Source: Humisphaera borealis (GTDB lineage: Bacteria > Planctomycetota > Phycisphaerae > Tepidisphaerales > Tepidisphaeraceae). Taken from it: DNA of 64,000 nucleotides. Under the pieces are notes generated by a model. The model was not told the DNA's origin. It made no database searches and saw only the letters and a program-made list of their open reading frames with translations. The stretch covers positions 3,844,001 to 3,908,000 of the forward strand of contig NZ_CP063458.1 of the NCBI RefSeq assembly GCF_015169395.1, in the 5' to 3' direction. How positions within the stretch are numbered: the first letter of the stretch is position 1; each line of letters starts with the position of its first letter. Positions 1 to 64,000 of the stretch are shown here, in pieces. The translations under genes were made by a program, and so were the position numbers.

Positions 1-192
1 GTTAAGTGTATGTAATTAATGTATTTATCGACTATCACAAAAACGCCCGCGCAGAATTCTCAGATTTATCGGACGATTCCTGCCGGTTTTAGTTTATCCC
101 AAGATTCCCATGTTTCCCATATTAACGCGTCTGCAGCTTTCGCAGTATGCCGGAAACGGGTCTTATCAGACGTAACGGTTACCGGACCTGCA
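1..192. other. non-coding left edge
   Basis: No convincing gene is seen here. The first 50 bases are AT-rich compared with the rest of the window. The segment lies downstream of the minus-strand oxidoreductase gene. Nothing in it resembles a U-tailed terminator. Confidence 0.5.
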
Positions 193-1365
193 TTACCGGA
201 CCACGCTCTTGCCCATCAGGATGGATTCGGTGAGCCGGGTCGTCATGACCTCGTTGCGATAGATCAGGGGCAGGAGGAAGCGAAAATCCTGCTGGGGACC
301 GCGCATGTATTGCCCGAGAGTCGTCCGCCACTTCGAACGATACGGACCCAGGGCATCCTGAAGATGCGGCTCTTTGAGAGCCTTCTTCATCGCCTCCACG
401 GCATGCACGGCAGACCAGCAATTGGGATAGATGTCTTCCGCCGATGCGGTGTAGAACCCGCCCGCCGGGCCCACGAGCAACGTGCGATTGGCGACACCTT
501 CCTGCATGAGTGCGCCGGTGAGGGGCAGATCGATCGATTCGATATGGTCCAGCGGCACATCCGCCGCGCCCAGCGACCCAGCCGCATGGAGCACCTTCGC
601 CCAATGGGCCAGCAGCAGAGCGGCCGGCACCTGGCTGGCCGCTTCGATCGGCTGACTGACGGCGATCTGCCAGCATTTGGGCCCGGGCAGCAGCCAGCCC
701 CAGCAGAGCGTATCGCGCAGATTCAGCGACATCGGCGCGACCGGTCGATTGCCGACTTCGCCCCACTTCTTTCCCGCCAGTCGAATATAGCTGTAACGGT
801 GGACGACCTCAGGTCCCCAGTTCTCGTGCATTCGCAGCAGCTTCTGCTGCAGCGGATCGGGCGTGGTTGAGAGGATGAGCGCCCTGGGTCGCAGCGTCTG
901 TTTCCCAACCGCCACGTCGACGCCGGTCTCATCCAGCCGCAGGATCTCGAGCTTCTTCGGCGTGCAGCATTCGACGCCTGCCTGCTCGGCGACGCGCGCG
1001 AACTCCGCCCGGACGGCCTTCGACGACGCGACATAGCCGAGAATGGTTTTCGACCGGTGTTCGCTGCGGACGGCAGGGTCGTCGGAGATAAACTGCAGGC
1101 CGTAGATCGCGGTTGATTCGAGCCGCCGACGGATCGGTTCGAGGAGGGGGTGCAGGCCGAAAACCGCCGGATTGATCAGCACGAGCCGGTCGGGCTCCTG
1201 CTCGCCGGGTAGCGTGGCGTGAATGACGCGCGGTGCCTTCCCTTTTTCGCCGGCGTGCAGGAGCGTTGCCGCCAGATACGCCGACGGATGCTCGCCAATG
1301 ACGAGCACGTCGAGCGGGGGCGGCAGTTTTTCGCGGGAGCTTTGTGGCGCGGCCTTGGTCTTCAC
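193..1365 (-). CDS. FAD-dependent oxidoreductase, geranylgeranyl-reductase-like, with degenerate FAD motifs
   Basis: A 390-residue protein with the overall plan of the geranylgeranyl reductase/halogenase-type flavoprotein family: an N-terminal beta-strand and nucleotide-binding turn (about residues 19-31) and a C-terminal LLVGPAGGF block (about 296-304) followed by a Tyr-Pro-containing helix, where the family normally has GDAAGF. Both FAD motifs deviate. The first reads GEHPSA instead of GxGxxG, and the usual Asp of the second is Pro. FAD binding is therefore doubtful. The start is GTG, with a TATCAT box 10 nt upstream. It follows the FtsX permease on the same strand by about 150 nt, so co-transcription is possible. 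The substrate cannot be told. Confidence 0.6.
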   Translation of the reverse strand: MKTKAAPQSSREKLPPPLDVLVIGEHPSAYLAATLLHAGEKGKAPRVIHATLPGEQEPDRLVLINPAVFGLHPLLEPIRRRLESTAIYGLQFISDDPAVRSEHRSKTILGYVASSKAVRAEFARVAEQAGVECCTPKKLEILRLDETGVDVAVGKQTLRPRALILSTTPDPLQQKLLRMHENWGPEVVHRYSYIRLAGKKWGEVGNRPVAPMSLNLRDTLCWGWLLPGPKCWQIAVSQPIEAASQVPAALLLAHWAKVLHAAGSLGAADVPLDHIESIDLPLTGALMQEGVANRTLLVGPAGGFYTASAEDIYPNCWSAVHAVEAMKKALKEPHLQDALGPYRSKWRTTLGQYMRGPQQDFRFLLPLIYRNEVMTTRLTESILMGKSVVR

Positions 1366-1477
1366 GTGCGGTGGGATGATAACGGTGTGCGTGGAGAAGA
1401 GGTAGTGGCGTGATGGAATGGAACGGTAAGACGGCCACTAACTTGGAAGCAACCTCAACACCGCAACAGCAATTCTT

Positions 1478-1494
1478 CAGGCCCGACGGGCCTG
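1478..1494. terminator. GC-rich hairpin between permease and oxidoreductase genes
   Basis: CAGGCCC, a GAC loop and GGGCCTG form a 7-bp stem just downstream of the minus-strand permease stop codon. No clear T-run follows on that strand, so it may be an attenuator or only a structured spacer. Confidence 0.35.
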
Positions 1495-1511
1495 GGTTTC
1501 CCCCTTCTAAT

Positions 1512-4500
1512 CTATTCCCGCCGCATATCCCGCGCCGTGAAGTTCACCCCGCTGATCCGCACCGCCACCACCGACGCGAACAAGCCCAGGGCCAGCACAC
1601 CGACAAGGGTCAGCACCAGCGGCATCCAGGCTATGCCGCCCTTCTGCGTCAGCAGTGTGGGCACAATGCCGAGCAGCGCGCACCCCGTTCCGACGCCCAA
1701 ACCGAGCACCAGGAGCAGCACATTTTCGCTGAGGATCAGCTTCACACGATCGCCGCGGACAAAACCGATCGCCGACAGCAGCGCCAGTTCCCCGCGTCGC
1801 TCAATCACGTTGCGGATCAACACCACCGCCAGCCCGATTGTCCCCAACGCCAGGCCGAGCGAACCGAGTGTACGGAACGTGGAGAGATAGGTGTTTTGTA
1901 TCGTCTGGAACGCCTCCAGCCGGGCGGCGGTCGTGTCCACGCTGACGGCGTAGGGCTCCAGCTCGGCGTTGATCGCCTGCATCGCCGGCGTCACCTTGTC
2001 GGCGGGTGTCTCGACCATCAGCGTGCCGTAACCGGCCTGGGCAGGGAATAGCTCCCGGAAATTCGCCTCGCCCATCAGCAGTTCGCTCTGAAAAACGCTG
2101 TGACTGATGGTGCCAACGAGCTTCAGCTTGCGGGCGCGGCCACGCTGATCGCTGATCGTCATCGTGTCACCGATGGACAGCTTCAGGATGTACTGAGCGG
2201 TCTCGGCGTCGGCGAAGACCGGGACATTGTCATTTTCGATCGGCTTTTCCAGTTCGGCCCAGTTCTCGAAGTCGAAGCCGCCGCGGGTAACCATCGAATG
2301 CGGCACGCCCAGGATCGTCGGGCTTGTGGCACGCGTCAGGTTCAGGCAACTGATGTCCTGTCCGGCCCATCGGCGGAGCTGGGTGAATTTGACGTCTTTC
2401 CAGATCGCCGCATCGGGTTCGGCGAAGCCGGCATTGAACCGGCCGGCGGAGGTGTTGAGGTCGCCGAGTACGCCGACCGCGGTCTGGGCGATCAGCCGGT
2501 AACCGCCGGCACCGCTTTGCTTGTCGCCGGTGTCGCCGGCCCCTTCCTTCTGCATGGATGCGACGGTAATCAGCGTGAACGCGGCAAACGCAATGAGACC
2601 GACCGACAAGACGGATCTGGCCGTATGTCGATTCGCGTTTCGAACGCCCAGCATCGCGACGGACGTAACGTCGCCGTGGCCACTTTCGTGCCGCCGCGGC
2701 CGAAGAACGCCGGACAGGTAAACCAGGCCCGCCGTCAGCAGGATTGCCCCGCCGGCCAGAGCCAGCTCGGGCTTCTTGATGACGCCGACAAGCACCATCG
2801 CGAGGAACCCGAGCCCGGCGATCGCGATCACGATCCCGACCAGCCGCAGCAGTCGGCCGTCGCCTTTCTTGATGCCGCGTGGAATCGCCGCGAGCTGCCC
2901 CGCCATCAGTCGCGACGGCGACACCTTGCCCAGCCGCCAGACGGCCCAGAGCACGGCAAAGATCGCCACCCAGAATCCGAAGATAAATCCGGCCCAGAGC
3001 GTCTTGGGGATGATGAAAAGCTCAAGCGCGGTGGTGCCGATCGCCCCCACCCACCAGGTACGCAGGCCGTACACCATCGCCGAGGTGTAGAGCACGCCCA
3101 GCAATGTGCCGATGAACCCGCCCAGAATCGCCAGGAGCGCACCTTCAGTCAGCGCCATCCATCGAACCTTCGACGGCGTAAAGCCAACCGCCGTCAGCAA
3201 ACCGAACTGCCGCACCCGCTGCTCGACATTCAGCCTGAACAGCATCGCAACCAGCAGCGCGGCGGCGGCGATCAGGAAGAAGCTGAAACCCACGAACAGT
3301 CCTGAGAAATCGGTGCTTCCGGCAGACGCCTGGATCTGCTGAAACTTGGTCGGCTGGAACACAAACCCGAGGGACGCCGGGTCGATCGTCTTTCGAAGGA
3401 CCTCGGCAAAGGCATCGCCTTTATTGGCAGGCACTCGAATGCTGGTGATTTCGCCGTACGGGCCCCCCCAGAGCTTGCGGGCGGCGTCGATGTGAATGAG
3501 CAGGCGTGGAGCCGCCTTGTGCTTCTTCCAGTAGGCGTCGTTGTCCTTCTCGGCGAGCTTCTCGTCGATCTTTAGCTCCGCCGGCGGGCTCCAGTCGGCG
3601 ACGCTGTCGGAATCGGTCAGGCCCTTGAACGTCGGCGTCAGGCTGGCATCGGCACCAACGCCGGTCATCGGGATGATCCTGGATACCGTGAAGACGATGC
3701 CGTTCTGGGCGCTGGTGATCTCGACGAGATTGCCGTCGCCGTCGCGACGGTAGGAGTCCAGCCGAATCCGATCGCCGACCTTCACACCAAGCTGCTTCGC
3801 TGTCTCTTCGTTAAACGCGATGTCGGCCGGGCCGATGGGCCCGTCATCCAGCCGGCTGATGCCCGCGCCGATGACATAGTGCAGCGCCGGTGCGTCCTTG
3901 GCAGCGACACCCTGGTCATCGGTGACCACGACCCGGTTGACCAGGTTCACCGCCACGAGTCTGGGTGTAATGCCGAGCTTCTTCGCCGCCTCTTCGGCGG
4001 CTGCGACGATCGGCGGGTCGAGGAATGTCGCCTTGGTGGAGATAATCCGCTCGCCCGTCGCCTTCGAAGTGCCGACATCCAGGCCGTAGTCGTCAAGGCG
4101 GACGACTGCTTTGACGGCGTCGTTGAGGGTCGTCATCGCCGCCTGCATGCGGTTGTATGCCGGCTCGTCGTCGGCGGTCGCGAAGCTGAACTGCTTGTCC
4201 TTCACCAGCAGCACGTTGGCGCGGCCGGGTTGCTCGATCGCCTGCTGGAGATCGGCGAGGTTGACCCACGCATTTCGCGGGGTGCGTTGGCCGCCGGCCA
4301 GGCTGAACAGTGAAAGGAAGCTTCGGTCGCGGGCAATTCCGCTCACCTTGTCGGCTCTCAAGGTTGCGGAGAGTTCCTCCACGCTCCTGCGTGCGATGGT
4401 CCCCTCCCGGACGGCGTCTTCTTTCGACGGAAAGGTCAGGATTACCGGCCTGTCGCCGGGTTGAGCGATACCCAGGGCATCTGCGGTGTCGCCGTTCAAG

Positions 4501-4922
4501 AGGACCTGTCGGGCGTCGACTTTGGCCCAATCGGCTTCGGCCGCGCCTGCTTTCCCACCGCCGATCGCCATGATCTGTACGTCGCCGGTCCGAACCCGCT
4601 TGTCTCCCGCCCCGATAACGACCGACCCGGCCGAGAGGATGGCCGGACGAAGCTCAAATCCGTCCGCAATGCCCGCTGCCGTCTGCATTCTCTCGATCAG
4701 TGATTCGCCGGGCTTGTCGGCGAAGAACCGGTTGGACACCAGCGCATAGTCGACCGGCCCGAGCCGTTGGATCGCCAGCTTCCGCAGGCTCCCGCGGACC
4801 GAATCACCGACCATCAGCGATCCGGTAAGCACGGCCGTCGAGACCACCATGCCCGCGACAACGGCAATGCTGGCGGCGCGGAAGTGGATCAGATTTTTGA
4901 TGATGAGTTTGATGGGGGTCAT
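1512..4922 (-). CDS. large FtsX/MacB-type ABC transporter permease
   Basis: About 1136 residues with the tandem FtsX layout. There is an N-terminal membrane segment (about 15-38), a very long extracytoplasmic MacB-like domain (about 45-540), three or four membrane segments (about 545-670), more hydrophobic segments (about 695-790), a second extracytoplasmic domain, and a final membrane bundle from about residue 1015 to the end. This is the LolC/E or MacB-type mechanotransmission architecture used to move lipids, lipoproteins or peptides out of the inner membrane. No ATPase gene adjoins it, so its partner must be elsewhere. ATG at 4922 is preferred over an upstream TTG at 4934. The substrate is unknown. 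Confidence 0.85.
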   Translation of the reverse strand: MTPIKLIIKNLIHFRAASIAVVAGMVVSTAVLTGSLMVGDSVRGSLRKLAIQRLGPVDYALVSNRFFADKPGESLIERMQTAAGIADGFELRPAILSAGSVVIGAGDKRVRTGDVQIMAIGGGKAGAAEADWAKVDARQVLLNGDTADALGIAQPGDRPVILTFPSKEDAVREGTIARRSVEELSATLRADKVSGIARDRSFLSLFSLAGGQRTPRNAWVNLADLQQAIEQPGRANVLLVKDKQFSFATADDEPAYNRMQAAMTTLNDAVKAVVRLDDYGLDVGTSKATGERIISTKATFLDPPIVAAAEEAAKKLGITPRLVAVNLVNRVVVTDDQGVAAKDAPALHYVIGAGISRLDDGPIGPADIAFNEETAKQLGVKVGDRIRLDSYRRDGDGNLVEITSAQNGIVFTVSRIIPMTGVGADASLTPTFKGLTDSDSVADWSPPAELKIDEKLAEKDNDAYWKKHKAAPRLLIHIDAARKLWGGPYGEITSIRVPANKGDAFAEVLRKTIDPASLGFVFQPTKFQQIQASAGSTDFSGLFVGFSFFLIAAAALLVAMLFRLNVEQRVRQFGLLTAVGFTPSKVRWMALTEGALLAILGGFIGTLLGVLYTSAMVYGLRTWWVGAIGTTALELFIIPKTLWAGFIFGFWVAIFAVLWAVWRLGKVSPSRLMAGQLAAIPRGIKKGDGRLLRLVGIVIAIAGLGFLAMVLVGVIKKPELALAGGAILLTAGLVYLSGVLRPRRHESGHGDVTSVAMLGVRNANRHTARSVLSVGLIAFAAFTLITVASMQKEGAGDTGDKQSGAGGYRLIAQTAVGVLGDLNTSAGRFNAGFAEPDAAIWKDVKFTQLRRWAGQDISCLNLTRATSPTILGVPHSMVTRGGFDFENWAELEKPIENDNVPVFADAETAQYILKLSIGDTMTISDQRGRARKLKLVGTISHSVFQSELLMGEANFRELFPAQAGYGTLMVETPADKVTPAMQAINAELEPYAVSVDTTAARLEAFQTIQNTYLSTFRTLGSLGLALGTIGLAVVLIRNVIERRGELALLSAIGFVRGDRVKLILSENVLLLVLGLGVGTGCALLGIVPTLLTQKGGIAWMPLVLTLVGVLALGLFASVVAVRISGVNFTARDMRRE

Positions 4923-5075
4923 GCGACGGTCCAAAGTTCCCCGGCACAGGTGTGCCGTTCGGGTGGCATGAGCAAGCGTACTCGTTTGCCCTCACCACCG
5001 CGGTCCGTCGCAGTATACGCCTGGCGATCGCAAATCGTCCCTCGCAAGGGTGCGAGACGACTATCATGTCCTGCC

Positions 5076-5819
5076 ATGCCGCAAGCCTCCCCGCACTTTT
5101 CGAGAAAGACGCTGACGTTCTTCCGACAGCTTGAGAAGAGCAATGACCGCGCCTGGTTCACGCCGCGAAAAGAACTGTTCGAAGCCGAGTGCCGCACGCC
5201 AATGCTGGATCTGGTCGCCTGGCTGAACGAGCGGCTGACGAAGTTCGCCGTCGATCATGTGACCGAACCGAAGAAGGCGGTTTACCGTGTGTACCGCGAC
5301 ACCCGTTTCAGCAAGGACAAGACGCCTTACAAAACGCACATTGGCGCGATCTTTCCGCGCAAGGGATTGTCTCGACATGGGGGTGCGGGCTACTACGTGG
5401 GTGTCTCGCACAAGGGGGTGGAGGTCGCCGGGGGCATGTACATGCCGGAACCGGAAGAACTCTCGGCGGTCCGCCGGGCGATAGCCGCCGACCCGAAAGC
5501 AGCGATCAAGCTCTTCGAGAATCGAACGATCGCAAAACTGGTCGGCCCGTTGCAGGGCTGGCAGGCGGTCCGGATGGTCAAGGGATATGACGCCGACCCC
5601 GCGTCGCCGCTCGGCAACCTGCTTCGACGCAAACAACTCTACTGCTATGTCACGCTTCCCGAAGATACGGCCACCAAGCCGACACTGGGCAAGGAAGTGA
5701 TCCGGCGATTCGAGGCGATATCTCCGATGGTCGACTGGCTGAACCAGACCATCCTTGCCGCCAAGCCACAAGACGATGCCAATGACGCCCGCCCGAAGCG
5801 GCCGACGCCAATGTTTTGA
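5076..5819 (+). CDS. DUF2461 (TIGR02453) family protein
   Basis: 247 residues matching the DUF2461 family in length and in landmark blocks: an N-terminal FFRQLEKSNDRAWF segment, KKAVYRVYRDTRFSKDK near residues 68-84, and a central GYYVGVSHKGVEVAGGMY block. The function of the family is unknown. The frame is open for 103 codons upstream, but those residues have no family character and overlap the divergent permease promoter. ATG 5076 is chosen because the family homology starts there and because a TATCAT box sits 8 nt before it, suggesting a very short or absent leader. Confidence 0.85.
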   Translation: MPQASPHFSRKTLTFFRQLEKSNDRAWFTPRKELFEAECRTPMLDLVAWLNERLTKFAVDHVTEPKKAVYRVYRDTRFSKDKTPYKTHIGAIFPRKGLSRHGGAGYYVGVSHKGVEVAGGMYMPEPEELSAVRRAIAADPKAAIKLFENRTIAKLVGPLQGWQAVRMVKGYDADPASPLGNLLRRKQLYCYVTLPEDTATKPTLGKEVIRRFEAISPMVDWLNQTILAAKPQDDANDARPKRPTPMF

Positions 5820-5844
5820 GTCGTTGTCAGTTACGGCAGGAGCG

Positions 5845-7425
5845 TCAATCCATGGTCATCACGTCGTCCGGGAGCGGGATCGTCAGTTGCAGCGTCATTC
5901 CGGGTTCGAGCCTCGGCGGGAAGTCCTGAAAGTTGACCTCCGCCGTCGCCGGATGCGCGGCGGCCTCCAGGTTATCGAGCATGTAGCGGTTGACGAACAT
6001 CGGACATCCGGACTCTTTCCACGCCTCCAGTGCACTGCCTGCCGACGGTCGGAGCACCTGCACCTGGCCGTACTTCACGCTTTCGGGAAGGCCTTCGATC
6101 GAGAACTTGGCGGGCCCTCCACGTAACGCAGCGGCGCTGGTGCCGTCTCTGTCGTAACTCGCGAGGATGCGGATCACGTTGTGATAGTCTTTGGTCACCA
6201 TCGCGGTCAGACCCGGCGTCGGTTCGTGCCAGCGCCATTCGAGCTTGTAGCCGACGTGTTCGTTCAACAGCCTCAAGGCATTGAACGACGCCTTGCGAAC
6301 GTCGTTGACGGTCAACAGTCCGCGCCCGCCATGGAACGGCTCGTAGTTGGCGTCACCGTGCTGGTCGATGTCGGACAGGCAGTCGTAAAGCACACCGCTG
6401 ACGAGTTCGGCCGTGGAAGCCGCGACATCCGCGACGAAGCCGCCGGCTGCGCAGCGGTCGTTCTCCACCGACAGGCCCGGACCGCCACGGTTCCAGGCGG
6501 ACAAAATCAGCGGCGTCGTCTCGCCGAGGGCTTCTGTCAGCTTGATCCGCACCGACGACAGTCGGTTGACGAGGGTTGTCGCGACGGCAGTCCCGTCCGT
6601 CAGTCCGCTGATGGTAATGAAGTCACACCGCTGGCCGTCGAGCACCGACGAGGTGGACGCACCCGAACCTGATTCTGACGCCAATTCGGGTTCGGCGACG
6701 GCCGTCTGGCTTGCGTCGGCAGAGGTCCCGCTGGACTCGAGTTCGGCCGATACAGACGTCGGTCGCGAGAGGGGATCGTCGCCGGCCGCGGCTTTGGTAA
6801 CCGCTGGTGTTCCGCTAAATGCTTCGCTCGGCTGGGCAAGGTGATCGATAAAAGCGGTGGTCCAGTCAACGTCGGTTGCCGACGATCCGCCGACCTTGAG
6901 CTGACCGTTGACGAGCCGGATGGCTCGCGCGGTTCGGTCATAGAACCGGAAGAATGCTTCCCGTGAGTCGGTCCAGACGGCGGGGTTGTCCGCACCCGGC
7001 CAGACCTCGTAATGCCATTCCTGTGCGTCGCAGCCGTAGCGACCGTCCACGAACGCCGCCAGCGCGCGGGCCATGTCGATCCACTTCGCCTGGTCGAAGC
7101 CGCACGCGGCATCGGCCGTCCGAAGTGCCGAGGGCACGCCGCTTAGCCCGATAAACGGCGAGAAGCCCTGTTCCATCAGCCAATCGAAGGCCCGTTCGAC
7201 CATGGTAAAGTCGTACGACCCGTCCGGCTGGAGGATGTTCATGTCGTCGTCGAAGATGCCGGTGAACCGGATGTGGCGGAACCCCAGTTCGTCTCGGCCC
7301 AGGTGCAGATGTCGCTGGATATCCTTGCTCAGCAGCAACGACGCCCGGCTGACATTCACGCCGTACGACCAGGGGGAGTTCAAGTAGTGCGTGGCACCGT
7401 GAAGATCGAGGTGAAGCTGGGTCAT
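5845..7425 (-). CDS. GH39-like protein lacking both catalytic glutamates
   Basis: 526 residues with the sequence pattern of family 39 glycosidases (beta-xylosidase/iduronidase): FxHIRFTGIFDDDM near 50-62, a barrel strand FSPFIGLSGVP near 88-98, and HYEVW at 138-142. In active GH39 enzymes EIWNEPN carries the acid/base Glu. Here the run is EVWPGAD, with Gly144 at the Glu position. The nucleophile strand, normally ITEYN or similar, reads LSAWN with Ala310. A Ser/Ala/Glu-rich low-complexity insert lies at about 198-262. No signal peptide is visible. It is most likely a non-catalytic carbohydrate-binding or scaffold protein. It converges with the upstream DUF2461 gene and diverges from the PPK2 gene. 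Confidence 0.75.
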   Translation of the reverse strand: MTQLHLDLHGATHYLNSPWSYGVNVSRASLLLSKDIQRHLHLGRDELGFRHIRFTGIFDDDMNILQPDGSYDFTMVERAFDWLMEQGFSPFIGLSGVPSALRTADAACGFDQAKWIDMARALAAFVDGRYGCDAQEWHYEVWPGADNPAVWTDSREAFFRFYDRTARAIRLVNGQLKVGGSSATDVDWTTAFIDHLAQPSEAFSGTPAVTKAAAGDDPLSRPTSVSAELESSGTSADASQTAVAEPELASESGSGASTSSVLDGQRCDFITISGLTDGTAVATTLVNRLSSVRIKLTEALGETTPLILSAWNRGGPGLSVENDRCAAGGFVADVAASTAELVSGVLYDCLSDIDQHGDANYEPFHGGRGLLTVNDVRKASFNALRLLNEHVGYKLEWRWHEPTPGLTAMVTKDYHNVIRILASYDRDGTSAAALRGGPAKFSIEGLPESVKYGQVQVLRPSAGSALEAWKESGCPMFVNRYMLDNLEAAAHPATAEVNFQDFPPRLEPGMTLQLTIPLPDDVMTMD

Positions 7426-7477
7426 GGCTGCGCTATGTTACGGCGATCCGAACGTTGCGTCATGCGAAACATAAGAC

Positions 7478-7506
7478 TTGGACGAATCCGTCAGGGGTAC
7501 TACAGT
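7478..7506 (+). promoter_or_regulatory. sigma70-type promoter of the PPK2 gene, likely leaderless
   Basis: TTGGAC at 7478-7483, a 17-bp spacer and TACAGT at 7501-7506. The ATG begins only 7 nt after the -10 box, so transcription would start at or next to the start codon. There is no Shine-Dalgarno sequence. Confidence 0.6.
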
Positions 7507-7513
7507 CTGCAGC

Positions 7514-8986
7514 ATGTTCGAGGCCGCCGAAATCGGTAACAGCATTGATAAGAAGGTCTACAAGACCGAGGCGCCCAAAACGCGCGGCGCGCTGCTGGAC
7601 ATGCAGCGACGGATGAACGAGCGGGGGCTGGCCGTGTGCGTGCTGATCGGCGGTGTCGAAGGCGCCGGCAAGTCCGAAACGCTCAACGTCCTCCTGGAGT
7701 GGATGGACCCGCGCGGGATCCAGACGCACGCCCTGCGCGATCCCACCGACGAAGAACGCGATCGACCCTACATGTGGCGTTTCTGGCGGCTGCTGCCGCC
7801 CAAGGGGCGCATGGGCATCTTCCTGGGCACCTGGTACGCCCAGCCGATGATGGACATGTTCCAGGGCAAGCCGCGTGCGGACGTCGATCTGATGCTGGAC
7901 CGCGCCATCGAGTTCGAGCGCATGCTTCATGCCGAACACACGCTGGTGATCAAGATCTGGCTGCACCTGTCGAAGGATGCCCAGGACGCCAGGCTCCGCG
8001 AACTGGAACAGGATTCTGAGCGCCGATGGCGGGTGACCGAGGCCGACCGCCTTTACCGCAAGCACTACGACCGCATTCGCGAGATCGCCGAGCATACGCT
8101 TCGCAGGACGGGATCCGGCGAATCGCCGTGGCATATTGTCGAAGGGGCCGACGCAAGGTACCGGCAGTTGACGGTGGCTCAGATCGTGCTCAAGCGCGTT
8201 AACGAACGGCTGACGCAGCTGGCAAGGGAAGCTTCACGACCAGCGCCCAAGCCCGACCGCCCGAAGCCGGCCAAGATCAACCTGCTGAACCGGCTCGACC
8301 TGTCGGAATCGCTCAAGCGCGCCGACTACGAGAAGAAGCTCAACCGCCAGCAGGGTCGCATTGCCAAGCTCACCCGCAGGCTGCACCGCCACGGAAGATC
8401 GATGGCACTAGTGTTTGAAGGACCCGATGCTGCGGGCAAAGGCGGCGCGATCCGCCGGCTTATTCATGCGATCGACGCCCGCGACTACCAGGTCGTCTCG
8501 ATCAGCAAGCCCACCGACGAAGAGCGGGCCCATCCGTACCTCTGGCGCTTCTGGCGGTATGTCCCGGGGCACGGGCGGATGACCATCTTCGACCGCTCAT
8601 GGTATGGCCGGGTCCTCGTGGAACGTATTGAGGGATTCTGTCGTCCGGAAGAGTGGAAGCGAGCCTACTCCGAAATCAACGAGTTCGAGCAGCAGTTGTT
8701 CGATTCCGGGTGCATCGTGCAGAAGTTCTATCTGAACATCAGTCCCGACGAGCAATTGAGCCGCTTCAAGGCTCGGCAACAGACGCCTTACAAGCAATAT
8801 AAGATCAACGACGAAGACTGGCGTAACCGCGAAAAGTGGGACGCCTACGAAGCCGCGGCCTGCGAGATGATCGAACGGACCAGCAGCGAGTCAGCGCCGT
8901 GGGTTCTGGTCGAGGCTAACGACAAACTCTGGGCGCGGATTAAGGTCCTGAAGGCGGTGGCGGACAGGCTTGAGGAGTCGCTATAG
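7514..8986 (+). CDS. polyphosphate:AMP phosphotransferase (two-domain PPK2)
   Basis: 490 residues made of two fused PPK2 P-loop domains, the layout of polyphosphate:AMP phosphotransferases that make ADP from AMP and polyphosphate. Domain 1 has a Walker A GGVEGAGKSE (46-55) but its Walker B region reads IFLGTWY, without the Asp-Arg pair. Domain 2 has EGPDAAGKGG (about 302-311) and an intact IFDRSWYGR (about 358-366). The C-terminal half is therefore the likely catalytic domain, as known for this class. It is cytosolic and links stored polyphosphate to nucleotide recycling. ATG 7514 is chosen over an upstream in-frame start because the promoter ends just before it. Confidence 0.9.
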   Translation: MFEAAEIGNSIDKKVYKTEAPKTRGALLDMQRRMNERGLAVCVLIGGVEGAGKSETLNVLLEWMDPRGIQTHALRDPTDEERDRPYMWRFWRLLPPKGRMGIFLGTWYAQPMMDMFQGKPRADVDLMLDRAIEFERMLHAEHTLVIKIWLHLSKDAQDARLRELEQDSERRWRVTEADRLYRKHYDRIREIAEHTLRRTGSGESPWHIVEGADARYRQLTVAQIVLKRVNERLTQLAREASRPAPKPDRPKPAKINLLNRLDLSESLKRADYEKKLNRQQGRIAKLTRRLHRHGRSMALVFEGPDAAGKGGAIRRLIHAIDARDYQVVSISKPTDEERAHPYLWRFWRYVPGHGRMTIFDRSWYGRVLVERIEGFCRPEEWKRAYSEINEFEQQLFDSGCIVQKFYLNISPDEQLSRFKARQQTPYKQYKINDEDWRNREKWDAYEAAACEMIERTSSESAPWVLVEANDKLWARIKVLKAVADRLEESL

Positions 8987-9212
8987 CTACGTCAGGCCGG
9001 TTGGGGTGTCACAAACATGTTCCCGCACTGTATTTTGGATGTGGCACTTCGCCGCCTGCCGGACGTAGCCTGATCCACTGGCTTATCGTTTCTTCATCGG
9101 AAGACAAACCGGCCCCTATAAGATTGTGACTGTGGCGGGCGGACGGTCGTAACGATGGGTTGAGTGCCGCACGAAACCACGGAGGGTCTGCTGTAACCGG
9201 CGGTCGCCCGCA

Positions 9213-12200
9213 ATGATGAAACTGAAACGCCCTAAACGCTCGGCCACCCCTCCGCGACAACGTGGCACCCGCCCGGGCCTCGAGCCGCTGGAATCTCGGG
9301 TCCTCTTTGCGTTTTCGGCGAACGTCAACTTCCAGCCGGCGGGCGTTCCTGTCCCAGTGGGGTATGTCGCCGATACCGGACTCGTCTACGGCGCACGCAA
9401 CGGCCTGACCTACGGATGGAACGCGGCCAACAACAACGGCCTTGACCGCAACAGCAGCCTTTCCCCCGATCAGCGCTACGACACATTCAACCGCCTGCAG
9501 GCGACCGGCGCCGGCAATACCTGGGAGATCGCCGTCCCCAATGGCAGCTACCAGGTCACGATCGTCGGCGGCGACTCCTGGATCGGCGGCGTCTACAAGA
9601 TTGATGTCGAAGGGGTTCGCGCCATCGACGGCGTACAGACCGATGCCAGCCGCTGGCTGTCCGGTAGTAAGACGATCGCCGTCACCGACGGCAAGCTCAC
9701 CGTAAAAGCCGGCAGCGGTGCATCCGGCGCGAAGGTCAATTTCATCCAGATCACGGAGGTTCCCCCTCCCAACCCACAGCCGGTGATCTCCGGCTTGTCG
9801 CTGGTGAACGCCGCCACCGAGCAGGTCATCGGCACACTCACCAACGGGCAGGAGATCAATCAGGCCGTCGTTGGCGATCAGCTGTCAGTCCTGGCGACTA
9901 TCGGCGGCACGACCAGCGGCAGCGTCAAGTTCGATCTGGACGGCACCTACTCGCGCGTCGAAAGCGGTCTTCCGTATACGCTGTTCGGCGACAATCCCGG
10001 CGATATCCTTCCCGGGCCGCTTCCCGTCGGCACACACCAGCTCGTGGTGACGCCATACAGCGCGGTCAACGCCGGCGGGATCGCCGGAACGCCGGTGACG
10101 ATCAACTTCACCGTCGTTAACGCCGCCCCGCCGCTCTTCGCGGCCAAGATCAACTTCCAGCCGGCCGGCACCCCGATTCCAGCCGGATATCTCGCCGACA
10201 CCGGACTCGTCTATGGCGTACGCAACGGGCTGACGTACGGTTGGAACGCGGCCAACCCCAACATGGTTGACCGAAACGCAGTCGAATCGCCCGATCAACT
10301 CCGGGATACCTTCGCTCGGCTGCAGGCGGCCAACTCCGGCACCATCTGGGAAATCGCCGTTCCCAATGGGAACTATCAGGTCACGATTGTCGGCGGCGAT
10401 GCCTGGATTGGCGGGGTTTACAAGATCGAGGTCGAGGGCGCCCTCGCGATCGACGGCGTACAGACCTCGGCCAGCCGCTGGCTTACCGGCAACAAGACCG
10501 TCGTCGTGAGCGACGGCAAACTGACGGTCAAGGCCGCCAGCGGTGCCCAGGGCGCGAAGGTCAACTTCATCGACATCACCGCGGTTCCGACCGTTCCCCC
10601 GGGCTCCGTGCCTTCGATTGCTGGCGTCACCCTCGTGAATGCCGCGACCGATTCCGATCTCGGCGCTCTGTTCAACGGCCGCGCGATTAACCTTGCCGAG
10701 CTCGGAACGCAGCTCAACCTGCGTGCGGACCTCGGCGCCAATCCCGCGGGGAGCGTTCGCTTCTCGATCGACGGCGTCTCGGTGCGGGTGGACGATGGCG
10801 CGATCTACACCATCGGCGGAGACAACGGTTCGGATTACCTCCCCTGGACCCCGACCGTCGGCAATCATCGACTGGTCGTTACGCCGTACACCGGCCCGGG
10901 CGGTACTGGTACCGCGGGGACGGCCAAGACCGTCGATTTCAAAGTCATCAACCAGCCACCGCCGACGGTTGCTGCCGTGACGCTCGTCAATGCCGCGACG
11001 GACAAAGATATCTTCCCACTGACCGAAGGGCAGATCCTGAACCTGTACACGCTCGGCCGCCAGCTCAACATCAATGCGACCCTGGCAACCAGTCTTACGA
11101 CGGCGAGCGTGAAGTTTGTTTTCGACGGCGTGAGCCGCATCGAAAGCAGCGCCCCGTTCGCCGCTTTCAGCGACGACGGCGGCGATTTCGTCGCCTGGAC
11201 GCCGTCGCCCGGCCCGCACACGCTGGTCATTACGCCGTACTCGGGCACCGGAGCGACCGGCTTGGCCGGGCCGAGCGTAACCGTCAACTTCACGGTCATT
11301 GATGTCGCGCCGCCGATCGTCAGCGCGCTGATGCTGGTCAATACCGCAACGGGCGAGCCCGTCCTTCCGCTGACCAACGGCATGACGCTCGACCTGACGC
11401 AGACCGGGTCGGCACTGACCGTGCGAGCCAATGTCTCGCCGAGCACACCGGCCGGTATGGTCAGCTTCCTGCTCGACGGCTGGAAGCGAACCGTGGACAC
11501 CGCCGGCCCGTTCTTCGCCCCCGGCGACGACGGAACGGCGACCCTGGAACTGACGCCTGGCTTTCATACGCTAACTGTGATCGCCGCGACGGCCGGCGAC
11601 ACCCCGATCGCCGGACCGGCATACTCGGTTTCGTTCACCGTCACGCCATTCGCGCCGACGGTATCGCCGAACACTGTCGTGGATCAGCGCCTGGCGACAC
11701 TGCTGAACTTCTCCGCCCGGCAGCTCAACCTGACCCTCGACGACTTTGCCGGGACCGGCAAGTTCCCACAAGTCACGTTGCCGAACGGCCTCTGGAGCCA
11801 GGTGACGGCGGCGACCTGGTCCAGCGGGTTCATGCCGGGCATGCTGTGGCAGATGTTCAACGCGACCGGCGACGACTACTGGCGCGAGAAAGCCATCCCG
11901 CTGGCCAACGCCTTCAAGGGGAACGTTACCTGGACAGAAGACACCGAGTTCCGGTGCTTCGTGCCCATGCTGCAGCTCTACGCCGTCACCGGCGACACCG
12001 CCATTCGCGACCTGCTCCTCACCGCGGCAGCCAACAAGAGCGCGCAGTTCGACCCCGACGTGCAGGGCTTCTTCACGAGCTGGCGGACCAGTTCTTCGGG
12101 CAATCCGAAGGCCAACTTTGGCGTACTGATGGACCAGATGATGGACTTGGAACTGCTGTTCTGGGCCGCCAAGCAGACCGGCAACCAGACCTACTACAAC

Positions 12201-12794
12201 CAGGCCGTCGCCAACGCGCGTACCGTCGCCAAGCACCTGGTCCGCCCCGACGGATCGAGCTTCCACTGGGGCTACTTCGACAAAGACACCGGCGACTTCA
12301 TCAGCGGCGAAACCGCCCAGGGCTATGCCAACAACAGTACCTGGGCTCGCGGACAGGCGTGGGGCATGTACGCCTTTGCGATGGCTTACCGCGAAACCGG
12401 CCTGACCGAGTTCCTCGACACCGCCCGCAAGATGTCCGATTGGTACATCGCGCACCTACCGGCCGACAAAGTCCCATTCTGGGACTTTGATGACCCGGCG
12501 ATCCCCAATACGCAGAAAGACAGCTCCGCCGCGTCGCTGGCGGCATCGGCGCTTCTGATGATCTCCGACCTCGCCTCTGCCCCTGCCGACAAATCCACCT
12601 ATGCGGTGGCCGCCGGCGGCATGCTCGAGGCGCTTTCGTCCCCCGAATACCTCGCCGACAACACCCAAAGTCGATCGATCCTCAACCGCGGCGCATGGTA
12701 CGTGCCGGCCCCCATCAGCTCGCAGGAAAGCGGTTTGATTTGGGGTGATTACTACTTCCTGGAGGCCCTTAACCGGTATTCCGGACGTATCTGA
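9213..12794 (+). CDS. secreted malectin-like/GH88 multidomain protein with planctomycete signature
   Basis: 1193 residues. The N-terminus is basic and contains LEPLESRVLF (23-32), the planctomycete extracellular signature (PF07595-like), so export is likely. Two near-identical malectin-like modules (about 35-183 and 310-458) bind carbohydrate in related proteins. They alternate with four Ig-like modules starting 'LVNAAT' (about 190-305, 467-582, 587-700, 703-812). The C-terminus (about 823-1193) resembles unsaturated glucuronyl hydrolase family GH88: TEDTEF and MDLELLFWA are at the places of the two catalytic Asp regions, and ARGQAWGMYAF is conserved. The role is inferred to be breakdown of oligosaccharides released from uronate polysaccharides. 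Nearest neighbours are unrelated. Confidence 0.85.
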   Translation: MMKLKRPKRSATPPRQRGTRPGLEPLESRVLFAFSANVNFQPAGVPVPVGYVADTGLVYGARNGLTYGWNAANNNGLDRNSSLSPDQRYDTFNRLQATGAGNTWEIAVPNGSYQVTIVGGDSWIGGVYKIDVEGVRAIDGVQTDASRWLSGSKTIAVTDGKLTVKAGSGASGAKVNFIQITEVPPPNPQPVISGLSLVNAATEQVIGTLTNGQEINQAVVGDQLSVLATIGGTTSGSVKFDLDGTYSRVESGLPYTLFGDNPGDILPGPLPVGTHQLVVTPYSAVNAGGIAGTPVTINFTVVNAAPPLFAAKINFQPAGTPIPAGYLADTGLVYGVRNGLTYGWNAANPNMVDRNAVESPDQLRDTFARLQAANSGTIWEIAVPNGNYQVTIVGGDAWIGGVYKIEVEGALAIDGVQTSASRWLTGNKTVVVSDGKLTVKAASGAQGAKVNFIDITAVPTVPPGSVPSIAGVTLVNAATDSDLGALFNGRAINLAELGTQLNLRADLGANPAGSVRFSIDGVSVRVDDGAIYTIGGDNGSDYLPWTPTVGNHRLVVTPYTGPGGTGTAGTAKTVDFKVINQPPPTVAAVTLVNAATDKDIFPLTEGQILNLYTLGRQLNINATLATSLTTASVKFVFDGVSRIESSAPFAAFSDDGGDFVAWTPSPGPHTLVITPYSGTGATGLAGPSVTVNFTVIDVAPPIVSALMLVNTATGEPVLPLTNGMTLDLTQTGSALTVRANVSPSTPAGMVSFLLDGWKRTVDTAGPFFAPGDDGTATLELTPGFHTLTVIAATAGDTPIAGPAYSVSFTVTPFAPTVSPNTVVDQRLATLLNFSARQLNLTLDDFAGTGKFPQVTLPNGLWSQVTAATWSSGFMPGMLWQMFNATGDDYWREKAIPLANAFKGNVTWTEDTEFRCFVPMLQLYAVTGDTAIRDLLLTAAANKSAQFDPDVQGFFTSWRTSSSGNPKANFGVLMDQMMDLELLFWAAKQTGNQTYYNQAVANARTVAKHLVRPDGSSFHWGYFDKDTGDFISGETAQGYANNSTWARGQAWGMYAFAMAYRETGLTEFLDTARKMSDWYIAHLPADKVPFWDFDDPAIPNTQKDSSAASLAASALLMISDLASAPADKSTYAVAAGGMLEALSSPEYLADNTQSRSILNRGAWYVPAPISSQESGLIWGDYYFLEALNRYSGRI
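9315..11645 (+). repeat. intragenic repeats coding the malectin-like and Ig-like modules
   Basis: The DNA of the first malectin-like module (about 9315-9760) closely matches that of the second (about 10140-10585), including long identical stretches. The four Ig-like modules repeat with about 340-350 bp units. This shows internal duplication, and recombination between the copies could shorten or lengthen the gene. Confidence 0.8.
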
Positions 12795-13024
12795 TGCACC
12801 TGCCGGAACGTCAGGGCCGGCAATGAAACGGCGGTGCGCTCCGCCTGGCGCAGTTGGTCGTCCGGCAGGGTTTCTCGTCCCCTCTCTGGACTCCGAAGGG
12901 TCAAACCGATACTGTACCCGCCCAATTTGTTGTGAATGGGTTCGCAATCCGACGTGGATGTGTAAGGTCCCGCCGGTTGAAACGGTCATTTTGAGCATTT
13001 TTGAGTTGGAAAGGAGACTGGCAC

Positions 13025-13099
13025 ATGGCTAAGCCTCGCCGCCGCCGGAAAGTCGGCAGTAAGAAGCGCAAAGCTCGTCGCGACCGGCGTAAACGCTGA
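13025..13099 (+). CDS. 24-residue very basic peptide, putative ribosome-associated
   Basis: ATG at 13025 opens a 24-codon frame ending TGA at 13099. The product is MAKPRRRRKV followed by more Lys and Arg, and about two thirds of residues are basic. GAAAGGAG lies about 8 nt before the ATG, one of the clearest Shine-Dalgarno sequences in the window, and a strong terminator follows at 13159-13202. It forms its own transcription unit between unrelated genes. Size and composition recall tiny ribosomal proteins such as bTHX or bL37 and the COX24-like family, but I cannot assign it to one of these. A nucleic-acid-binding role is inferred. Confidence 0.7.
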   Translation: MAKPRRRRKVGSKKRKARRDRRKR

Positions 13100-13158
13100 T
13101 CGTAGCGCCCGCGCATTCGGCCGACCCGCGCTCGCAGGCTACCGGCCAGTATTCATTC

Positions 13159-13202
13159 AAAAGAGACACGCCACACCTTCCTGGTGTGGCGTGTCTCTTT
13201 TT
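13159..13202 (+). terminator. strong intrinsic terminator
   Basis: A 19-bp perfect stem (13159-13177 with 13183-13201), loop TTCCT and a terminal T-run. It ends the small basic peptide transcript and could act in both directions because the 5' side begins with A residues. Confidence 0.9.
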
Positions 13203-13300
13203 AATCCTGCGTCGTGCGTCACTTGCCTGGGTCACGGACTGGAATCTCGCGCGTGCGTGCGTGACAAACGACAAGGGACAAGTGACAAATAACATCTCTT

Positions 13301-14224
13301 ATGCCCGACCTCTTCGGTGACAGACTCATTGACGCGATCGCCTCCAGGCAGGCTCCCATCTGCGTGGGCATCGACCCCATATTCGACCAGTTCCCGTCGG
13401 AACTGACCGAAGACATCGACCCCGGCGATACCGATGCCGTCCTCGACTCAATCTTCGAGTTCACCACGCGCGTGCTCGAAACCGTCGCCCCACTGGTGCC
13501 GGTGGTTAAGTTTCAGTCGGCGTACTTCGAGAAGTACCTCTGGGAAGGCGTCGAGGCGTACTACAGCCTGATCGCCGAGGCCAAGGCGATGGGCCTGCTG
13601 GTGATCGGGGACATTAAGCGGGGCGACATCGGCACGACCGCCGCCGCCTACGCCGAGGGGCACCTGGACGACGTCGCGACCGACGACATCGAAGACGCCG
13701 CGACGCCAGACGCGATCACGGTCAACCCGATGATGGGTGCCGACACGCTCGAGCCGTTCGTGAAGGTCGCCCGCGCCACCGACAAGGGCCTGTTCGTGCT
13801 GGTCCGCACGAGCAACCCCGGTTCCGGCGAGTTTCAGGACGTCAAACTCGAAGACGGCCGAACCTGGTCGGAAATGCTCGCCGAACGCGTGAACCAGATC
13901 GCCGAGGGATTGGTCGGCTCCAGCGGCTACAGCTCGATCGGCACCGTGGTCGGCGCAACCCAGACGGCGACAATGGAGTCCCTCCGCCGACGGCTGCCGA
14001 AGTCGATCTTCCTGCTGCCCGGTTACGGCGCACAGGGTGCCACGGCCGAGATGACGCGATCGGCGTTCCAGAACAAAACGGGTGCGGTTGTCTCGGCCAG
14101 CCGGAGCATTCTGTACGCCCACAAGGACAAGAAATACGCCGCCCACTTCGGCGATGACTGGGAAGCGGCGGTGAAGCAGGCGGTGCTGGATATGAAGGCG
14201 GATCTGGACAAGGTTTTGTCGTAG
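13301..14224 (+). CDS. pyrF: orotidine 5'-phosphate decarboxylase, type 2
   Basis: 307 residues. It converts OMP to UMP in pyrimidine synthesis. ICVGIDP at the N-terminus, VVKFQSAYFE (about 67-76) and IGDIKRGDIGTT (about 101-112) give the catalytic Asp-Lys network of the type 2 family, which is longer than the classic enzyme. TVVGATQ and LPGYGAQG near the C-terminus are the phosphate-gripping loops. Upstream is a run of AAGTGACAAATAAC-type short repeats. No other pyrimidine genes adjoin it. Confidence 0.95.
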   Translation: MPDLFGDRLIDAIASRQAPICVGIDPIFDQFPSELTEDIDPGDTDAVLDSIFEFTTRVLETVAPLVPVVKFQSAYFEKYLWEGVEAYYSLIAEAKAMGLLVIGDIKRGDIGTTAAAYAEGHLDDVATDDIEDAATPDAITVNPMMGADTLEPFVKVARATDKGLFVLVRTSNPGSGEFQDVKLEDGRTWSEMLAERVNQIAEGLVGSSGYSSIGTVVGATQTATMESLRRRLPKSIFLLPGYGAQGATAEMTRSAFQNKTGAVVSASRSILYAHKDKKYAAHFGDDWEAAVKQAVLDMKADLDKVLS

Positions 14225-14230
14225 CTCTCC

Positions 14231-14256
14231 CCTCTCCCCTGTACTCGGGGGAGAGG
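14231..14256. repeat. CCTCTCCCC palindrome after pyrF
   Basis: CCTCTCCCC pairs with GGGGAGAGG around a short loop, followed by CAGGGTGAGGGG. It lies directly after the pyrF stop and may serve as a terminator without a T-run. This hairpin type recurs in many planctomycete intergenic regions. Confidence 0.5.
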
Positions 14257-14339
14257 GCCAGGGTGAGGGGCCGAACGAGGCCGATCAAACATACTGCAGC
14301 AGACACGGCTGTCGCGCGACCACCGGACAAGGACGTCCT

Positions 14340-14720
14340 ATGAACCTGTTCCTTCTTGCGGAAGTCGGCGACAAAGTCCCATCGACTCTTTCTATTTTTC
14401 TGCTGCAACTCCCCGTCGCCGGATTCTTTTTCTGTCTAGGGTTGGGCTGGCGATCCTTAGCCGTGCTCTGGTTCTCGCTCACGCTCGCGTGGTTTGGAGT
14501 CGCCATGTATTTCATGTGGTTCGCTGACGAGTTGGCGAACGCAGCGTTTAGTGAACAAAGCCCTGTACGCGTGGTGTCCAACGCGGCCGTGTGCGCGCTT
14601 CCAATGTTCGCCGTTGGTATCGGGTGGATGATCTCCGCAGGGTCGAAGCAGGCGATGACGCCGAACGGTTTCGAAGCTGTCATCCCGCCGCCAGGAGCGC
14701 CAGGGAGGAATGCCCAATGA
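14340..14720 (+). CDS. small hypothetical inner-membrane protein
   Basis: 126 residues with about three hydrophobic segments (about 18-35, 38-60 and 80-100) and a hydrophilic Pro/Gly-rich tail. I do not recognise a family. Its TGA overlaps the ATG of murD (ATGA), implying translational coupling and a possible envelope role, though this is inference only. Confidence 0.6.
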   Translation: MNLFLLAEVGDKVPSTLSIFLLQLPVAGFFFCLGLGWRSLAVLWFSLTLAWFGVAMYFMWFADELANAAFSEQSPVRVVSNAAVCALPMFAVGIGWMISAGSKQAMTPNGFEAVIPPPGAPGRNAQ

Positions 14721-16015
14721 TGCTCCGCGATCTCTCAGGAAAGCGCGTCACCATCGCCGGCCTTGGCCATTTCGGCGGGAATATCGCTGCGGCGAAATGG
14801 CTCGTCGAGCAGGGTGCGGAAGTGCTCGTCACCGACCGCGCCCCGGCCGATAAGCTCGCCGATTCGCTCGCCCAGCTCGCCGGTCTCCCGATCACCTTCA
14901 AGCTCGGCGGGCATGATCTCGCCGACTTCAATCAGGTCGATCTCGTCGTCGCGTCGCCCGCCATTCCGCCAAGCAACGAGTACCTTAAAGCCGCCCGGCT
15001 CATGGGCGTGCCGGTGACGACCGAGATCTGCCTGTTCCTCGAACGTTGCCCCGCCCCGGTCGTCGGTGTGACCGGAACCAAGGGCAAATCGACGACGTCC
15101 GCCATGCTCGGCGAGATCCTGAAGCGCGGCCGAACGACCTGGTTCGGCGGGAACATCGGCAAATCGCTCCTTCCGGAACTGCCGAACATCCAGCGCGATC
15201 ACGTCGTCGTCCTCGAGTTGTCGAGCTTTATGCTTCACTACACGGGCGAGAATCTCTGGTCGCCGCATGTGGCCGTCGTAACGCTTCTGGCTCCCGACCA
15301 TCTCGACTGGCACGGCAACTTCGACGCCTACGCGGAAGCCAAGCGAAACATCGTTCGGTTTCAGCACGCCGGCGACATTGCGGTTGTGAACGAGGAGTCG
15401 GCGGCGCTGATGGCCTGGTTCGAAGAACGACCGAAAGGCCGCGTCGTCCGCTACGGCGTCGAAGGACGCCGGCCGTTCGAACTGCTGATCCCCGGCCGGC
15501 ACAACCAGCTCAACGCGCAGGGCGCGTTCGCGGCCGCTGCCGCCCTGGGCGTCTCGTGGGACGACGCTGCCGCCGCACTCGGTCGTTACAAGGGCCTTCC
15601 CCACCGCCTTCAACTCGTCCACGAAGCCGGCGGCGTGCGGTGGTTTAACGACTCGATCGCCACCATCCCCGAAGCGGCTGTCGCGGCGACGTCTGCTTTC
15701 GATCCCGGCAGGGTGATCCAGATCGTCGGCGGATCGGACAAGGGGCTCGACATCACTCCCATGGTCGATGTCCTTGCGAGACGCACCAAAGCCGTGCTGT
15801 GCATCGGAACCACCGGGCCGAGCGTCGCCGCTCAATTGCGCAAGGCCGGGGCGCGTGACGTCCGGGAGTGTGGCGACCTCACCAGCGCCGTCGGAGCCGC
15901 GAAGGAGATTGCCGTGGCAGGCGACGTCGTGCTGTTGAGCACGGGCTTTGCGAGTTACGACCAGTTCACCAATTTCGAGGATCGCGGAGAGCAATTCGCT
16001 CGGCTTGCGCTGTAG
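14717..16015 (+). CDS. murD: UDP-N-acetylmuramoyl-L-alanine--D-glutamate ligase
   Basis: Adds D-Glu to UDP-MurNAc-L-Ala in peptidoglycan synthesis. About 432 residues: an N-terminal GLGHFGG Rossmann-like UDP-binding domain, the central ATP loop GVTGTKGKSTTS (about 115-126), an HLDWHG Mur-ligase signature, and a C-terminal domain with VGGSDKG. The start ATG overlaps the stop of the preceding gene, and a second ATG follows at once. GGGAGG lies 7-9 nt upstream. Its presence supports a peptidoglycan wall in this planctomycete. No other mur genes adjoin it, so it lies outside the usual dcw cluster. Confidence 0.95.
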   Translation: MMLRDLSGKRVTIAGLGHFGGNIAAAKWLVEQGAEVLVTDRAPADKLADSLAQLAGLPITFKLGGHDLADFNQVDLVVASPAIPPSNEYLKAARLMGVPVTTEICLFLERCPAPVVGVTGTKGKSTTSAMLGEILKRGRTTWFGGNIGKSLLPELPNIQRDHVVVLELSSFMLHYTGENLWSPHVAVVTLLAPDHLDWHGNFDAYAEAKRNIVRFQHAGDIAVVNEESAALMAWFEERPKGRVVRYGVEGRRPFELLIPGRHNQLNAQGAFAAAAALGVSWDDAAAALGRYKGLPHRLQLVHEAGGVRWFNDSIATIPEAAVAATSAFDPGRVIQIVGGSDKGLDITPMVDVLARRTKAVLCIGTTGPSVAAQLRKAGARDVRECGDLTSAVGAAKEIAVAGDVVLLSTGFASYDQFTNFEDRGEQFARLAL

Positions 16016-16084
16016 GGCCGGGCTCACCCTTGTCTGCCTTGCTTTGCCCCACCCATCACGTCTGATAACATCCCTCCGCTGACG

Positions 16085-16795
16085 ATGAACCATCCAGTAG
16101 CCGTTATCACCGGGGCAGGGAAAGGGATCGGTCGAGCGACGGCGATCGAACTGGCCCGGCGGGGTTACGCGCTAGCCCTGGCCGCCCGGACCGACTCCGA
16201 CCTGCTTCAAACGCTCAGCGCGGCTGAAGCCACCGACCGCGGCATCGCCGTTCCGACCGATGTGAGCAAGTACGCGGAAATCGATCGCCTGATCGACGTG
16301 ACGCTCGACCGCTTTGATCGCATCGACGCGATCGTGCACTGTGCGGGCATTGCTCCCGTTCGGTCGCTCGCCGCGATGACGCCGGCCGAATGGCAGGAGA
16401 CGATCGATACGAATCTGTCGGCGGCGTTTCACCTGATCCGTGCCGCCTGGCCGGCGTTCGAACGGCAGCGCGGCGGTGCGATCGTCAACGTCTCGTCGCT
16501 CGCAACGCGCGACCCGTTTCCCGGTTTCGGCGCTTATGGCGCGGCCAAGGCCGGAATGAACCTCCTGGGGCTCATGGCCGCCCGGGAAGGTGAACCGATC
16601 GGCGTGCGGGCCTACACCGTTGCGCCCGGCGCGGTCGAGACCGGAATGTTCCGCAAGATCATGACGCCCGAGCAGTTTCCGAAGGAAAAGACCCTCGATC
16701 CCGCGGATGTCGCCCGGGTGATCGCCGGTTGCATCCAAGGCGACCTCCGATATGCCAGCGGTGAAGTGATCTACCTGCACCGTACGGCTACGTAG
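16085..16795 (+). CDS. short-chain dehydrogenase/reductase
   Basis: 236 residues of the classical SDR family. TGAGKGIG (about 9-16) binds NAD(P), NVSS supplies the active-site Ser, and YGAAK the Tyr-x3-Lys pair. VAPGAVETGM is the usual substrate-loop region. An Arg/Thr pair after the second strand (AARTDS) favours NADP. It follows murD by 70 nt on the same strand. The substrate is unknown; FabG-like ketoreductase and sugar dehydrogenase are both possible. Confidence 0.9.
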   Translation: MNHPVAVITGAGKGIGRATAIELARRGYALALAARTDSDLLQTLSAAEATDRGIAVPTDVSKYAEIDRLIDVTLDRFDRIDAIVHCAGIAPVRSLAAMTPAEWQETIDTNLSAAFHLIRAAWPAFERQRGGAIVNVSSLATRDPFPGFGAYGAAKAGMNLLGLMAAREGEPIGVRAYTVAPGAVETGMFRKIMTPEQFPKEKTLDPADVARVIAGCIQGDLRYASGEVIYLHRTAT

Positions 16796-16806
16796 GGGCA
16801 CAAGCC

Positions 16807-16832
16807 GTCGGGGCACACGGCGTGTGCCCGAC
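16807..16832. terminator. GTCGGG-GCACAC palindrome after the SDR gene
   Basis: GCACAC GGC GTGTGC with flanking GTCGG/CCGAC forms a strong hairpin between the SDR gene and the LptC-like gene. It has no T-run. It is either a weak terminator or a member of the orphan intergenic palindromes typical of this genome. Confidence 0.45.
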
Positions 16833-16874
16833 CGACGTGCCGCTCACGGGGCGACGCTTCGAAGACTGACATCC

Positions 16875-19800
16875 ATGGATGGACCGCCTATGCGAACCGC
16901 TTTGATCATGTTCGGGGTGTTATTGCTGTCGGCGGGCGGTTTCTACCTCTACCTGTCGATGCAGGCGCCGACGCCCCGCCTCAATCCCAAGACGGAAACC
17001 GGTCCCCGCGCCCCCCTGGTGATGAAGGCCGATGCCGATACGGTCGGCGATGTCGGCCCCGGAGCCAGGCCGTGGGTGAAGGTGTACGACACGGAACGAC
17101 GCCTGTCGTACCGATTCCGCGCCGAAGAGTATGCCCCCGAGCGTGCCGGTCGAATCGACGTGAAGAACCCCGAAGCAGAGTTCTTTCAATACGTACGTGA
17201 CGATACGGAACCCACCGGCATCCGCACCCAGCGCATCAAGCTTGTGGGTAAGACCGGCGAAGTGGAAATCCAACAGGGCCCGCAGGCCTCGGCCGACAAG
17301 GGGTTCGAGAAAGGCTCGTCCGGGCCGCCCAAGCGAGGTCTGCTCAACGACGTCACCATTCGGATGTTTCACAGGTTCGCCGACGCCGAGCCCGGCACCG
17401 AGAAGAACCCTGTACTGACTATCAAGGCCCCGAACGTCTCGTTCGACAACGAAACGTTCGAGATCGCGACCCGTGGCTACAGGAATGCGCAGGGCGAAGA
17501 TGTTCCTGCCGACCAGGTGCCGATCGAGGCGACCGGCGACTACAACTTCCGCGGTCGCGGATTGACCCTGCGGTGGAACGACGTGGACGGACGCCTGGAC
17601 TACCTCGAAGTGGCCCATGGCGAATACCTTCAGATCATGAATCCGGGGGAGTTGAGCGGAGACAAGCCCGACAAGAAGTCGCCGGTGGCTGTTCGCTTGC
17701 CGATGCAGTCCGAGTTCCAGCCGCTCACCGACGACCGGGGCGCACCTGTCGCGATGGCGCAGGTCGGCAAGACGAAGGTCGGTCTGCCCAGGACACAGCC
17801 GGCGAAGAAACCCGAGAAGACGCCTCAGGCTGCCACGAGCAAGCCGCCCTACCGGGCGACGTTCGAACGCGACGTGCGGGTGTCGGAAGGCGACATGAAT
17901 GTCGCCGAGACGCAGATCGCCAGTGCCGACCTGATGTATGTCGACTTCCGCTCCGGCTCGGACGACAACCCGGCGACACAGCCTTCAACCCGCCCCGCCA
18001 CGCAGCCGGCGTCCAAGGCGGGTGTTCCGGCTTCTCTGCCGGCCTCACCGGCGACCAATCCTTCAGTCGCCGTCGGCGGTAAGGGTCAAGAGCCTGAAAA
18101 GCCCAAGACACAACCGGCGACCCAACCCGTTCAGCAGCCGATCATCGTTCGCTGGTCGGGAAAACTGCGGATCGTTCCATTGGAAGGTCCGGCGGAACTG
18201 CCCACGCCGATCCGCTCCGGCGAAAGCATTCTGCGCTTCGTTGGGAAGACCTCGCCGGTGAAACTCGCCCGCGATCTGAACCGTATCGACTGCACGGCCG
18301 CCGATTACTTTTCCGGCGACCGCAGCGTGATGGTGCGCGGCTCGGAGCGCCATGGACCGGTGGTGCTGCAGCAACTCCCCGATCCAAAACTCGCCCCAGG
18401 CCAGTCTCGGCAGGCGACGATCGTCACGCAGTCCCTCAACTACGACGGCAAAGCTCAGGTCGCCGTCCTGAACGGCAAAAGCAACGCGATCATCACCATG
18501 CCCGGGACCGCTGCGCCGAGCACCCATCCAGTGGGCGAGGCGGCCCAAACCGCTCCGCAGACGCAGCCCGTTGCGCCGCCGCAGATCGTTACCGCCCGGT
18601 GGAATCGCGAAGGCCGGTTGAAGTTCAAGAACGGCATCGGCGGCGACCTGACCTTCGAGCGGGCCGACTTCTCCGGCGATGTGGACGTGGTCCATCCGCA
18701 GTTGGCGCTCAAGAGCCAGGAGCTGGCTCTGATGTTCGAAGAACACCTCAAGCAGCCGACCACGGCACCAGCCTTGGCGGGTAAGGCGTCGCCGACGACC
18801 AAGCTGTCCACGCAGCTCGACCTCAAGCAGGTGATCGCGACGACCGACGTCTGGGCCGACATCATCGACGACCAGGGCCGCAAGCAGACGGTCACGACCG
18901 ACCGCCTGACCGTCGACACCGCGACTGCCGACGGTGGCAAAATCTATCCGAAGGTGATCACGGCGATCGGCAGCGCCCACGCTTACGACGACAAGCAAAG
19001 CCTTCGTGCCGGCGGCGTCGAGCTGACGATGATCCCCTCGGCATCGCCCGCCACCCAGCCGACCGCCAAGGCGAAGCCGACCACGCGTTCCAGCAGCGAC
19101 ATCGAATCCGTCGCTGTCGAGCTCAAGTCGATGCGGGCGTGGGATGGGGTGCTCGTCTCCAGCGCCGACGGGTCGATGGCTGCCGGTCAGACGATGAACG
19201 TCGATGTGGTCAACGGCCAGATGCTTGCCCGTGTTGCCAGCCCGCTTGGAACCAAGCCGGCCACGGTTGCGGACGCCAAGGGGAATACCGTCAGCGGTCC
19301 CCAGATCGACTTCGACCCGAATCGCCAGTGGGCCCGGGTGTCCGGGCGCGGGTCGATTCGGGCGTTCCAGGCGGAAAGCCCGGCCAAGGGCGCTACAACC
19401 CGGCCCGCCACGTTGCCGGCAGTCGCGGCGACACAGCCGGCCAAGCCGCCGAAGTTTGTGGACATCTTCTGGGAAACGCAGGCCGAGCTCGATGGCGCGA
19501 AGGATCGTGTTCTGGTGGAAGGGCCGGTGCTGGTCACGTCTACCGACCCTGACGGAACGCTCAACACCGCCCGCGGCAAACGGGCCGTGATCGAGCTTGC
19601 GGCCAAGCCTCCGGAGCCGAGCACGAAACCGGCAAAGACCCCTTCGACGAAGCCTTCAACCAAACCCTCGGCCCGCCCTGGTCTTGTTCCCGGTCTGGCA
19701 GGCGGCGGGATGGACATCCTGAAGGACAAGGCGGTCACCGCAGTCAATCTCGAAGAAAACGCCGTCGTCAATTCCACCCTCTCCGATGACACGGGAATTC

Positions 19801-20585
19801 TCCGGCAGTTCGAGCTGAAGTCGGCGAAGGTTCGTTACGAAACCGGGTCTGTGACGTCCCCCGCCACTCAGCCGGCGGAAGGCCCGCTCGCCATGGACGC
19901 CGGCGGCAACGGTCGGCTGATCGTCCCCGGGCCCGGCACGATGATTTACCGCGATCACCGTCCCGCGACACGGCCGTCCACCCAGCCGACCGGCGAAGCA
20001 GTGGTCGCCAACGGCAAGCCGGCCGCTTCACCCGAACCGGGTGTGGCATCGGCGGCACCGGGGCAGGCCCGCGGCGCGACGGCTTTCCAGTGGAAAGACT
20101 CCCTTGTCTACGACCAGCCTTCCCGCGAAGCCACCATGCTCGGCGACGTCGTGATCGTCCATCAACCCGACGGCACCGGCGAACTGCCCGTTCGCGTGAC
20201 GGGCGACCGTGGGCTGGCGATCTTCGAACCCAAGCCACTGACTCGTGCCACGACAAACCCGGCGGCTACGCCCGCGGCAAAGCCGGCAGCCCCGGCTGGC
20301 GAGCCTGCCGTCGCGATGAACCTCAAACGCCTGACCATGAACGGGAATCTTGTCGTCTTCCGCGGCGGTTCAGAGATGACCGCGGACCGGATGATGTACG
20401 ACCCTGCGACCGGATGGATGACCGCTTACGGCACCGCCCGTCAACCGGCCACTTACGCCGGTACCGCCGGCGAGTCGTCCGTTCTGGCCGACGAGATTCA
20501 CTGGAATGCGCAGAGCTGGCTGACGAAGTTCGTCGGCATCCGCGTCCGCAGCGGGACCGATCGGAACACTTTAGGGACCCGGTAA
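16875..20585 (+). CDS. giant LptC/LptA (OstA)-like periplasmic protein
   Basis: About 1236 residues. There is one N-terminal membrane anchor (about 7-24) and then a large exported part. The proximal part resembles LptC, with repeated 'ravDveNPeaEffq' and 'sfdNetFEIATRGYR' beta-strand patterns. Later segments repeat LptA/OstA-type phrases such as 'LTMNGNLVVFRGGSEMTADRMMYDPATGWMTAYG', joined by Thr-Gln-Pro-Ala-Thr linkers. LptC and LptA carry LPS from the inner to the outer membrane. A many-unit bridge in one chain is inferred. ATG 16875 or 16890 is plausible, since both precede the anchor. An LptF/G permease lies at 47.6 kb. Confidence 0.7.
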   Translation: MDGPPMRTALIMFGVLLLSAGGFYLYLSMQAPTPRLNPKTETGPRAPLVMKADADTVGDVGPGARPWVKVYDTERRLSYRFRAEEYAPERAGRIDVKNPEAEFFQYVRDDTEPTGIRTQRIKLVGKTGEVEIQQGPQASADKGFEKGSSGPPKRGLLNDVTIRMFHRFADAEPGTEKNPVLTIKAPNVSFDNETFEIATRGYRNAQGEDVPADQVPIEATGDYNFRGRGLTLRWNDVDGRLDYLEVAHGEYLQIMNPGELSGDKPDKKSPVAVRLPMQSEFQPLTDDRGAPVAMAQVGKTKVGLPRTQPAKKPEKTPQAATSKPPYRATFERDVRVSEGDMNVAETQIASADLMYVDFRSGSDDNPATQPSTRPATQPASKAGVPASLPASPATNPSVAVGGKGQEPEKPKTQPATQPVQQPIIVRWSGKLRIVPLEGPAELPTPIRSGESILRFVGKTSPVKLARDLNRIDCTAADYFSGDRSVMVRGSERHGPVVLQQLPDPKLAPGQSRQATIVTQSLNYDGKAQVAVLNGKSNAIITMPGTAAPSTHPVGEAAQTAPQTQPVAPPQIVTARWNREGRLKFKNGIGGDLTFERADFSGDVDVVHPQLALKSQELALMFEEHLKQPTTAPALAGKASPTTKLSTQLDLKQVIATTDVWADIIDDQGRKQTVTTDRLTVDTATADGGKIYPKVITAIGSAHAYDDKQSLRAGGVELTMIPSASPATQPTAKAKPTTRSSSDIESVAVELKSMRAWDGVLVSSADGSMAAGQTMNVDVVNGQMLARVASPLGTKPATVADAKGNTVSGPQIDFDPNRQWARVSGRGSIRAFQAESPAKGATTRPATLPAVAATQPAKPPKFVDIFWETQAELDGAKDRVLVEGPVLVTSTDPDGTLNTARGKRAVIELAAKPPEPSTKPAKTPSTKPSTKPSARPGLVPGLAGGGMDILKDKAVTAVNLEENAVVNSTLSDDTGILRQFELKSAKVRYETGSVTSPATQPAEGPLAMDAGGNGRLIVPGPGTMIYRDHRPATRPSTQPTGEAVVANGKPAASPEPGVASAAPGQARGATAFQWKDSLVYDQPSREATMLGDVVIVHQPDGTGELPVRVTGDRGLAIFEPKPLTRATTNPAATPAAKPAAPAGEPAVAMNLKRLTMNGNLVVFRGGSEMTADRMMYDPATGWMTAYGTARQPATYAGTAGESSVLADEIHWNAQSWLTKFVGIRVRSGTDRNTLGTR

Positions 20586-20620
20586 ACGATCGAGGGGGGC
20601 GGATGCGACAGGGTCGGCCC

Positions 20621-20648
20621 AAAAAAAAGCCCACGGCGCTGCCGTGGG
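20621..20648 (-). terminator. intrinsic terminator of the zinc-ribbon gene
   Basis: CCCACGGC, loop GCT and GCCGTGGG, preceded on the plus strand by eight A residues. On the minus strand this reads as hairpin plus T8, just past the stop of the zinc-ribbon gene. Confidence 0.85.
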
Positions 20649-20676
20649 GGATTCTCGCGGTACCGATGAATGCTGC

Positions 20677-20856
20677 TTAGTGCTCGGCCTTGGCACCGGC
20701 TGCGGCGCCGGCAGGGTCTTTGCGCACCGTCTTGGATTCCGGCACGCGAAACATCGTCTGGCAGTGCTGGCACTTGACGAGCTTTCCTCGAACGTCGTCG
20801 GGCACGCTCAGGAACTTGCGGCAGCGGAGGTTGGGGCAAAGCAGTTGAACAGCCAT
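20677..20856 (-). CDS. small zinc-ribbon protein
   Basis: 59 residues. Two Cys pairs, CPNLRC and CQHC, separated by a short beta hairpin, form a typical MJ0042-like zinc ribbon. A short charged Ala-rich tail follows. ATG 20856 is chosen because GGGAG lies 7 nt upstream. A GTG at 20874 and an ATG at 20862 are alternatives. Its own terminator follows. Such proteins bind nucleic acid or act as small regulators, but a specific role cannot be read. Confidence 0.75.
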   Translation of the reverse strand: MAVQLLCPNLRCRKFLSVPDDVRGKLVKCQHCQTMFRVPESKTVRKDPAGAAAGAKAEH

Positions 20857-21024
20857 CGGCATCTCCCGAAACACTATCGGATGGTCGCATCAGAGACTTG
20901 AGCATTCGGGCTAGGTACTCCGGCCTGCCTGCCTTGCTCGACGTTGTCCGGACGGAGTCAGGCCGTGTGTTCAGGCCGCGCTTGGCATCCGAACCCGGCT
21001 GTTAACAACCCGTCACAACCCGCC

Positions 21025-21052
21025 TTGTCGCCGGTCGCCCCCCGGCTATAGT
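21025..21052 (+). promoter_or_regulatory. promoter of dxr, likely leaderless
   Basis: TTGTCG at 21025-21030, a 16-bp spacer and TATAGT at 21047-21052. The TTG start codon of dxr begins 8 nt later and no Shine-Dalgarno sequence is present. Confidence 0.55.
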
Positions 21053-21060
21053 GAACCGGC

Positions 21061-22236
21061 TTGCCAAAACGAATTGCAATTCTCGGTTCCACCGGCTCGA
21101 TCGGGTGCAACGCGCTGGACGTCGTCGCCGCGTTGGGGCCTGACTATTCCGTGACGGCACTGTCGGCGGGTCGGAACTGCGCCAAGTTGCTCGAGCAGGT
21201 ACGCCTCTGCCGACCCGCTGCGGTCGCCATCGCGGACCATCATCCCGATCCTGCCGTCGTCGCCGAGCTCAAGTCGCTCGGCGTTAGCGTTTCCGTGGGC
21301 CCGGAATCGCTGGTCGAAATCGCCACCCGAGACGATGTCGATATCGTGCTTGCCGCCGTGGTAGGCGCGGCCGGGTTGCCGGCTGTGATCGCCGCTGTGC
21401 GGGCGGGCAAGACGCTGGCGCTGGCGAACAAAGAGAGCCTGGTCGTCGCCGGTTCGATCCTGATGCCCGAGGCGCGAGCGCGTGGCGTCCCGGTATTGCC
21501 GGTGGATTCCGAGCACTCGGCCATTTTCCAGGCCATGCGGGCGGGATCACCGAAGGAAGTCGCCCACATCGTTCTGACCGCCAGCGGCGGCCCCTTCCGC
21601 ACCTGGCCCCGCGAACGCATCGAAGACGCCACCCTCGAAGACGCGCTCCGCCATCCCACCTGGCGGATGGGAAACAAGATCACGATCGACTCGGCGACCA
21701 TGTTCAACAAGGCGCTGGAGATCATCGAGGCCCGCTGGCTTTTCGATCTGCCTGCCGAGCAGATTCGCGTGGTCATTCATCCCGAATCGGTCGTGCACTC
21801 GCTGGTCGAGTTCGTTGACGGATCGGTCATCGCCCAGCTCTCGCCGCCCGACATGCGCACGCCTATTCAGTACGCACTGACGTATCCGGAGCGTACGCCA
21901 GGACCTGCGCGTCGGATGGATTGGAAAGACAAGTTCACGCTGCACTTCGAGCCGCCCGACCCCGTACGATTTCCTGCGTTATCGCTGGCCTACGACGCCG
22001 TCCGTTCCGGTGGCACGATGGGCGCGGTTCTGAATGCCGCCAACGAAGCCGCGGTCGAGTTGTTCGCGTCCGGTAAGATCGCGTTCGGAGAGATTTCCCG
22101 CCTCGTCGGGTTTACAATGGGTCGACATTCGGTTCAGACCCGACCGTCGCTGGACGATCTTCTCGAGGCGGACCGCTGGGCCCGACAGGCGGTACTCGAA
22201 AAGAGCGGACAGCGGGTGCTGGAGCGGAGTGTTTGA
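21061..22236 (+). CDS. dxr: 1-deoxy-D-xylulose 5-phosphate reductoisomerase
   Basis: 391 residues. It makes MEP from DXP with NADPH in the non-mevalonate isoprenoid pathway. GSTGSIG (about 9-15) binds NADPH. ANKESLV, DSEHSA and TASGGPFR supply the metal and substrate residues, and GNKITIDSATMFNKALE is the family hallmark. TTG at 21061 fits the family N-terminus, and no ATG or GTG is in frame nearby. It is followed by rseP, as in many bacteria, here with a 260-nt palindrome-rich gap. Confidence 0.96.
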   Translation: MPKRIAILGSTGSIGCNALDVVAALGPDYSVTALSAGRNCAKLLEQVRLCRPAAVAIADHHPDPAVVAELKSLGVSVSVGPESLVEIATRDDVDIVLAAVVGAAGLPAVIAAVRAGKTLALANKESLVVAGSILMPEARARGVPVLPVDSEHSAIFQAMRAGSPKEVAHIVLTASGGPFRTWPRERIEDATLEDALRHPTWRMGNKITIDSATMFNKALEIIEARWLFDLPAEQIRVVIHPESVVHSLVEFVDGSVIAQLSPPDMRTPIQYALTYPERTPGPARRMDWKDKFTLHFEPPDPVRFPALSLAYDAVRSGGTMGAVLNAANEAAVELFASGKIAFGEISRLVGFTMGRHSVQTRPSLDDLLEADRWARQAVLEKSGQRVLERSV

Positions 22237-22254
22237 GCGAAGGACCAGGCGCAC

Positions 22255-22411
22255 CACGGAGGAGCGGAGGCACGGAGGGCAACTCTACCTGTGAGTCTCC
22301 CCCGAAAGCCAAAACGTTCCTCTACGATCCGAGATTGAAGGTTTGAAATTTCAAACTGAAGATCGGATCGGCGGTCGTTGCTGCGTCACCCGTTGCCCTC
22401 CGTGTCGCCGT
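22255..22411. repeat. nested intergenic palindrome A (dxr-rseP)
   Basis: Outer arms of about 19 nt (22265-22283 and 22392-22410, sharing CACGGAGGGCAAC) enclose a separate inner palindrome: CGATCCGA at 22325-22332 with TCGGATCG at 22363-22370, and a perfect GTTTGAAATTTCAAAC at 22341-22356. It is one of four such elements in the window. Confidence 0.8.
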
Positions 22412-22498
22412 ATTGGTCTTCGCCTTTGGCCATTCGCCCGTTTTTGATGTGGCCGCGTTGTAACGTATTGTCGTCATCAACCTCGCAGAGAACCTTCC

Positions 22499-24622
22499 AT
22501 GCTTCAATCCGCCGGAATCCTGGCGCTGTCGCCATATCTCGAAAATGCCGGATACCTCGCGCTGCTGGCGTTTGGTTTCGGCTTCGTGGTCTTCTGGCAC
22601 GAGCTGGGCCACTTCCTGGCCGCCAAGTGGGCCGGCGTGCGCGTCGAACAGTTTGCCGTCGGCTTCGCCCACGCGGTGGTGTCGTGGCGCAAGGGCATGG
22701 GCTTCCGACTCGGCAGCAGCCAGCGCGAGTACAAAAAGTCCGTCTACCGGCACCTCGGCAAAGAGTATCCCGACAAGGGCGAGCCCACTGAAATCATCTC
22801 CGACCTGCAGATGCGGGAAGGTGGCGAGGCCCTTGGCCTGGGTGAAACCGAGTACCGCCTCAACTGGCTCCCCCTCGGCGGCTACGTGAAAATGCTCGGC
22901 CAGGACGACCTGCGCCCCAATTCCGAGGCCGACGACCCCAAGGCGTACAACCGCCAGTCCATCGGCAAGCGAATGGTGATCGTTTCGGCCGGCGTGGTGA
23001 TGAACGTCATCCTCGCGGCGATCGGGTTCATGATCCTGTTCAGCTTCGGGTTCAATGTCGCGCCGACGAAGGTCGGCTCGGTCCTGCCGAACTCTCCGGC
23101 ACAACTCGCCGGTGTGCGGGTGGGCGACGACATCATTCAGCTCGACGGTCGCGATCTGCACAACGACCAGACCAAGCTCCAACTCAACGCCGCCCTGTCG
23201 GCCAGCAACCAGGATATTCCCATCAAGGTCAGCCGGCTGATGAAGGACAACAGCCGACAGGAACTGAATCTCGACATCATCCCCGCCAAGGCCGACCTCG
23301 GCGGCATCAAGCTGGTGGGGCTCGGCGTCGGGCCGTATCTCGACCTGGCCACACTTTCGGTCGAGGAAGGTCAGCGGCTCAAGGAGATCAAGGACGAAGC
23401 CAAACACATCTTCTGGAACTCGCGACTGCTCAAGCCCGGCGACAAGATCACCGCCGTCAACGGCACCGCCGTCGGCAAAGGCGACTACGCGGTCCTCGAC
23501 GCCCACCTGCAGACCGGCCAGACGGTGACCATCGAAGTCACCGACAAGGACGGTAAAAAGCGGCAGGAGTCGTTCAATCCCATGTTCGTTCCGCCGTTCG
23601 GATCAAACCAGTGGGATCTGCTGGGCATGGTGCCGCGCCACCAGGTGACCTCCGTCATTCCCGATTCGCCGGTGTTCGAAAAAGCACAGAGTGGCGACAT
23701 CCTGCTCGAAGTGCGCGACGGGCAGACGGTTGACGGAAAATCACTGCCCACCTTCAGCAGCCTGAGCAAGTTCGTCAACGACCAGGCCAAGGCTGACAAG
23801 AAAATCCGGCTCACGGTTCTCCGCGACGGGAAACTGGTCGAACTGGAGCCGACCAAGCCGATCGAAATCCGCCGGGGTATCTACGGCGTGGGGATTGGAA
23901 TGGCGGTGGACGATTCGGCCGCCGTAGTAGCCGAGGCTGTTGCGGGATCGCCCGCTGCCGCTGCCGGGCTGACACCCAAATCGACGATCAAGGCCGTCAA
24001 TGGCACCGCGGTAGCCAACTGGCGCGACGTGCACACCACAATCCGCAAAGCCCTTCCCGCCGACGCCACTGCCGCCACCGTTGAACTCACCTACGCCACC
24101 GACGGCGGGGAAACGAAGAAAGCTGAACTCAAGCTCTCAGCCACCGACATCCTCGCGGTCCGCAATGTCCGCTACGATTCCGGGCTCGCACTGAGCCCGA
24201 CCAAGGAAAAGCGTCTGGCCAGCGGGCTTGTGCAGGCAACCCAGTGGGGCGTTATCGAAACGCGTGACTTTATCCTGCAGTTCTACGTGACGCTCCAGCG
24301 CATGGTCACCGGCGACGTCAGCGCCACGAACCTGATGGGGCCGGTCGGTATCTTCCAGACCGGAACCAACATCGCCTCCAAGGGCCCGGACTGGCTCATC
24401 TGGTTCCTTTCGATGATCTCGGCCAACCTGGCGGTCGTGAACTTCCTGCCGATCCCGATTGTCGACGGCGGCCTGTTCACCTTCCTGCTGCTGGAGAAGA
24501 TCAAGGGCAAGCCCGCCTCGCCGCGAACGCAGATGATCGCTCAGTATGTCGGGCTGGTGTTGCTGCTGAGCATCTTTGTGTTCGTCACCTGGCAGGACAT
24601 CGCGAACTTCAAGTTCCGTTAA
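22499..24622 (+). CDS. rseP: RIP metalloprotease RseP (site-2 protease)
   Basis: 707 residues of an intramembrane zinc protease of family M50B, which cuts anti-sigma factors and remnant signal peptides. HELGH at 34-38 is the zinc site in the first membrane helix, and NFLPIPIVDGG near the C-terminus supplies the third ligand Asp. Between them lie about three PDZ-like domains, including 'VLPNSPAQLAGVRVGDDIIQLDG', 'VIPDSPVFEKAQSGDILLEVRDG' and 'AVAGSPAAAAGLTPKSTIKAVNG'. It is longer than the E. coli protein (450), mainly because of the extra PDZ and a soluble insert after the first helix. Confidence 0.93.
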   Translation: MLQSAGILALSPYLENAGYLALLAFGFGFVVFWHELGHFLAAKWAGVRVEQFAVGFAHAVVSWRKGMGFRLGSSQREYKKSVYRHLGKEYPDKGEPTEIISDLQMREGGEALGLGETEYRLNWLPLGGYVKMLGQDDLRPNSEADDPKAYNRQSIGKRMVIVSAGVVMNVILAAIGFMILFSFGFNVAPTKVGSVLPNSPAQLAGVRVGDDIIQLDGRDLHNDQTKLQLNAALSASNQDIPIKVSRLMKDNSRQELNLDIIPAKADLGGIKLVGLGVGPYLDLATLSVEEGQRLKEIKDEAKHIFWNSRLLKPGDKITAVNGTAVGKGDYAVLDAHLQTGQTVTIEVTDKDGKKRQESFNPMFVPPFGSNQWDLLGMVPRHQVTSVIPDSPVFEKAQSGDILLEVRDGQTVDGKSLPTFSSLSKFVNDQAKADKKIRLTVLRDGKLVELEPTKPIEIRRGIYGVGIGMAVDDSAAVVAEAVAGSPAAAAGLTPKSTIKAVNGTAVANWRDVHTTIRKALPADATAATVELTYATDGGETKKAELKLSATDILAVRNVRYDSGLALSPTKEKRLASGLVQATQWGVIETRDFILQFYVTLQRMVTGDVSATNLMGPVGIFQTGTNIASKGPDWLIWFLSMISANLAVVNFLPIPIVDGGLFTFLLLEKIKGKPASPRTQMIAQYVGLVLLLSIFVFVTWQDIANFKFR

Positions 24623-24666
24623 CCGACCCGCAGATCGGGAATCGCACGCGGACGTTTCACCATCGA

Positions 24667-24696
24667 AAAGCCCACGGACATCCGTCCGTGGGCTTT
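24667..24696. terminator. bidirectional terminator between rseP and the FAD oxidoreductase
   Basis: AAAGCCCACGGA pairs perfectly with TCCGTGGGCTTT around a 6-nt loop. A-rich and T-rich sides serve the convergent genes on both strands. Confidence 0.85.
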
Positions 24697-24787
24697 CTCG
24701 TCATGTACTGAGCTGCTCTTCGGCCGTCCTGCCGGCTTCAACTCGCGAGGCGTTCGTCCGCCGTTACCAGTCTCGTCGTTCTCGTTC

Positions 24788-26830
24788 TCACTGCGGCAAC
24801 TCGATGAACTGCAACGCGTCGAGAATCACGAATCCGTCCGTGCCGGCGTTGGTCACGGTTACGACCGTCTCGTCGTCGGCTCCGAGTTCGACCGTTCCGA
24901 CCTTGCGGAATGCCTCGCCGGCGGGCATTGACTGGGTCTGATCAACCGCGATCTCGAACCTTCGTCCGCCGCTTTGCACGACCAGGGGAACCTTCGTGGC
25001 GCGGGTGGCGTGCGGCGAGTAGGCCATTCGAACCTCGTACCGCCCCGCCTTCGGCGCTTTAAACCGGAACGTGGCGATCGACTGGCCGTCGGCCCGGCGG
25101 TCGTCGTGCCGGTATCCGACGCCGACGTGCGGCTTGAAGCTGCTCGATCGGCCCCACGATCCTTTCAACTCCGCCACTTCATCGTCGAGCACGATTCCGG
25201 GGAAGGACTTGGGGTCGAGGGCTCGATCGCCGCGGGGTGCCTCGGGGCTCGCCGGCAGGACCGGCAGGTCCAGCACCTGCTTCTGTGCCAGGAGCCGCTC
25301 GCGCAAAGCCGGGTAGGGCAACTGCTGTACCGGGACATCCTGCTTCGCGCACATCGCCGCGGCGATTCCGGCGCTTTGCCCCAGAATCATCCAGGTCGGC
25401 TCGACACGAATCGAAGAGATGCCCACGTGCGTACACGACAACGCCACCGGCACGAGCAGGTTCTGGCACTCCTGCGGCTTGGGCAGGATGGCGCGGTACG
25501 GAACCTGGTACGGGTAACCATGGCCACGGCCGGCCATTCGCACTGGCATGATCGTGCCTTCGTTCACCACTCGGTCTTTCGTACCAACGCGCTGACAGTC
25601 GTGGGAATCAATCGGGAACGACGACACGACGATCGGGTCTTCCTTCTTCGGATCCTCCAGAATGTCCTTCTGGCTGATGACATACACCCCCTTCATGCGG
25701 CGTCCTTCGCGAACGTAGAGCTGTGGCGACCAGTGTCCATATTCGGCGAACTCGTCGCGGCACAGGCCGAGTTCCGCCAGTTGCTTGCGCAGGTTCTCGG
25801 GGACCGCGGGGTCGGTGGTCAGGAACTGATACAGCTCGAGGGTGTACTGCTTATGGGCTTCCCAAATCTTCGCTCGCCCGGCTTCGTCGGCTTCGCTCCA
25901 ACCGTTGGCGGCACCGACCAAGCCCATGGAAAACTGCTTGCCGATGCCGTTGTTGGCGTCAAGCTTTCCGCCGGGCAGCGGATAGAGATCCCACAGGATG
26001 ATGGGGCGCTTTTCCTGCCGGAAGTATCGCCGAACGACCTCGAATCGTGCCGGGTTGTAAGCGTCGGGCTTGGGGAACGGAACGCGGTTGAGCGGATCCC
26101 GGGTGAGGCACAACCTGAAGCTATAGACCATGACGTTCTTGTCGCCCTCGTCCGTGGCTCCGGCATCGATCGTTGTAATCAGCGGCAGCGGCTTGCCGGC
26201 GTCGTCGAGCCCGGAGATCGCCATGGGCGCTTTGGGATACCGCTTTCCGGCCAAGGACTCGCCGAACTCCTTCGTGCCTTCTCGACCGATCGTCCAGCTC
26301 ACACCCGCTGCGGCCATCAGGTCGCCTTCGTAGGTCGCGTCGATGAAAACCTTTGCCGCGTAGGTGGTGTCGCCGGCGACCAGTTCCGTGATGCGCGTGC
26401 CTTCCTTCTTCACGTTACGGAGCACCTGCTTCTTTACGACACGCACCCCCGCTTCTTCCAGCATTGCATTGGTGATCTTCGCGGCGACGTGAGGCTCGTA
26501 GGTCCATTTGGCCTGATCTTTCTGCGAGACCTTGTAGTCGAGTGCGATCCCCCGCGCCTGGTAGTCCTTCTCGATACGCGAATGCCATTCTTCGAAAAGG
26601 CCCAGAACCGTACTGCGCACGGTCTGGTTGGAGTCGCTGAAACAGAGTCCGCCGGTGTTAACCCCGCCGACATGATCGGTCGGCTCCAGGAGGATGACCG
26701 AGGCACCTTCGCGCGCCGCGGCGATCGCCGCGCAGAATCCGCCGGGGGTGGCACCATAGACAACGACGTCGGCGGCAAGGCAGGTGTGCGGAAGGATCAG
26801 GAGGAAAAACAGGGCTGCAAGTGGTCGCAT
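24788..26830 (-). CDS. exported FAD-dependent oxidoreductase with golvesin/xanthan-lyase-like C-terminal domain
   Basis: About 680 residues. A signal peptide (residues 1-19, ending CLAA) is followed by VVVYGATPGGFCAAIAAAREG, a variant dinucleotide-binding loop of the FAD_oxidored family (PF12831), and GGVNTGGL. A CTHVGISSIRVEPTWMILGQSAGIAAAM block closes the flavin domain. The last 130 residues form a beta-rich domain ('FRFKAPKAGRYEVRMAYSPHATRA') like the golvesin C-terminal/xanthan lyase module. Such proteins are abundant in planctomycetes and are thought to act on sugars in the periplasm. ATG 26830 is chosen because the signal peptide starts there. Confidence 0.85.
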   Translation of the reverse strand: MRPLAALFFLLILPHTCLAADVVVYGATPGGFCAAIAAAREGASVILLEPTDHVGGVNTGGLCFSDSNQTVRSTVLGLFEEWHSRIEKDYQARGIALDYKVSQKDQAKWTYEPHVAAKITNAMLEEAGVRVVKKQVLRNVKKEGTRITELVAGDTTYAAKVFIDATYEGDLMAAAGVSWTIGREGTKEFGESLAGKRYPKAPMAISGLDDAGKPLPLITTIDAGATDEGDKNVMVYSFRLCLTRDPLNRVPFPKPDAYNPARFEVVRRYFRQEKRPIILWDLYPLPGGKLDANNGIGKQFSMGLVGAANGWSEADEAGRAKIWEAHKQYTLELYQFLTTDPAVPENLRKQLAELGLCRDEFAEYGHWSPQLYVREGRRMKGVYVISQKDILEDPKKEDPIVVSSFPIDSHDCQRVGTKDRVVNEGTIMPVRMAGRGHGYPYQVPYRAILPKPQECQNLLVPVALSCTHVGISSIRVEPTWMILGQSAGIAAAMCAKQDVPVQQLPYPALRERLLAQKQVLDLPVLPASPEAPRGDRALDPKSFPGIVLDDEVAELKGSWGRSSSFKPHVGVGYRHDDRRADGQSIATFRFKAPKAGRYEVRMAYSPHATRATKVPLVVQSGGRRFEIAVDQTQSMPAGEAFRKVGTVELGADDETVVTVTNAGTDGFVILDALQFIELPQ

Positions 26831-27116
26831 CCCTCTACTACGCCGCCAACGTCTGCGGACGTCAACTCGCCCCGGCGGCCGACATGGCAATAGTCCATCA
26901 ATAATGTCTCGGTAACCGTCGCGACTTGAGGGCTGGGAAGCTGTTCCAGCGACTCAGAATCCACGCCGCATGTTTTCCTGCGAAGTTTCCTCAACAATCC
27001 GGACAATCCAATGCACGCGCCGAGGGTGAACGGGCGATAATCAGTGTTCCCATGTGCCGGGTTCACCGATCCGGAGGGAAGATTTGTTTTACTGTCCACG
27101 GAAGGATACGAGTTTC

Positions 27117-27890
27117 ATGAAGAAGAAGAGCACCCCCAAGCGTCACACTGCCGCCCCCCGTTCCGCGACCATCGAAGCGCCCGCGACCAAGCCGAGCGTC
27201 ACCAGCCAGACGGTGACGGCGGGCAAGCCGGAATCGGTTGTTGTGGCAAAGGCGACACCGGAAGTTTCGTCCAAGGCGACGAAAACCGAAGTCTCCCCGA
27301 CGACGGACTCGAACCCGGCGGTCTCAGCCGTTACCATGACGGCACCAGCCGACGCGGTCGAGAAGATGCCGGCGGAGCAATCCGCCGATTCAGTCATGGC
27401 AAACACCACTCCCACTGCCGCCCTGGTCAATTCACTCCGCGATACATCGGCCGACGTCGCCAGCGAGGCAGCCGCCGCGCTCGGGGCAACGGGTGATCAC
27501 TCCGCGGTCAAGCCACTGTCCGATGTCATCGCCAACGCCGACGGCTACTACCACCCGGTCGTCCGCGCCGCTGCGGCGACGAGCCTCGGTAAGCTCGGTG
27601 ACACGAAGGCTGTCCCAGCACTGATCGCCGGAATCCGTGATGAGATGGCCGAAGCGTCGGCCGAATCGATTCGCGCCCTGGCCGCGATCGGCGATGCCCG
27701 CGCCGTCGCGCCGCTGGTTGAAGTCGTCCGCAACGCCGAGGGATTCTATCTGTCCTTCGTCCGTCGCGCGGCCGTCATGGCCCTGGTGAAGCTCGGCGGT
27801 CCCGAAGCGACCACCATGCTCCGCGTTGTCGCCGACAACTTCGACGAAGACCCGGTCATCCGTCAGGTCGCCGTTGACGCGCTGGCCTGA
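27117..27890 (+). CDS. HEAT-repeat protein
   Basis: 257 residues. The first 100 are Lys/Thr/Ala-rich low complexity with a basic start (MKKKSTPK). The rest consists of about four HEAT/PBS-lyase-like helical repeats with the pattern 'A..ALG.lGD..AV.pLi..l' (about 100-257). It probably serves as a protein-protein scaffold. GGAAGG lies about 10 nt before the ATG. No signal peptide is seen and no partner gene is obvious. A shared terminator separates it from the convergent transaldolase. Confidence 0.75.
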   Translation: MKKKSTPKRHTAAPRSATIEAPATKPSVTSQTVTAGKPESVVVAKATPEVSSKATKTEVSPTTDSNPAVSAVTMTAPADAVEKMPAEQSADSVMANTTPTAALVNSLRDTSADVASEAAAALGATGDHSAVKPLSDVIANADGYYHPVVRAAAATSLGKLGDTKAVPALIAGIRDEMAEASAESIRALAAIGDARAVAPLVEVVRNAEGFYLSFVRRAAVMALVKLGGPEATTMLRVVADNFDEDPVIRQVAVDALA

Positions 27891-27917
27891 GCGCACGCCG
27901 CAGTTGATTGAAAACAA

Positions 27918-27960
27918 AAAGCCCCGTGTTCGAGCGACTTCGCTTCGAACACGGGGCTTT
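27918..27960. terminator. bidirectional terminator between HEAT gene and transaldolase
   Basis: AAAGCCCCGTGTTCGA pairs with TCGAACACGGGGCTTT, with an inner GCG/CGC extension, and is flanked by A-rich and T-rich tracts. Confidence 0.9.
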
Positions 27961-28008
27961 GTCTTTTTCTTGATCCCGGACACTTGGCGTCGATACGCTT
28001 CGGCCCGA

Positions 28009-29064
28009 CTACTTCGCGGAACTCAGCAACTCCCGCTTCAGCTTGATCAGCTTCAGCAACGCCACCTGTGGCTCGGCGAACTTCGATGTGCCTTCTTCCA
28101 TCAGCTTGGCTTCCATTTTGGCGATGTTCACCTTCGCATCGATCTCGTCCTGAATCTCCTGCGAAGGAAGCTTATCGACCTGACGGGTGAACAGCTTGTT
28201 CATCTGGCGGATCGCGTCGTTCGTCGCCGGCGGGTTGGTCTGAATGTCACTCCCGGCCAGCGCGGCGACGTACTTGTCTTTCGGATCTTCGGGCTTCTTG
28301 GTGCCAGTGCTGGCGAAGATGATCTCCTGCTGAAGCGGGAGCTTCTTGTCCGCCCAGAATGCCTGGTTCAGCGCCCAGAGCCGTTTGACGTTCAGGATGC
28401 CGACCTGTCCCTGTGCAGCGGGGGAGAGCTCGGGGACGTACTTCTCGGTGTAGACGTCCACACGGCTGACGAAAATGCTGTACACGCTCTTGAACTTGCT
28501 CAGCCCCTCTTTGCGACGTTGAGCGCCGCGCCAGACGTTGTCGCGGGCGATCTTGTACTGCCGCTCGGAGAAAATCAGCGTGACGTTGAGTGTGATTCCC
28601 GCCGCCGCAAGCTCTTCGAGGCAACCGAGACCGGCTTCCGTCGCCGGAACCTTGATCATGCGATTCTCATGCCCCGCCGCCCACTTCTTGCCGAGCTCGA
28701 TGTAACGTCGAATTGCTTCGGCGGTCGGAACGGGGTTGTTGACATCTTCCAGCAGCGGATCGAGTTCGAAGCTCACGTAGCCGTTGTTGCCGTTGGTCTG
28801 CTGATAGACGGGATAGAAGACCTCCTGGGCATCGTGGACGAGATGGTCGGTCATCTCCCAGGCAATGTCGGTATCCGATTTGCCTTCGTCGATCAGCTCC
28901 TGAATCTCTTCATCCCAGCGACCTGTCTTGAGCAGATCAGAGACGATGATCGGATTGGAGGTCGCTCCGGTGGCACCCCAGCCTCGGTTTTCGGCCACGA
29001 GTGTGGGGTCAATGGAATCGAGCCACAGCTTTGTACCGGACGCGATCAGCGCTTTGATGGACAT
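28009..29064 (-). CDS. tal: transaldolase
   Basis: 351 residues. It transfers a dihydroxyacetone unit between sugar phosphates in the non-oxidative pentose phosphate pathway. LWLDSIDP and [13 protein letters not shown] form the N-terminal signature, and RMIKVPAT carries the Schiff-base Lys. It is longer than the 220-residue TalC type and resembles the longer bacterial transaldolases fused in some species to glucose-6-phosphate isomerase, but no isomerase part is present. ATG 29064 is preferred over upstream in-frame codons because AAGGAAG lies 9 nt before it. Confidence 0.92.
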
Positions 29065-29254
29065 AGGGAAACTTCCTTTCAGCTTGGTTGCACGGGATTG
29101 TAGTGCGGCTCGGGGGATAGTGAACCCGTCCGACGACAACAAAAAGTGCAGGAAGCGCGATATCTTGCAGAAGCAGGCCAATCGGCGACGATACGTCGGA
29201 CGGCCTGACGGGTGATTTCCGCGGCCGGCGATCGAGTCGCGTAAGGGCTATTTG

Positions 29255-29620
29255 ATGTTTCCTCAGCGCAAAGCACGCATCGCTCGTCATGCGGCATACG
29301 CGATGACCGCGACCATCGCACTTCTGACGACCGGCTGCGGGCCCGGCTCCGGTCCGACCGTCTCGCTGACCAGCGACGACCCGGCCGGTCGAATCCCGGC
29401 GATCAAGGGGGCCGCTCAGCGGAAGGATCAAGCGTCGGTTCCCAAGCTGGTGGAATTGCTTTCCAGCGACGACCCGGCCGAGCGGTTCTACGCGATCGAG
29501 GCCCTGCGGCGCATCACGGGTAAAACGATGGGCTACAATTACTATGGCTCGGAACAGGAGCGCGCCCAGGCGATCGATCGATGGAAAGCCTCGATCGCAC
29601 CGACGACCCAACCCAGGTAG
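29255..29620 (+). CDS. small HEAT-like lipoprotein
   Basis: 121 residues. A basic N-terminus and hydrophobic stretch end in the lipobox LTTGC (about 25-29), so it should be lipid-anchored after cleavage at Cys. The mature part holds one or two HEAT-type repeats ('SVPKLVELLSSDDPAERFYAIEALRRITG') with a short Thr-Gln-Pro tail. It lies 37 nt before the RsbW-like gene and may be the first gene of the RsbW-STAS-Mla unit. Its function is unknown. Confidence 0.75.
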   Translation: MFPQRKARIARHAAYAMTATIALLTTGCGPGSGPTVSLTSDDPAGRIPAIKGAAQRKDQASVPKLVELLSSDDPAERFYAIEALRRITGKTMGYNYYGSEQERAQAIDRWKASIAPTTQPR

Positions 29621-29656
29621 GTTGGCGCGCATGCAACGTTAGTGCCGGAGGAGTCG

Positions 29657-30157
29657 ATGGGCAGTCGACAAGTTCAAGATCCGAAGCCGGCAGTGCCGCC
29701 GGACCAGCTTCATTTGCGTGTCAGCAGTGACACCGCTAACCTCGCCGAGGTCCGCCGTGCCGTCGAGTCGTACGCCGGTGCCGCCGGCTTCGACGAAGCG
29801 GCCGTCGCGGAAATCGGGTTGGTTGTCAATGAGGCGATGGCGAACGTCATCCGGCACGCCTACGGTAATCAGACGGGTCGTCCGATCGAACTGGAAGCCG
29901 AGCCCGTTAGTGAGCCCCATCACGGGATTGTCCTTCGACTGCGGATGCGGGATTGGGGCAACGGTATCAGCCCGGAGGATGTCCCTGTTCGCGGTTATGT
30001 CCCGGGCGAGCCGGGCGGCCTCGGGCTGGTTTGCCTGAAGCAGATGATGGACAGCGTCGAATACAGCCCCCAGCCCGATGGAATGCTACTGACCATGACC
30101 AAGCGACGAGCAAAAGGTGAGTCGGCAAAGAGTGAGTCGATGCCGTCAGGCGAGTAG
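29657..30157 (+). CDS. RsbW-like anti-sigma factor / serine kinase
   Basis: 166 residues with a GHKL ATPase fold. LVVNEAMANVIRHAYGN is the N-box, RDWGNGI the G1 box and PGGLGLVCLKQMMD the G2 box. In the RsbW/SpoIIAB family these proteins bind sigma factors and phosphorylate a STAS antagonist; the STAS gene follows 70 nt downstream. GGAGGAGTCG before ATG 29657 supports this start over an upstream GTG. No sigma factor gene adjoins it, so its target is elsewhere or it acts on the Mla system. Confidence 0.9.
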   Translation: MGSRQVQDPKPAVPPDQLHLRVSSDTANLAEVRRAVESYAGAAGFDEAAVAEIGLVVNEAMANVIRHAYGNQTGRPIELEAEPVSEPHHGIVLRLRMRDWGNGISPEDVPVRGYVPGEPGGLGLVCLKQMMDSVEYSPQPDGMLLTMTKRRAKGESAKSESMPSGE

Positions 30158-30229
30158 AATCGGCTTGGGAACGCAGACGATGCAACAAGATGGGGGTTGG
30201 TCGACGAACGGCCCCGCACGGAGATTCGA

Positions 30230-30589
30230 ATGAGTGAGTTGCGTACCAGCACTGAAATGGTCCCGTCCGCACGCGTGGAGGGCGATGCGCTGGTGCTTAG
30301 CGTTCGCGGCGAGATCGATCTTCACAACAGCCCCGAACTCCGCACCGAAGTCCTTGATCTGCTCAACAAGCAGTCCCCCAAGCGACTGATTCTGAATCTC
30401 GGACAGGTCCCCTACATGGACAGCAGCGCGATCGCCGTCCTGGTCGAATCGTTGCAGAAGGTTCGCAAGTCCGGCGGGCGCGTGCTTCTCACCGACCTGC
30501 AGCCCCGCGTCAAAAGCCTTCTGGAAATCGCGAGACTGGGCAGCATCTTTGTCATTTGTAAGGACGAGGCCGAAGCGTTGACGAAGTAG
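30230..30589 (+). CDS. STAS-domain protein (anti-sigma antagonist or MlaB-like)
   Basis: 119 residues forming one STAS domain: 'VLSVRGEIDLHNSPELR' strands, and YMDSSAIAVL with the Ser normally phosphorylated by RsbW-type kinases (about 59-68). Two readings are possible. As RsbV/SpoIIAA it would pair with the kinase just upstream. As MlaB it would bind the MlaF ATPase encoded downstream, since E. coli MlaB is also a STAS protein. It lies 24 nt from mlaE, so both may hold. Confidence 0.88.
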   Translation: MSELRTSTEMVPSARVEGDALVLSVRGEIDLHNSPELRTEVLDLLNKQSPKRLILNLGQVPYMDSSAIAVLVESLQKVRKSGGRVLLTDLQPRVKSLLEIARLGSIFVICKDEAEALTK

Positions 30590-30613
30590 AGGGGTAACGA
30601 CCAGGGCTGACGG

Positions 30614-31510
30614 ATGAAGGATGAAACCATAATCGAAGCCCGAAGGGTTCAGGCAGACGAGGCCCGCGGGGCCGCATCACCCCCTTCTTCCGTCGGAACG
30701 CACCCCCTGCTTCGTCCAGTCGTCGCCGTCGGCTCGGCCGCGGTCGGCATGCTAGAGTTCATCGGTCAGGTGGGGTTCCTGTTCGGCGATGCGATGCGTT
30801 CGGCCCCCCGTGGTCTGGTGTCCGGTCGCGGGCGTCGCCTGGGCTGGCAGAACCTCTGGGCCCAGATGGTTCGCGTCGGCGTCAAGGCGGTACCGATCGT
30901 CATGCTGGTGCTCTTCTGCATCGGCGCTATTCTCGCCCTTCAGATGGCCCCGGTCCTTAAAGGCTACGGCGCCGTCGACCGAACCGCCGATATCATTTCA
31001 ATCGCCGTCTTTCGCGAGCTCGGACCGCTCGTCGCCGCCGTGGTGCTGACGGGTTTCGCCGGTGCCAGCATCGCCGCCGAGCTGGGCAGCATGGTCGTTT
31101 CGGAGGAAATCGAAGCACTCGAAGCCCAGGCGATCAGCCCGGTCCGTTTCCTGGTGCTGCCCCGCGTCATCGGCACCACCATCATGATGGTCTGCGTCGC
31201 TGTCGTCGCCGATCTGACCGGCGTGCTCGGCGGAATGGTCGTCGGGCAGGCGTTCCTCGGCATCGAACCTCGCAAATACATCACGTACACCTTCGAAGCT
31301 ATCAAGATACGAGACTTCGTGACCGGCCTGGTGAAGGCAGGTGTGTTCGGAATGCTGATCAGCAGCCTGGCGTGTCACCTGGGGCTTAGCGTGACCGGCG
31401 GCGCACAAGGCGTCGGTGCCGCCACGACTCGAACCGTCGTCCTGACCATTGTCGCGCTGATCATCGTCGACCTGATGTTCACCGCCGTCTTCTACGCCAT
31501 CGGATGGTGA
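30614..31510 (+). CDS. mlaE: MlaE-family phospholipid ABC permease
   Basis: 298 residues with five or six membrane helices. A cytoplasmic N-terminal helix precedes the MlaE core: FRELGPLVAAVVLTGFAGASIAAELGSM with the conserved EL.sM.vseEiEAl motif (about 133-167). It lies in the inner membrane and, with MlaF and MlaD, moves phospholipid between inner and outer membrane. It is preceded by the STAS gene and followed by mlaF after a palindromic gap of 100 nt. Confidence 0.92.
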   Translation: MKDETIIEARRVQADEARGAASPPSSVGTHPLLRPVVAVGSAAVGMLEFIGQVGFLFGDAMRSAPRGLVSGRGRRLGWQNLWAQMVRVGVKAVPIVMLVLFCIGAILALQMAPVLKGYGAVDRTADIISIAVFRELGPLVAAVVLTGFAGASIAAELGSMVVSEEIEALEAQAISPVRFLVLPRVIGTTIMMVCVAVVADLTGVLGGMVVGQAFLGIEPRKYITYTFEAIKIRDFVTGLVKAGVFGMLISSLACHLGLSVTGGAQGVGAATTRTVVLTIVALIIVDLMFTAVFYAIGW

Positions 31511-31605
31511 GAAGAGAGTGCTGAGTTGAACGTGCCGAGCGCTGAGTGACAGACTCAACCCCGGCTGTCCTCGACTCAGCACTCAGTACTTTCGACGCAG
31601 CACTT
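31511..31605. repeat. AGTGCTGAGT-type imperfect palindrome between mlaE and mlaF
   Basis: Left arm from about 31514 (GAGTGCTGAGTTGAA...) is an imperfect reverse complement of the right arm (TCGACTCAGCACTCAGTACT..., about 31570-31604). The same sequence type recurs between the two metal permease genes at 57.5 kb. Confidence 0.65.
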
Positions 31606-31609
31606 TAAG

Positions 31610-32431
31610 ATGTCAGACACCGCCATCCATGTCGCCTCGGTCACCAAACGCTTCAGCGGCCGGGTGATCCTCGACCGGATCGATCTGAAGGTCGAGCGTG
31701 GCGAAACGCTGGTCATTCTTGGCGGCTCGGGGTCGGGCAAGTCCACGCTGCTGCGTCTGATGATGGGAAACATCCGGCCCGACGAAGGAGACATCCTCGT
31801 CCATCCCCCCGGCCAGGAGCCGCCCAAGAGCCTGCGATCGCTGACCCCTGTCGAACTGGACGACTACCGTAAATCGATCGGCGTGCTTTTCCAGAGCGGG
31901 GCGTTGTTCAACTCGATGACCGTTGCCGACAACGTCGCCCTGCCGCTTCGAGAGCACACCGACCTGCCCGACGAGACCATCGAGATCATGGTCAAGATCA
32001 AGCTCGAGCTTGTCGGCCTGCGCGAGCACGCCGACAAAATGCCCGCAATGCTGTCCGGCGGCATGAAGAAGCGCGCCGGACTGGCCCGGGCGTTGTCGCT
32101 CGACCCTCGGGCGCTGTTCTATGACGAGCCATCCGCCGGACTCGATCCTGTGACCAGCGCCGAGATCGACCAGCTCATTATCGATCTGAACAAGCAGCTC
32201 GGGGTGACCAGTGTCGTCGTGACACACGAGATGGATTCGGCGTTCCGCATCGCCGACCGGATGGTGCTGCTCGACCGCGGCAAGTTCATCGTTTCCGGCA
32301 CGCCCGACGAGATGCGCAACAGTACGGACCCCCTGGTCAGGCAATTCGTGCACGGCCTGACCGAAGGCCCCCTGACCGACCGCCGCCGCGGCGGAGCCTA
32401 TGAGGTCGATCTGCTGGGAAGCGATATTTGA
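31610..32431 (+). CDS. mlaF: MlaF-family ABC ATPase
   Basis: 273 residues. Walker A GGSGSGKST, Q-loop FQSGALFNSMTV, signature LSGGMKKRAG and Walker B ALFYDEPSAGLDP are all intact. The KKR within the signature and the 'GALFNSM' Q-loop are typical of MlaF rather than other ABC ATPases. It powers the MlaFEDB lipid transporter at the inner membrane. Confidence 0.94.
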   Translation: MSDTAIHVASVTKRFSGRVILDRIDLKVERGETLVILGGSGSGKSTLLRLMMGNIRPDEGDILVHPPGQEPPKSLRSLTPVELDDYRKSIGVLFQSGALFNSMTVADNVALPLREHTDLPDETIEIMVKIKLELVGLREHADKMPAMLSGGMKKRAGLARALSLDPRALFYDEPSAGLDPVTSAEIDQLIIDLNKQLGVTSVVVTHEMDSAFRIADRMVLLDRGKFIVSGTPDEMRNSTDPLVRQFVHGLTEGPLTDRRRGGAYEVDLLGSDI

Positions 32432-32533
32432 GGAAGGAGCCCGGACCTGGAAGTCAGATGTCGAAACGCAGACGGCCAGTGATGGTCTTTGGCTTTTGAC
32501 GACTGGCTTCTCGCTCCTGACTCCTCAACACCT

Positions 32534-33736
32534 ATGAATAAAGAACGTAACGCCCTTCGCGCAGGCCTGTTCATCGTGGTGTCAACGGTGCTGATCGCCG
32601 TCGTGATCGTTTCGATCAAGGGTGCCGGCCGATTCACCGAAGGCAGGTCCACGCGCACTGTATCGTTCAAGCTCTCCGACGACCTCGGTGGACTTCGCAT
32701 CGGCGACGACGTTCGGGTGGGCGGCTGGAAGGTCGGCTCGGTCCAGACCATCGAAGCAGTGGGGCTGGAGGGTGCCGACCCGCGACTGCAGGTCACATTC
32801 ACCGTCCCGGCCCGCTTCAAGCTGAAAGAAGCCGCCCGAATCGGCATTCAGACCACGCTCACCGGGGCTACCGCGCTGAACATCGACCACCTGGGTGCCG
32901 GTAAGGAATACGCCGAGTCCGACATGATTCCCGGCCGACCGGACCCCAAGTCGGCACTGTTTGCGAGCCTGGGAGAGGCCGGCCCGGACCTCGCCGCGAC
33001 GATGAAAGACGCCCGTCTCGCCGCCGCCGACATCCGCGGCATGACCATCCCCAAGGCTAACGCCGCCCTGGACAGCTTTAAAGGCACAGGCGATTCGGCG
33101 ACCGCGCTCGTGACCGATGTGAAGGGGCAGATCCCGCCGATCGTCGAGAAGTACAACGGCGTTACCGACAAAACCGGCGCGATGATGCAGAGCATCACCG
33201 ACATGATCGGCCCCAGCTCGACCGATTGGAAAGGCCTGATGGCCAACCTCAACAAGGCGAGCGGTTCGATCAACGAGAAACTGCCGGCGATGCTTGAGAA
33301 GCTCGACACCACGCTCGCCAGCGCACAAACCGCACTCGAAGACGTCAAGAAAACGGTCGCGAATACCACGGAGATGACCGCCTCGCTGAAGCAGATCATC
33401 GGCCGGAACGAGAGCAAGTTGGAAGGCATCATCGTGAGTCTCAAGACCACCGGCGATAACCTCCAGGCCGCCAGCGCCGAGATCCGCCGCAGCCCCTGGC
33501 GGCTGCTCTACAAGCCCGCCGCCAACGAAGTCGCGAACCTGAACGTCTACGACTCTGCGCGCCAGTTCGCCGAAGGTGCCAACGACCTGAACGACGCCGC
33601 AACCGCACTTCGCGACGCCCTGAAGACCGGCGGCGCCAGCCCGCAGGAAATCCAGGGCATGATCGATCGGCTGGAGAAGAGCTTCACCGGCTTCCGCGAG
33701 GTGGAAGGCAAGCTCTGGACAGAAGTGAAGAATTAA
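32534..33736 (+). CDS. mlaD: MlaD-family MCE protein
   Basis: 400 residues: one N-terminal membrane helix (about 9-28), one MCE domain (about 35-118, with 'GLRIGDDVRVGGWKVGSV'), then a long alpha-helical tail with heptad-like 'Ldttlasaqtaledvkktv' stretches. E. coli MlaD is only 183 residues. The longer helical tail resembles mycobacterial and cyanobacterial MCE proteins that may span more of the periplasm. It ends the mlaEFD unit. Confidence 0.92.
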   Translation: MNKERNALRAGLFIVVSTVLIAVVIVSIKGAGRFTEGRSTRTVSFKLSDDLGGLRIGDDVRVGGWKVGSVQTIEAVGLEGADPRLQVTFTVPARFKLKEAARIGIQTTLTGATALNIDHLGAGKEYAESDMIPGRPDPKSALFASLGEAGPDLAATMKDARLAAADIRGMTIPKANAALDSFKGTGDSATALVTDVKGQIPPIVEKYNGVTDKTGAMMQSITDMIGPSSTDWKGLMANLNKASGSINEKLPAMLEKLDTTLASAQTALEDVKKTVANTTEMTASLKQIIGRNESKLEGIIVSLKTTGDNLQAASAEIRRSPWRLLYKPAANEVANLNVYDSARQFAEGANDLNDAATALRDALKTGGASPQEIQGMIDRLEKSFTGFREVEGKLWTEVKN

Positions 33737-33806
33737 GCTCTTGCGCAGAAGTTATGGTTGCGCCACGCCCACGCCGTCCTGTCATGCAAGCGGCTATACT
33801 CGTGAC

Positions 33807-34553
33807 ATGACCACACCCGAGGGCAAAGACGCGTCCAAGCCGTCACCACCCCCAACGCTCTCGTATGCGTCTGCCGGCATGGCGGCAAACGCCGGCGACA
33901 ATCTTGTCACGATCGAGAAGTGCGCCAACGTGCAGGAAGCCGCGATGCGGGTCAATGTGCTGGAGGCGGCTGGCATTCATGCGGTCGCCGTCAACGAAAA
34001 CGTCCAGAGCCTGGGCCTCCAGTTTGCCGCACTCGTCCCCGTCGAAGTGCAGGTCCGCCAGGAGGACGAATCCCGCGCCCGCGAAGTTCTGCGCGTCGCG
34101 ACCTCTGACGACGTCGAGCCGGCCGATGACCAACCCCAGACGCTCCCGGCGACGGAAACAGACGGCGTGCCGATCGAGTTGGCGGAAGTCGCCCGCTTCG
34201 ACAACATCCGCGCGCTTCGGGAAGCAGCACTGTTGCTCGAATCAGCCCGAATTCGCTCGGTCCCGCCCAAGCTCGTCGTGCGTCAAGGCGAAGCGGGTGT
34301 CGGCAAGCGTTTTAAGCTGCTCGTCCCCGCGGACGACGCCGACCGCGCGATGGAGATTCTGGCGGACCTCGACGAAGACACCGACGAAGAAGAACTTCGC
34401 TGCCCGAAATGTGGTTCCTGGAAGATCTACCCCGTGGGTCAACTCGCCGCGACGGTCAAATGGTTTCTGCGAATGGGGGACAAGCCGGTGGAGATGTCGG
34501 ACTGCCTGGAATGCAAGTATCGCGGAGTGAAGGCCGAGTTCGAACGCGCGTGA
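33807..34553 (+). CDS. tandem DUF2007 protein with C-terminal zinc ribbon
   Basis: 248 residues. Two DUF2007-like alpha/beta modules (about 30-100 and 125-195), each with 'a..l..agi...' and a final 'DesrArevL' or 'DADRAMEIL' helix, are followed by CPKCGS and CLECKY forming a zinc ribbon. DUF2007 proteins resemble small signal-transducing or PII-like regulators, but no role is proven. TATACT lies 6 nt before ATG 33807, suggesting a leaderless mRNA. Confidence 0.8.
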   Translation: MTTPEGKDASKPSPPPTLSYASAGMAANAGDNLVTIEKCANVQEAAMRVNVLEAAGIHAVAVNENVQSLGLQFAALVPVEVQVRQEDESRAREVLRVATSDDVEPADDQPQTLPATETDGVPIELAEVARFDNIRALREAALLLESARIRSVPPKLVVRQGEAGVGKRFKLLVPADDADRAMEILADLDEDTDEEELRCPKCGSWKIYPVGQLAATVKWFLRMGDKPVEMSDCLECKYRGVKAEFERA

Positions 34554-34589
34554 TGTAGAGCTCGGCTCCAACCGGTTGCGATCCGTCGC

Positions 34590-34617
34590 TTGCCATCGGC
34601 TGGTCGGCGGCTACAAC
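34590..34617 (+). promoter_or_regulatory. promoter of gpsA with ultra-short leader
   Basis: TTGCCA at 34590-34595, a 16-bp spacer and TACAAC at 34612-34617. The ATG starts 9 nt after the -10 box, so the leader is at most a few bases. Confidence 0.45.
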
Positions 34618-34626
34618 CTCCGACGC

Positions 34627-35637
34627 ATGCCTGAACAAATCACCATTCTCGGCGACGGCGCCATGGCGACCGTCTGCTCGATCCTGCTCAAAAGCGGCGG
34701 GCACGGCGTTACGATGTGGGGCGCGTTCGAAGAATCGATCGAACGCCTCCTCCAGGATCGCGAACAGCGCAAGCTTCTGCCGGGTGTCCGAATCCCCAAA
34801 GAGGTCCGACTGACGGCCAACGACGCCGACGCCTTCGCCGGGGCGACGATGGTTCTCTCGGCGATCCCGACACAGTACATGCGGTCGGCTTGGGCTCGCC
34901 TTAAACCGCATGTGCCTGCTGGTGTGCCGGTCGTGACGGTGGCCAAGGGAATCGAGAACGGCACACTGCTCCGGCCGACGCAGATCATCGCCGATGCCCT
35001 TGGCGGGTGGACGCGCAATCCGCTGGCGGCACTATCCGGCCCGAACATCGCCGCCGAGATTGCCAAGTATCTGCCGGCGACTGCCGTCGCCGGGGCGGAC
35101 GACGAAGCCCTTGCCCGCCGCGTGCAATCGGTCTTCTCGACGCAGTGGTTCCGCGTCTATACCAACGACGACATCACCGGCGTCGAACTGGCGGGCGCGA
35201 CGAAGAACGTCATCGCGATTGCCGCCGGCATCCTGGAAGGCCTCGCCGCCGGCAACAACGCCAAGGCGGCCCTGGTAACGCGCGGGATCGTCGAGATCAC
35301 CCGGCTGGGCGTGGCGATGGGCGCCAAGGCAGCCACCTTCGCAGGCCTGGCCGGGCTGGGAGACCTGATCACCACCTGTTTCAGCCCCGACAGCCGAAAC
35401 CGCACCGTCGGCGAGCGCATCGGCAAAGGTCAGAAGCTCGAGCAAATCCTGGCAACAATGGACAGCGTCGCCGAAGGCGTGCCCACGACCCGCAGCGTGA
35501 TGCAGCTCGCCCGCCGGCACAACGTGGACATGCCGATTACCGAAGGCGTTCACGCCGTACTGTTCGAAGGAAGAGATGCGATCGACGCACTGACGGGGCT
35601 GATGACGCGCGAGCCGAAACCGGAATGGGGAGAGTGA
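34627..35637 (+). CDS. gpsA: glycerol-3-phosphate dehydrogenase [NAD(P)+]
   Basis: 336 residues. It reduces dihydroxyacetone phosphate to sn-glycerol 3-phosphate for phospholipid synthesis. The N-terminal ILGDGAMA replaces the usual GxGxxG(A) loop with a near match. VAKGIE, LSGPNIAAEI, GATKNVIAIAAG (with the catalytic Lys) and GLGDLITTCFSPDSRNR are all present. ATG 34627 fits the family start. It closes a run of plus-strand membrane-lipid genes starting with the Mla set. Confidence 0.95.
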   Translation: MPEQITILGDGAMATVCSILLKSGGHGVTMWGAFEESIERLLQDREQRKLLPGVRIPKEVRLTANDADAFAGATMVLSAIPTQYMRSAWARLKPHVPAGVPVVTVAKGIENGTLLRPTQIIADALGGWTRNPLAALSGPNIAAEIAKYLPATAVAGADDEALARRVQSVFSTQWFRVYTNDDITGVELAGATKNVIAIAAGILEGLAAGNNAKAALVTRGIVEITRLGVAMGAKAATFAGLAGLGDLITTCFSPDSRNRTVGERIGKGQKLEQILATMDSVAEGVPTTRSVMQLARRHNVDMPITEGVHAVLFEGRDAIDALTGLMTREPKPEWGE

Positions 35638-35644
35638 GGATGAA

Positions 35645-35768
35645 ATGACGAATGACGAAATTCGAATGGCGAATGAAGCTCCAATTGCAAATGACCAAGA
35701 TTGGTTTCGGTCATTTGAACATTCGGAGTTCGAGCTTCATTCGCCATTCGAATTTCGTCATTCGTCAT
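35645..35768. repeat. perfect 37-bp inverted repeat after gpsA
   Basis: Arms 35645-35681 and 35732-35768 are perfect reverse complements (ATGACGAATGACGAAATTCG at the left end). A second inner pair, CAAATGACC with GGTCATTTG, lies in the 50-nt loop. It separates convergent gpsA and the transglutaminase gene. A related imperfect copy lies before holB at 41.3 kb. Confidence 0.9.
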
Positions 35769-35793
35769 TGCGCGATCGTGAGTTCCGTCGCGA

Positions 35794-36675
35794 TTACTCC
35801 GCCGCAATCGGCTCCACATCCACCGCCACCGTCAGCGCATGGCCCTGCCCGCCGACGATGACGCCTTTGACGGGGCTGATGTCTTCGTAGTCGCGGGCCC
35901 AGCCGACGGTGATGTGTTCGTACGACGGGATGCAGCCGTTGGTCGGATCGAAGTCGACCCAGCCGTAGTCGGGGAAGAAGACCGACACCCAGGCATGAGA
36001 CGCGTCGGCCCCGACGAGCCGCGGCTTACCCGGAGGCGGATGAGTGACCAGGTAGCCACTCACGTAACGCGCCGCCAATCCGAGCGACCGAATCGAGCCG
36101 ATCATCAGGTGGGCAAAGTCCTGGCAGACCCCATGGCGATGCTTGAGCACATCAAGCACAGGCGTGCCGATGGTCGTCACGGTGGAATCGAACTTGAAGC
36201 CGCTGTGGATCCGTTCGCTGAGTTCTTCGACCGCGTCCCAGGTGGATCGCCCGGGCGTAAAGCTGGTCGCCGCGAACGCCGCCAGGTCTGGGTGCCGCGG
36301 TATATGAGGCGAATCGAAGGTGTACTGGCGTGCGTCCAGAAACGCAGGTTCCAGTCGCCGGCGGATCTGCTGAGCCACCTCTTCCCAAGCCGGCCAGCGG
36401 AACAACTCCGGCGGTTGAAACGGGCGTACGTCCACTTCGCTCTTGCTTTCGATGCGCAGGTGGTCGTGTGGCTCCTGCAAGGTCAGCGATGTGACATGGT
36501 TGCCGTAGAAATCCAGCCGATCCCGCCGAGACGCCGGCTCGGGCGTGATGTTGATGCAGGTCGACAGGCAGGTCTGCCGATCGGTGTCGCGCGGCTGCAA
36601 ATGCACCACGTTATGACAAAGCGGTACCTGCTCGTCGTACGTGTACTCGGTGATGTGGCGGATGCGATGACGCAT
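35794..36675 (-). CDS. transglutaminase-like cysteine protease family protein
   Basis: 293 residues. An N-terminal 'Bact_transglu_N' domain (RHITEYTYDEQVPLCHNVVHLQPR) is followed by a transglutaminase core with the triad Cys in HGVCQDFAHL, His in ADASHAWVSVF and Asp in WVDFDPTNG. This family is usually cytosolic and often sits with alpha-E and circularly permuted ATP-grasp genes, but none is here. ATG 36675 is preferred over codons 44 upstream because the domain begins directly there. Confidence 0.9.
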   Translation of the reverse strand: MRHRIRHITEYTYDEQVPLCHNVVHLQPRDTDRQTCLSTCINITPEPASRRDRLDFYGNHVTSLTLQEPHDHLRIESKSEVDVRPFQPPELFRWPAWEEVAQQIRRRLEPAFLDARQYTFDSPHIPRHPDLAAFAATSFTPGRSTWDAVEELSERIHSGFKFDSTVTTIGTPVLDVLKHRHGVCQDFAHLMIGSIRSLGLAARYVSGYLVTHPPPGKPRLVGADASHAWVSVFFPDYGWVDFDPTNGCIPSYEHITVGWARDYEDISPVKGVIVGGQGHALTVAVDVEPIAAE

Positions 36676-36790
36676 GAATGGCTTGGATTTAGCGATCCCC
36701 ACATCATAGTCGAGACGGACGGCAGACGGTAATTTTGAGCCGACCCGCGTCCATCGATCGCGCCGATCTGTCGGTGTTTCCATCGCCTTT

Positions 36791-37609
36791 ATGCCATCAT
36801 CGCCCATTCACATCGATTCTCTCGACGATCCGCGCGTCCGGCATTATCGGAAGCTCAAGGACAAGGTTCTCGACCGCGAGGGGCAGCTCTTCATCGCCGA
36901 AGGGGAAAATGTCGTGCGACGGCTTCTTGCGAGCGATTACCAGACCCTGTCCGTCTTCGTCGCCGAGCCGCGCGTCGCGGGCATCGCCGATGTCGTGCCG
37001 GCCCAGGTGCCGCTCTACGCCGCTTCGCCGGCGCTGATGGAGCAGGTCATCGGTTTCGATTTTCACACCGGGGTGATCGCTTGCGGCCGGCGGAAACCTG
37101 CGATGTCGCTGGACCAGGTCATTGCCAAGGACAAACCGAATCTGCTGCTGGTCGTCTGCGGCGAAATTGCCAACGCCGAGAACCTCGGCTCGCTCGTCCG
37201 CCTGTCGGCCGGCTTCGGGGCCGACGCCATGGTGCTGGGCGAGCGCTGCCACGACCCGTTCTGGCGGCAGTCGGTGCGGGTGTCGATGGGGACGATCTTC
37301 AAGATGCCCATCGTGCGATCCCAGAATCTGGTGGCCGACATCGGCCGGCTGCAACGGGAATGGGGTGTGGAAGTCGCGGCCACGGTGCTTGACCCCGCCG
37401 CCGAGCGCATCGCCGAGGCTCGCCGACCGCGAAAGTTTGCGATCGCATTCGGAAACGAGGCGCACGGCCTGACCGGCGAAGAGATCGCGGCGTGCGACCG
37501 GAAGGTGACGATCCCCATGGACCTCGGCACCGACAGCCTGAACGTGTCGATCGCGGCGGGGATCTTTCTGTATCACTTCACACAGGTTGTCGGGTTGGGG
37601 AAGGCGTGA
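36791..37609 (+). CDS. TrmH/SpoU-family RNA 2'-O-methyltransferase
   Basis: 272 residues. An N-terminal substrate-binding domain precedes the SPOUT knot: NAENLGSLVRLSAGFGAD (motif 1), FGNEAHGLTGEE (motif 2) and IPM..DSLNVSIAAGIFLY (motif 3). It methylates a ribose in rRNA or tRNA using SAM; the target base cannot be read from sequence. It diverges from the transglutaminase gene. Confidence 0.92.
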   Translation: MPSSPIHIDSLDDPRVRHYRKLKDKVLDREGQLFIAEGENVVRRLLASDYQTLSVFVAEPRVAGIADVVPAQVPLYAASPALMEQVIGFDFHTGVIACGRRKPAMSLDQVIAKDKPNLLLVVCGEIANAENLGSLVRLSAGFGADAMVLGERCHDPFWRQSVRVSMGTIFKMPIVRSQNLVADIGRLQREWGVEVAATVLDPAAERIAEARRPRKFAIAFGNEAHGLTGEEIAACDRKVTIPMDLGTDSLNVSIAAGIFLYHFTQVVGLGKA

Positions 37610-37611
37610 GA

Positions 37612-37850
37612 GAGAGAGAGATCACCACGGAGTCACGGAGACACGGAGGGTACCTCGACTACAGGTCAACTCGCCGAACGGAGCGTAGAACCACAGATGC
37701 ACACAGATCTGCACAGATCATTCAGAATCGTTTGACTGCCATCTGTGCAGATCTGTGTGCATCTGTGGTTCTACATCTCTGGTCAATCAGGCGAAGCTGC
37801 CGTGGTCGAGTTGCCCTCCGTGTCTCCGTGCCTCCGTGGTGATCTCTGTT
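37612..37850. repeat. nested intergenic palindrome B
   Basis: Outer arms (about 37617-37650 and 37814-37846) share ATCACCACGG/CCGTGGTGAT and the CACGGAGACACGGAGGG motif. Inner arms 37685-37718 and 37741-37774 are perfect 34-nt reverse complements beginning GTAGAACCACAGATGCACAC. A close copy lies at 40.3 kb. Confidence 0.9.
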
Positions 37851-37866
37851 TTTCGTGAAAAGAAAA

Positions 37867-37900
37867 AGGCCGCACGGTGGAGGGTAGTACCGTGCGGCCT
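37867..37900 (-). terminator. minus-strand intrinsic terminator without an obvious gene
   Basis: AGGCCGCACGGT (37867-37878) pairs perfectly with ACCGTGCGGCCT (37889-37900). On the minus strand it is followed by TTTTTCTTTT. No coding gene on that strand feeds into it, so a non-coding transcript from about 37.9-38.4 kb is suspected. Confidence 0.75.
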
Positions 37901-38380
37901 GGCGGAGGAGGAAACGAGGCTTGTAGATCCCACTCTGCGGTGGGGTTTCATTCAAATGTAGTGGACGTTGCCTGAGGCTCTTCGGTGTTGCTTGATTGCT
38001 GGTTTGGTATCTGGAGCAACCCTCGGGTGAGGGGTCGCCCGACCGACCGCCGGTCGGGCGACTCCGCCCGTGGGAACCAACCGCGCTCCTATTGAACCGC
38101 GACACTCGCGTGTCACGCGGCCGCCACCGTGACGGCCTCGCTTAGCCCTATTGCGAAGGTTGTGCCACGTCGGGAAATTTTCTCTGCGACTTTCTGAGAT
38201 CCTTCGAAAACGCAGGGAATTCCGATGTTTTGAAGTGAATTCTGGAAAACCCCGCGGCGACATTCTGTTTGTTCGCCCCTTTCAACTCTGCCCACTTCGG
38301 CGTCAGAGCCGGTCGATGATGCGCGCCTTCTCGGCAGTAGCGCGCACAGACTGCGCAGCTTGCCAAGGGAGACAAAAGTT
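37901..38380. other. gene-free intergenic segment with strong hairpins
   Basis: No frame here looks like a protein. The segment holds a hairpin of GTCGCCCGACC with GGTCGGGCGAC (about 38027-38061) and other short palindromes, ahead of the minus-strand terminator at 37867. A structured RNA on the minus strand is possible. Transcription is unproven. Confidence 0.4.
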
Positions 38381-38381
38381 T

Positions 38382-38414
38382 GTGTTGACACGACAACACC
38401 TTGTTAGGTATATG
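38382..38414 (+). promoter_or_regulatory. promoter and possible operator upstream of the LexA-like gene
   Basis: TTGACA at 38385-38390 and TATATG at 38409-38414 (18-bp spacer) form one of the best sigma70-type promoters in the window. The inverted repeat GTGTTG-N6-CAACAC (38382-38399) overlaps the -35 box and could be the site of autorepression by the downstream HTH/S24 protein. Confidence 0.55.
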
Positions 38415-38579
38415 TAAGAATGCCGACAGGGGTGCCCGCCCGAGCGAAACCCTCTGACAAAGAACGGATATGGAGCCACAGATGCACACAGATCGGCACG
38501 GATCAGAACCCATGCACGCTTTCCCCGGCGACCTCGCAAGAGCTTGGTGATCCTTTCTTGCGTTTCAGAATTGTGATCG

Positions 38580-39470
38580 ATGGCGACGACTTCCAAACAT
38601 TCTCTGGGCACCAGAATCCGCCGGGCCCGGCTTCGAGTCGTCATGACGCTCGATGAGCTGGCACGATCCGCCGGGATCTCCAAGGCGTATCTGTCACTCA
38701 TTGAGACCGGCCGCGTGACGAATCCGCCGAGTGACGAAAAGCTCAGGCGGATCGAGCAGGCGTTGAATTTTCCCGCTAACGAACTGGTGAGCCAGGCCAA
38801 CCTGCAGCGCACGCCACGCGACGTGCGCGCGGTCCTGCAGCAACTCATCCGCCAGCGATCGGGCATCGAGAATGGGCCGGGCCGGGCGACCGATGCGTCG
38901 CCGGCCGCCGGCTCGCGATCCGGCCCGCTCAATCTGGACGACGCCTATCTCAGCGGCGTGCTCCAAGAGCTGGCCGACCGCTCGACGAGCAACATCGAAT
39001 CCGTTTCGCTGGGGACGGCTGTCGCTTCGGGCGCGGGGATGGCGTCATCGGTTTCTTCGCCCGCCGTGCCGGTGGTTAATCGCGTGTCGGCCGGCTATCC
39101 GAGCGACTTCACCGACCTGTCCTATCCGCCACGCAACGCCGACGCCTACATCACCGCGCCCGGCGTGAACGACCCCGACGCCTTTGCCGCCCGCGTGTCC
39201 GGCGACAGCATGAGCCCCAAGTACACCGAGGGAGACATCGTGATCTTCTCCCCCGCGGCGGCATGGAAAGACGGCGCAGACTGTTTCGTTCGCTTCGACG
39301 ACGGGCAGACCACGTTCAAGCGCGTCTACACCCACCGCGGCGACGACGGCCACGAATCTCTCCGACTCGAGCCGCGCAATGCCCGCTACCCTGCCCGCAC
39401 CGTTCCGCGCGAACAGGTGGAAGGCGTTTACCGCGCCGTATTCTGCTATCGAACCGTGGAAGAGGAGTGA
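38580..39470 (+). CDS. LexA-like XRE-family repressor with S24 peptidase domain
   Basis: 296 residues. An N-terminal XRE helix-turn-helix (about 8-62: 'MTLDELARSAGISKAYLSLIETGR'), a long Ala/Ser-rich linker, then an S24 domain: GDSMSPKYTEGDIV with the Ser nucleophile (about 204-217) and TTFKRVY with the Lys. This is the layout of phage CI-type or stress repressors that self-cleave on RecA signal. An Ala-Gly pair in the linker (SGAGMA) could be the cleavage site, but this is unproven. About 165 nt of leader separate it from the promoter. Confidence 0.88.
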   Translation: MATTSKHSLGTRIRRARLRVVMTLDELARSAGISKAYLSLIETGRVTNPPSDEKLRRIEQALNFPANELVSQANLQRTPRDVRAVLQQLIRQRSGIENGPGRATDASPAAGSRSGPLNLDDAYLSGVLQELADRSTSNIESVSLGTAVASGAGMASSVSSPAVPVVNRVSAGYPSDFTDLSYPPRNADAYITAPGVNDPDAFAARVSGDSMSPKYTEGDIVIFSPAAAWKDGADCFVRFDDGQTTFKRVYTHRGDDGHESLRLEPRNARYPARTVPREQVEGVYRAVFCYRTVEEE

Positions 39471-39495
39471 GGCAGGATTGGCCGTTTCCGCCGCT

Positions 39496-40299
39496 ATGAT
39501 CGAGCCCATGCCTGATACGCCCGATGCGCCCGACCCCAAGTCCCGCTTCAGCGACCGCGTCGACGCGTACGTCAAACACCGCCCGACCTATCCGCCGGTC
39601 GTCCTCGACTTCTTACGCGATACAGGCTTTCTGCGCGACGCCATGACCGTCGCCGACATCGGGTCGGGGACGGGAATCTCATCGGCGCTGTTCGTTCGCG
39701 GCGGGTATCAGGTCATCGGGGTCGAGCCCAACGCCGCCATGCGATCCGCGGCCGAGCAGATGCTGGCCGGCGAACGGAACTTCACCAGCGTCGCCGGCTC
39801 GGCCGAGGCGACCACGCTCGCCGACGCATCGGTCGATCTCGTCGTCGCCGGCCAGGCGTTCCACTGGTTCGACCGCAAGGCGTTCGCCGCCGAGTGCCGG
39901 CGGATCCTCCGGCCTGGCCCAGCCGGCACGCCCGGCGGGGTGTCGCTCTTCTGGAACTCGCGCAAACTCACCGGCTCGCCCTTCGCCGAGCAATACGAAG
40001 CCCTGCTCAACACCTTCGGCACCGACTACGCCCGCGTTCGGCACGACGCGATCACCGACACCGAGATCGCCGACTTCTACGCACCGCAATCGGTGCGGAC
40101 CGCCCGGTTCCCCTTATCGCAGAAGTTTGACTACGCCGGCCTCGAAGGCCGACTGCTCAGCAGCTCCTACACCCCTCCCGCCGGCGACCTGAGACGCACC
40201 GATGTCTTGGCTGCACTCAGGGAGATTTTTGATCGGTGCCAGGTCGATGGCCATGTCCTCATGGAGTATTGGACCGAAGTGCATGTGGGCCGGCTGTGA
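39496..40299 (+). CDS. class I SAM-dependent methyltransferase
   Basis: 267 residues. VADIGSGTGISSALF is the SAM-binding motif I, VEPN the motif II acidic strand, and 'AGQAFHWFD' the post-II motif typical of the UbiE/Trans-aconitate-methyltransferase-like group. The substrate is unknown. ATG at 39496 or 39508 could be the start. TATGAT at 39495-39500 lies 7 nt before ATG 39508, favouring the latter if transcription is leaderless. Confidence 0.88.
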   Translation: MIEPMPDTPDAPDPKSRFSDRVDAYVKHRPTYPPVVLDFLRDTGFLRDAMTVADIGSGTGISSALFVRGGYQVIGVEPNAAMRSAAEQMLAGERNFTSVAGSAEATTLADASVDLVVAGQAFHWFDRKAFAAECRRILRPGPAGTPGGVSLFWNSRKLTGSPFAEQYEALLNTFGTDYARVRHDAITDTEIADFYAPQSVRTARFPLSQKFDYAGLEGRLLSSSYTPPAGDLRRTDVLAALREIFDRCQVDGHVLMEYWTEVHVGRL

Positions 40300-40319
40300 A
40301 CGCTGGCGCGGCAAAAGCA

Positions 40320-40540
40320 TCAGCACGGAGACGCGGACGGTATCTCGGCTACAGCTCAACTCGCCGAACGAAAAGTAGAACCACAGATGCACACAGATCT
40401 GCACAGATCGTTCCGAATCGTTTGATTTCTATCTGTGAAGATCTGTGTGCATCTGTGGTTCTACATCTCTGGTCAATCAGGCGCAGCTACCGGAGTCGAG
40501 TTGCCCTCCGTGTCTCCGTGCCTCGGTGGTGCTCTCTCTT
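40320..40540. repeat. nested intergenic palindrome C, copy of element B
   Basis: Same structure and strongly similar sequence to the element at 37.6 kb. Inner arms are at 40375-40408 and 40431-40464 with one mismatch. The outer right arm at 40496-40535 carries CCCTCCGTGTCTCCGTGCCTC. The left outer arm is shorter and diverged. It fills the gap before tmk. Confidence 0.88.
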
Positions 40541-40635
40541 TCGGCTGCTCGGAATTTGTTGCACCCGGGCCAACTTGTTCGTCGCGCCGCCGTGTGCCAC
40601 GCCTTGCCGAATCGCTATACTCGGCTCCGAACGAT

Positions 40636-41307
40636 ATGGAGTCACTGCGCGGAAAGTTCATCGTCTTCGACGGCACCGAAGGGTGCGGCAAAAGCACCCA
40701 GGCGGCGTTGCTGCGAAGCCGGCTTGCAACCGAAGGCTTCCCGGAGGATGACGTCCTGCTGGTGCGCGACCCGGGCGCGACCCGAATCGGCGAGATGATC
40801 CGCCAGATCCTGCTCGACCCCCAGAACAACGAAATGGGCATGCGGTGCGAAATGCTGCTCTACATGGCGGCTCGGGCACAGATGATGCACCAGACGATTC
40901 TCCCCGCCCTCGCCGCCGGCAAGCTCGTGCTGTCCGACCGCTTCGTCAGCAGCACGCTGGCATATCAGCTCGGCGGCGACGGGTTGACGGCGGCCGAGAT
41001 CCGCGCCGTCGCCGGGATTGCGATCAAAGACCGCTGGCCGGACCTAACGGTCATCCTCGACATGCCCGCCGACGCCAGCATGCGGCGGGTCAAGCCCAAG
41101 GCGCTGTCGGTCACGCTGTTCGGCGAGGTGCCCGAGATCGTCGACAAAGACCGCATCGAACGTCGCCCGATGGAGTACCACGAGCAGGTCCGCCGAAACT
41201 ACCTGTCTCAGGTGGACGCCGACCCATCACGGTACCGCGTCATCAATGGCGCGAGAGAGAAAGACATTGTGCATGAGGATGTGTGGCGGGGAGTGCGATC
41301 GAAATGA
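40636..41307 (+). CDS. tmk: thymidylate kinase
   Basis: 223 residues. It phosphorylates dTMP to dTDP. DGTEGCGKST (about 11-20) is the P-loop, DRFVSSTLAYQ the DRY-type motif, and the lid region follows. ATG 40636 fits the family start, and TATACT lies 14 nt upstream. The preceding 67 in-frame codons are repeat sequence. It is followed by holB, a common bacterial pair, with a palindrome in the 150-nt gap. Confidence 0.94.
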   Translation: MESLRGKFIVFDGTEGCGKSTQAALLRSRLATEGFPEDDVLLVRDPGATRIGEMIRQILLDPQNNEMGMRCEMLLYMAARAQMMHQTILPALAAGKLVLSDRFVSSTLAYQLGGDGLTAAEIRAVAGIAIKDRWPDLTVILDMPADASMRRVKPKALSVTLFGEVPEIVDKDRIERRPMEYHEQVRRNYLSQVDADPSRYRVINGAREKDIVHEDVWRGVRSK

Positions 41308-41455
41308 CGAATGAAGAAACTCGAATGACGAGTGAAGGCTCAATACTCCATTGAAAAACAGGCAGTCGCTTCGCCATCACTTGCAGGATTAGCCGTATTG
41401 GTTGTCGGAGCATTCGAGTTTCATTCGCCATTCGATTTTCGTCATTCGTGATTCA
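41301..41455. repeat. imperfect ATGACGAATGA-type palindrome between tmk and holB
   Basis: The left part (41302-41336, AAATGACGAATGAAG...) is an imperfect reverse complement of the right part (about 41411-41452, ...TTTTCGTCATTCGTGATT). It is related to the perfect 37-bp repeat after gpsA. Confidence 0.75.
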
Positions 41456-41458
41456 GCC

Positions 41459-42499
41459 ATGAGCACTTTCTCTCACATCTTCGGCCAGTCGGAAGCGATC
41501 CACTGGCTCACCCGCAGCTACGCCGCCGACCGGCTGCCGCACGGTCTCATCTTCGCCGGCCCGGCCGGCGTGGGTAAGGCAACCACCGCGCGTGCGATGG
41601 GCAAGCTGTTCCTGTGCCAGGCCGTCACCGGAATCGAAGCCTGCGGCAACTGCGAAAGCTGCCACCTGATCGACGCCGGCAACCATCCCGACTACCACGT
41701 CGTCACCAAGGAACTCATCCGCTTTCACGACAAGACAGGCAAGAGCAAGGGCATCAGCCTGTCGATCGACGTCGTTCGTCCGGAGCTGATCGAACCCGCC
41801 GGGCGGAAGGCCGTCATGGGGCGGGGCAAGGTGTTCGTTGTTGAGCAGGCCGATCTGATGACGGCGCAGGCGCAGAACTCGTTGCTCAAGACGCTCGAAG
41901 AGCCCGCCGGGCGCACGCTGATCATGCTGCTGACCGACCAGCCCGATGCCCTGCTCCAGACCATCCGCAGCCGCAGCCAGATGGTGCGTTTCGCGGCACT
42001 CGACCAGGCAATTTCTGCGAAGGAACTGGTCCGCCGGGGGGTCGATGCCAATCTCGCCCGCAAAGCCGCCAGCTACGCCAACGGCTCGCTTGGCGTCTCG
42101 CTGAAGTGGATCGAAGACGGCGTGATCGAGAAGGCCGACGAGCTGTCGGCGATGATCAACACGCTCTTCACCGGTCGCCCGCCCGATGATCTCCCCGCGT
42201 GGCTGAAGGCGTCATCCGATGCCTACGCCAAGAAGCAGGTGGAGCGTGATCCGCTCGGCAGCGAAGACCAGGCCCGCCGCGAAGGCATCGGCTTGTACCT
42301 GCACCTGGCCGGCGAAGTCTGCCGCCGGCGGATGGCACAGGTCGCCGACGGCGACACCATCAACGAAGACGCGCTCGAACAGGCCTGTGCAGTCGTCGAC
42401 GCGCTGCAACGGGCCGAGACGTTCCTGGACGCGAACGTCAACGTGTCGCTCGTCTTCCAGCAACTCGCGGTGACGCTCGACCGCGCGGCGCGCGTTTGA
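41459..42499 (+). CDS. holB: DNA polymerase III delta' subunit
   Basis: 346 residues of the clamp-loader AAA+ family. GPAGVGKATTA is Walker A. Four cysteines (CQ...CGNCESC) form the zinc module found in delta' and tau/gamma. QNSLLKTLEEP is the family hallmark, and RSRSQMVRF follows. The sensor and collar regions are shorter. With tmk upstream it forms a replication gene pair. Confidence 0.92.
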   Translation: MSTFSHIFGQSEAIHWLTRSYAADRLPHGLIFAGPAGVGKATTARAMGKLFLCQAVTGIEACGNCESCHLIDAGNHPDYHVVTKELIRFHDKTGKSKGISLSIDVVRPELIEPAGRKAVMGRGKVFVVEQADLMTAQAQNSLLKTLEEPAGRTLIMLLTDQPDALLQTIRSRSQMVRFAALDQAISAKELVRRGVDANLARKAASYANGSLGVSLKWIEDGVIEKADELSAMINTLFTGRPPDDLPAWLKASSDAYAKKQVERDPLGSEDQARREGIGLYLHLAGEVCRRRMAQVADGDTINEDALEQACAVVDALQRAETFLDANVNVSLVFQQLAVTLDRAARV

Positions 42500-42526
42500 T
42501 GGCGTGGTCGCTTCAGCGACCATGAG

Positions 42527-43342
42527 TCACTCTGAATACTCACACGACGTCTTGGGCGTTTCCCATACCGTCACGCTCGCAAGCTTCCCGCGCGAATCCG
42601 AAAACCGCGGCTTCAGCAATCGATAGATCGCCCGGGCGATGTTCTCCACGCTGGGGATGACATCCTCGAACTCGGGCAGCTCGACGTTGAGATTCTTGTG
42701 GTCGAAACGATCGATCGCGGCCTCGGCAACGATCCGCTCGAACACGGGAACGTCCACCAGCACGCCACCGGCATCAGGCTCGCCAGCAAGCGTCACCTGC
42801 ACTTCGTAGTTGTGCCCATGGCCATGGGGATTGTTACACTTGCCGAAGGTGTCGCGGTTGGCCTGGTCGCTGAGCGACGGATTATGCAGGCGGTGCGAGG
42901 CGGAAAACTCGAACTTCTGGCTCAGACGAACCATGGAATGCTCCGGTCGATCCGGTTGGAAATCCTCTGCCCGGACGGCGTAATGGAGAAAAGGGGACAG
43001 TCCCCATTTCAATTGCTCCAGAGTCGCGCCGGGCCAGGCATCACGCAGGATGCCGAAAAGCTCGACAACGACCTGCGCTCCTCCGCCGAACGTCCGCTCG
43101 CGGATATGCCGCTCGATCCGCCCGATCGCCAGACGGCGGACGGCGTCGTCGATGTCTTTGATGTTGCGGACGTACTGGCTGGCGGCATCAAGCGCGCCAC
43201 TGAGGGTGACTTCCAGTGTGAAGTAGTGCCCCAGGCCCGTCAGGCTCGGGAAGCCGCCGTAGGCGTTGCTCGGCCGCCCGGACAGCTGGGCGTCGGGCTG
43301 GGCGTTGATGGCGAATCGGACTTCACGGCTCAGGCGGAACAT
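42527..43342 (-). CDS. tandem 6-pyruvoyl-tetrahydropterin synthase/QueD fusion
   Basis: 271 residues, twice the usual QueD length. The C-terminal half is a complete domain: FEFSASHRLHNP (zinc His), CNNPHGHGHNYEVQV (catalytic Cys plus two zinc His), FDHKNLN and PSVENIA. The N-terminal half repeats the fold (FRLSREVRFAINA, GHYFTLEVTL, VRNIKDID) but lacks the Cys and most His ligands, so it is probably structural. QueD makes 6-carboxy-tetrahydropterin for queuosine or 7-deazapurines. It converges with holB and diverges from the membrane protein gene. Confidence 0.88.
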   Translation of the reverse strand: MFRLSREVRFAINAQPDAQLSGRPSNAYGGFPSLTGLGHYFTLEVTLSGALDAASQYVRNIKDIDDAVRRLAIGRIERHIRERTFGGGAQVVVELFGILRDAWPGATLEQLKWGLSPFLHYAVRAEDFQPDRPEHSMVRLSQKFEFSASHRLHNPSLSDQANRDTFGKCNNPHGHGHNYEVQVTLAGEPDAGGVLVDVPVFERIVAEAAIDRFDHKNLNVELPEFEDVIPSVENIARAIYRLLKPRFSDSRGKLASVTVWETPKTSCEYSE

Positions 43343-43379
43343 GTGCGGAAGTATAGGCTGCGACCGGCGCGCGGGTAGC

Positions 43380-44093
43380 ATGGCGGCCTTGACCTCGTCG
43401 CCCACCGAGCTTCAGTACGCCCCAAGGCCGGCCCTTCGCCATCGGCGATCGTTTCGGCGGGTTGCCCTGGTCATCCTTCTCTTGGCGATAGCCCTGAGCC
43501 TATGGCTTTTCGGGCCGTCGCTCTGGCTGCAGGCCAGGCTCTGGTACTGGATGGCCGAATGCCGCGACTTCGCCGCGGCGCCAACGGACGTGGTTTGTGA
43601 AGAAGTCCCCTCCTGGGCCGGCAACACGCCGCCCTTCCTCTCGTCGGCGACAACGCCGAAACCACTCGCCGAGATGGAACGGCTTTCCGGGGTGATGTCC
43701 CCCAACCCCCAGGGACCGGTGCTGTATCTGCACGAGCGAACGACGCCCGGCGGCGTCCGCCGGCTCGTGGTTGTTCGTCGAGTGCCACCCGCCCAGCGTC
43801 AAAGCTGGGACGTGCCACTCGGCCTGGCAGTATCCCTTTGGCGACCTCGGCCGTTCCCGTATGCCGACGTCGCGATGACTTCGTGGATGGACTTCGACCC
43901 CCTGCCTCGGGCCTTCGAGGCGAATCAGTCGACCGCGTCGCTAAAGCTGTTCGCAGGACAAACCGATCCGAACGACCCGTCTCGTTTTACGATCAGTTTT
44001 GAAACGGTTGACGGAAGCGGTGTTCTGGAGGGGAAACTACAGGACGGCGAGACACCGACGAGCGAACCGACGGTGGCGTGGACTGTGAAATAG
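43380..44093 (+). CDS. hypothetical single-pass membrane protein
   Basis: 237 residues. A basic N-terminus and one hydrophobic segment (about 27-45) are followed by Trp-rich and polar sequence with no recognised domain. The exported part is predicted outside the cytosol. The start ATG lies only 37 nt from the divergent QueD gene, so they share a promoter region. I do not recognise a family. Confidence 0.65.
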   Translation: MAALTSSPTELQYAPRPALRHRRSFRRVALVILLLAIALSLWLFGPSLWLQARLWYWMAECRDFAAAPTDVVCEEVPSWAGNTPPFLSSATTPKPLAEMERLSGVMSPNPQGPVLYLHERTTPGGVRRLVVVRRVPPAQRQSWDVPLGLAVSLWRPRPFPYADVAMTSWMDFDPLPRAFEANQSTASLKLFAGQTDPNDPSRFTISFETVDGSGVLEGKLQDGETPTSEPTVAWTVK

Positions 44094-44098
44094 CCGGG

Positions 44099-45088
44099 TC
44101 ACGCCGTCGGCCGCATCAGGAATGCGTCAGAGTGAATCTCTTTCATTGCCGTGCCGGCAAGAAAGAGCTTCTTACGCAGCGATGCCACAAACTGAGGGTT
44201 TCCACAGAGGAAGCACCGCCATCCCCTGGCCGATCCGAGATCACTCAGCACGATCTGCTCCAGCTCGCCGATGCGCAGGTCTGCCGATGGCGCGGCGAGA
44301 GGTTCGCGCGGCGACTTCACACAGGCGGTGTAGTGCAGGTTCTGGTGATTGGCTGCCAGCGACTGCATCTCGCGGACCATGTACAAACCGGCTTCGTCGA
44401 TCGCGCCGTGGTAAAGGTGAATCGGCCCGGCGTGCCCCTGCCGCAGTGCGTCTCGGGCGATCGCGTACAGCGGGGCCAGGCCCGTTCCCGTGCCGACGAG
44501 AAGCAGCGGCTGGTGAGGTTTACCGGGGGTGTAAAAACACTCGCCCACCGGGCCACGCAGTTCGAGTTCATGCCCGTCGGCGGCGTCGTCGTAGATCCAG
44601 CCGCTCATCTGCCCGCCGGGCACCTTGCGGACGTGCATTTCGATGTAGGGTTCGTCGCCGTGCAAGCTCGCGATGCTGTAGGGCCTGGACAGGCCGTCGG
44701 ACCGGACGACGTTGGCGAACTGGCCGGGGCGATAGTCGAACGGGGCGTCGCAGTGAAGTGTGAGCCGGGCGACGTCGGCCGTTAATCGTTCGACGGAACG
44801 AACTCGCGCCGGCACGCGTGGAACGGCGTCGCTCGCCAGCGCGATGCTGAGGTCGGCCGTCGGTCGACAGATGCACGCCAGGAAGAAGCCTTGCGCCTTG
44901 AGGGCGTCTTTCAGGCCGGCTTGCGAGGCCGGCGGCGGAGTGCCTTCGACCGCGCGCACCAGGCAACTCTGGCACGCGCCGCCCCGGCAGGAATTGGGTA
45001 CGTCCACCCCCGCGCGGAGCAGACCCTCCAGCGCCGTTTCGTTGTCTGCCAGTGAAACGGTGAGGCTATTGCAGGTCACAGCGGCCAC
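44099..45088 (-). CDS. 2Fe-2S ferredoxin/FAD/NAD(P)H reductase
   Basis: 329 residues in three modules. The N-terminal plant-type ferredoxin has SCRGGACQSCL and a later Cys (ACIC). The FAD domain has RPYSIASL. The NAD domain has VGTGTGLAPLYAIA and ends with FLCGNP. This is the oxygenase-reductase layout (MmoC/BenC-like). GTG 45088 is chosen because AAGGGGG precedes it and the globin stop lies 31 nt away. It very likely feeds electrons to the globin encoded just upstream. Confidence 0.9.
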   Translation of the reverse strand: MAAVTCNSLTVSLADNETALEGLLRAGVDVPNSCRGGACQSCLVRAVEGTPPPASQAGLKDALKAQGFFLACICRPTADLSIALASDAVPRVPARVRSVERLTADVARLTLHCDAPFDYRPGQFANVVRSDGLSRPYSIASLHGDEPYIEMHVRKVPGGQMSGWIYDDAADGHELELRGPVGECFYTPGKPHQPLLLVGTGTGLAPLYAIARDALRQGHAGPIHLYHGAIDEAGLYMVREMQSLAANHQNLHYTACVKSPREPLAAPSADLRIGELEQIVLSDLGSARGWRCFLCGNPQFVASLRKKLFLAGTAMKEIHSDAFLMRPTA

Positions 45089-45119
45089 GACGGGCCCCCT
45101 TTCGCTTAAGAACGCGGCG

Positions 45120-45578
45120 TCAGTTACCGCACCCGCACGAAGAGCCGCAACTGCCGCCCGCGAGCTTGGACGGCGTGCCGCGCGGGCTTCCCGTGGGGCG
45201 ATTGAGGACGTCGTCGCGCACGCTTTCGGCGATCGCGGCGACCTGGCCGATCTTCTCCGCCGGCACGCCCAACTCCGCCAGCGTCTGGCCGAGCAGTTCG
45301 ATGACCGCATCGACATGGCCGTCGTTGAGCCCGCGCTTCACCATCTCGGCATGGCCCTGCCGCATGTCCCGGCCGGTGTAGCTCGCCGGCCCGCCGAACA
45401 CCATCGTGAGGAACGCCTTCTGCTTGGCGGCCTGGCGGTCCATGTCGACGTCGTCAAAGAAGCGGCTGATGCGGTCGTCGGAGAGCACCTTGCGGTAAAA
45501 GATGTCAACGGCAGCTTCGACGGCGGGGGTGCCGCCCAACTGTTGGAAGAGCGATGTCGGCGTAGCGGTAGCGGCCAT
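45120..45578 (-). CDS. truncated haemoglobin with Cys-rich tail
   Basis: 152 residues. A group I truncated globin ('LFQQLGGTPAVEAAVDIFYRKVL', with B10-type Tyr, GGPASYTGRDM, and GHVDAVIELL giving the proximal His). The C-terminus adds a short Gly/Cys tail with four Cys (SCGSSCGC). Such globins bind O2 and detoxify nitric oxide when given a reductase. AGGAG lies 7 nt before ATG 45578. It is the first gene of a two-gene unit with the iron-sulfur flavin reductase. Confidence 0.9.
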   Translation of the reverse strand: MAATATPTSLFQQLGGTPAVEAAVDIFYRKVLSDDRISRFFDDVDMDRQAAKQKAFLTMVFGGPASYTGRDMRQGHAEMVKRGLNDGHVDAVIELLGQTLAELGVPAEKIGQVAAIAESVRDDVLNRPTGSPRGTPSKLAGGSCGSSCGCGN

Positions 45579-45796
45579 GGGAGGTGCTCCTGAGAGGGAG
45601 AGTCGTCCGGACTTCCGCCCAGGGCACGATGCCCGCCGGCGCGGATCTGGGGATAAATGGACAATCTTATCCACTATTCGGACGTATGGGGTATCGTCTG
45701 GAGTTCCATCGCCTCCTGAAATTCCCTTGCGAGGGCAAACCCGGCTGCCACACGACCGTGCGTTCGGCCCCGCCGTGGATAGGGCGAAAAGAAAGC

Positions 45797-45824
45797 TTGC
45801 ACTAGTCTGCGAACCGAATAAAAT
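45797..45824 (+). promoter_or_regulatory. promoter-like site in the globin-aminotransferase gap
   Basis: TTGCAC at 45797-45802, a 16-bp spacer and TAAAAT at 45819-45824. It is followed at 45860 by AAGGAGG, supporting a short transcript that could encode the peptide at 45872. Confidence 0.55.
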
Positions 45825-45871
45825 ACGAACATCTGGGTCGTCGGGCCGATGCCTCGCGCAAGGAGGCTACC

Positions 45872-45958
45872 GTGGCACCTCGGCTCAAGCTTGACGTGGG
45901 ACAGACACAGCGCGGAAACATCGAATTTCCCAAATCAAAGCCATTGGAAACCCGTTGA
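45872..45958 (+). CDS. candidate 28-residue peptide
   Basis: GTG at 45872 preceded by AAGGAGG at 5-nt spacing, one of the strongest Shine-Dalgarno matches in the window, and by a promoter-like site about 50 nt upstream. It encodes 28 residues beginning MAPRLKLDVG and rich in Lys, Arg, Pro and Thr, then TGA. No family is recognised. It could be a leader peptide for the aminotransferase, a small regulator, or chance. No terminator is visible after it. Confidence 0.4.
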   Translation: MAPRLKLDVGQTQRGNIEFPKSKPLETR

Positions 45959-46133
45959 ACGTCGTTTTTGATGTCTGGGCGAGGTCGGTAGGCGTCGGGG
46001 GTGCTGGCTTTGAACGGAGGCGCACACAATCGACCCCGATCCGCAAGGGGACCAGCGGGGACCGGCGTTGATTGTCTCCCGGCTTTGAAGGGACTCGGCA
46101 AGCCGCTACCATGCCGTTTTCGAGCAATCACTT

Positions 46134-47510
46134 ATGACTGAAGGATCGCCCATCCCGCTCCCCCTCGCCTGGTCTGATAAGGCCAAGCGCACCAAGGACT
46201 CGCCGATCAGCTTTCTGATCGCCGAGGCGATGCGGAATCCGTCTCTGGTTAACTTTGCCGCGGGGCTGGTGGACCCCTGGTCGCTGCCGGTGGAAGAGTG
46301 CCTGGAGATCACCCGGCGCATCCTGTCGGATGTCGACCGCGGCCGGCGCGCCTTGCAGTATGACACCACCCTGGGTCTGAACGACCTCCGTCGGCAGTGC
46401 CTGAAGCACCTGGCCAGCCTGGAGGAAACGCCGGTCGAAAAGCTGGGCTACGGGCCCGATGAGATCGTCGTCACCACCGGCTCGCAGCAGGCGCTGTACC
46501 TGATCGGCGACATCCTGGTAAACCCCGGCGACATCGTCATCGCCGCCAATCCAAGCTACTTCGTCTATACCGGCACCCTGCAATCCCTCGGGGCCCATGT
46601 GATGGCCGTCCCGATGGACCAGCACGGCATGGACGTCGATGCCGTCGCGAAACTGCTCGAAAAGCTCGACCGCAGCGGCGAGATCAGTCGGCTTAAGTTG
46701 ATCTACTGCACCAGTTTCTATCAGAACCCCACGGGCCTGACGCTTTCTGCCGACCGGCGGCCGCGGCTGCTGGAACTGGTCAAAAAGTACAGCCGCACCC
46801 ACCGCATCCTGCTCATGGAAGACGCGGCCTATCGCGAACTTCGGTATGACGGTCCGGTCGAGCGGTCGATCAAGAGCTACGACACCACCAATCAGTTCGT
46901 CGCCAGCAGCTATACTTTCAGCAAGCCGTTCGCCCCGGGCATCAAGCTCGGTTACACGGTCATGCCGAAAGACCTGGCGCACGCGGTGATCGCCCAGAAG
47001 GGAAATCACGACTTCGGGTCCAGCAGCCTGAACATGCACATCGCCGCCGAGGCGTTGGCCGACGGCTCATACCTGAAGCACGCGGAAGTGCTGCGCGGCG
47101 TGTATCGCAGGAAGCGGGACCTCGTGCTGGCGGCATTGAAAAAGTACTTCGGTCGCGGCGGCGACGGCGCGGGAAGCCCTTCGGATGATCTTCCCGATGC
47201 CGAGCACCCGATTCATTGGACGCATACCCACGGCGGCCTGTACGTCTGGCTTACGCTGCCTCCTTCGATCGATACGTCGCGCACCGGGCCGCTCTTCGGG
47301 GCGGCGGTGGATGCCGGCGTCATTTACGTGCCCGGCGAATACGCGTTCCAGCCCGACGAAGACGGGCACGTCCCGCAGAACCATCTGCGGATCTGTTACG
47401 GGTCGGTGCATCCCGACCAGATCGAACCGGGGATCGCGAAGTTCTCGGCAGTGGTGAAGAAGCTACTTGCCAAAACGCCGCGCCCTGTCGCGCAGGCTAC
47501 CGGCCTGTGA
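46134..47510 (+). CDS. PLP-dependent aminotransferase (fold type I, class I/II)
   Basis: 458 residues. TTGSQQALYLIG and ANPSYFVYTG form the cofactor pocket, SFYQNPTG is the NPTG motif, LMEDAAYREL the Asp/Tyr strand, and TFSKPFAPGIKLGY carries the PLP Lys. The domain resembles 2-aminoadipate/aromatic aminotransferases (LysN/ARO8-like). Some 70-100 residues beyond the usual 390 come from an N-terminal extension and a loop near 330-350. The substrate is not defined. It is followed closely by the LptF/G-like permease gene. Confidence 0.9.
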   Translation: MTEGSPIPLPLAWSDKAKRTKDSPISFLIAEAMRNPSLVNFAAGLVDPWSLPVEECLEITRRILSDVDRGRRALQYDTTLGLNDLRRQCLKHLASLEETPVEKLGYGPDEIVVTTGSQQALYLIGDILVNPGDIVIAANPSYFVYTGTLQSLGAHVMAVPMDQHGMDVDAVAKLLEKLDRSGEISRLKLIYCTSFYQNPTGLTLSADRRPRLLELVKKYSRTHRILLMEDAAYRELRYDGPVERSIKSYDTTNQFVASSYTFSKPFAPGIKLGYTVMPKDLAHAVIAQKGNHDFGSSSLNMHIAAEALADGSYLKHAEVLRGVYRRKRDLVLAALKKYFGRGGDGAGSPSDDLPDAEHPIHWTHTHGGLYVWLTLPPSIDTSRTGPLFGAAVDAGVIYVPGEYAFQPDEDGHVPQNHLRICYGSVHPDQIEPGIAKFSAVVKKLLAKTPRPVAQATGL

Positions 47511-47535
47511 TGCACGCGCGGCCGCCGCTGATTGC

Positions 47536-47554
47536 CACAGGCTGGAAGCCTGTG
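47536..47554. repeat. CACAGGCT-GGA-AGCCTGTG palindrome
   Basis: A perfect 8-bp-arm hairpin in the short gap before the LptF/G gene, with a second small hairpin (ACAAC...GTTGT) at 47560-47574. The motif is frequent between planctomycete genes. Confidence 0.55.
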
Positions 47555-47580
47555 CTACGACAACACGAGGTTGTGGCTTC

Positions 47581-49332
47581 ATGGGTCGAACCCTTTTCTG
47601 GTACGTCTTCCGCGACCTGCTGAAGATCTTCGTGATGACCTCCGGCACGCTGGCGGGCATCATGAGCTTCGGCGGGCTCCTGCGGCCCCTCACCCAACAG
47701 GGCCTGGACCCGGCGCAAATCGGGCAGATGCTGTTCTATTTCACGCCGGCGATGCTCGCGTACTCGCTTCCGATCGCGGCGCTGTTTGCGACCTCTGTCG
47801 TCTACGGCCGGCTTAGCGCCGACAACGAGCTGACCGCCTGCCGCGCCGGCGGCATCGGTCTGGGACCGGTGTTCGGCATGTCGTTCCCCGCGCTGCTGTT
47901 CGGCATTCTCGTCGCCGTCATCAGCCTGGTTTTTCTCTGCTTCCTGGTTCCCACCTACACGCTCAAAGTCGAACGGGTCGTCTATTCCAACATGGCCAAG
48001 CTGATCGCGACGAAGATCGACCGCACCCACGAGATACGATTCGGCGGGGTCAACATCTTCGCGCAGAAGGCCTACCTTCCGCCGCCCGATCCCAGTGACC
48101 CCAACCGCCAGCAGGTGGTGCTGGAAGGCGTCTCGTTCGTGCAGTACGAGAAGCCGGACAAGCCCGAGGCACCCGCGACCAAACCCGCCGCCGGCACCAA
48201 AGCACCGCCGGCACCCAAAATCGACGACAAGAACAAGTCGCTCCGCGTGCCCCGGGAGTTCATGATGGCCCGCTCGGCGACCATCGACATTCGCGAGCGG
48301 GAGGACGACCAGGTCTCGCTGATTATCGGGCTGGAAGGGGGCATCAAGTATCCGCGCGAGTTCAGCGGCGGTACGCAGATCGGCATCGAGCTCACCCAGT
48401 TCGGGCCGCTCATGATCCCCTCCCCCATCAAGGAAGACACGAAGTTCATGGACGTCGGCCGGCTCAAACTGCTCTACGACAAGCCCGAGGAAAGCCGCAA
48501 AATCGCGTCGTACATCGCCGACTTTCTACGCCGCGACCAGACCCGGCGTTTCCTGACCGACCTGCAGGGCAAGCTCAACGGCCAGCGGTTCGTGCAGTTC
48601 AAATCGCGCGATGACAAGTCCACCGTCACGGTCAGCCTGGATCCCGCCGCCCCGCCGGCGGTCATCGACCCGGCCGCCGCCGACGAAGTCTCGGTGCCGG
48701 CAGGCGGCCCCAGCACCATTATGTTCGAGCGCAAGGAGGGCACCGAAACCCGGTCCTTCCAGTGGGCCCGCGAGCTCCGCATCCGCGCCCGGCCCGACAA
48801 CGAGCATTCCGCCATCGTCGTCACGATCGAGCTTTACGGCCGGTCCCCCGGTGCGGCCAGCACCCGGCCGGTCAGCGGCAACTACTCCGACGTCATCGAG
48901 GTCAGGATGCCGTTGGAGATCCAGGGTCTCAAGCATCGCAAGCTCAACGCCTACACCCACTCCGAAGAAATCCCCCGCGCCGACCGCGACCGCCTGCGAC
49001 GCGAGCTGATCGTCCTGAACAACAACATCTGGGCCGAGGCGATGGGGCGACTGAGCTTCTCCACCAGTTGCCTGATCCTGGTGATGGTCGGCGCGACCCT
49101 GGGCATGATGTTCCGCAGCGGAAACTTCCTCACCGCGTTTGCCGTCAGCTTCGTGCCGGCGCTGTTGTGCATCACGCTGATCGTCGCCGGCCAGCAGATG
49201 TGCCACGCCGTGCCGTTCCAGTTCGAGAGCAAGCCGAACCCGCTGAAGTACGGGATCGCATTGATCTGGACCGGCAACGTGGTGAACCTGGTGATCGCCA
49301 CCACGCTGCTATGGCGCATTCAGCGCCGCTGA
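47581..49332 (+). CDS. LptF/LptG-family (YjgP/YjgQ) permease
   Basis: 583 residues. Three N-terminal membrane helices ('FRDLLKIFVMTSG', 'MLAYSLPIAALFATSVVYGRLSADNELTACRAGG') carry the coupling motif that contacts LptB. A large periplasmic beta-jellyroll domain follows, with a Pro/Ala/Lys-rich insert near 195-230, and three C-terminal helices close the protein. It extracts LPS or a similar lipid from the inner membrane. It is larger than E. coli LptF or LptG (about 360) because of the periplasmic part. Its second half-permease and LptB are not in the window. Confidence 0.9.
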   Translation: MGRTLFWYVFRDLLKIFVMTSGTLAGIMSFGGLLRPLTQQGLDPAQIGQMLFYFTPAMLAYSLPIAALFATSVVYGRLSADNELTACRAGGIGLGPVFGMSFPALLFGILVAVISLVFLCFLVPTYTLKVERVVYSNMAKLIATKIDRTHEIRFGGVNIFAQKAYLPPPDPSDPNRQQVVLEGVSFVQYEKPDKPEAPATKPAAGTKAPPAPKIDDKNKSLRVPREFMMARSATIDIREREDDQVSLIIGLEGGIKYPREFSGGTQIGIELTQFGPLMIPSPIKEDTKFMDVGRLKLLYDKPEESRKIASYIADFLRRDQTRRFLTDLQGKLNGQRFVQFKSRDDKSTVTVSLDPAAPPAVIDPAAADEVSVPAGGPSTIMFERKEGTETRSFQWARELRIRARPDNEHSAIVVTIELYGRSPGAASTRPVSGNYSDVIEVRMPLEIQGLKHRKLNAYTHSEEIPRADRDRLRRELIVLNNNIWAEAMGRLSFSTSCLILVMVGATLGMMFRSGNFLTAFAVSFVPALLCITLIVAGQQMCHAVPFQFESKPNPLKYGIALIWTGNVVNLVIATTLLWRIQRR

Positions 49333-49344
49333 CGCTGCCTTCCG

Positions 49345-49388
49345 CCGACCGCGGTGGCCGCCCGCACCGGCCGACCACCGCGGGTCGG
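49345..49388. terminator. hairpin between convergent permease and FMN reductase genes
   Basis: CCGACC-GCGGTGG (49345-49357) pairs with CCACCGC-GGGTCGG (49375-49388) with one bulged base. It sits between the two stop codons. No strong T-run follows. Confidence 0.5.
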
Positions 49389-49397
49389 TCAGGTCGG

Positions 49398-49943
49398 TCA
49401 GGCGAACTTGTGCGCGAACTTCGCAAAGCCTTCGGCCTGCTTGGCCAGCCGGGTGTCGATGTCGGCGTCCTTCAGCGTGCCCTCGGCGGTCAGCTTGCCG
49501 GTGACCAGTGGGATGAACACCCGATCCGGAAACTGATAGGCATTGCGGTAGCCGAAGATCATCTGCAACTGCTCGATCGGCCGGAACGCTCCCCACAGCC
49601 CCGCCGCCACACCCGTGAACGCCACCGGCTTGCTCTCGAAGCTCTCGGGGAACTTCAGCATGTCGATAAAGTACTTCAGCACACCCGGGAACCCGCCGTT
49701 GTATTCCGGCGTGACCACGTGCAGCCCTGCCGCGTGCAGCACGCGGTCCTGCACCGAGACGAACGACGCCGGCTTGGCCATGTAGCACGCCGACGAGAAG
49801 ATTTCAGGCGGGAGGTCTTCCAGGCTGTAGATCTCTGCCGCGATGTTGAGCCGCTGGTAATGCCCGAGGACGACATTCGCGATCTTGCGCGTATTGGAGC
49901 CGGGCCGGTTGGTGCCACTGATGATGAGGATGGGTCGAGCCAT
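49398..49943 (-). CDS. NADPH-dependent FMN reductase (flavodoxin fold)
   Basis: 181 residues. GTNRPGSNTRKIA binds the FMN phosphate and TPEYNGGFPGVLKYFIDML is the family signature near the flavin ring. Such enzymes reduce quinones, azo dyes or chromate with NADPH. It converges with the LptF/G gene and diverges from lysA. Confidence 0.92.
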   Translation of the reverse strand: MARPILIISGTNRPGSNTRKIANVVLGHYQRLNIAAEIYSLEDLPPEIFSSACYMAKPASFVSVQDRVLHAAGLHVVTPEYNGGFPGVLKYFIDMLKFPESFESKPVAFTGVAAGLWGAFRPIEQLQMIFGYRNAYQFPDRVFIPLVTGKLTAEGTLKDADIDTRLAKQAEGFAKFAHKFA

Positions 49944-50178
49944 AAGAGATCAGGTTCCGTAAAGTAGTTCGAGCGTTGGTTCGATGCCGAGCGTAAACGA
50001 AGCGTGACATCCGGGAAACAAGCAACGCCCGGCCTTAAGCGTCCGTCACCACTCGTCCCGCCCTGGAAAGAGGTGACACGTACGGGAGGGGCGGCGACCG
50101 CGACACGCATCGACTCGTCTGCCCCGGCACGCCTCCCACTCGCCCGACGCCTTCTTCCTCGCTACACTTCTCGGCCCC

Positions 50179-51462
50179 ATGGATTTCTTCAACTACAAGA
50201 ACGGCGAACTGTTTTGCGAAGGTGTACCGGCTGCGAAGATCGCCGCCGAAGTCGGCACGGCGTGCTATGTGTACTCAAAAGCCACGCTGCTGCACCACTA
50301 CCGGCAGGTCGCCGACTCTTTCAAGGAACTCAACCCCACCGTCTGTTACTCGGTCAAGAGCAACGGCAATATCAACCTGTGCAAGGTGCTCGCCGAAGCC
50401 GGATGCGGCTTCGACGTGACCAGCGGCGGTGAGCTCTTTCGCGCGCTGGCGGCCGGCGGGGACCCGAAGAAGATGATCTACGCCGGCGTCGGCAAGACCG
50501 ACGACGAGATCCGCGACGCGATCAATGTCGGCATCGCCGCATTCAACATCGAGTCGGAAGCCGAGATCGAAAACATCGACCGCATCGCCGGCGAAATGGG
50601 AAAGAAGGCGATCGGTGCGCTTCGCGTGAACCCCGACGTCGACGCCAAGACCCACGCCAAGACCACGACCGGCCGCAAGGGCAACAAGTTCGGCGTTGAC
50701 ATCGACCGGGCCGAAACGTTCTTCGAGACGTACCGGAACCTGAAGAACCTGCACGTCGGCGGGATTCACATTCACATCGGATCGCCGGTGTACGAAGTGC
50801 AGCCGTACATTGACGCGGTCGCGAAGGTGATCGAGCTGATCGACACGCTGACCGGGCGAGGCCACAAGATCGAATGGCTCGATCTTGGCGGCGGATTTGC
50901 CGTGAACTACAAGACGCCCGACCAGGCACTGCCGGTGACCGAGCACGCCAAGGCGCTGGTACCGATGCTCAAGGGCAAGCCTTACAAGATCGCGCTGGAG
51001 CCGGGACGGTACATCTCTGGCAACTCCGGAATCCTTCTCACCAAAGTGCTCTACCGGAAGGTGAGCGGGCCGAAGAACTTCGTCATCGTCGACGCCGGCA
51101 TGAATGACCTGATTCGTCCGACGCTGTACGAGAGTTATCACCACGTCTGGCCGGTCAAGCCGGACGCGAAGAATCTCTTCCCCGACCGCAACGCCGATCG
51201 CCTGCCGGTGGACGGGGAAGTGGTGGATGTGGTCGGCCCGATCTGTGAGAGCGGCGACTACCTGGCGAAGGACCGCTCACTACCGAAGACTCAACGTGGC
51301 GACCTGTTGGCCGTTTTCACGGCCGGCGCTTACGGCTTCGCGATGAGCAGCAACTACAACAACCGTCCGCGAATTGCCGAGGTGCTGGTGGACGGATCGA
51401 CCTACAAGATCATTCGCAGGCGCGAAACATACGAGGACCTGGTTGCGGCGGAGAGAATCTGA
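50179..51462 (+). CDS. lysA: diaminopimelate decarboxylase
   Basis: 427 residues. It forms L-lysine from meso-diaminopimelate. YSVKSNGN holds the PLP Lys (about 57-64), GGIHIHIGS and LGGGFAVNY the barrel phosphate region, EPGRYI the substrate Arg, and GPICESGDYL the Cys from the partner subunit. TACACT lies 10 nt before the ATG. It has its own terminator. Confidence 0.95.
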   Translation: MDFFNYKNGELFCEGVPAAKIAAEVGTACYVYSKATLLHHYRQVADSFKELNPTVCYSVKSNGNINLCKVLAEAGCGFDVTSGGELFRALAAGGDPKKMIYAGVGKTDDEIRDAINVGIAAFNIESEAEIENIDRIAGEMGKKAIGALRVNPDVDAKTHAKTTTGRKGNKFGVDIDRAETFFETYRNLKNLHVGGIHIHIGSPVYEVQPYIDAVAKVIELIDTLTGRGHKIEWLDLGGGFAVNYKTPDQALPVTEHAKALVPMLKGKPYKIALEPGRYISGNSGILLTKVLYRKVSGPKNFVIVDAGMNDLIRPTLYESYHHVWPVKPDAKNLFPDRNADRLPVDGEVVDVVGPICESGDYLAKDRSLPKTQRGDLLAVFTAGAYGFAMSSNYNNRPRIAEVLVDGSTYKIIRRRETYEDLVAAERI

Positions 51463-51525
51463 CCGGACGCCGACAGGAATCGCCGGTTCGCCAAGAAGCA
51501 ATCGCAGTTTCCTCGCCGATTTTGA

Positions 51526-51567
51526 CCCGCCGCCTACGATCCTTTGTGGTCGAAGCGGCGGGTTTTT
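51526..51567 (+). terminator. intrinsic terminator of lysA
   Basis: CCCGCCGC (51526-51533) pairs with GCGGCGGG (51555-51562), followed by TTTTT. Confidence 0.8.
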
Positions 51568-51617
51568 GTGTAGATTCACAGGACCACGAACATGCGCGAA
51601 TCTGAGAGTCAGACGAG

Positions 51618-52487
51618 ATGGCCTCAAACTACCACATCTGGAGGCGAAACAATGTGCACTACGAGAAGAAGGGTCTCGGCGACCCGATTCTTCTGATTCA
51701 TAACATTTACCCGGGGGCCAGCCATCAGGAGTTTCGGCGCAATGTCGACTACCTCGCACGAACCCACACGGTTTACGCGATCGATCTGCTCGGCTTCGGG
51801 GACAGCGATGCCCCCCGCCGCCGGTATACCGCCCGGCTGTACATTGACCTCATCCAGGATTTCTGCCGTGAGGTGATCCGGCAGCGCACGGATGTCGTGG
51901 CTGCGGGATTGAGCTGCGCTTACGTAAGCCAGGCGGCGTCGGAGGATGTCTGCCTCTTCGGATACATCGTATTCATCTGCCCACGCAGCGAGCCGACGGG
52001 ATTGGACTTGCCCCGGTGGGCCGTTCCGATACGACATTTCTCCCTGGCCACGCGAGGGCTCGGTAGCGGTTTTTATGAAACCGTCACCAGCAGCTACTCG
52101 CTATCGCAGTACCTGCTGGGTTGCTTTCACAACCCCAAGGCGGTGACCAAGCCGCTTGTGGAACTGGTCCGGGCCAATGCGCGTCGGGAAGGATCGATGT
52201 ACGCCTATGCTGGGCTGCTTGTCGGGTATCTCGACTGGCCGCTGTTGAAGTCGCTCCCGAAAGTCGCCAGCCGCATCCTGCTGATCTGGGGACGTCAGGC
52301 CAGGCCTACGCCGGTCGAACACAGCGTGCGATTGGTCGCGATGGCCCGCCGGTGCAACCTTCGGGTGATCGAGGAGGCGGGTGCCTGGGTGCATGACGAG
52401 CAGTCGGCGCAGGTCAACCGTCTGATCGAACAGTTCACCGCCGGCGAAATCGAAGAAGCGCCGGCCCGGAAGGTGGAGATTCAATAG
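51618..52487 (+). CDS. alpha/beta-hydrolase fold protein
   Basis: 289 residues. ILLIHNIYPGASHQEF is the oxyanion-type loop, VYAIDLLGFGDSD the usual helix A region, AAGLSCAYVS the nucleophile elbow, and AWVHDEQS the putative catalytic His. The elbow is GLSCA instead of GxSxG, so activity may be altered. Similar proteins in plants and bacteria act in pigment or lipid metabolism. The substrate is unknown. A strong terminator precedes it, so it is transcribed separately from lysA. Confidence 0.8.
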   Translation: MASNYHIWRRNNVHYEKKGLGDPILLIHNIYPGASHQEFRRNVDYLARTHTVYAIDLLGFGDSDAPRRRYTARLYIDLIQDFCREVIRQRTDVVAAGLSCAYVSQAASEDVCLFGYIVFICPRSEPTGLDLPRWAVPIRHFSLATRGLGSGFYETVTSSYSLSQYLLGCFHNPKAVTKPLVELVRANARREGSMYAYAGLLVGYLDWPLLKSLPKVASRILLIWGRQARPTPVEHSVRLVAMARRCNLRVIEEAGAWVHDEQSAQVNRLIEQFTAGEIEEAPARKVEIQ

Positions 52488-52526
52488 CCCGCGGCCTGCA
52501 CGTCTGCTTCGCCTTTCGGTTGCCGA

Positions 52527-53183
52527 TCACTCGGCCAGAATCTTCTCCGCGGCCGCGCTGCCGATGGTGATCGGCTTACGACCGTCGGGCTTGACCACGA
52601 CGGCATCGGCGGCGGTATCGCGAGACTGCACGGTGATCGTAACGCCGGGCATCAGGCCGCACTTTTCGACGAACACCAGGAACCCCACGTCCTGATCGAG
52701 GATTCTCGCTATGCGCAGCGGCACGCGGATGGGACAGTCCGCCAGGCTGGAGGGGCGGCTGGTATCGACCTTTCCTTTGGCCGACGGGATCGGATCGCCG
52801 TGCGGGTCGACCGTGGGGTGGCCGAGCAGCGCGTCAATTCGTTCCAGCACCCTGTCACTGATGACATGCTCAAGCTCTTCGGCCTCGGCATGCACCTGCG
52901 ACCAGTCCAGGCCCAGCACCTTGACCAGGAATAATTCGACCAGCCGGTGGCGACGCAGGACGTGCAGGGCAAGTTGTTCCCCGGCGCGGCTGAGGCGCAC
53001 ACCCCCGCGGGGCTCGTAGTCCACCAGGTCGGAGTCTCCCAGGGCTTTGACCATGGCGGTCACGGTCCCGGGCACCACGCCCATCGCCGCCGCCAGCCGC
53101 CCCATCGGCACCCGACCGCTTCCGGTCTGCTGCTGCTCCAGGTAGATCTGCTTGACGTAGTTTTCGACCGTAATGCTGGGCAT
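52527..53183 (-). CDS. mntR: MntR/DtxR-family metal-dependent repressor
   Basis: 218 residues. A winged helix-turn-helix (about 5-65: ENYVKQIYLE, LAAAMGVVPGTVTAMVKAL), a dimerisation and metal-binding domain (RRHRLVELFLVKVLGLDWSQVHAEAEELEHVISDRVLERID...HPTVDPHGDPIP) and a C-terminal SH3-like FeoA domain. His, Glu and Cys ligands typical of DtxR/IdeR are present. With Mn2+ or Fe2+ it should repress uptake genes. It diverges from the outer-membrane and metal ABC genes, which are its likely targets. Confidence 0.9.
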   Translation of the reverse strand: MPSITVENYVKQIYLEQQQTGSGRVPMGRLAAAMGVVPGTVTAMVKALGDSDLVDYEPRGGVRLSRAGEQLALHVLRRHRLVELFLVKVLGLDWSQVHAEAEELEHVISDRVLERIDALLGHPTVDPHGDPIPSAKGKVDTSRPSSLADCPIRVPLRIARILDQDVGFLVFVEKCGLMPGVTITVQSRDTAADAVVVKPDGRKPITIGSAAAEKILAE

Positions 53184-53229
53184 CGTCTCGCCGGACTGAC
53201 TTCCGATAACTCAAACAGGAAAACCAACC

Positions 53230-53258
53230 TTGACGAATATTACCTTTTGATCGATATT
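53230..53258 (+). promoter_or_regulatory. promoter of the metal-uptake unit
   Basis: TTGACG at 53230-53235 and GATATT at 53253-53258 (17-bp spacer) lie in an AT-rich patch unlike its surroundings. AATAT and ATATT form a short inverted repeat across the spacer, a plausible repressor site for the adjacent MntR-like protein. Confidence 0.5.
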
Positions 53259-53298
53259 ATGTCTAACTTTGAGCACTCAAAATCGAAAGGAGTCTCGC

Positions 53299-54183
53299 AT
53301 GTCATCCCATCCGCGCGCACCAGGTCTTCTTCGGCAGTTCTTATCGGTCGCCTCTGTCACCCTGCTGTCGACGGCAGGCGTCTTCGGCCAGGCGGCCGGT
53401 CCTGAACCCCGGAAGTTTGTCGATAAGTCGGCGTACAACCTCTTCTCGCCGACACCCGCGGACATGATGCGGGAAATGGCGCCCGACCGGCCTGACACCA
53501 CCGAGAGCCCTTTCACCCTCGATGCCGGCCACTACCAGTTCGAACTCAGCTTCGGCGAATGGAGAAAGGAAGGGGGCTCCGAGGAACTCGCCATCCTGCC
53601 GACGAACCTGAAGATCGGCCTGACCAACAACGCCGACCTGCAGTTGGTCGTCAATCCCTATCTCCGTACCCAGTCGGCCGGGACGTCCGACGCCGGCCAT
53701 GGCGACACCCAGGTCCGGCTGAAGGTGAACCTCTGGGGCAACGACGGCGGCGACGGCTTCTTCGGCGAAACCGCGCTGGCGGTCATGCCGTTCATCCAGC
53801 TCCCCACCGGTGCCGACGCCTTCAGCAACGACGACCACCTGGAGTGGGGCGTGATCGTTCCGCTCATCCTTCCCCTTCCTGCGGAATTCTCGCTGACCGT
53901 CATGGCCGAGTTCGACTGGGTCCGCGACGGCAGGGGCGGCTACGACACGCTATTCGTCCATACCGCGTCGCTCAGCCGGGAGATCAGTGGCCCGTTCGCC
54001 GGCTACATCGAGTATGTCGGTGTCCAGCCGATCGACGGGGACGGCGAATACCAGGCGTCTCTCGGCGGTGGGCTGACGTACCAGTTGAGTGACAACGTCC
54101 TGCTCGACTGCGGAGCCGAGGCCGGGCTGAACTCCGCCGCAGACGACCTGCGGATCTTTGCCGGTATGTCGTTCCGCCTCTAA
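53299..54183 (+). CDS. outer-membrane beta-barrel protein (MetA-pathway/transporter-like)
   Basis: 294 residues. A signal peptide (about 1-30, ending VFGQA) is followed by repeated amphipathic strands ('DAGHYQFELSFGEW', 'LQLVVNPYLRTQS', 'AGYIEYVGVQ') and a final aromatic strand FAGMSFRL. It resembles the Phenol_MetA_deg/'transporter' family of planctomycete barrels. Lying first in the metal ABC unit and divergent from mntR, it may be a pore for metal complexes. AAGGAG lies 7 nt before ATG 53299. Confidence 0.8.
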   Translation: MSSHPRAPGLLRQFLSVASVTLLSTAGVFGQAAGPEPRKFVDKSAYNLFSPTPADMMREMAPDRPDTTESPFTLDAGHYQFELSFGEWRKEGGSEELAILPTNLKIGLTNNADLQLVVNPYLRTQSAGTSDAGHGDTQVRLKVNLWGNDGGDGFFGETALAVMPFIQLPTGADAFSNDDHLEWGVIVPLILPLPAEFSLTVMAEFDWVRDGRGGYDTLFVHTASLSREISGPFAGYIEYVGVQPIDGDGEYQASLGGGLTYQLSDNVLLDCGAEAGLNSAADDLRIFAGMSFRL

Positions 54184-54228
54184 AGGCGATCGCGGCGGCG
54201 CTACAAACAGACGTAATTCGGTGCCACA

Positions 54229-55167
54229 ATGAAAACGACGCTCTCGATTGCAGTTCTTGTTCTTGCGATGGGCCTGCTGTCCTCCGGTTGCAAACAGGGC
54301 GTTACGCCTGCCACCGGCGGAAAGCTCCGGGTCGTCTGCACGACCACCATGGTCGGCGACATGGTCAAGCGTGTCGGCGGCGATCGGGTTGATGTCAAAG
54401 TCATCATGGGGCCCGGCGTCGATCCGCACACCTATAAGCCCACGCCCGGAGATATCGCCGACCTTTCCGGCGCGGCGATCGTTTTCTACAACGGCCTGCA
54501 CCTTGAAGGAAAGATGGTCGATCTGTTCGAAGAGCAGATGCGCGACAAATCGCACGCCGTCGCCGCCGCCGTCCCCGAGTCGCGCCTTCTCGGCTGGAAG
54601 GCCGGCGAAGGCGGTGCGCACGATCCGCACATCTGGTTCGACGTCAGCATCTGGGCGACGGCGGCTGCGGCCGTCACGGAGCACCTGTCGGCCAAAGACA
54701 CCGCCGGCGCCGCAGTGTACAAGGCCAATGGCGCGGCGTTCGTGGCGAGCCTGGACGCGCTGCATGCCGAGGTCAAAGCCAAGCTTGCCGGCATCCCCCG
54801 GAAACAGCGCGTCCTGATCACCAGCCATGACGCCTACAGTTATTTCGGCCAGGCTTACGACATTGACGTCAGAGGGCTGCAGGGGATCAGCACCGAAACC
54901 GAGGCCGGCCTGCGGGAGATCAACCAGGCGGCGGAGTTCATCGTCGCCGGCAAGATCAAGGCGGTCTTCGTCGAGTCGTCCGTCAGCCCAAAGACGATCG
55001 AGCGCGTCATCGCCGACTGCCGTGCCCGCGGTTGGGACGTCAAGCTCGGCGGCGAACTCTATAGCGACGCGATGGGCGGCGCCGGAGAACACAAAGGGTA
55101 TGCCGTCGAGACGTATGAAGGTATGGTGCGCTACAACGTCGACACGATCGTCGCCGCGCTCAAGTAA
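54229..55167 (+). CDS. metal ABC transporter substrate-binding lipoprotein (MntA/ZnuA/TroA type)
   Basis: 312 residues. A lipobox LLSSGC (about 16-21), then a cluster-A1 domain: DPHTYKPTPGD and DPHIWFD supply two His ligands, VFVESSVSP the Glu and ELYSDAMG the Asp. The absence of a long His-rich loop favours Mn2+ or Fe2+ over Zn2+, though the call stays open. It is anchored outside the inner membrane and feeds the two permeases downstream. Confidence 0.92.
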   Translation: MKTTLSIAVLVLAMGLLSSGCKQGVTPATGGKLRVVCTTTMVGDMVKRVGGDRVDVKVIMGPGVDPHTYKPTPGDIADLSGAAIVFYNGLHLEGKMVDLFEEQMRDKSHAVAAAVPESRLLGWKAGEGGAHDPHIWFDVSIWATAAAAVTEHLSAKDTAGAAVYKANGAAFVASLDALHAEVKAKLAGIPRKQRVLITSHDAYSYFGQAYDIDVRGLQGISTETEAGLREINQAAEFIVAGKIKAVFVESSVSPKTIERVIADCRARGWDVKLGGELYSDAMGGAGEHKGYAVETYEGMVRYNVDTIVAALK

Positions 55168-55212
55168 CAAGTAGCGTGTTGTAAGTAACGAGCGAGAAGC
55201 GACAAGTAACCA

Positions 55213-56049
55213 GTGACACCTGCCCCCTCCAATCCCCCCGCTCTTGAAGTCCACGACCTGACGGTGAGCTATCATCGCAAGCCCGTCCTCTGGAACGTGG
55301 ATGTCGCGATTCCCGCCGGCAAACTGGTTGGCATCATCGGCCCCAACGGCGCGGGCAAGAGCACGCTCATCAAGTCGGTCATGGGCCTCATCCCGCTCTC
55401 CAGCGGCTGGGTGCAGGTGTTCGGCCGGCCGGTGGCATCGCAGCTCGGGCGGATCGCCTACGTGCCCCAGCGCGAAAGTGTCGACTGGACGTTTCCGGTG
55501 ACGGCGATCGATGTCGTGCTCATGGGCCGCTACGGCGCGATGCCCTGGTATAAGCGAATCGGCAGCGCCGATCGCGATCGCGCACGCGCCGCGCTGAACA
55601 AAGTCGGCATGAATGCCTACGCCAGTCGCCAGATCAGTAACCTGTCCGGCGGTCAGCAGCAGCGGGTGTTCCTGGCGCGTGCGCTGGTGCAGGAAGCCGA
55701 CGTCTATCTGATGGATGAGCCTTTCGCCGGCGTCGATGCCGCGACGGAGTCTGCGATCGTCGAGCTGCTGCAGGACCTCCGTGCCGCCGGCAAAACCGTG
55801 CTGGTGGTGAACCACGACCTGCAAACCGCCCGACAGTACTTCGACATGCTCGTGCTGCTGAACATGCGGCTGGTCGCTTTCGGACCGACGGATGAAGTCT
55901 TCACGGAGGCACTGCTCCAGAAGACCTACGGCGGACGACTGACGATCCTCGCCGATGTCGCCGAGGCTGTCGCCGAAGCCGAGCGCGGACAAGCGACCGC
56001 TAAAAATGGCAAAGGCAGTAAGCATGGCCACCTTCCGACGGGACTATGA
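55213..56049 (+). CDS. metal ABC transporter ATPase
   Basis: 278 residues. Walker A GPNGAGKST, signature LSGGQQQRV, Walker B VYLMDEPFAGVD and the H-loop NHD are intact. VPQRESVDWTFPVTAIDVVLMGRYG is typical of Mn/Zn transport ATPases (MntB/ZnuC). The start is GTG, because the gap after the binding-protein gene is filled by AAGTAACAAGTA-type repeats. Confidence 0.93.
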   Translation: MTPAPSNPPALEVHDLTVSYHRKPVLWNVDVAIPAGKLVGIIGPNGAGKSTLIKSVMGLIPLSSGWVQVFGRPVASQLGRIAYVPQRESVDWTFPVTAIDVVLMGRYGAMPWYKRIGSADRDRARAALNKVGMNAYASRQISNLSGGQQQRVFLARALVQEADVYLMDEPFAGVDAATESAIVELLQDLRAAGKTVLVVNHDLQTARQYFDMLVLLNMRLVAFGPTDEVFTEALLQKTYGGRLTILADVAEAVAEAERGQATAKNGKGSKHGHLPTGL

Positions 56050-56059
56050 ACTGGACTTG

Positions 56060-56147
56060 CCACGGATGGACACGGATGAACACGGATAAGAGAAATGCTC
56101 GGTGAACATCATGTCTCCCATCTGTGCCCATCTGTGTTCATCCGTGG
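56060..56147. repeat. CACGGAT/ATCTGTG palindrome overlapping the permease start
   Basis: The left arm 56060-56087 (CCACGGATGGACACGGATGA...) and the right arm 56120-56147 (...GTTCATCCGTGG) form an imperfect palindrome. The right arm is read in frame as the first codons of the permease, so either the repeat was recruited as coding sequence or the true start lies later. Confidence 0.7.
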
Positions 56148-57529
56148 CGACTTTTCTTCGGTCTCGGTTTCTCGCTGCCCGATTCGAAACCGCAGAGCCC
56201 TGGTACTCGCACCTGGCCCGGTTCGCCCGTGAACTGGTGGACGACCGGATCGGCACGACGGACCTGGTCGTGCTGGCGGCGATTCTGCTCGGCGTCACCT
56301 GCGGCGTGCTCGGGTGCTTCCTGATCCTGCGCCGCCAGAGCCTGCTCGGCGACGCCGTCGGCCATGCGGTGCTGCCGGGCGTGTTCCTCGGTTTTCTCGC
56401 GGCGGGTGCCCGCAGCACGCCGGCCTTGCTGCTCGGGGCGCTTGTCGCGGGTCTCCTGGCGGCGGCATTGATCGCGGTCCTTCAGCGGACCACCCAGCTC
56501 AAGGCCGGCGAGTGCATCGGCGTCGTTTTCACCGGGTTCTATGGCCTGGGCATCCTGCTGCTGAAACACATCCAGAACAACGCCGCCCGCTACCCGGGAC
56601 AGGCCGGCCTCGACAAGTTCCTCTTCGGGCAGATCGCCGGCATCTCCGCGACGGACGTCATCTACATGGCGGTCGTCGCCGCGGTGTCGCTGGCCTGTGT
56701 GGCGCTGGCGTGGCGATCGCTCGCGGCCTGGGCGTTTGATGAAGGGTTTGCTGTCAGCATCGGCCTGCCGGTCAAGGCGATCGAAACGATGATGACCGGC
56801 CTCGTTACCGTTGCGATCGTCATCAGCATTCAGGCCGTCGGCGTTGTGCTGGTGGCCGCGATGCTCGTTACGCCCGCCGCCACCGCCTACCTGCTTACCG
56901 ACCGATTGCACCGGATGGTGCTGCTGGCGGCGATGTTCGGGGCGGCGGCGGGAGTGATCGGCGCGGTCGTCAGCCTGCTCGGTGCCGACATGCCCACCGG
57001 ATCGCTGATGGTCATCGCCGGCGGCACGCTGTTCGGCTTGGCGTTCCTGCTGTCGCCACGGCACGGCCTGCTGCCGCGCCTCCGCCGGGTGTGGGAGCGC
57101 CGCCGCCGTACCCAGGCCGAGAACCTCCTTCGCATGCTCTACCTGATCATGGAAAGCCGGGCTGGCGGCGGAAAAGTCCCCGACAACGCCGACCGCCGAT
57201 TCGGCGTCTCCGATGCCGCCGGCGCCCGCGGCACCACGCCGGCAGCGGTGCGCAAGTACTGGCGTCTGGCCGCCCATCGCGGGTGGGTCGATCCGTCGAG
57301 CCCCGATCCCATGATCCTGACCGATGCAGGCTTCGCCGAGGCCCGCCACGTCGTGCGGACGCACCGGCTCTGGGAACTGTTCCTGACGCAGGAGGCGAAG
57401 ATTGCCAGCGACCATGTGCATGCCGACGCCGAAGACATCGAGCACATCCTGCCGCGCGATGTGCTCGCGAAACTCGAACATATGCTCGACTACCCGACGG
57501 CTGATCCGCATGGGAAGCCAATACCGTAA
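56102..57529 (+). CDS. metal ABC-3 permease fused to a DtxR-like domain
   Basis: 475 residues (GTG start; ATG 56111 or GTG 56144 are alternatives inside a repeat). About eight membrane helices (about 55-325) contain LLGDAVGHAVLPGV, the ABC-3 motif. Residues about 340-475 are soluble and resemble the DtxR/MntR wing and metal-binding domains ('ADAEDIEHILPRDVLAKLEHMLDYPTADPHGKPIP'), matching the same region of the repressor upstream. This suggests that the channel itself senses metal. It is followed by a second permease of the same plan. Confidence 0.88.
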   Translation: MNIMSPICAHLCSSVATFLRSRFLAARFETAEPWYSHLARFARELVDDRIGTTDLVVLAAILLGVTCGVLGCFLILRRQSLLGDAVGHAVLPGVFLGFLAAGARSTPALLLGALVAGLLAAALIAVLQRTTQLKAGECIGVVFTGFYGLGILLLKHIQNNAARYPGQAGLDKFLFGQIAGISATDVIYMAVVAAVSLACVALAWRSLAAWAFDEGFAVSIGLPVKAIETMMTGLVTVAIVISIQAVGVVLVAAMLVTPAATAYLLTDRLHRMVLLAAMFGAAAGVIGAVVSLLGADMPTGSLMVIAGGTLFGLAFLLSPRHGLLPRLRRVWERRRRTQAENLLRMLYLIMESRAGGGKVPDNADRRFGVSDAAGARGTTPAAVRKYWRLAAHRGWVDPSSPDPMILTDAGFAEARHVVRTHRLWELFLTQEAKIASDHVHADAEDIEHILPRDVLAKLEHMLDYPTADPHGKPIP

Positions 57530-57532
57530 AGG

Positions 57533-57620
57533 CAATGCTGAATGCGGAATGCTGAGTGCTGAACGTCGATCGAGTTCGCTTTAACGGGCATTTCTTATTC
57601 AGCATTCAGCGTTCAGACTT
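57533..57620. repeat. AATGCTGAATG-type imperfect palindrome between the two permeases
   Basis: Left AATGCTGAATGCGGAATGCTG and right ATTCAGCATTCAGCGTTCAG regions are imperfect reverse complements. It is related to the palindrome between mlaE and mlaF. Confidence 0.65.
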
Positions 57621-57624
57621 TTCT

Positions 57625-58965
57625 ATGAACCCTTTCCTCTGGATCCTCGGCTCCCCTCCCGACGGCTATAAGCCCGGATTGGAGACTTTCTGGCCTATCC
57701 TGGTCGAGGGTGCTCTGGTGTCGGTGGCGCTGGCACTGATCGGCTGCTGGCTCGTCGTGCGCGGGCTGTCGCTGCTCGGCGACGCGCTGGCCCATTCGGT
57801 TCTTCCCGGCATCGTGATCGGCTTTCTCATCGGTAAGTCTCTCCAGTCGGCCTGGATCCTGGTCGGCGCCACCGCCATGGGCATGGCGGCGGCGGTGCTC
57901 GTGCAGGCGGTCCGCGACAACAGCCGGGTGAAGGAAGATGCCTCGCTTGGCATCGTCTTCACCACGCTGTTCGCGATCGGCGTCGTGCTGATCAACCTCT
58001 TCGCCGGCCAGACCGATCTCGACCCCGGATGCGTGCTCTACGGGCAGGTCGAGTACTTCATCCGCACCCCGGAAAAAATCATCCCGATGGCGTGCATCCT
58101 GGGCGGCATCCTGCTGCTGATGGTCCTGTTCTTCCGCCAACTGCTCATCAGCACGTTCGATCCGCTGCTTGCCCGCAGCATGGGCATCCCGGCGACGTTC
58201 ATCCATTACACGATCATGGCCGTCCTCTCGCTGACGACGGTCGCGAGCTTCGAAGCGGTCGGCGCGATCCTTGCCGTCGCGCTGCTCGTCACGCCCGGCG
58301 CAACTGCCCGCCTCTGGACCGACCGCATGAAGCGCATGCTCCTGCTGGCCGCTTTGCACGCACTGCTGGCGACGACCATCGGCTACTGGCTCAGTCATCC
58401 GTCGATCCTCAACACGTCGGCGAGCGGGGCGATCTCGTCGGCGGGGTTCGGGCTGTTCCTGGTCAGTTGGCTCGTCGCGCCCAAACGTGGGCTTCTCAGT
58501 CAGTATCGCGTTCGCAGGCGCCTTCGGCGGACGATGGCCGAGGAGAACCTCGTCAAGACCGTGCACGAGCTGACGTCGCCGTCGCCCGCGACTGCCGCAA
58601 ACCCATCGTCCGAACCGCAGGGCACGGAAACGTCGATGCCGGCTCAGGTTCCGACGTCCGTTGCCTCGGCCCGCGTGCGCGAACTGCTGCAGATGCCGTC
58701 GTTCGACTTCGAGGCCGCACTTCGTGGCGTCATCTCCCGCGGCTGGGCCCGTGCCGGCAAAGGGCAGATCACCCTGACCCCTGCCGGCCATCGCAGGGCT
58801 CAACTGCTGGCCAGCGCCCACGAACTTTGGGAACAGTACCTGCGCCAGGAAGTTGGCCTGGCCGACGATCACCTGCACGACCCCGCCGAATGGGTCGAGC
58901 ACTTCCTCGACGAAAGCCGAATCGAGGAACTGAAGGCATCCCTCATCAAGCAAGCGCCAGGGTGA
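57625..58965 (+). CDS. second metal ABC-3 permease with C-terminal DtxR-like domain
   Basis: 446 residues. About eight membrane helices (about 20-290) with GLSLLGDALAHSVLPGI, then a Pro/Ser/Thr-rich linker (about 325-350) and a soluble C-terminus (about 352-446) with 'ARVRELLQMPSFDFEAALRGVISRGW', 'LTPAGHRRAQLLASAHELWEQYL', 'LADDHLHDPAEWVEHFLDES', again a DtxR-like winged helix plus ligand helix. It pairs with the upstream permease as a heterodimeric channel. The likely cargo is Mn2+, Fe2+ or Zn2+. Confidence 0.88.
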   Translation: MNPFLWILGSPPDGYKPGLETFWPILVEGALVSVALALIGCWLVVRGLSLLGDALAHSVLPGIVIGFLIGKSLQSAWILVGATAMGMAAAVLVQAVRDNSRVKEDASLGIVFTTLFAIGVVLINLFAGQTDLDPGCVLYGQVEYFIRTPEKIIPMACILGGILLLMVLFFRQLLISTFDPLLARSMGIPATFIHYTIMAVLSLTTVASFEAVGAILAVALLVTPGATARLWTDRMKRMLLLAALHALLATTIGYWLSHPSILNTSASGAISSAGFGLFLVSWLVAPKRGLLSQYRVRRRLRRTMAEENLVKTVHELTSPSPATAANPSSEPQGTETSMPAQVPTSVASARVRELLQMPSFDFEAALRGVISRGWARAGKGQITLTPAGHRRAQLLASAHELWEQYLRQEVGLADDHLHDPAEWVEHFLDESRIEELKASLIKQAPG

Positions 58966-59378
58966 TATGGCACCGAGCGCACCGATCGCAGGCACCGCAG
59001 GCACCCAACCAGTTCCCCAGCGACCCACAACGCCCACGGACAGCAGTCCGTGGGTCTTCCTTCGCGATGTAAGCTGGCCAACGCTGAGAGCCTGTCGCGT
59101 GACTGCAGATGGTCCCACGGACCGCTGTCCGTGGGCGTCACGCGGGAAGTTCTCATTCGCATATAAAACCATTAAAAGTATGATCTTACGAGTCTATAGA
59201 CCGCTGGCATGTTAAAATAGGTAAAGATTTTTTCGGCCAACTCCGATACCCTAATTGTCGCAAGTTACCCAGTTTAACATGTGGCGCCGGTCGGGATGCC
59301 GACCAACTCCTTCGGTCGCCTATCGCGTTTGTGTGACGCGGGGCGACTAAGGATCACCCGACCTTTCGGAGTTCCCTG
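58966..59378. other. intergenic region with opposed CCCACGGAC hairpins and an AT-rich patch
   Basis: No gene is seen. Two hairpins, CCCACGGAC...GTCCGTGGG (about 59033-59055) and its mirror (about 59115-59137), face each other. Then follows an AT-rich stretch with TTAAAA-N17-TATAGA (59172-59200), a possible promoter for the B12-fold gene, and a 9-bp inverted repeat CATGTTAAA/TTTAACATG (59208-59216 and 59273-59281). Confidence 0.6.
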
Positions 59379-60140
59379 ATGTCCCGCACCCACGTCACCC
59401 CGTCCCTCTCCCAGAAGTACCTCGAGCCCCTTCTCAAGGGCGAACGCGACCTGTGCCGTCGCATCGTCGAGGAATCTCTTGCCGCCGGCATCAGCCCGGC
59501 CGACCTCCTGAACGACCTCGTCTGGCCGACGATGGAAAAGGTCCAGGAGCTCTATCGCGATGACCGCATCACGATCTCGGCCGTCAACCTCGCCACCCGC
59601 CTGAACCGCGCCCTGACCGACCAGCTCACCGCCCGCCTGCCGCGGTCGGCCCCCAAGGGCAAGAAGGTCCTGATCTTCTGCGGCGACGACGAGCCCGAAG
59701 AGCTCGGCGGCCAGATCTGTGCCGACCTGTTCGAGTGCGACGGCTGGAACGTCAAGTTCGCCGGCGGCGGCGTGCCGGAAGACGAAGTCCTCTCGCTCAT
59801 CGGCAGCGAACGCCCGGAACTGCTCGTCATGTTCGGTACCCTCCCGGCCGGCGTCCCCGCCGTCCGCAAACTCATCGACTACCTCCGCGAGGTCAACAGC
59901 TGTCCGGAGATGCAGATCATGTGCTGCGGCGGCATCTACAAGCGGGCCGAAGGCCTGGCCGAAGAGATCGGCGCCGACCTCTTCGCCGCCGAGGCGTCCG
60001 ATGCGATCCGCGTCGCCAATGACAACCCGACCAAAAAGGCGACGGTCGATCAGCAGACCGTCGGCCGGATGCGCCGAATCCGCAAGGCCCAGTTGCGCCG
60101 CGTCGACCGCGTCGCGCCGTCCGCCGAGCAGGTGGCGTAA
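59379..60140 (+). CDS. B12-binding-fold protein without the cobalamin histidine
   Basis: 253 residues. The N-terminal helical half (about 10-90) resembles the B12-binding-2 cap domain (KYLEPLLKGERDLCRRIVEE...VWPTMEKVQELYRDDRIT). The C-terminal half (about 93-215) is the Rossmann-like B12 fold. Where cobalamin proteins have DxHxxG, this has DDEPEELGG and no His, so base-off cobalamin binding is unlikely. It may sense another ligand or bind protein. It sits between the metal transporter and a TonB receptor. Confidence 0.8.
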   Translation: MSRTHVTPSLSQKYLEPLLKGERDLCRRIVEESLAAGISPADLLNDLVWPTMEKVQELYRDDRITISAVNLATRLNRALTDQLTARLPRSAPKGKKVLIFCGDDEPEELGGQICADLFECDGWNVKFAGGGVPEDEVLSLIGSERPELLVMFGTLPAGVPAVRKLIDYLREVNSCPEMQIMCCGGIYKRAEGLAEEIGADLFAAEASDAIRVANDNPTKKATVDQQTVGRMRRIRKAQLRRVDRVAPSAEQVA

Positions 60141-60182
60141 GCGACCGCGACCGGATCGAAAAGCTGGCGTTTCACGCGCCTC

Positions 60183-60216
60183 AAGGCACAAGGTCAGCAG
60201 AATGACCTTGTGCCTT
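60183..60216 (+). terminator. hairpin after the B12-fold gene
   Basis: AAGGCACAAGGTCA pairs perfectly with TGACCTTGTGCCTT around a 6-nt loop. Only a weak T-rich tail follows. Confidence 0.65.
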
Positions 60217-60234
60217 GCTTTCGTTCCGGGATCC

Positions 60235-60517
60235 GCCGAACGAACCCAGGGCGATCGTGATTTGCCGAACGAACCCGAGATCGATCCGCGCCGCCCAATT
60301 AGCGGTCGCACCGCAGGTGCACCCTGATGGATCGAGACGTCACGCTCGCTCCTGGCATCCGCCGAACGAACCCGAGGCGATCATCCGATCCGCCGAACGA
60401 ACCCAAGATCGATCCGCACTGCCTGATTAGCGGTCGCACCGCCGGTGCACTCCGCCCGAGCGACGTCGAAACTCGCCGAACGAACCCAAGACAATCTCGA
60501 TTCCGCCAAACGAACCC
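60235..60517. repeat. three tandem units, each with a pair of GCCGAACGAACCC repeats
   Basis: Six 13-mers start at 60235, 60264, 60361, 60392, 60475 and 60505 (the last with one mismatch). They come in pairs spaced 29-31 nt, and the pairs recur every 114-126 nt. The first two units also share ATCGATCCGC and TTAGCGGTCGCACCG. The short spacers are similar to each other, unlike CRISPR spacers. Confidence 0.85.
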
Positions 60518-61210
60518 GAGCCGACCGCCGGCGTCAGCGTCCTGCGTATCCGTCCCACCTCCCTAAACAAGACCACTCGGCCCGATCCTCCAACGCGCAT
60601 GGCGCACTGAGGGAGCCGCGCACGAAGTAAGCGGGAACGGCACGAGACTGGCGTGATGCCACGTTCCATGCCCGCTTACTTCGTGCGCGTCTCCTTCAGA
60701 ACGTCATGCGCTGCGAAGGATCGTCCGAGTCAAACCAATGCCACGACTACGGCGAGCCACACGACCCGCCTCATCCCGCCGCCCAGTCCGACACCCCGGC
60801 CGACGACGGATCACACCCGCGGCAACCAGGCACCAAGTAGCGCAAGCCGACCCCGACCGAACGCCAGAAACGTCCGACGTCGGCAGGATTGCATGTACGG
60901 TATATGTTAAGTTTAACGCCGAGAATTGCAAGCAGAAAACGACTATCCCCGCGCCCGAGGGTGTAGCGCGTTTTTGGTACTGGCGTGTCGTTCGGGTGCC
61001 ATGGGTAGCGGTACTCCGCTGCCCGTGGCTACCCCCGATCCGCCGGCGCGCGGGCCGCCGCCAAACGGGCATACGTCGAGTGCATCGCTGCTCTTGCCGG
61101 CGGGCAGAAATTGCACGAGCAAGGCAGGCTGATGCCCGACTCCGTATAACCCCGACCCATGCGGACTCTACGGGCTGAGTCCGCGATCGGGAACTCAGGG
61201 AGCGCGAGGC
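60518..61210. other. gene-poor region with long palindromes upstream of the TonB receptor
   Basis: No convincing gene. A perfect 19-bp inverted repeat (60617-60635 with 60671-60689, CGCGCACGAAGTAAGCGGG), a hairpin GCCATGGGTAGCGG/CCGCTGCCCGTGGC (60998-61029), and GCGGACTC/GAGTCCGC (61161-61184) within a CCCGA/TCGGG frame just before the receptor start. I looked for cobalamin riboswitch boxes here and did not find them. Confidence 0.6.
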
Positions 61211-63451
61211 ATGGGCAAGTCAATTCAGGTGGCACGTTCGTCGGCATCCAACCGGCCGGCATCTCAGAAACAATGGAAGATCCTCTGCGGTGCGATCACC
61301 GCAGCGATCGGGCAGCCGCTGATGACGTCGTCATCGCTTGCGCAGGACACGGCCCCCACCACCCGGCCAGCCTCGCAGGCGGCCGCCGAAACCGCACCTG
61401 CCACGGCAACGCCCGTCCGGGCTGCCGGCGACGGGGCACCGCAATCGTTTCTCATCGGCGAGCCGATTGTCGTTACGGCAACCCGTCTCCCGGAAGCGCC
61501 ACTGAAGAGTCCGTATGCGGTTGACGTGGTCGGACAGCAACAGATCGCGGAACGGGGCTATCGAACGCCGACCGAGGCCGTCGCGGAGGTTCCGGGGGTG
61601 ATGGCGCAGAAGACCGGGCCCGGGCAGGGCTCTCCGTTCATTCGCGGCTTCACAGGTTTTCGCACGCTGCTGCTCGTGGACGGCATCCGGCTCAACAATT
61701 CGACCTTCCGAGACGGTCCCAACCAGTACTTCAATACGATCGACGCCCTGGGTGTCGACCGATTCGAGATCGTCAAGGGGCCGGCGTCGGTGCTCTACGG
61801 TTCCGACGCGATCGGCGGAACGATCAACTCCATCACCAAGGGCCCGACCGGCTACGGCGACGGCACGCGGTTCGGTGCCGCCCTCTACCAACGCGCCGCG
61901 TCGGCTGAAAAATCGTACACCATTCACCCTGAAGGCACCGTCACGTTCGGCCAGAAGGTCGGCGTCTATGCCGCGGGGTCGTACAAGAAGTACGGCGACC
62001 TCGAAGGCGGCAAGGACATCGGCGAGCAGGACGCGACCAGCTATGACGAATGGTCCGGCGACCTGAAGGTCGAATACAACCTGACGCCGAATCAGCGGCT
62101 CGTCTTCGCCCACCAGCGATATCAGCAGAACAACGCGCCGCGCACGCATTCAACCGTCGACGGAATCAACTTTGCCGGCAGCACCAATGGGTCGGACCTG
62201 CAGCGCGACCTCGACCAGTACCGCGACCTGACTTATGTCCAGTATCACGCCGACCAGTTGACGGGCGCGATCAGCAATGTGATGGCCAGCGTCTCCTGGC
62301 ACCACCAGTTCGAGAGCGAAGACCGCATCCGCGGCAACGGCGCCCGCTCGATCTCCGAAACCGACGTCGGCAGCCTCGGCCTGCTCCTGCAACTGACCAG
62401 CCCGACCCCGATCGGCGAGTTGACGTACGGCGTGGAGTACTACCGCGACAGCGTCAGTTCCAGTTCTTCCACCAACCCGATCCAGGGCCCGGTCGGCGAC
62501 AACGCCAACTACGACCTTCTCGGCCTTTACATCCAGGACCGAATCCCGATCGGGGACCGTTTCGACCTGACCCTTGGCGGGCGTTTCACGTATGCCGCCG
62601 CTGACATCGGCTCCTACGTCGATCCCACGACCGGGGACGCGGCGAGCCTGGAGCAGGACTGGACGAGCTTTGTCGGCTCCATCCGCGGCAACTATTTCAT
62701 CGTCAAGGATCAGCTTTCGGCATTCGCGGGGGTGAGCCAGGGTTTCCGCGCTCCGAACCTCTCGGACTTGTCGCGGCTGGATATCGCCCGCAGCGGCGAA
62801 CTGGAGATCGCCGCACCGGGGCTCGACCCCGAAGAGTTCGTCAGTTACGAAATTGGTTTCAAGGGTGCGTGGGACAACTGGGGCTTCCAGGCGGCATACT
62901 TCTACACCGACATCAACGACATGATCGTCCGCCGTCCCACCGGCGCGACGATCGGCAGCAGCGCCGTGGTCACCAAGGCCAATGCCGGCGACGGCTACAT
63001 CCAGGGTATCGAATTGGGCCTGTCGTACCGGTTCCACCCTGACTTCACGTTCTTCGGCGCAGGGTCCTGGCAGGACGGCGAGATCGACCAGTTCCCCACG
63101 TCCGGTCCGCAGGTCGATCGCGAGCCGGCGAGCCGGCTCATCCCCACCAACGGGCTTCTGGGCATCCGGTGGGACGACCCGTCGCGGCGGGTATTCGTCG
63201 AGGGCGCAGTTCAGATCGTTGCGGCACAGCACCAACTCTCGAGCGGCGACAAAGCCGACACCCAGCGCATTCCGCCCGGCGGTACGCCCAGTTACGAGCT
63301 GTACCACCTCCGCGCCGGATGGACCATCAACCCCAACGCCACGCTGACCCTGGCCTGCGAGAACCTGTTCGACGAGGACTATCGCGTCCATGGCTCGGGC
63401 AGCAATGGCGCGGGCCGGAACTTCGTCGTCGGGCTGGAGCTGCGGTACTAG
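61211..63451 (+). CDS. TonB-dependent outer-membrane receptor
   Basis: 746 residues. A long basic N-terminus with a hydrophobic segment (about 25-43) and Thr/Ala-rich linker is followed by EPIVVTATRLPEAP at the start of the plug domain and 'RGFTGFRTLLLVDGIRLNN', 'VDRFEIVKGPASVLYGSDAIGGTIN', both plug signatures. The rest is a 22-strand-type barrel that ends in Tyr (GLELRY). It imports iron complexes, cobalamin or other scarce ligands using TonB energy. The neighbouring metal genes suggest a metal-complex substrate, but this is inference. Confidence 0.92.
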   Translation: MGKSIQVARSSASNRPASQKQWKILCGAITAAIGQPLMTSSSLAQDTAPTTRPASQAAAETAPATATPVRAAGDGAPQSFLIGEPIVVTATRLPEAPLKSPYAVDVVGQQQIAERGYRTPTEAVAEVPGVMAQKTGPGQGSPFIRGFTGFRTLLLVDGIRLNNSTFRDGPNQYFNTIDALGVDRFEIVKGPASVLYGSDAIGGTINSITKGPTGYGDGTRFGAALYQRAASAEKSYTIHPEGTVTFGQKVGVYAAGSYKKYGDLEGGKDIGEQDATSYDEWSGDLKVEYNLTPNQRLVFAHQRYQQNNAPRTHSTVDGINFAGSTNGSDLQRDLDQYRDLTYVQYHADQLTGAISNVMASVSWHHQFESEDRIRGNGARSISETDVGSLGLLLQLTSPTPIGELTYGVEYYRDSVSSSSSTNPIQGPVGDNANYDLLGLYIQDRIPIGDRFDLTLGGRFTYAAADIGSYVDPTTGDAASLEQDWTSFVGSIRGNYFIVKDQLSAFAGVSQGFRAPNLSDLSRLDIARSGELEIAAPGLDPEEFVSYEIGFKGAWDNWGFQAAYFYTDINDMIVRRPTGATIGSSAVVTKANAGDGYIQGIELGLSYRFHPDFTFFGAGSWQDGEIDQFPTSGPQVDREPASRLIPTNGLLGIRWDDPSRRVFVEGAVQIVAAQHQLSSGDKADTQRIPPGGTPSYELYHLRAGWTINPNATLTLACENLFDEDYRVHGSGSNGAGRNFVVGLELRY

Positions 63452-63460
63452 CCCAGAAAA

Positions 63461-63735
63461 CGCGGATCACGCGGAGGACACTGAGAACACGGAGAAATCA
63501 CGAAAAGGCGCGCTCCATGTGCCGGCCATTTTCCGTGTTTAGCCAGGAGTAATGTCACAGAGTGCATCATGAGGCTGACAGCCTCAAACCGAGAGAATGA
63601 AAACCGAACCGCAGATTGCGCAGATGTCGCAGATTGCCTTCTCCCCAATCTGCGACCTCTGCGGAATCTGCGGTTCACCTCAACATTCGTGCAAACTCTC
63701 CGTGATTTCTTCGTGTCCTCAGTGTCCTCCGTGGT
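63461..63735. repeat. nested intergenic palindrome D
   Basis: Outer arms about 63468-63502 and 63701-63735 (GGAGGACACTGAG / CTCAGTGTCCTCC) enclose inner arms 63606-63636 and 63646-63676 (GAACCGCAGATTGCGCAG... with its imperfect reverse complement). It fills the gap between the receptor and fbp. Confidence 0.88.
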
Positions 63736-63806
63736 GGTCCTGCATTTTTCAGGTTAGGGAATGACACTCGCAACCAACGCCCGGTCCGTATAGCTTTCCC
63801 GGTCCC

Positions 63807-64000
63807 ATGACCACGCCGCTTAGTGACTGTGCATCGGATACCGAACTGGCAATGCTCCGCGCCCTGTCGGATCGCTTTAAGAACGTCGACGCGGCACTTG
63901 CCGAAATCGCCCGCCTCTCGGCCGTTCTGACGCTGCCGAAGGGCACGATCCACATCATTTCGGACATTCACGGCGAGGATAAGAAGCTTCGCCACGTCAT
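63807..64000 (+). CDS. fbp: fructose-1,6-bisphosphatase class III, N-terminal part
   Basis: The 64 visible codons read MTTPLSDCASDTELAML...IHIISDIHGEDKKLRHV. The HIISDIHGE metallophosphatase motif and the spacing match class III FBPases (Firmicutes type, over 600 residues), gluconeogenic enzymes that release phosphate from fructose 1,6-bisphosphate. The gene runs off the right end. TATAGC lies 12 nt before the ATG. Confidence 0.85.
   Translation, partial: MTTPLSDCASDTELAMLRALSDRFKNVDAALAEIARLSAVLTLPKGTIHIISDIHGEDKKLRHV

Follow-up and report, generated by a model that had tools for sequence, protein, structure and literature searches.

Four palindromic elements, A to D, in a 64,000-nucleotide stretch of Humisphaera borealis DNA (the window) are probably gene-less, and hence non-autonomous, nested copies of two classes of mobile hairpin that each carry a single gene. 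Judged from sequence, the gene-bearing forms consist of inverted arms built of short tandem repeats and of a loop with one small gene, coding for either a GxxExxY or an S23/IVP protein. The link to these genes and the mobility of the elements are well supported, while we infer the catalytic steps. The initial annotation of the window, which had described A to D as four copies of a palindrome within a palindrome, overlooked that their arms belong with those of elements bearing GxxExxY and S23 genes.

Palindromic elements in the window

The following features are central to our analysis; where no strand is given, none applies.

22252..22412: element A, CACGGAG-type outer hairpin; starts 15 nt past the dxr stop codon
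37610..37662, plus strand: element B, outer left arm of CACGGAG 8-mers
37802..37854, minus strand: element B, outer right arm
37685..37774: element B, inner palindrome of the CACAGATGCA type (arms 37685-37718 and 37741-37774, 34 nt, 100% match)
40323..40521: element C, a near-duplicate of B by pairwise identity
63472..63731: element D (outer arms 63472-63507 and 63696-63731, 36 nt, 89%)
35644..35769: AATGACG-heptad palindrome with arms assigned to the S23 type; begins 6 nt past a stop codon
56059..56148: palindrome with CCACGGATGGACACGGAT arms of the GAT type

The nested design holds as described for B, whose outer arms pair over 53 nt at 87%, and for C, with outer arms at 40323-40350/40494-40521 (28 nt, 82%) and inner arms at 40370-40408/40431-40469 (39 nt, 92%). 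These two are indeed close copies (90% identity across 218 nt), and the inner arms of B bear out the claim of perfect arms of up to 34 nt. The design does not extend fully to the other two. Element A has outer arms at 22265-22283/22392-22410 (19 nt, 89%), and its inner repeat is weak: it amounts to 16 nt of exact palindrome (around 22341-22356, half arms of 8 nt) embedded in a longer, imperfect palindrome, and the inverted-arm scan found no inner arm of score at least 9. In element D the outer arm, GGACACTGAGAACACGGAGAAATCACG, is related to the outer repeat of A to C, yet distinct, and the inner palindrome, of the CGCAGATTG type (63606-63676; arms 63606-63636/63646-63676, 31 nt, 94%), sits off-centre. 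Since the window holds further palindromes of this sort (35644-35769, 56059-56148 and others), a count of four copies is too low. Nine inverted pairs of score at least 18 occur within 400 nt of each other in the window, whereas 30 dinucleotide-shuffled sequences averaged 0, and the top score is 38 in the real and 16 in the shuffled sequence; such an excess is not due to chance.

The arms of A to D are short tandem repeats of the CACGGAG, CACAGAT and CGCAGAT types. Tandem CRCNRAG/CRCNRAT units arranged as inverted arms describe the outer and inner arms of B and C and the inner arms of D; the outer arms of A fit with one aberrant unit and those of D only loosely. By their repeat units, the CACGGAG outer and the CACAGAT/CGCAGAT inner arms can be assigned to the GxxExxY type, and the AATGACG palindrome to the S23 type. 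No GxxExxY gene is present in the loops of A to D, and we class them solely as gene-less relatives.

All four elements lie between protein genes, none in a 23S rRNA helix. In line with the initial annotation, no transposase was found among nine neighbouring proteins scanned, a set that includes Dxr, an M50 protease, a SpoU methylase, an S24/HTH regulator, a methyltransferase, a thymidylate kinase and a TonB receptor and leaves out the right-hand neighbour of D. The suggestion that the elements are long RNA hairpins agrees with the predicted fold of B, a single stem of -185 kcal/mol (z -21); palindromy alone explains such a fold, however, which is consequently no evidence for transcription. No Rfam family reached its gathering score in the window, and a known RNA family is thus not indicated.

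Arms of the same kind flank GxxExxY and S23 genes

We found four GxxExxY and four S23/IVP genes in the H. borealis genome, all of them within inverted repeats on inspection; seven of the eight pass our arm call, which demands flanking inverted arms with an alignment score of at least 16, and the S23 gene at 6607281 fails it. Gene-bearing GxxExxY copies (L035-L038) are hence present in the window's own genome, and the first 24 nt of the B/C inner arm are identical to the arm of the copy at C1:2425158. A GxxExxY copy bearing the window's exact outer arms was not found in this genome, so that the mobiliser of these arms is guessed via related arms.

Across loci of the phylum, arms flank 28 of 33 GxxExxY and 27 of 32 S23 genes versus none of 29 control PIN loci. 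In a wider set of 77 GxxExxY loci, drawn from many phyla, 51 have arms, and in 49 of these the arms contain three or more units under a loose definition. By the score used, clear arms are absent from 5/33, 5/32 and 26/77 loci, respectively. One of three archaeal GxxExxY loci (Methanothrix, L265) has them. On plasmids, flanks alone yield arms at 6/11 S23 loci (5/11 failing) and 3/5 GxxExxY loci, and the counts are 9/11 and 4/5 when the compared stretches reach 30-40 nt into the gene ends. In 149 sampled genomes of the phylum, GxxExxY is present in 70 and S23 in 77. GxxExxY occurs in 21 of the 28 genomes with a CACRGAG triple repeat versus 49 of the 121 without (p 0.0014); the other seven octad-repeat genomes gave no GxxExxY match. 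A reversed-pattern control gave comparable repeat counts and is unusable as background, because a reversed tandem repeat falls in the same arrays.

The repeat unit is specific to the gene family. A period of 7 characterises the arms of 20 of 27 S23 loci versus 0 of 28 GxxExxY loci (p 2e-9); S23 arms are mostly made of 7-mers, and GxxExxY arms of 8-11-mers that vary by protein clade. In a tree of 81 loci, the 11 loci with GAT-type arms form a single protein clade (support 100/99), and RGAG/RAAG arms change 9 times versus 16 in shuffles. Position 2 of the unit (CAC/CGC) does not agree with the tree, as 118 of 500 shuffles were equally low. Linked inheritance alone could explain the agreement between arm and clade, and the GAT/GAG split is one change. 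Horizontal transfer was assessed on the 53 loci of the tree whose phylum is named, 16 phyla in all: the 31 phylum-label changes compare with a mean of 36.4 and a minimum of 30 in shuffles, so that clustering by phylum is weak for this short protein, with many poorly supported forks. A viral origin of GxxExxY has little in its favour, as one degenerate pattern yielded just three loci in viral contigs.

Dispersal, placement and nesting

Across 1.648 Mb of H. borealis sequence, we counted 344 inverted pairs of all kinds, REP-like ones included, versus 67 in a mirrored control. Searched separately, outer and inner arms occur apart across the genome, and one outer-arm family encloses several unrelated inner palindromes. 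The proposal of miniature elements that insert into one another is consequently largely right. The dyad centres of inner and outer palindromes lie within 8.5 nt of each other in 11 of 12 measurable nested cases, D being the exception (combined p 5e-4; 0.015 with one case per inner type), and the shared centres suggest that hairpin tips serve as targets. Complementarity of the flanks beyond the arms, as expected of a pre-existing host hairpin serving as target, was not clearly higher in own than in crossed flank pairs (p 0.08, 28 outer elements), and we therefore do not claim such a target.

Coding overlap is below 20% for 131 of 171 palindromes versus 12.6% of random places, and the palindromes lie near stop codons and are depleted in divergent spacers (13/131 versus 158/722). 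A T-run follows the right arm within 20 nt in only 8 of the 28 outer elements. Among the CACGGAG elements, the arms are conserved and 19 of 39 loops are mutually unrelated, which simple copying does not predict; some composites form one continuous stem, with arms of 72 and 95 nt.

Sites without the element

In G149, a genome of the same genus whose assembly is 65% complete, element A is missing from a site with synteny on both sides, and a different palindrome takes its place. The element is likewise missing at sites B and C, and the homologous gene end has no counterpart of the 35644 palindrome; two-sided synteny is confined to site A. G149 carries its own copies of such palindromes at other places. 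Element-free sites thus exist, and they speak against a single ancient structured element held at a constant orthologous site. Neither D nor its left-hand gene was matched among the 34 matches listed for G149. Most relatives at the family level have the regulator gene, but at the 11 loci compared the B/C neighbours were not seen beside it.

Element-free sites also exist for gene-bearing forms. A Nostoc S23 element lies between nrdB and nrdA and is absent from Calothrix, and a GxxExxY element of Bacteroides finegoldii lies between radA and the next gene, where Parabacteroides has a 13-nt spacer. Arms and gene are jointly present or jointly absent in both comparisons. Target-site duplications, which had been suggested as a signature, were not seen in either, at a divergence too high to exclude them.

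The proteins and a possible mechanism

GxxExxY (TIGR04256/PDDEXK_3) is a predicted PD-(D/E)XK nuclease. Its predicted structure (pLDDT 92) is best matched by PD-(D/E)XK nucleases, the first being SSO0001 (E 8e-4); the TM-score of the best match is low, 0.46 by query and 0.32 by target. S23/IVP is a four-helix bundle that forms a homopentameric ring in Xanthomonas; an obvious catalytic site is absent, and S23 would require a partner enzyme.

In sequence terms, we have established the association of arms and genes, the family-specific unit, the dispersed copies, the element-free sites and the mostly centred nesting. These data lend themselves to a model in which the encoded protein would bind the repeat unit of its own arms, either in cis or, on gene-less copies, in trans. 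The target would be cut by GxxExxY, and a copy of the hairpin would enter directly 3' of a stop codon or at another palindrome's tip, the latter giving rise to palindromes inside palindromes. Imperfect palindromes are subject to correction during replication, and this process may keep the arms complementary.

Alternative explanations

That the palindromes are immobile structures maintained by selection, as bidirectional terminators or as stabilisers of 3' ends, would suit their avoidance of coding sequence and divergent spacers and their position near stop codons. Their absence from comparable sites of a same-genus genome with its own copies elsewhere, the scarcity of T-runs and the enclosure of genes by the arms make this unlikely, and exaptation following insertion is possible. 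An origin in place, through tandem-repeat slippage and quasipalindrome correction with small genes landing later, would account for conserved arms around unrelated loops and for the continuous stems; yet arms and gene come or go together in two site comparisons, and the same unit recurs in many phyla beside the same gene family, and we regard such an origin as very unlikely.

We give little credence to REP/BIME-type palindromes moved, like other genome repeats, by a Y1 (RAYT) transposase. The genome is rich in GTAGGGTCCGCCTTGGCGGAC-type hairpins resembling GTAG REPs, a passage of PMC3733652 records GTAG REPs from Planctomycetes, and the B/C inner arm opens with GTAG. However, the arms are longer tandem arrays of 7-11-mers versus REPs of 20-40 nt, GTAG is missing from the outer arms and sits in a symmetrical 34-nt arm in B/C, and the same kinds of arm surround GxxExxY and S23 genes. 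Ordinary IS-derived MITEs with a parent IS elsewhere in the genome would likewise be short, with terminal inverted repeats and several intergenic copies; with no transposase among the scanned neighbours, no target duplication in the diverged comparisons and arms that match GxxExxY/S23 elements, this explanation is barely credible.

Relation to known systems

Mobile hairpins with a single gene appear, from the distribution of armed loci, to occur in many bacterial phyla. More tentatively, and with slightly less than even confidence, we propose that the GxxExxY and S23 elements form a class of their own among minimal mobile elements, and a new one. Each would be a hairpin of tandem repeats with a sole gene, coding for a protein that would read its own unit; such elements would target palindrome tips and the bases directly following stop codons, cross phyla and leave gene-less nested hairpins behind, with the STRRs of cyanobacteria and the intervening sequences (IVSs) of 23S rRNA as local forms. 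If so, two common families of no known function become genes of mobile hairpins, STRRs, CACGGAG/CACAGAG repeats and 23S inserts share one origin, and the arm-protein pairing offers a direct biochemical handle on the binding target of each protein.

The IVSs resemble our elements as hairpins that carry the S23 ORF in the loop; according to PMC4990558, the S23p ORF of the Coxiella IVS is preceded by tandem heptamers, and IVS mobility has been proposed. Unlike IVSs, which lie in 23S helices, the elements studied here are intergenic and mostly gene-less, with a second family involving GxxExxY. The STRRs, in the portion of PMC2670836 available, are hairpin-capable repeats, usually of 7 bp, between genes, with no known function; they are described there solely as cyanobacterial repeats, with no gene linked. 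Tandem heptanucleotides forming a hairpin are found in the AATGACG palindrome (35644-35769) but not in B, C or D. REP/RAYT systems share many intergenic palindromes and a small DNA-acting protein as the presumed mover; they differ in arms and protein fold, and here the gene lies within the palindrome. Our literature search, mostly outside subscription journals, found no match to six repeat strings and no paper tying GxxExxY or S23 to such hairpins beyond S23 in 23S rRNA inserts. One of two S23 proteins tested distantly matched NF033474 (E 7e-6; 26 bits versus a cut-off of 80), recalling Avd of diversity-generating retroelements; the nine scanned neighbours included no reverse transcriptase. 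The name GxxExxY protein occurs in a CpV virus genome paper, and PMC10053308 and PMC10910872 name the 23S IVS protein. S23 genes on cyanobacterial plasmids have heptad arms like those of STRRs.

The nested palindromes of the window

Re-inspection of the window (G000:C1:3844001-3908000, in the single 7.19-Mb contig of our H. borealis genome G000) bears out the four nested elements described in the initial annotation:

22252-22412, element A
37610-37854, element B
40323-40521, element C
63472-63731, element D

Nine inverted pairs scoring at least 18 are found in the window, whereas 30 dinucleotide shuffles average 0. Their arms consist of short units in tandem: CACGGAG+1 in the outer arms of A-C, CACAGAT+3 in the inner arms of B/C, and CGCAGAT+2 in the inner arms of D. 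The outer repeat thought to be common to all four is shared by A-C, but the outer arm of D is a related, different repeat; likewise, a separate inner repeat is present in B/C and D, but A has only an exact 16-nt palindrome and no longer clean arm. B and C are indeed close copies (90% identity over 218 nt), and the perfect inner arms of up to 34 nt are those of B, which lack any mismatch. When outer and inner arms were searched for separately, each type was also found alone in G000.

A further palindrome of AATGACG heptads (35644-35769) is preceded at 6 nt by a stop codon and has a period fitting S23-type arms; its AATGACGAATGACGAA has 13 matches in the 1.648-Mb stretch of G000 that we scanned for inverted pairs. 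Strong inverted repeats of different kinds also lie at 60583-60723, 59030-59138, 27911-27967 and 13155-13205.

Placement and nesting

Palindromes of all kinds number 171 in the 1.648-Mb stretch; the coding overlap is below 20% in 131 of them (12.6% of random places) and above 80% in 24. According to our simple gene calls, they are rarer in divergent spacers and favour convergent ones. Those with tandem-repeat arms lie at a median distance from the stop codon of 27 nt in tandem spacers (17 cases) and 6 nt in convergent spacers (9 cases); two are in divergent spacers.

We collected 48 outer pairs of the CACGGAG and CACGAAG type from G000 (the 1.648 Mb plus short chosen stretches), and the palindromes inside their loops are diverse (GAT-type, CCAAG-type, REP-like and others). 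Nesting was measured in 17 cases, selected for a visible or suspected inner palindrome. Two separable stems are present in 12, with dyad centres within 8.5 nt in 11 of them; the inner palindrome of D is off-centre by 39.5 nt. Against uniform placement, the centring has a combined p of 5e-4 (all 12) or 0.015 (one per inner type). Four cases have a single stem only, which at 3583653 (72 nt) and 4871872 (95 nt) spans outer and inner parts, and no inner stem was obtained for A in this measurement. Outer arms are conserved (median 34 of 40 positions to consensus), but of 39 loops, 19 have no match among the others. Homogenisation of arms via template switching is no more than our guess at the cause of this combination.

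Alternative flanking ends, ATCCAACATACAAGGCACGG among them, occur in CACGGAG elements at G000:C1:3608311, 3614406, 5290043 and 5881039, and alternative right ends at 4176415 and 4845730; in some of these elements the two ends differ. A second large palindrome set in G000, with GTAGGGTCCGCCTTGGCGGAC and similar arms (e.g., C1:2532723 and 3028480), apparently represents REP/BIME elements, and other REP-like palindromes lie within some CACGGAG hairpins.

Small genes inside the arms

S23/IVP (four-helix bundle) and GxxExxY (predicted PD-(D/E)XK nuclease) are small families that sit among such repeats, and were chosen for our searches accordingly. G000 contains four matches to each (PF05635 and PF13366, respectively). 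Inspection places inverted tandem-repeat arms around all eight genes, and seven reach an alignment score of at least 16, the exception being the S23 gene at 6607281 (score 12). The arm of the GxxExxY gene at 2425227, GTAGAACCACAGATGCACACAGAT, matches the first 24 nt of the B/C inner arm exactly; within the 1.648 Mb examined, this 24-mer is restricted to B, C and that locus.

Table. Inverted arms around S23, GxxExxY and control (PIN) genes. The 350 nt to the left of each gene were aligned to the reverse-complemented 350 nt to its right (pass, score at least 16); in the null, left and right flanks come from different loci. S23, GxxExxY and PIN loci are the best matches among those listed, not all matches.
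Sample; pass; null
S23, 33 loci (4 from G000; best locus in each of 29 of the 77 matching genomes, 149 searched), less 1 with a short flank; 27/32; 1.8%
GxxExxY, 34 loci (4 from G000; 30 of the 70 matching genomes, 149 searched), less 1; 28/33; 9.6%
PIN, 30 loci from 59 genomes searched, 1 dropped; 0/29; 0.5%
GxxExxY across phyla, named records, best 80 of 581, 3 short flanks dropped; 51/77; 11.6%

GxxExxY arms are alike wherever they occur, which makes the 9.6% null of this family high. Of the 51 passing cross-phylum loci, 49 contain three or more loosely defined units. Passing GxxExxY loci include Chloroflexota, Acidobacteriota, Verrucomicrobiota, Planctomycetota, Bacteroidota and Pseudomonadota, and one of three archaeal records (Methanothrix, L265).

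Arm type follows the protein

A unit length of 7 fits best in 20 of 27 S23 arms and in none of 28 GxxExxY arms. Our script classed the arms of 128 distinct GxxExxY loci as GAG/AAG-type (70), GAT-type (10), mixed (1) or unclassed (47). Together with L038, classed by hand, the 11 GAT-type loci form a single protein clade (support 100/99); this arm type changes once on the tree, versus a mean of 10.5 and a minimum of 7 in 200 shuffles. Among the remaining loci, RGAG and RAAG interchange 9 times (shuffled mean 16.0, 0/500 as low), and CAC versus CGC in the unit does not cluster on the GxxExxY protein tree. At the level of sequence, this agreement shows that gene and arms travel together as one unit; on its own it is no proof that the protein recognizes the arm unit. 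GxxExxY is present in 21 of 28 genomes with a CACRGAG triple repeat versus 49 of 121 others; a reversed-pattern control gave comparably large counts, and is no background measure because reversing a tandem repeat yields a pattern present in those very arrays.

An alignment of 26 GxxExxY proteins contains invariant D, K, Q and Y and one nearly invariant E, which we read as a probable PD-(D/E)XK set plus QxxxY. For the structure model (pLDDT 92.4), SSO0001 is the top hit and the only one with E below 1e-3 (E 8e-4, TM-score 0.46/0.32); the R2 retrotransposon protein ranks sixth (E 0.012). One S23 protein matches 2gsc and, weakly, Avd; PMC4990558 describes the Xanthomonas S23p as a homopentameric ring. 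In the proposed mechanism, the arm unit would be recognized and the target cut, with insertion directed to the palindrome tip or to a gene 3' end.

Empty sites and relation to known elements

G149, the sole same-genus genome found (65% complete), is syntenic on both sides of site A (78% and 80% identity). The CACGGAG element is missing from this site, which is occupied instead by a different heptad palindrome, unrelated to A (contig C654, about 9536-9645, L405); therefore, one intergenic site has hosted different hairpins. The search for sites without an element also yielded G149 gene ends that match those before B and 35644 and carry none; a homologue (65% identity) of the gene that precedes C has no element at its end. 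Beyond the gene at these three sites, there is either a contig end or a neighbour that differs or went unmatched. CACGGAG hairpins of its own occur at other places in G149. At one of these, G000 lacks a palindrome and has about 1.2 kb of other DNA; a second is comparable on one flank only. On a Nostoc plasmid an S23 element separates nrdB and nrdA, which are only about 40 nt apart on a Calothrix plasmid, and a GxxExxY element directly follows the radA stop in Bacteroides finegoldii, where Parabacteroides has 13 nt and Phocaeicola a different open reading frame.

PMC4990558 reports that, in the Coxiella IVS, tandem heptamers precede the S23p ORF, and mentions an older proposal of IVS mobility. 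The STRRs of cyanobacteria are described in PMC2670836 as usually 7-bp, hairpin-capable repeats whose function is not known; the title of a reference in PMC2858038 places STRRs inside RNase P RNA, and REPs are covered by PMC3733652. Since IVS heptamers, the mobility proposal and STRR hairpins had already been reported, the S23 part of our findings extends known elements. The literature searched yielded neither the link between GxxExxY and hairpins, nor the arm code, nor gene-less nested hairpins. Judged by arms, copies and empty sites, our verdict is that A-D are probably gene-less nested hairpin elements of the GxxExxY type, and 35644 one of the S23 type.

Plasmid and composite loci

In the 16 of 35 plasmid matches examined, flanks alone contain arms at 6 of 11 S23 loci (two of the six come from one strain and have the same arms) and 3 of 5 GxxExxY loci. 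Extending the flanks 30-40 nt into the gene ends, to allow for arms that overlap the ORF, gives 9/11 and 4/5, respectively. Several plasmid elements lie between operon-like neighbours (fabD/fabG, radA/FAD protein, nrdB/nrdA, cas6/cas4), and the S23 gene at nrdB/nrdA is on the opposite strand to its neighbours. On cyanobacterial plasmids, S23 genes occur in CRISPR operons (L466, L467, L472), twice between cas6 and cas4 and once between cas10 and a Cmr3-family gene. The GxxExxY gene of a Gemmatirosa plasmid (L462) has a complete hairpin on each side instead of single arms, possibly a composite element. S23 and GxxExxY genes lie no more than about 1-2 kb apart in several genomes (G095 C1:3452953-3455409, G053 C78, G099 C237).

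Follow-up and report, generated by a model that had tools for sequence, protein, structure and literature searches.

Two ABC-3 permeases with DtxR-type C-terminal tails beside an intact MntR gene in Humisphaera borealis

Background

In Chlamydia, the permease-DtxR fusion YtgCR is cleaved and its released tail acts as an iron-dependent DNA-binding repressor; related permease-DtxR fusions have been reported in 11 phyla (PMC5599777, PMC7755916, PMC6504234). Although these fusions occur in many phyla, the literature that was found deals only with Chlamydia, where the tail is the released repressor. A different kind of control is described for the importers MetNI and ModABC, in which paired cytoplasmic regulatory domains bind the substrate and bring about substrate-driven trans-inhibition (PMC10710835). 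No report joining "DtxR" with "transinhibition" was found in the open literature.

The window analyzed here is a stretch of 64,000 nucleotides from Humisphaera borealis (contig NZ_CP063458.1, positions 3,844,001 to 3,908,000), and all coordinates are those of the window. Planctomycetes which possess both fused tails and a complete MntR separate two possible jobs, control of transport and control of transcription, so that the ancestral role of the tail becomes testable.

Organization of the locus

Based on Pfam matches, a complete metal importer operon was identified, consisting of a divergent MntR gene and genes for a PF13557 protein, a ZnuA-family substrate-binding protein, an ATPase and two ABC-3 permeases. 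The first-pass annotation had placed a repressor, a lipoprotein, an ATPase and two permeases in one locus, and the Pfam matches bear this out. With its ZnuA-type binding protein, ATPase and pair of ABC-3 permeases, the operon has the gene set of an ABC-3 Mn/Fe/Zn importer.

The lone MntR/DtxR-type regulator (52527-53183, minus strand) is transcribed divergently from the transport operon and contains a winged helix, a metal-binding/dimerization domain and a FeoA domain, with Pfam scores of 106 bits for PF02742, 40 for FeoA and 38.7 for Fe_dep_repress. Its closest solved structures are 5zr4 and DR2539. The PF13557 protein (53269-54183, plus strand; Pfam E-value 1.6e-17), encoded between MntR and the substrate-binding protein, is likely an outer-membrane beta-barrel, and the real start of its gene is likely the ATG at 53299. 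With this start (53299-54183) it is a candidate outer-membrane metal channel within the metal operon, the barrel being probable. A homolog occupies the same place in the related locus L064 and another is found at the edge of L091. The periplasmic metal-binding lipoprotein (54229-55167, plus strand) belongs to the ZnuA/cluster A-I group (PF01297, 270 bits). The Mn/Fe-type ATPase (55213-56049, plus strand; PF00005) has an MntA-type model as its top NCBIfam match and no added regulatory domain in Pfam, where only ABC/AAA-type ATPase models match above the cut-off. The permeases, here called P1 (56102-57529) and P2 (57556-58965), follow on the same strand.

An imperfect inverted repeat with 39-nt arms (GCCACGGATG...CATCCGTGGC) lies at 56059-56148, in the gap between the ATPase and P1 genes. 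Since the P1 frame as listed takes its first residues from this repeat, the true start of P1 is likely further downstream, beyond the repeat-derived 5' end. Related 20-mers were found at 38475 and at two further sites in the genome. Another inverted repeat (57538-57616; CTGAATGC/TTCAGCATTCAGCGTTCAG), located between the permease genes, extends into the 5' end of P2 as listed, and the true start of P2 is likely internal, at an ATG near 57625. Perfect or near-perfect 22-nt palindromes (CCCACGGAC-N-GTCCGTGGG) occur twice after P2 (59033-59135) and once at 24671, and are possibly terminators or REP-like elements.

Domains and predicted fold of the permease tails

Both permeases had been proposed to end in a part resembling the winged-helix and metal-binding regions of DtxR-type repressors, and sequence, predicted fold and conserved ligands all agree with this. 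Fe_dep_repr_C (PF02742) is the metal-binding and dimerization domain of DtxR repressors. A profile search of the tails against the DtxR families matched this domain in both proteins at a cut-off of 27 bits: in P1 an ABC-3 domain (aa 56-316) is followed by Fe_dep_repr_C at aa 407-475 (E-value 1.4e-22, 80 bits), and in P2 the corresponding matches are aa 47-306 and aa 408-463 (E-value 7e-10, 39 bits). The N-terminal DtxR model of Pfam matched neither tail; a winged helix is nevertheless present in both, because sequence and fold searches return DtxR-family matches. Each permease thus has the architecture of the YtgCR type, an ABC-3 permease followed by a DtxR-type winged helix and metal-binding domain. 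The tails extend over 57077-57526 (P1) and 58501-58962 (P2), both on the plus strand.

Only three proteins in the whole genome match PF02742, namely MntR, P1 and P2. The two other ABC-3 permeases of this genome have open frames of just 320 and 363 aa and lack the domain. Among solved structures, the best sequence matches were 5zr4, DR2539, ScaR, SloR and IdeR for tail 1, and 5zr4, DR2539, DtxR and MntR for tail 2. AlphaFold2 gave confident models (mean pLDDT 86 for P1 and 83.5 for P2), and fold searches with them related the membrane domains to PsaBC and the tails to DR2539, IdeR and DtxR. Superposition of the modeled P2 tail on DtxR (residues 3-120) gave a Z-score of 14.0 over 117-119 residues. 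The first-pass annotation had also described a block common to the first permease and the upstream MntR. This DPHGxPIP block is seen as YPTADPHGKPIP in tail 1 and as HPTVDPHGDPIP in MntR; tail 2 ends without it.

In each permease, the 25 residues after the last transmembrane helix contain eight K/R and two D/E, and by the positive-inside rule this excess of positive charge places the tails, in all probability, in the cytoplasm. In the AlphaFold2 model of P1 a single helix (residues 323-353) runs unbroken and with high confidence from the membrane domain into alpha-1 of the winged helix, and no disordered linker separates permease and tail. The P2 model has a low-confidence loop (about 341-366) after alpha-1.

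Conservation of the metal ligands

Both window tails read NHEHHEEH at DtxR positions 10, 79, 83, 96, 98, 102, 105 and 106. This ligand string comprises N10, H79, E83, H98, E102, E105 and H106, so that the residues of the primary and ancillary metal sites of DtxR/MntR are complete, plus an additional H96. The corresponding residues are N341, H421, E425, H440, E444, E447 and H448 (with H438) in P1, and N331, H422, E426, H441, E445, E448 and H449 (with H439) in P2. Absence of conserved ligands from the tails of other planctomycetes would have spoken against the proposal; H79, E83, E105 and H106 were each found in at least 51 of 54 planctomycete tails, a set collected via PF02742, a criterion biased towards conserved members. 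Part of the ligand site was included in the motifs used to choose the 80 loci from other phyla; ligand conservation in these loci is biased, and they are unfit for ligand statistics. His96 is enriched in the fused tails of planctomycetes: 36 of the 45 tails in two-permease systems have it, versus 2 of 56 lone MntRs. In DR2539, the nearest relative that has been characterized, H98 is needed and a lysine stands in place of MntR E11 (PMC3327659), which resembles the K/R of planctomycete tails at the same position.

Two intact metal sites are not always needed, since most ligands are gone from the first tail in the relatives L094 and L098. In one clade of two-tail systems (L066, L073, L074, L084, L087 and L091) the first tail has H10/D98 and the second D10/H98, so that likely metal ligands are reciprocally exchanged between the two subunits. 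Among first permeases, D98 was found in 13 of those from 20 two-tail systems and in none of those from 86 one-tail systems; this co-variation was dropped as independent evidence, as it probably reflects one clade. W82 was likewise dropped as a mark specific to tails: it is found in 0 of 56 planctomycete MntRs, but in 19 of 41 regulators from other phyla and in 31 of 31 chlamydial tails.

Recognition helix and putative MntR operator

The DNA-recognition helix of the window MntR is intact, the planctomycete MntR consensus being VxPGTVTxMxKxL. The conserved helix of DtxR/MntR repressors is not found in the tails, and the mean column entropy of this helix is 0.96 bits in planctomycete lone MntRs versus 2.6 in tails. 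For pairs matched on sensor-core identity (0.4-0.99), helix identity was 0.51-0.83 among planctomycete MntRs versus mostly 0.17-0.56 among first-permease tails, and the P2 helix has 8-23% identity to that of its near relatives L064 and L065. In 31 chlamydial tails used as a control, the helix has drifted equally (identity 0.22-0.40). YtgR being a published repressor, drift by itself cannot exclude DNA binding, and it was rejected as proof that DNA binding has been lost; across the sequences compared it is a general property of fused tails. Lack of the conserved MntR recognition helix weakens the earlier suggestion that the tails bind DNA but does not dismiss it, since YtgR has drifted likewise. 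Four chlamydial tails (L192, L202, L212 and L215) have a shortened helix-turn-helix region, which is unexpected if YtgR binds DNA like a classical DtxR protein.

A palindrome, TTTTGA-N4-TCAAAA, recurs upstream of the lone MntR genes or the substrate-binding protein genes of relatives. The matching putative operator in the window (CTTTGAGCACTCAAAA, 53267-53282) lies between MntR and the operon and is one of four sites with at most one mismatch in 7.19 Mb. This agrees with MntR as the transcriptional regulator, which would leave the tails free for another task.

Relatives and origin of the tails

Planctomycete loci were selected for carrying a fused tail; among them, 17 systems (including the window) have the fusion on both permeases, six on the first only and four on the second only. 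Planctomycetes also have single-permease versions with a DtxR domain and a FeoA-like end; in six such systems (L088, L089, L090, L092, L096 and L097) the tail runs on into the FeoA-like C-terminal part, and in five of the six the palindrome (11-12 of 12 bases) lies upstream of the substrate-binding protein gene. In the loci from Verrucomicrobia, Bacteroidetes, Acidobacteria, Chlamydiae and others, usually the first permease alone is fused, and fusion of both was seen in L129, L130 and L135. The second permease of L078 and L103 lacks the metal domain but retains a stub of the winged helix. Many relatives carry a single tail, and many fused systems are not flanked by an MntR gene. Among 116 Chlamydiota genomes, 104 have the fused tail as their sole DtxR protein, and about 12 have a second. 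Nearly all of the 1203 records returned by a plasmid search match the permease part only.

In a quick tree of 123 columns, whose deep forks are weak, the lone MntRs form one group (support 99), the first-permease tails fall together with chlamydial YtgR (SH-aLRT 92), and the second-permease tails, that of P2 included, stand apart. Based on this grouping, tail 1 appears to belong to the YtgR lineage and tail 2 to a separate one. As tails and lone MntRs form separate groups, descent of tail 1 from a recent copy of the adjacent MntR was rejected, and the DPHGxPIP block is best read as ancestral DtxR-family inheritance.

Proposed mechanism and alternatives

We favour feedback at two levels. The importer is of the ABC-3 PsaBC/TroCD/YtgCD type and would carry Mn or Fe. 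When metal is plentiful, the lone MntR would repress the operon via the putative operator. The two tails would be cytoplasmic metal sensors of the DtxR type, paired under the transporter as a fixed pseudo-dimer, and on binding metal they would become locked to the transmembrane/ATPase core, so that import slows (trans-inhibition). Such locking is suggested because the metal site includes position 10 of alpha-1, and alpha-1 is continuous with the last transmembrane segment. The ligand strings, the H98 and lysine parallels with DR2539, the helix drift, the operator, the cytoplasmic side, the continuous P1 helix, the winged-helix stubs of L078 and L103 and the precedent of MetNI/ModABC (PMC10710835) were counted in favour; the equal drift of the chlamydial helices, the ligand loss in L094/L098 and the many one-tail relatives were counted against. 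That transcription is under MntR while the paired tails respond to cytoplasmic Mn/Fe by restricting transport is, in our estimate, an evenly balanced proposition. Direct gating of the channel by metal, as first suggested for these permeases, is compatible with the data and is the reading we prefer.

Alternatively, one or both tails could be cut off the permease, as in C. trachomatis YtgCR (PMC5599777, PMC6504234, PMC7755916), and then bind DNA in a metal-dependent way, repressing this operon or others. In the tree, tail 1 falls with the chlamydial tails; it is also as long as functional YtgR (the C-terminal 139 aa), and the predicted models keep the winged-helix fold in both tails. A tail repressor would, however, be redundant beside a lone MntR with its operator, whereas the fused tail of Chlamydiota is nearly always the only DtxR protein; moreover, the P1 model offers no disordered linker, and the recognition helix is not kept even between P2 and its near relatives. 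Release of a repressor is for us an unlikely explanation.

The tails might also serve as membrane docking or metal hand-over modules which bind MntR or pass it metal, so that the repressor senses importer flux. Mixed dimers are conceivable for DtxR-type dimerization domains, the repressor is encoded in the same operon region as the tails, and the tail-enriched His96 is a possible extra ligand; yet many fused systems lack an adjacent MntR, most Chlamydiota lack any, and tails and MntR have diverged into separate tree groups. This is less probable still than release, and we rank equally low a purely structural role, in which the tails stabilize the permease pair with metal as a structural cofactor and no regulation. 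The strong conservation of the dimerization domain would be equally expected of an assembly domain, and tail copy number differs among lineages, but conservation of both DtxR metal sites and of alpha-1 position 10 goes beyond the needs of pairing, and most ABC-3 permeases, including two in this genome, assemble without tails.

Beyond the preferred reading, a metal repressor may have been duplicated into both membrane subunits to give an obligate two-tail sensor trans-inhibiting transport, while a separate MntR kept control of transcription. YtgR would then be the derived case, a membrane sensor which took over the repressor job after the lone regulator was lost. We lean against this scenario as a whole, though not strongly. 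Should the tails indeed gate transport, they would be a regulatory module new to metal ABC importers, and YtgCR, too, might do a second job while still uncleaved.

Comparison with known systems

The locus shares with C. trachomatis YtgABCD/YtgCR the gene order (substrate-binding protein, ATPase, fused permease, second permease) and a DtxR-type tail which is about 140 aa long and has the same ligands, and tail 1 groups with the chlamydial tails. It differs in that the second permease is also fused and a separate intact MntR adjoins, so that the Chlamydiota pattern, a tail-less partner permease with the fused tail as sole DtxR protein, is absent. The window tails have His96 where Chlamydiota tails have R/K. 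The YtgCR tail is released by cleavage, a step that is hypothetical for the window tails.

Both permeases resemble PsaBC, the Mn importer of S. pneumoniae, in the transmembrane domain (33-34% identity; VIA Z-score of 30.8 for P2), but PsaC is a homodimer without tails. The tails have the fold and metal ligands of DR2539, IdeR, DtxR and MntR; unlike these, they are joined to permeases and lack both the conserved recognition helix of MntR and a FeoA/SH3 domain. With MetNI and ModABC the proposed logic is alike, paired cytoplasmic regulatory domains binding the transported substrate, and inhibition is suggested here by analogy. In those importers the sensor is on the ATPase, where the window ATPase has none, whereas in the window it would be on the membrane subunits and has a repressor-derived fold. 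Fusion of a permease to a DtxR domain was already known; new in this locus is that both subunits are fused, beside an intact MntR and its putative operator.
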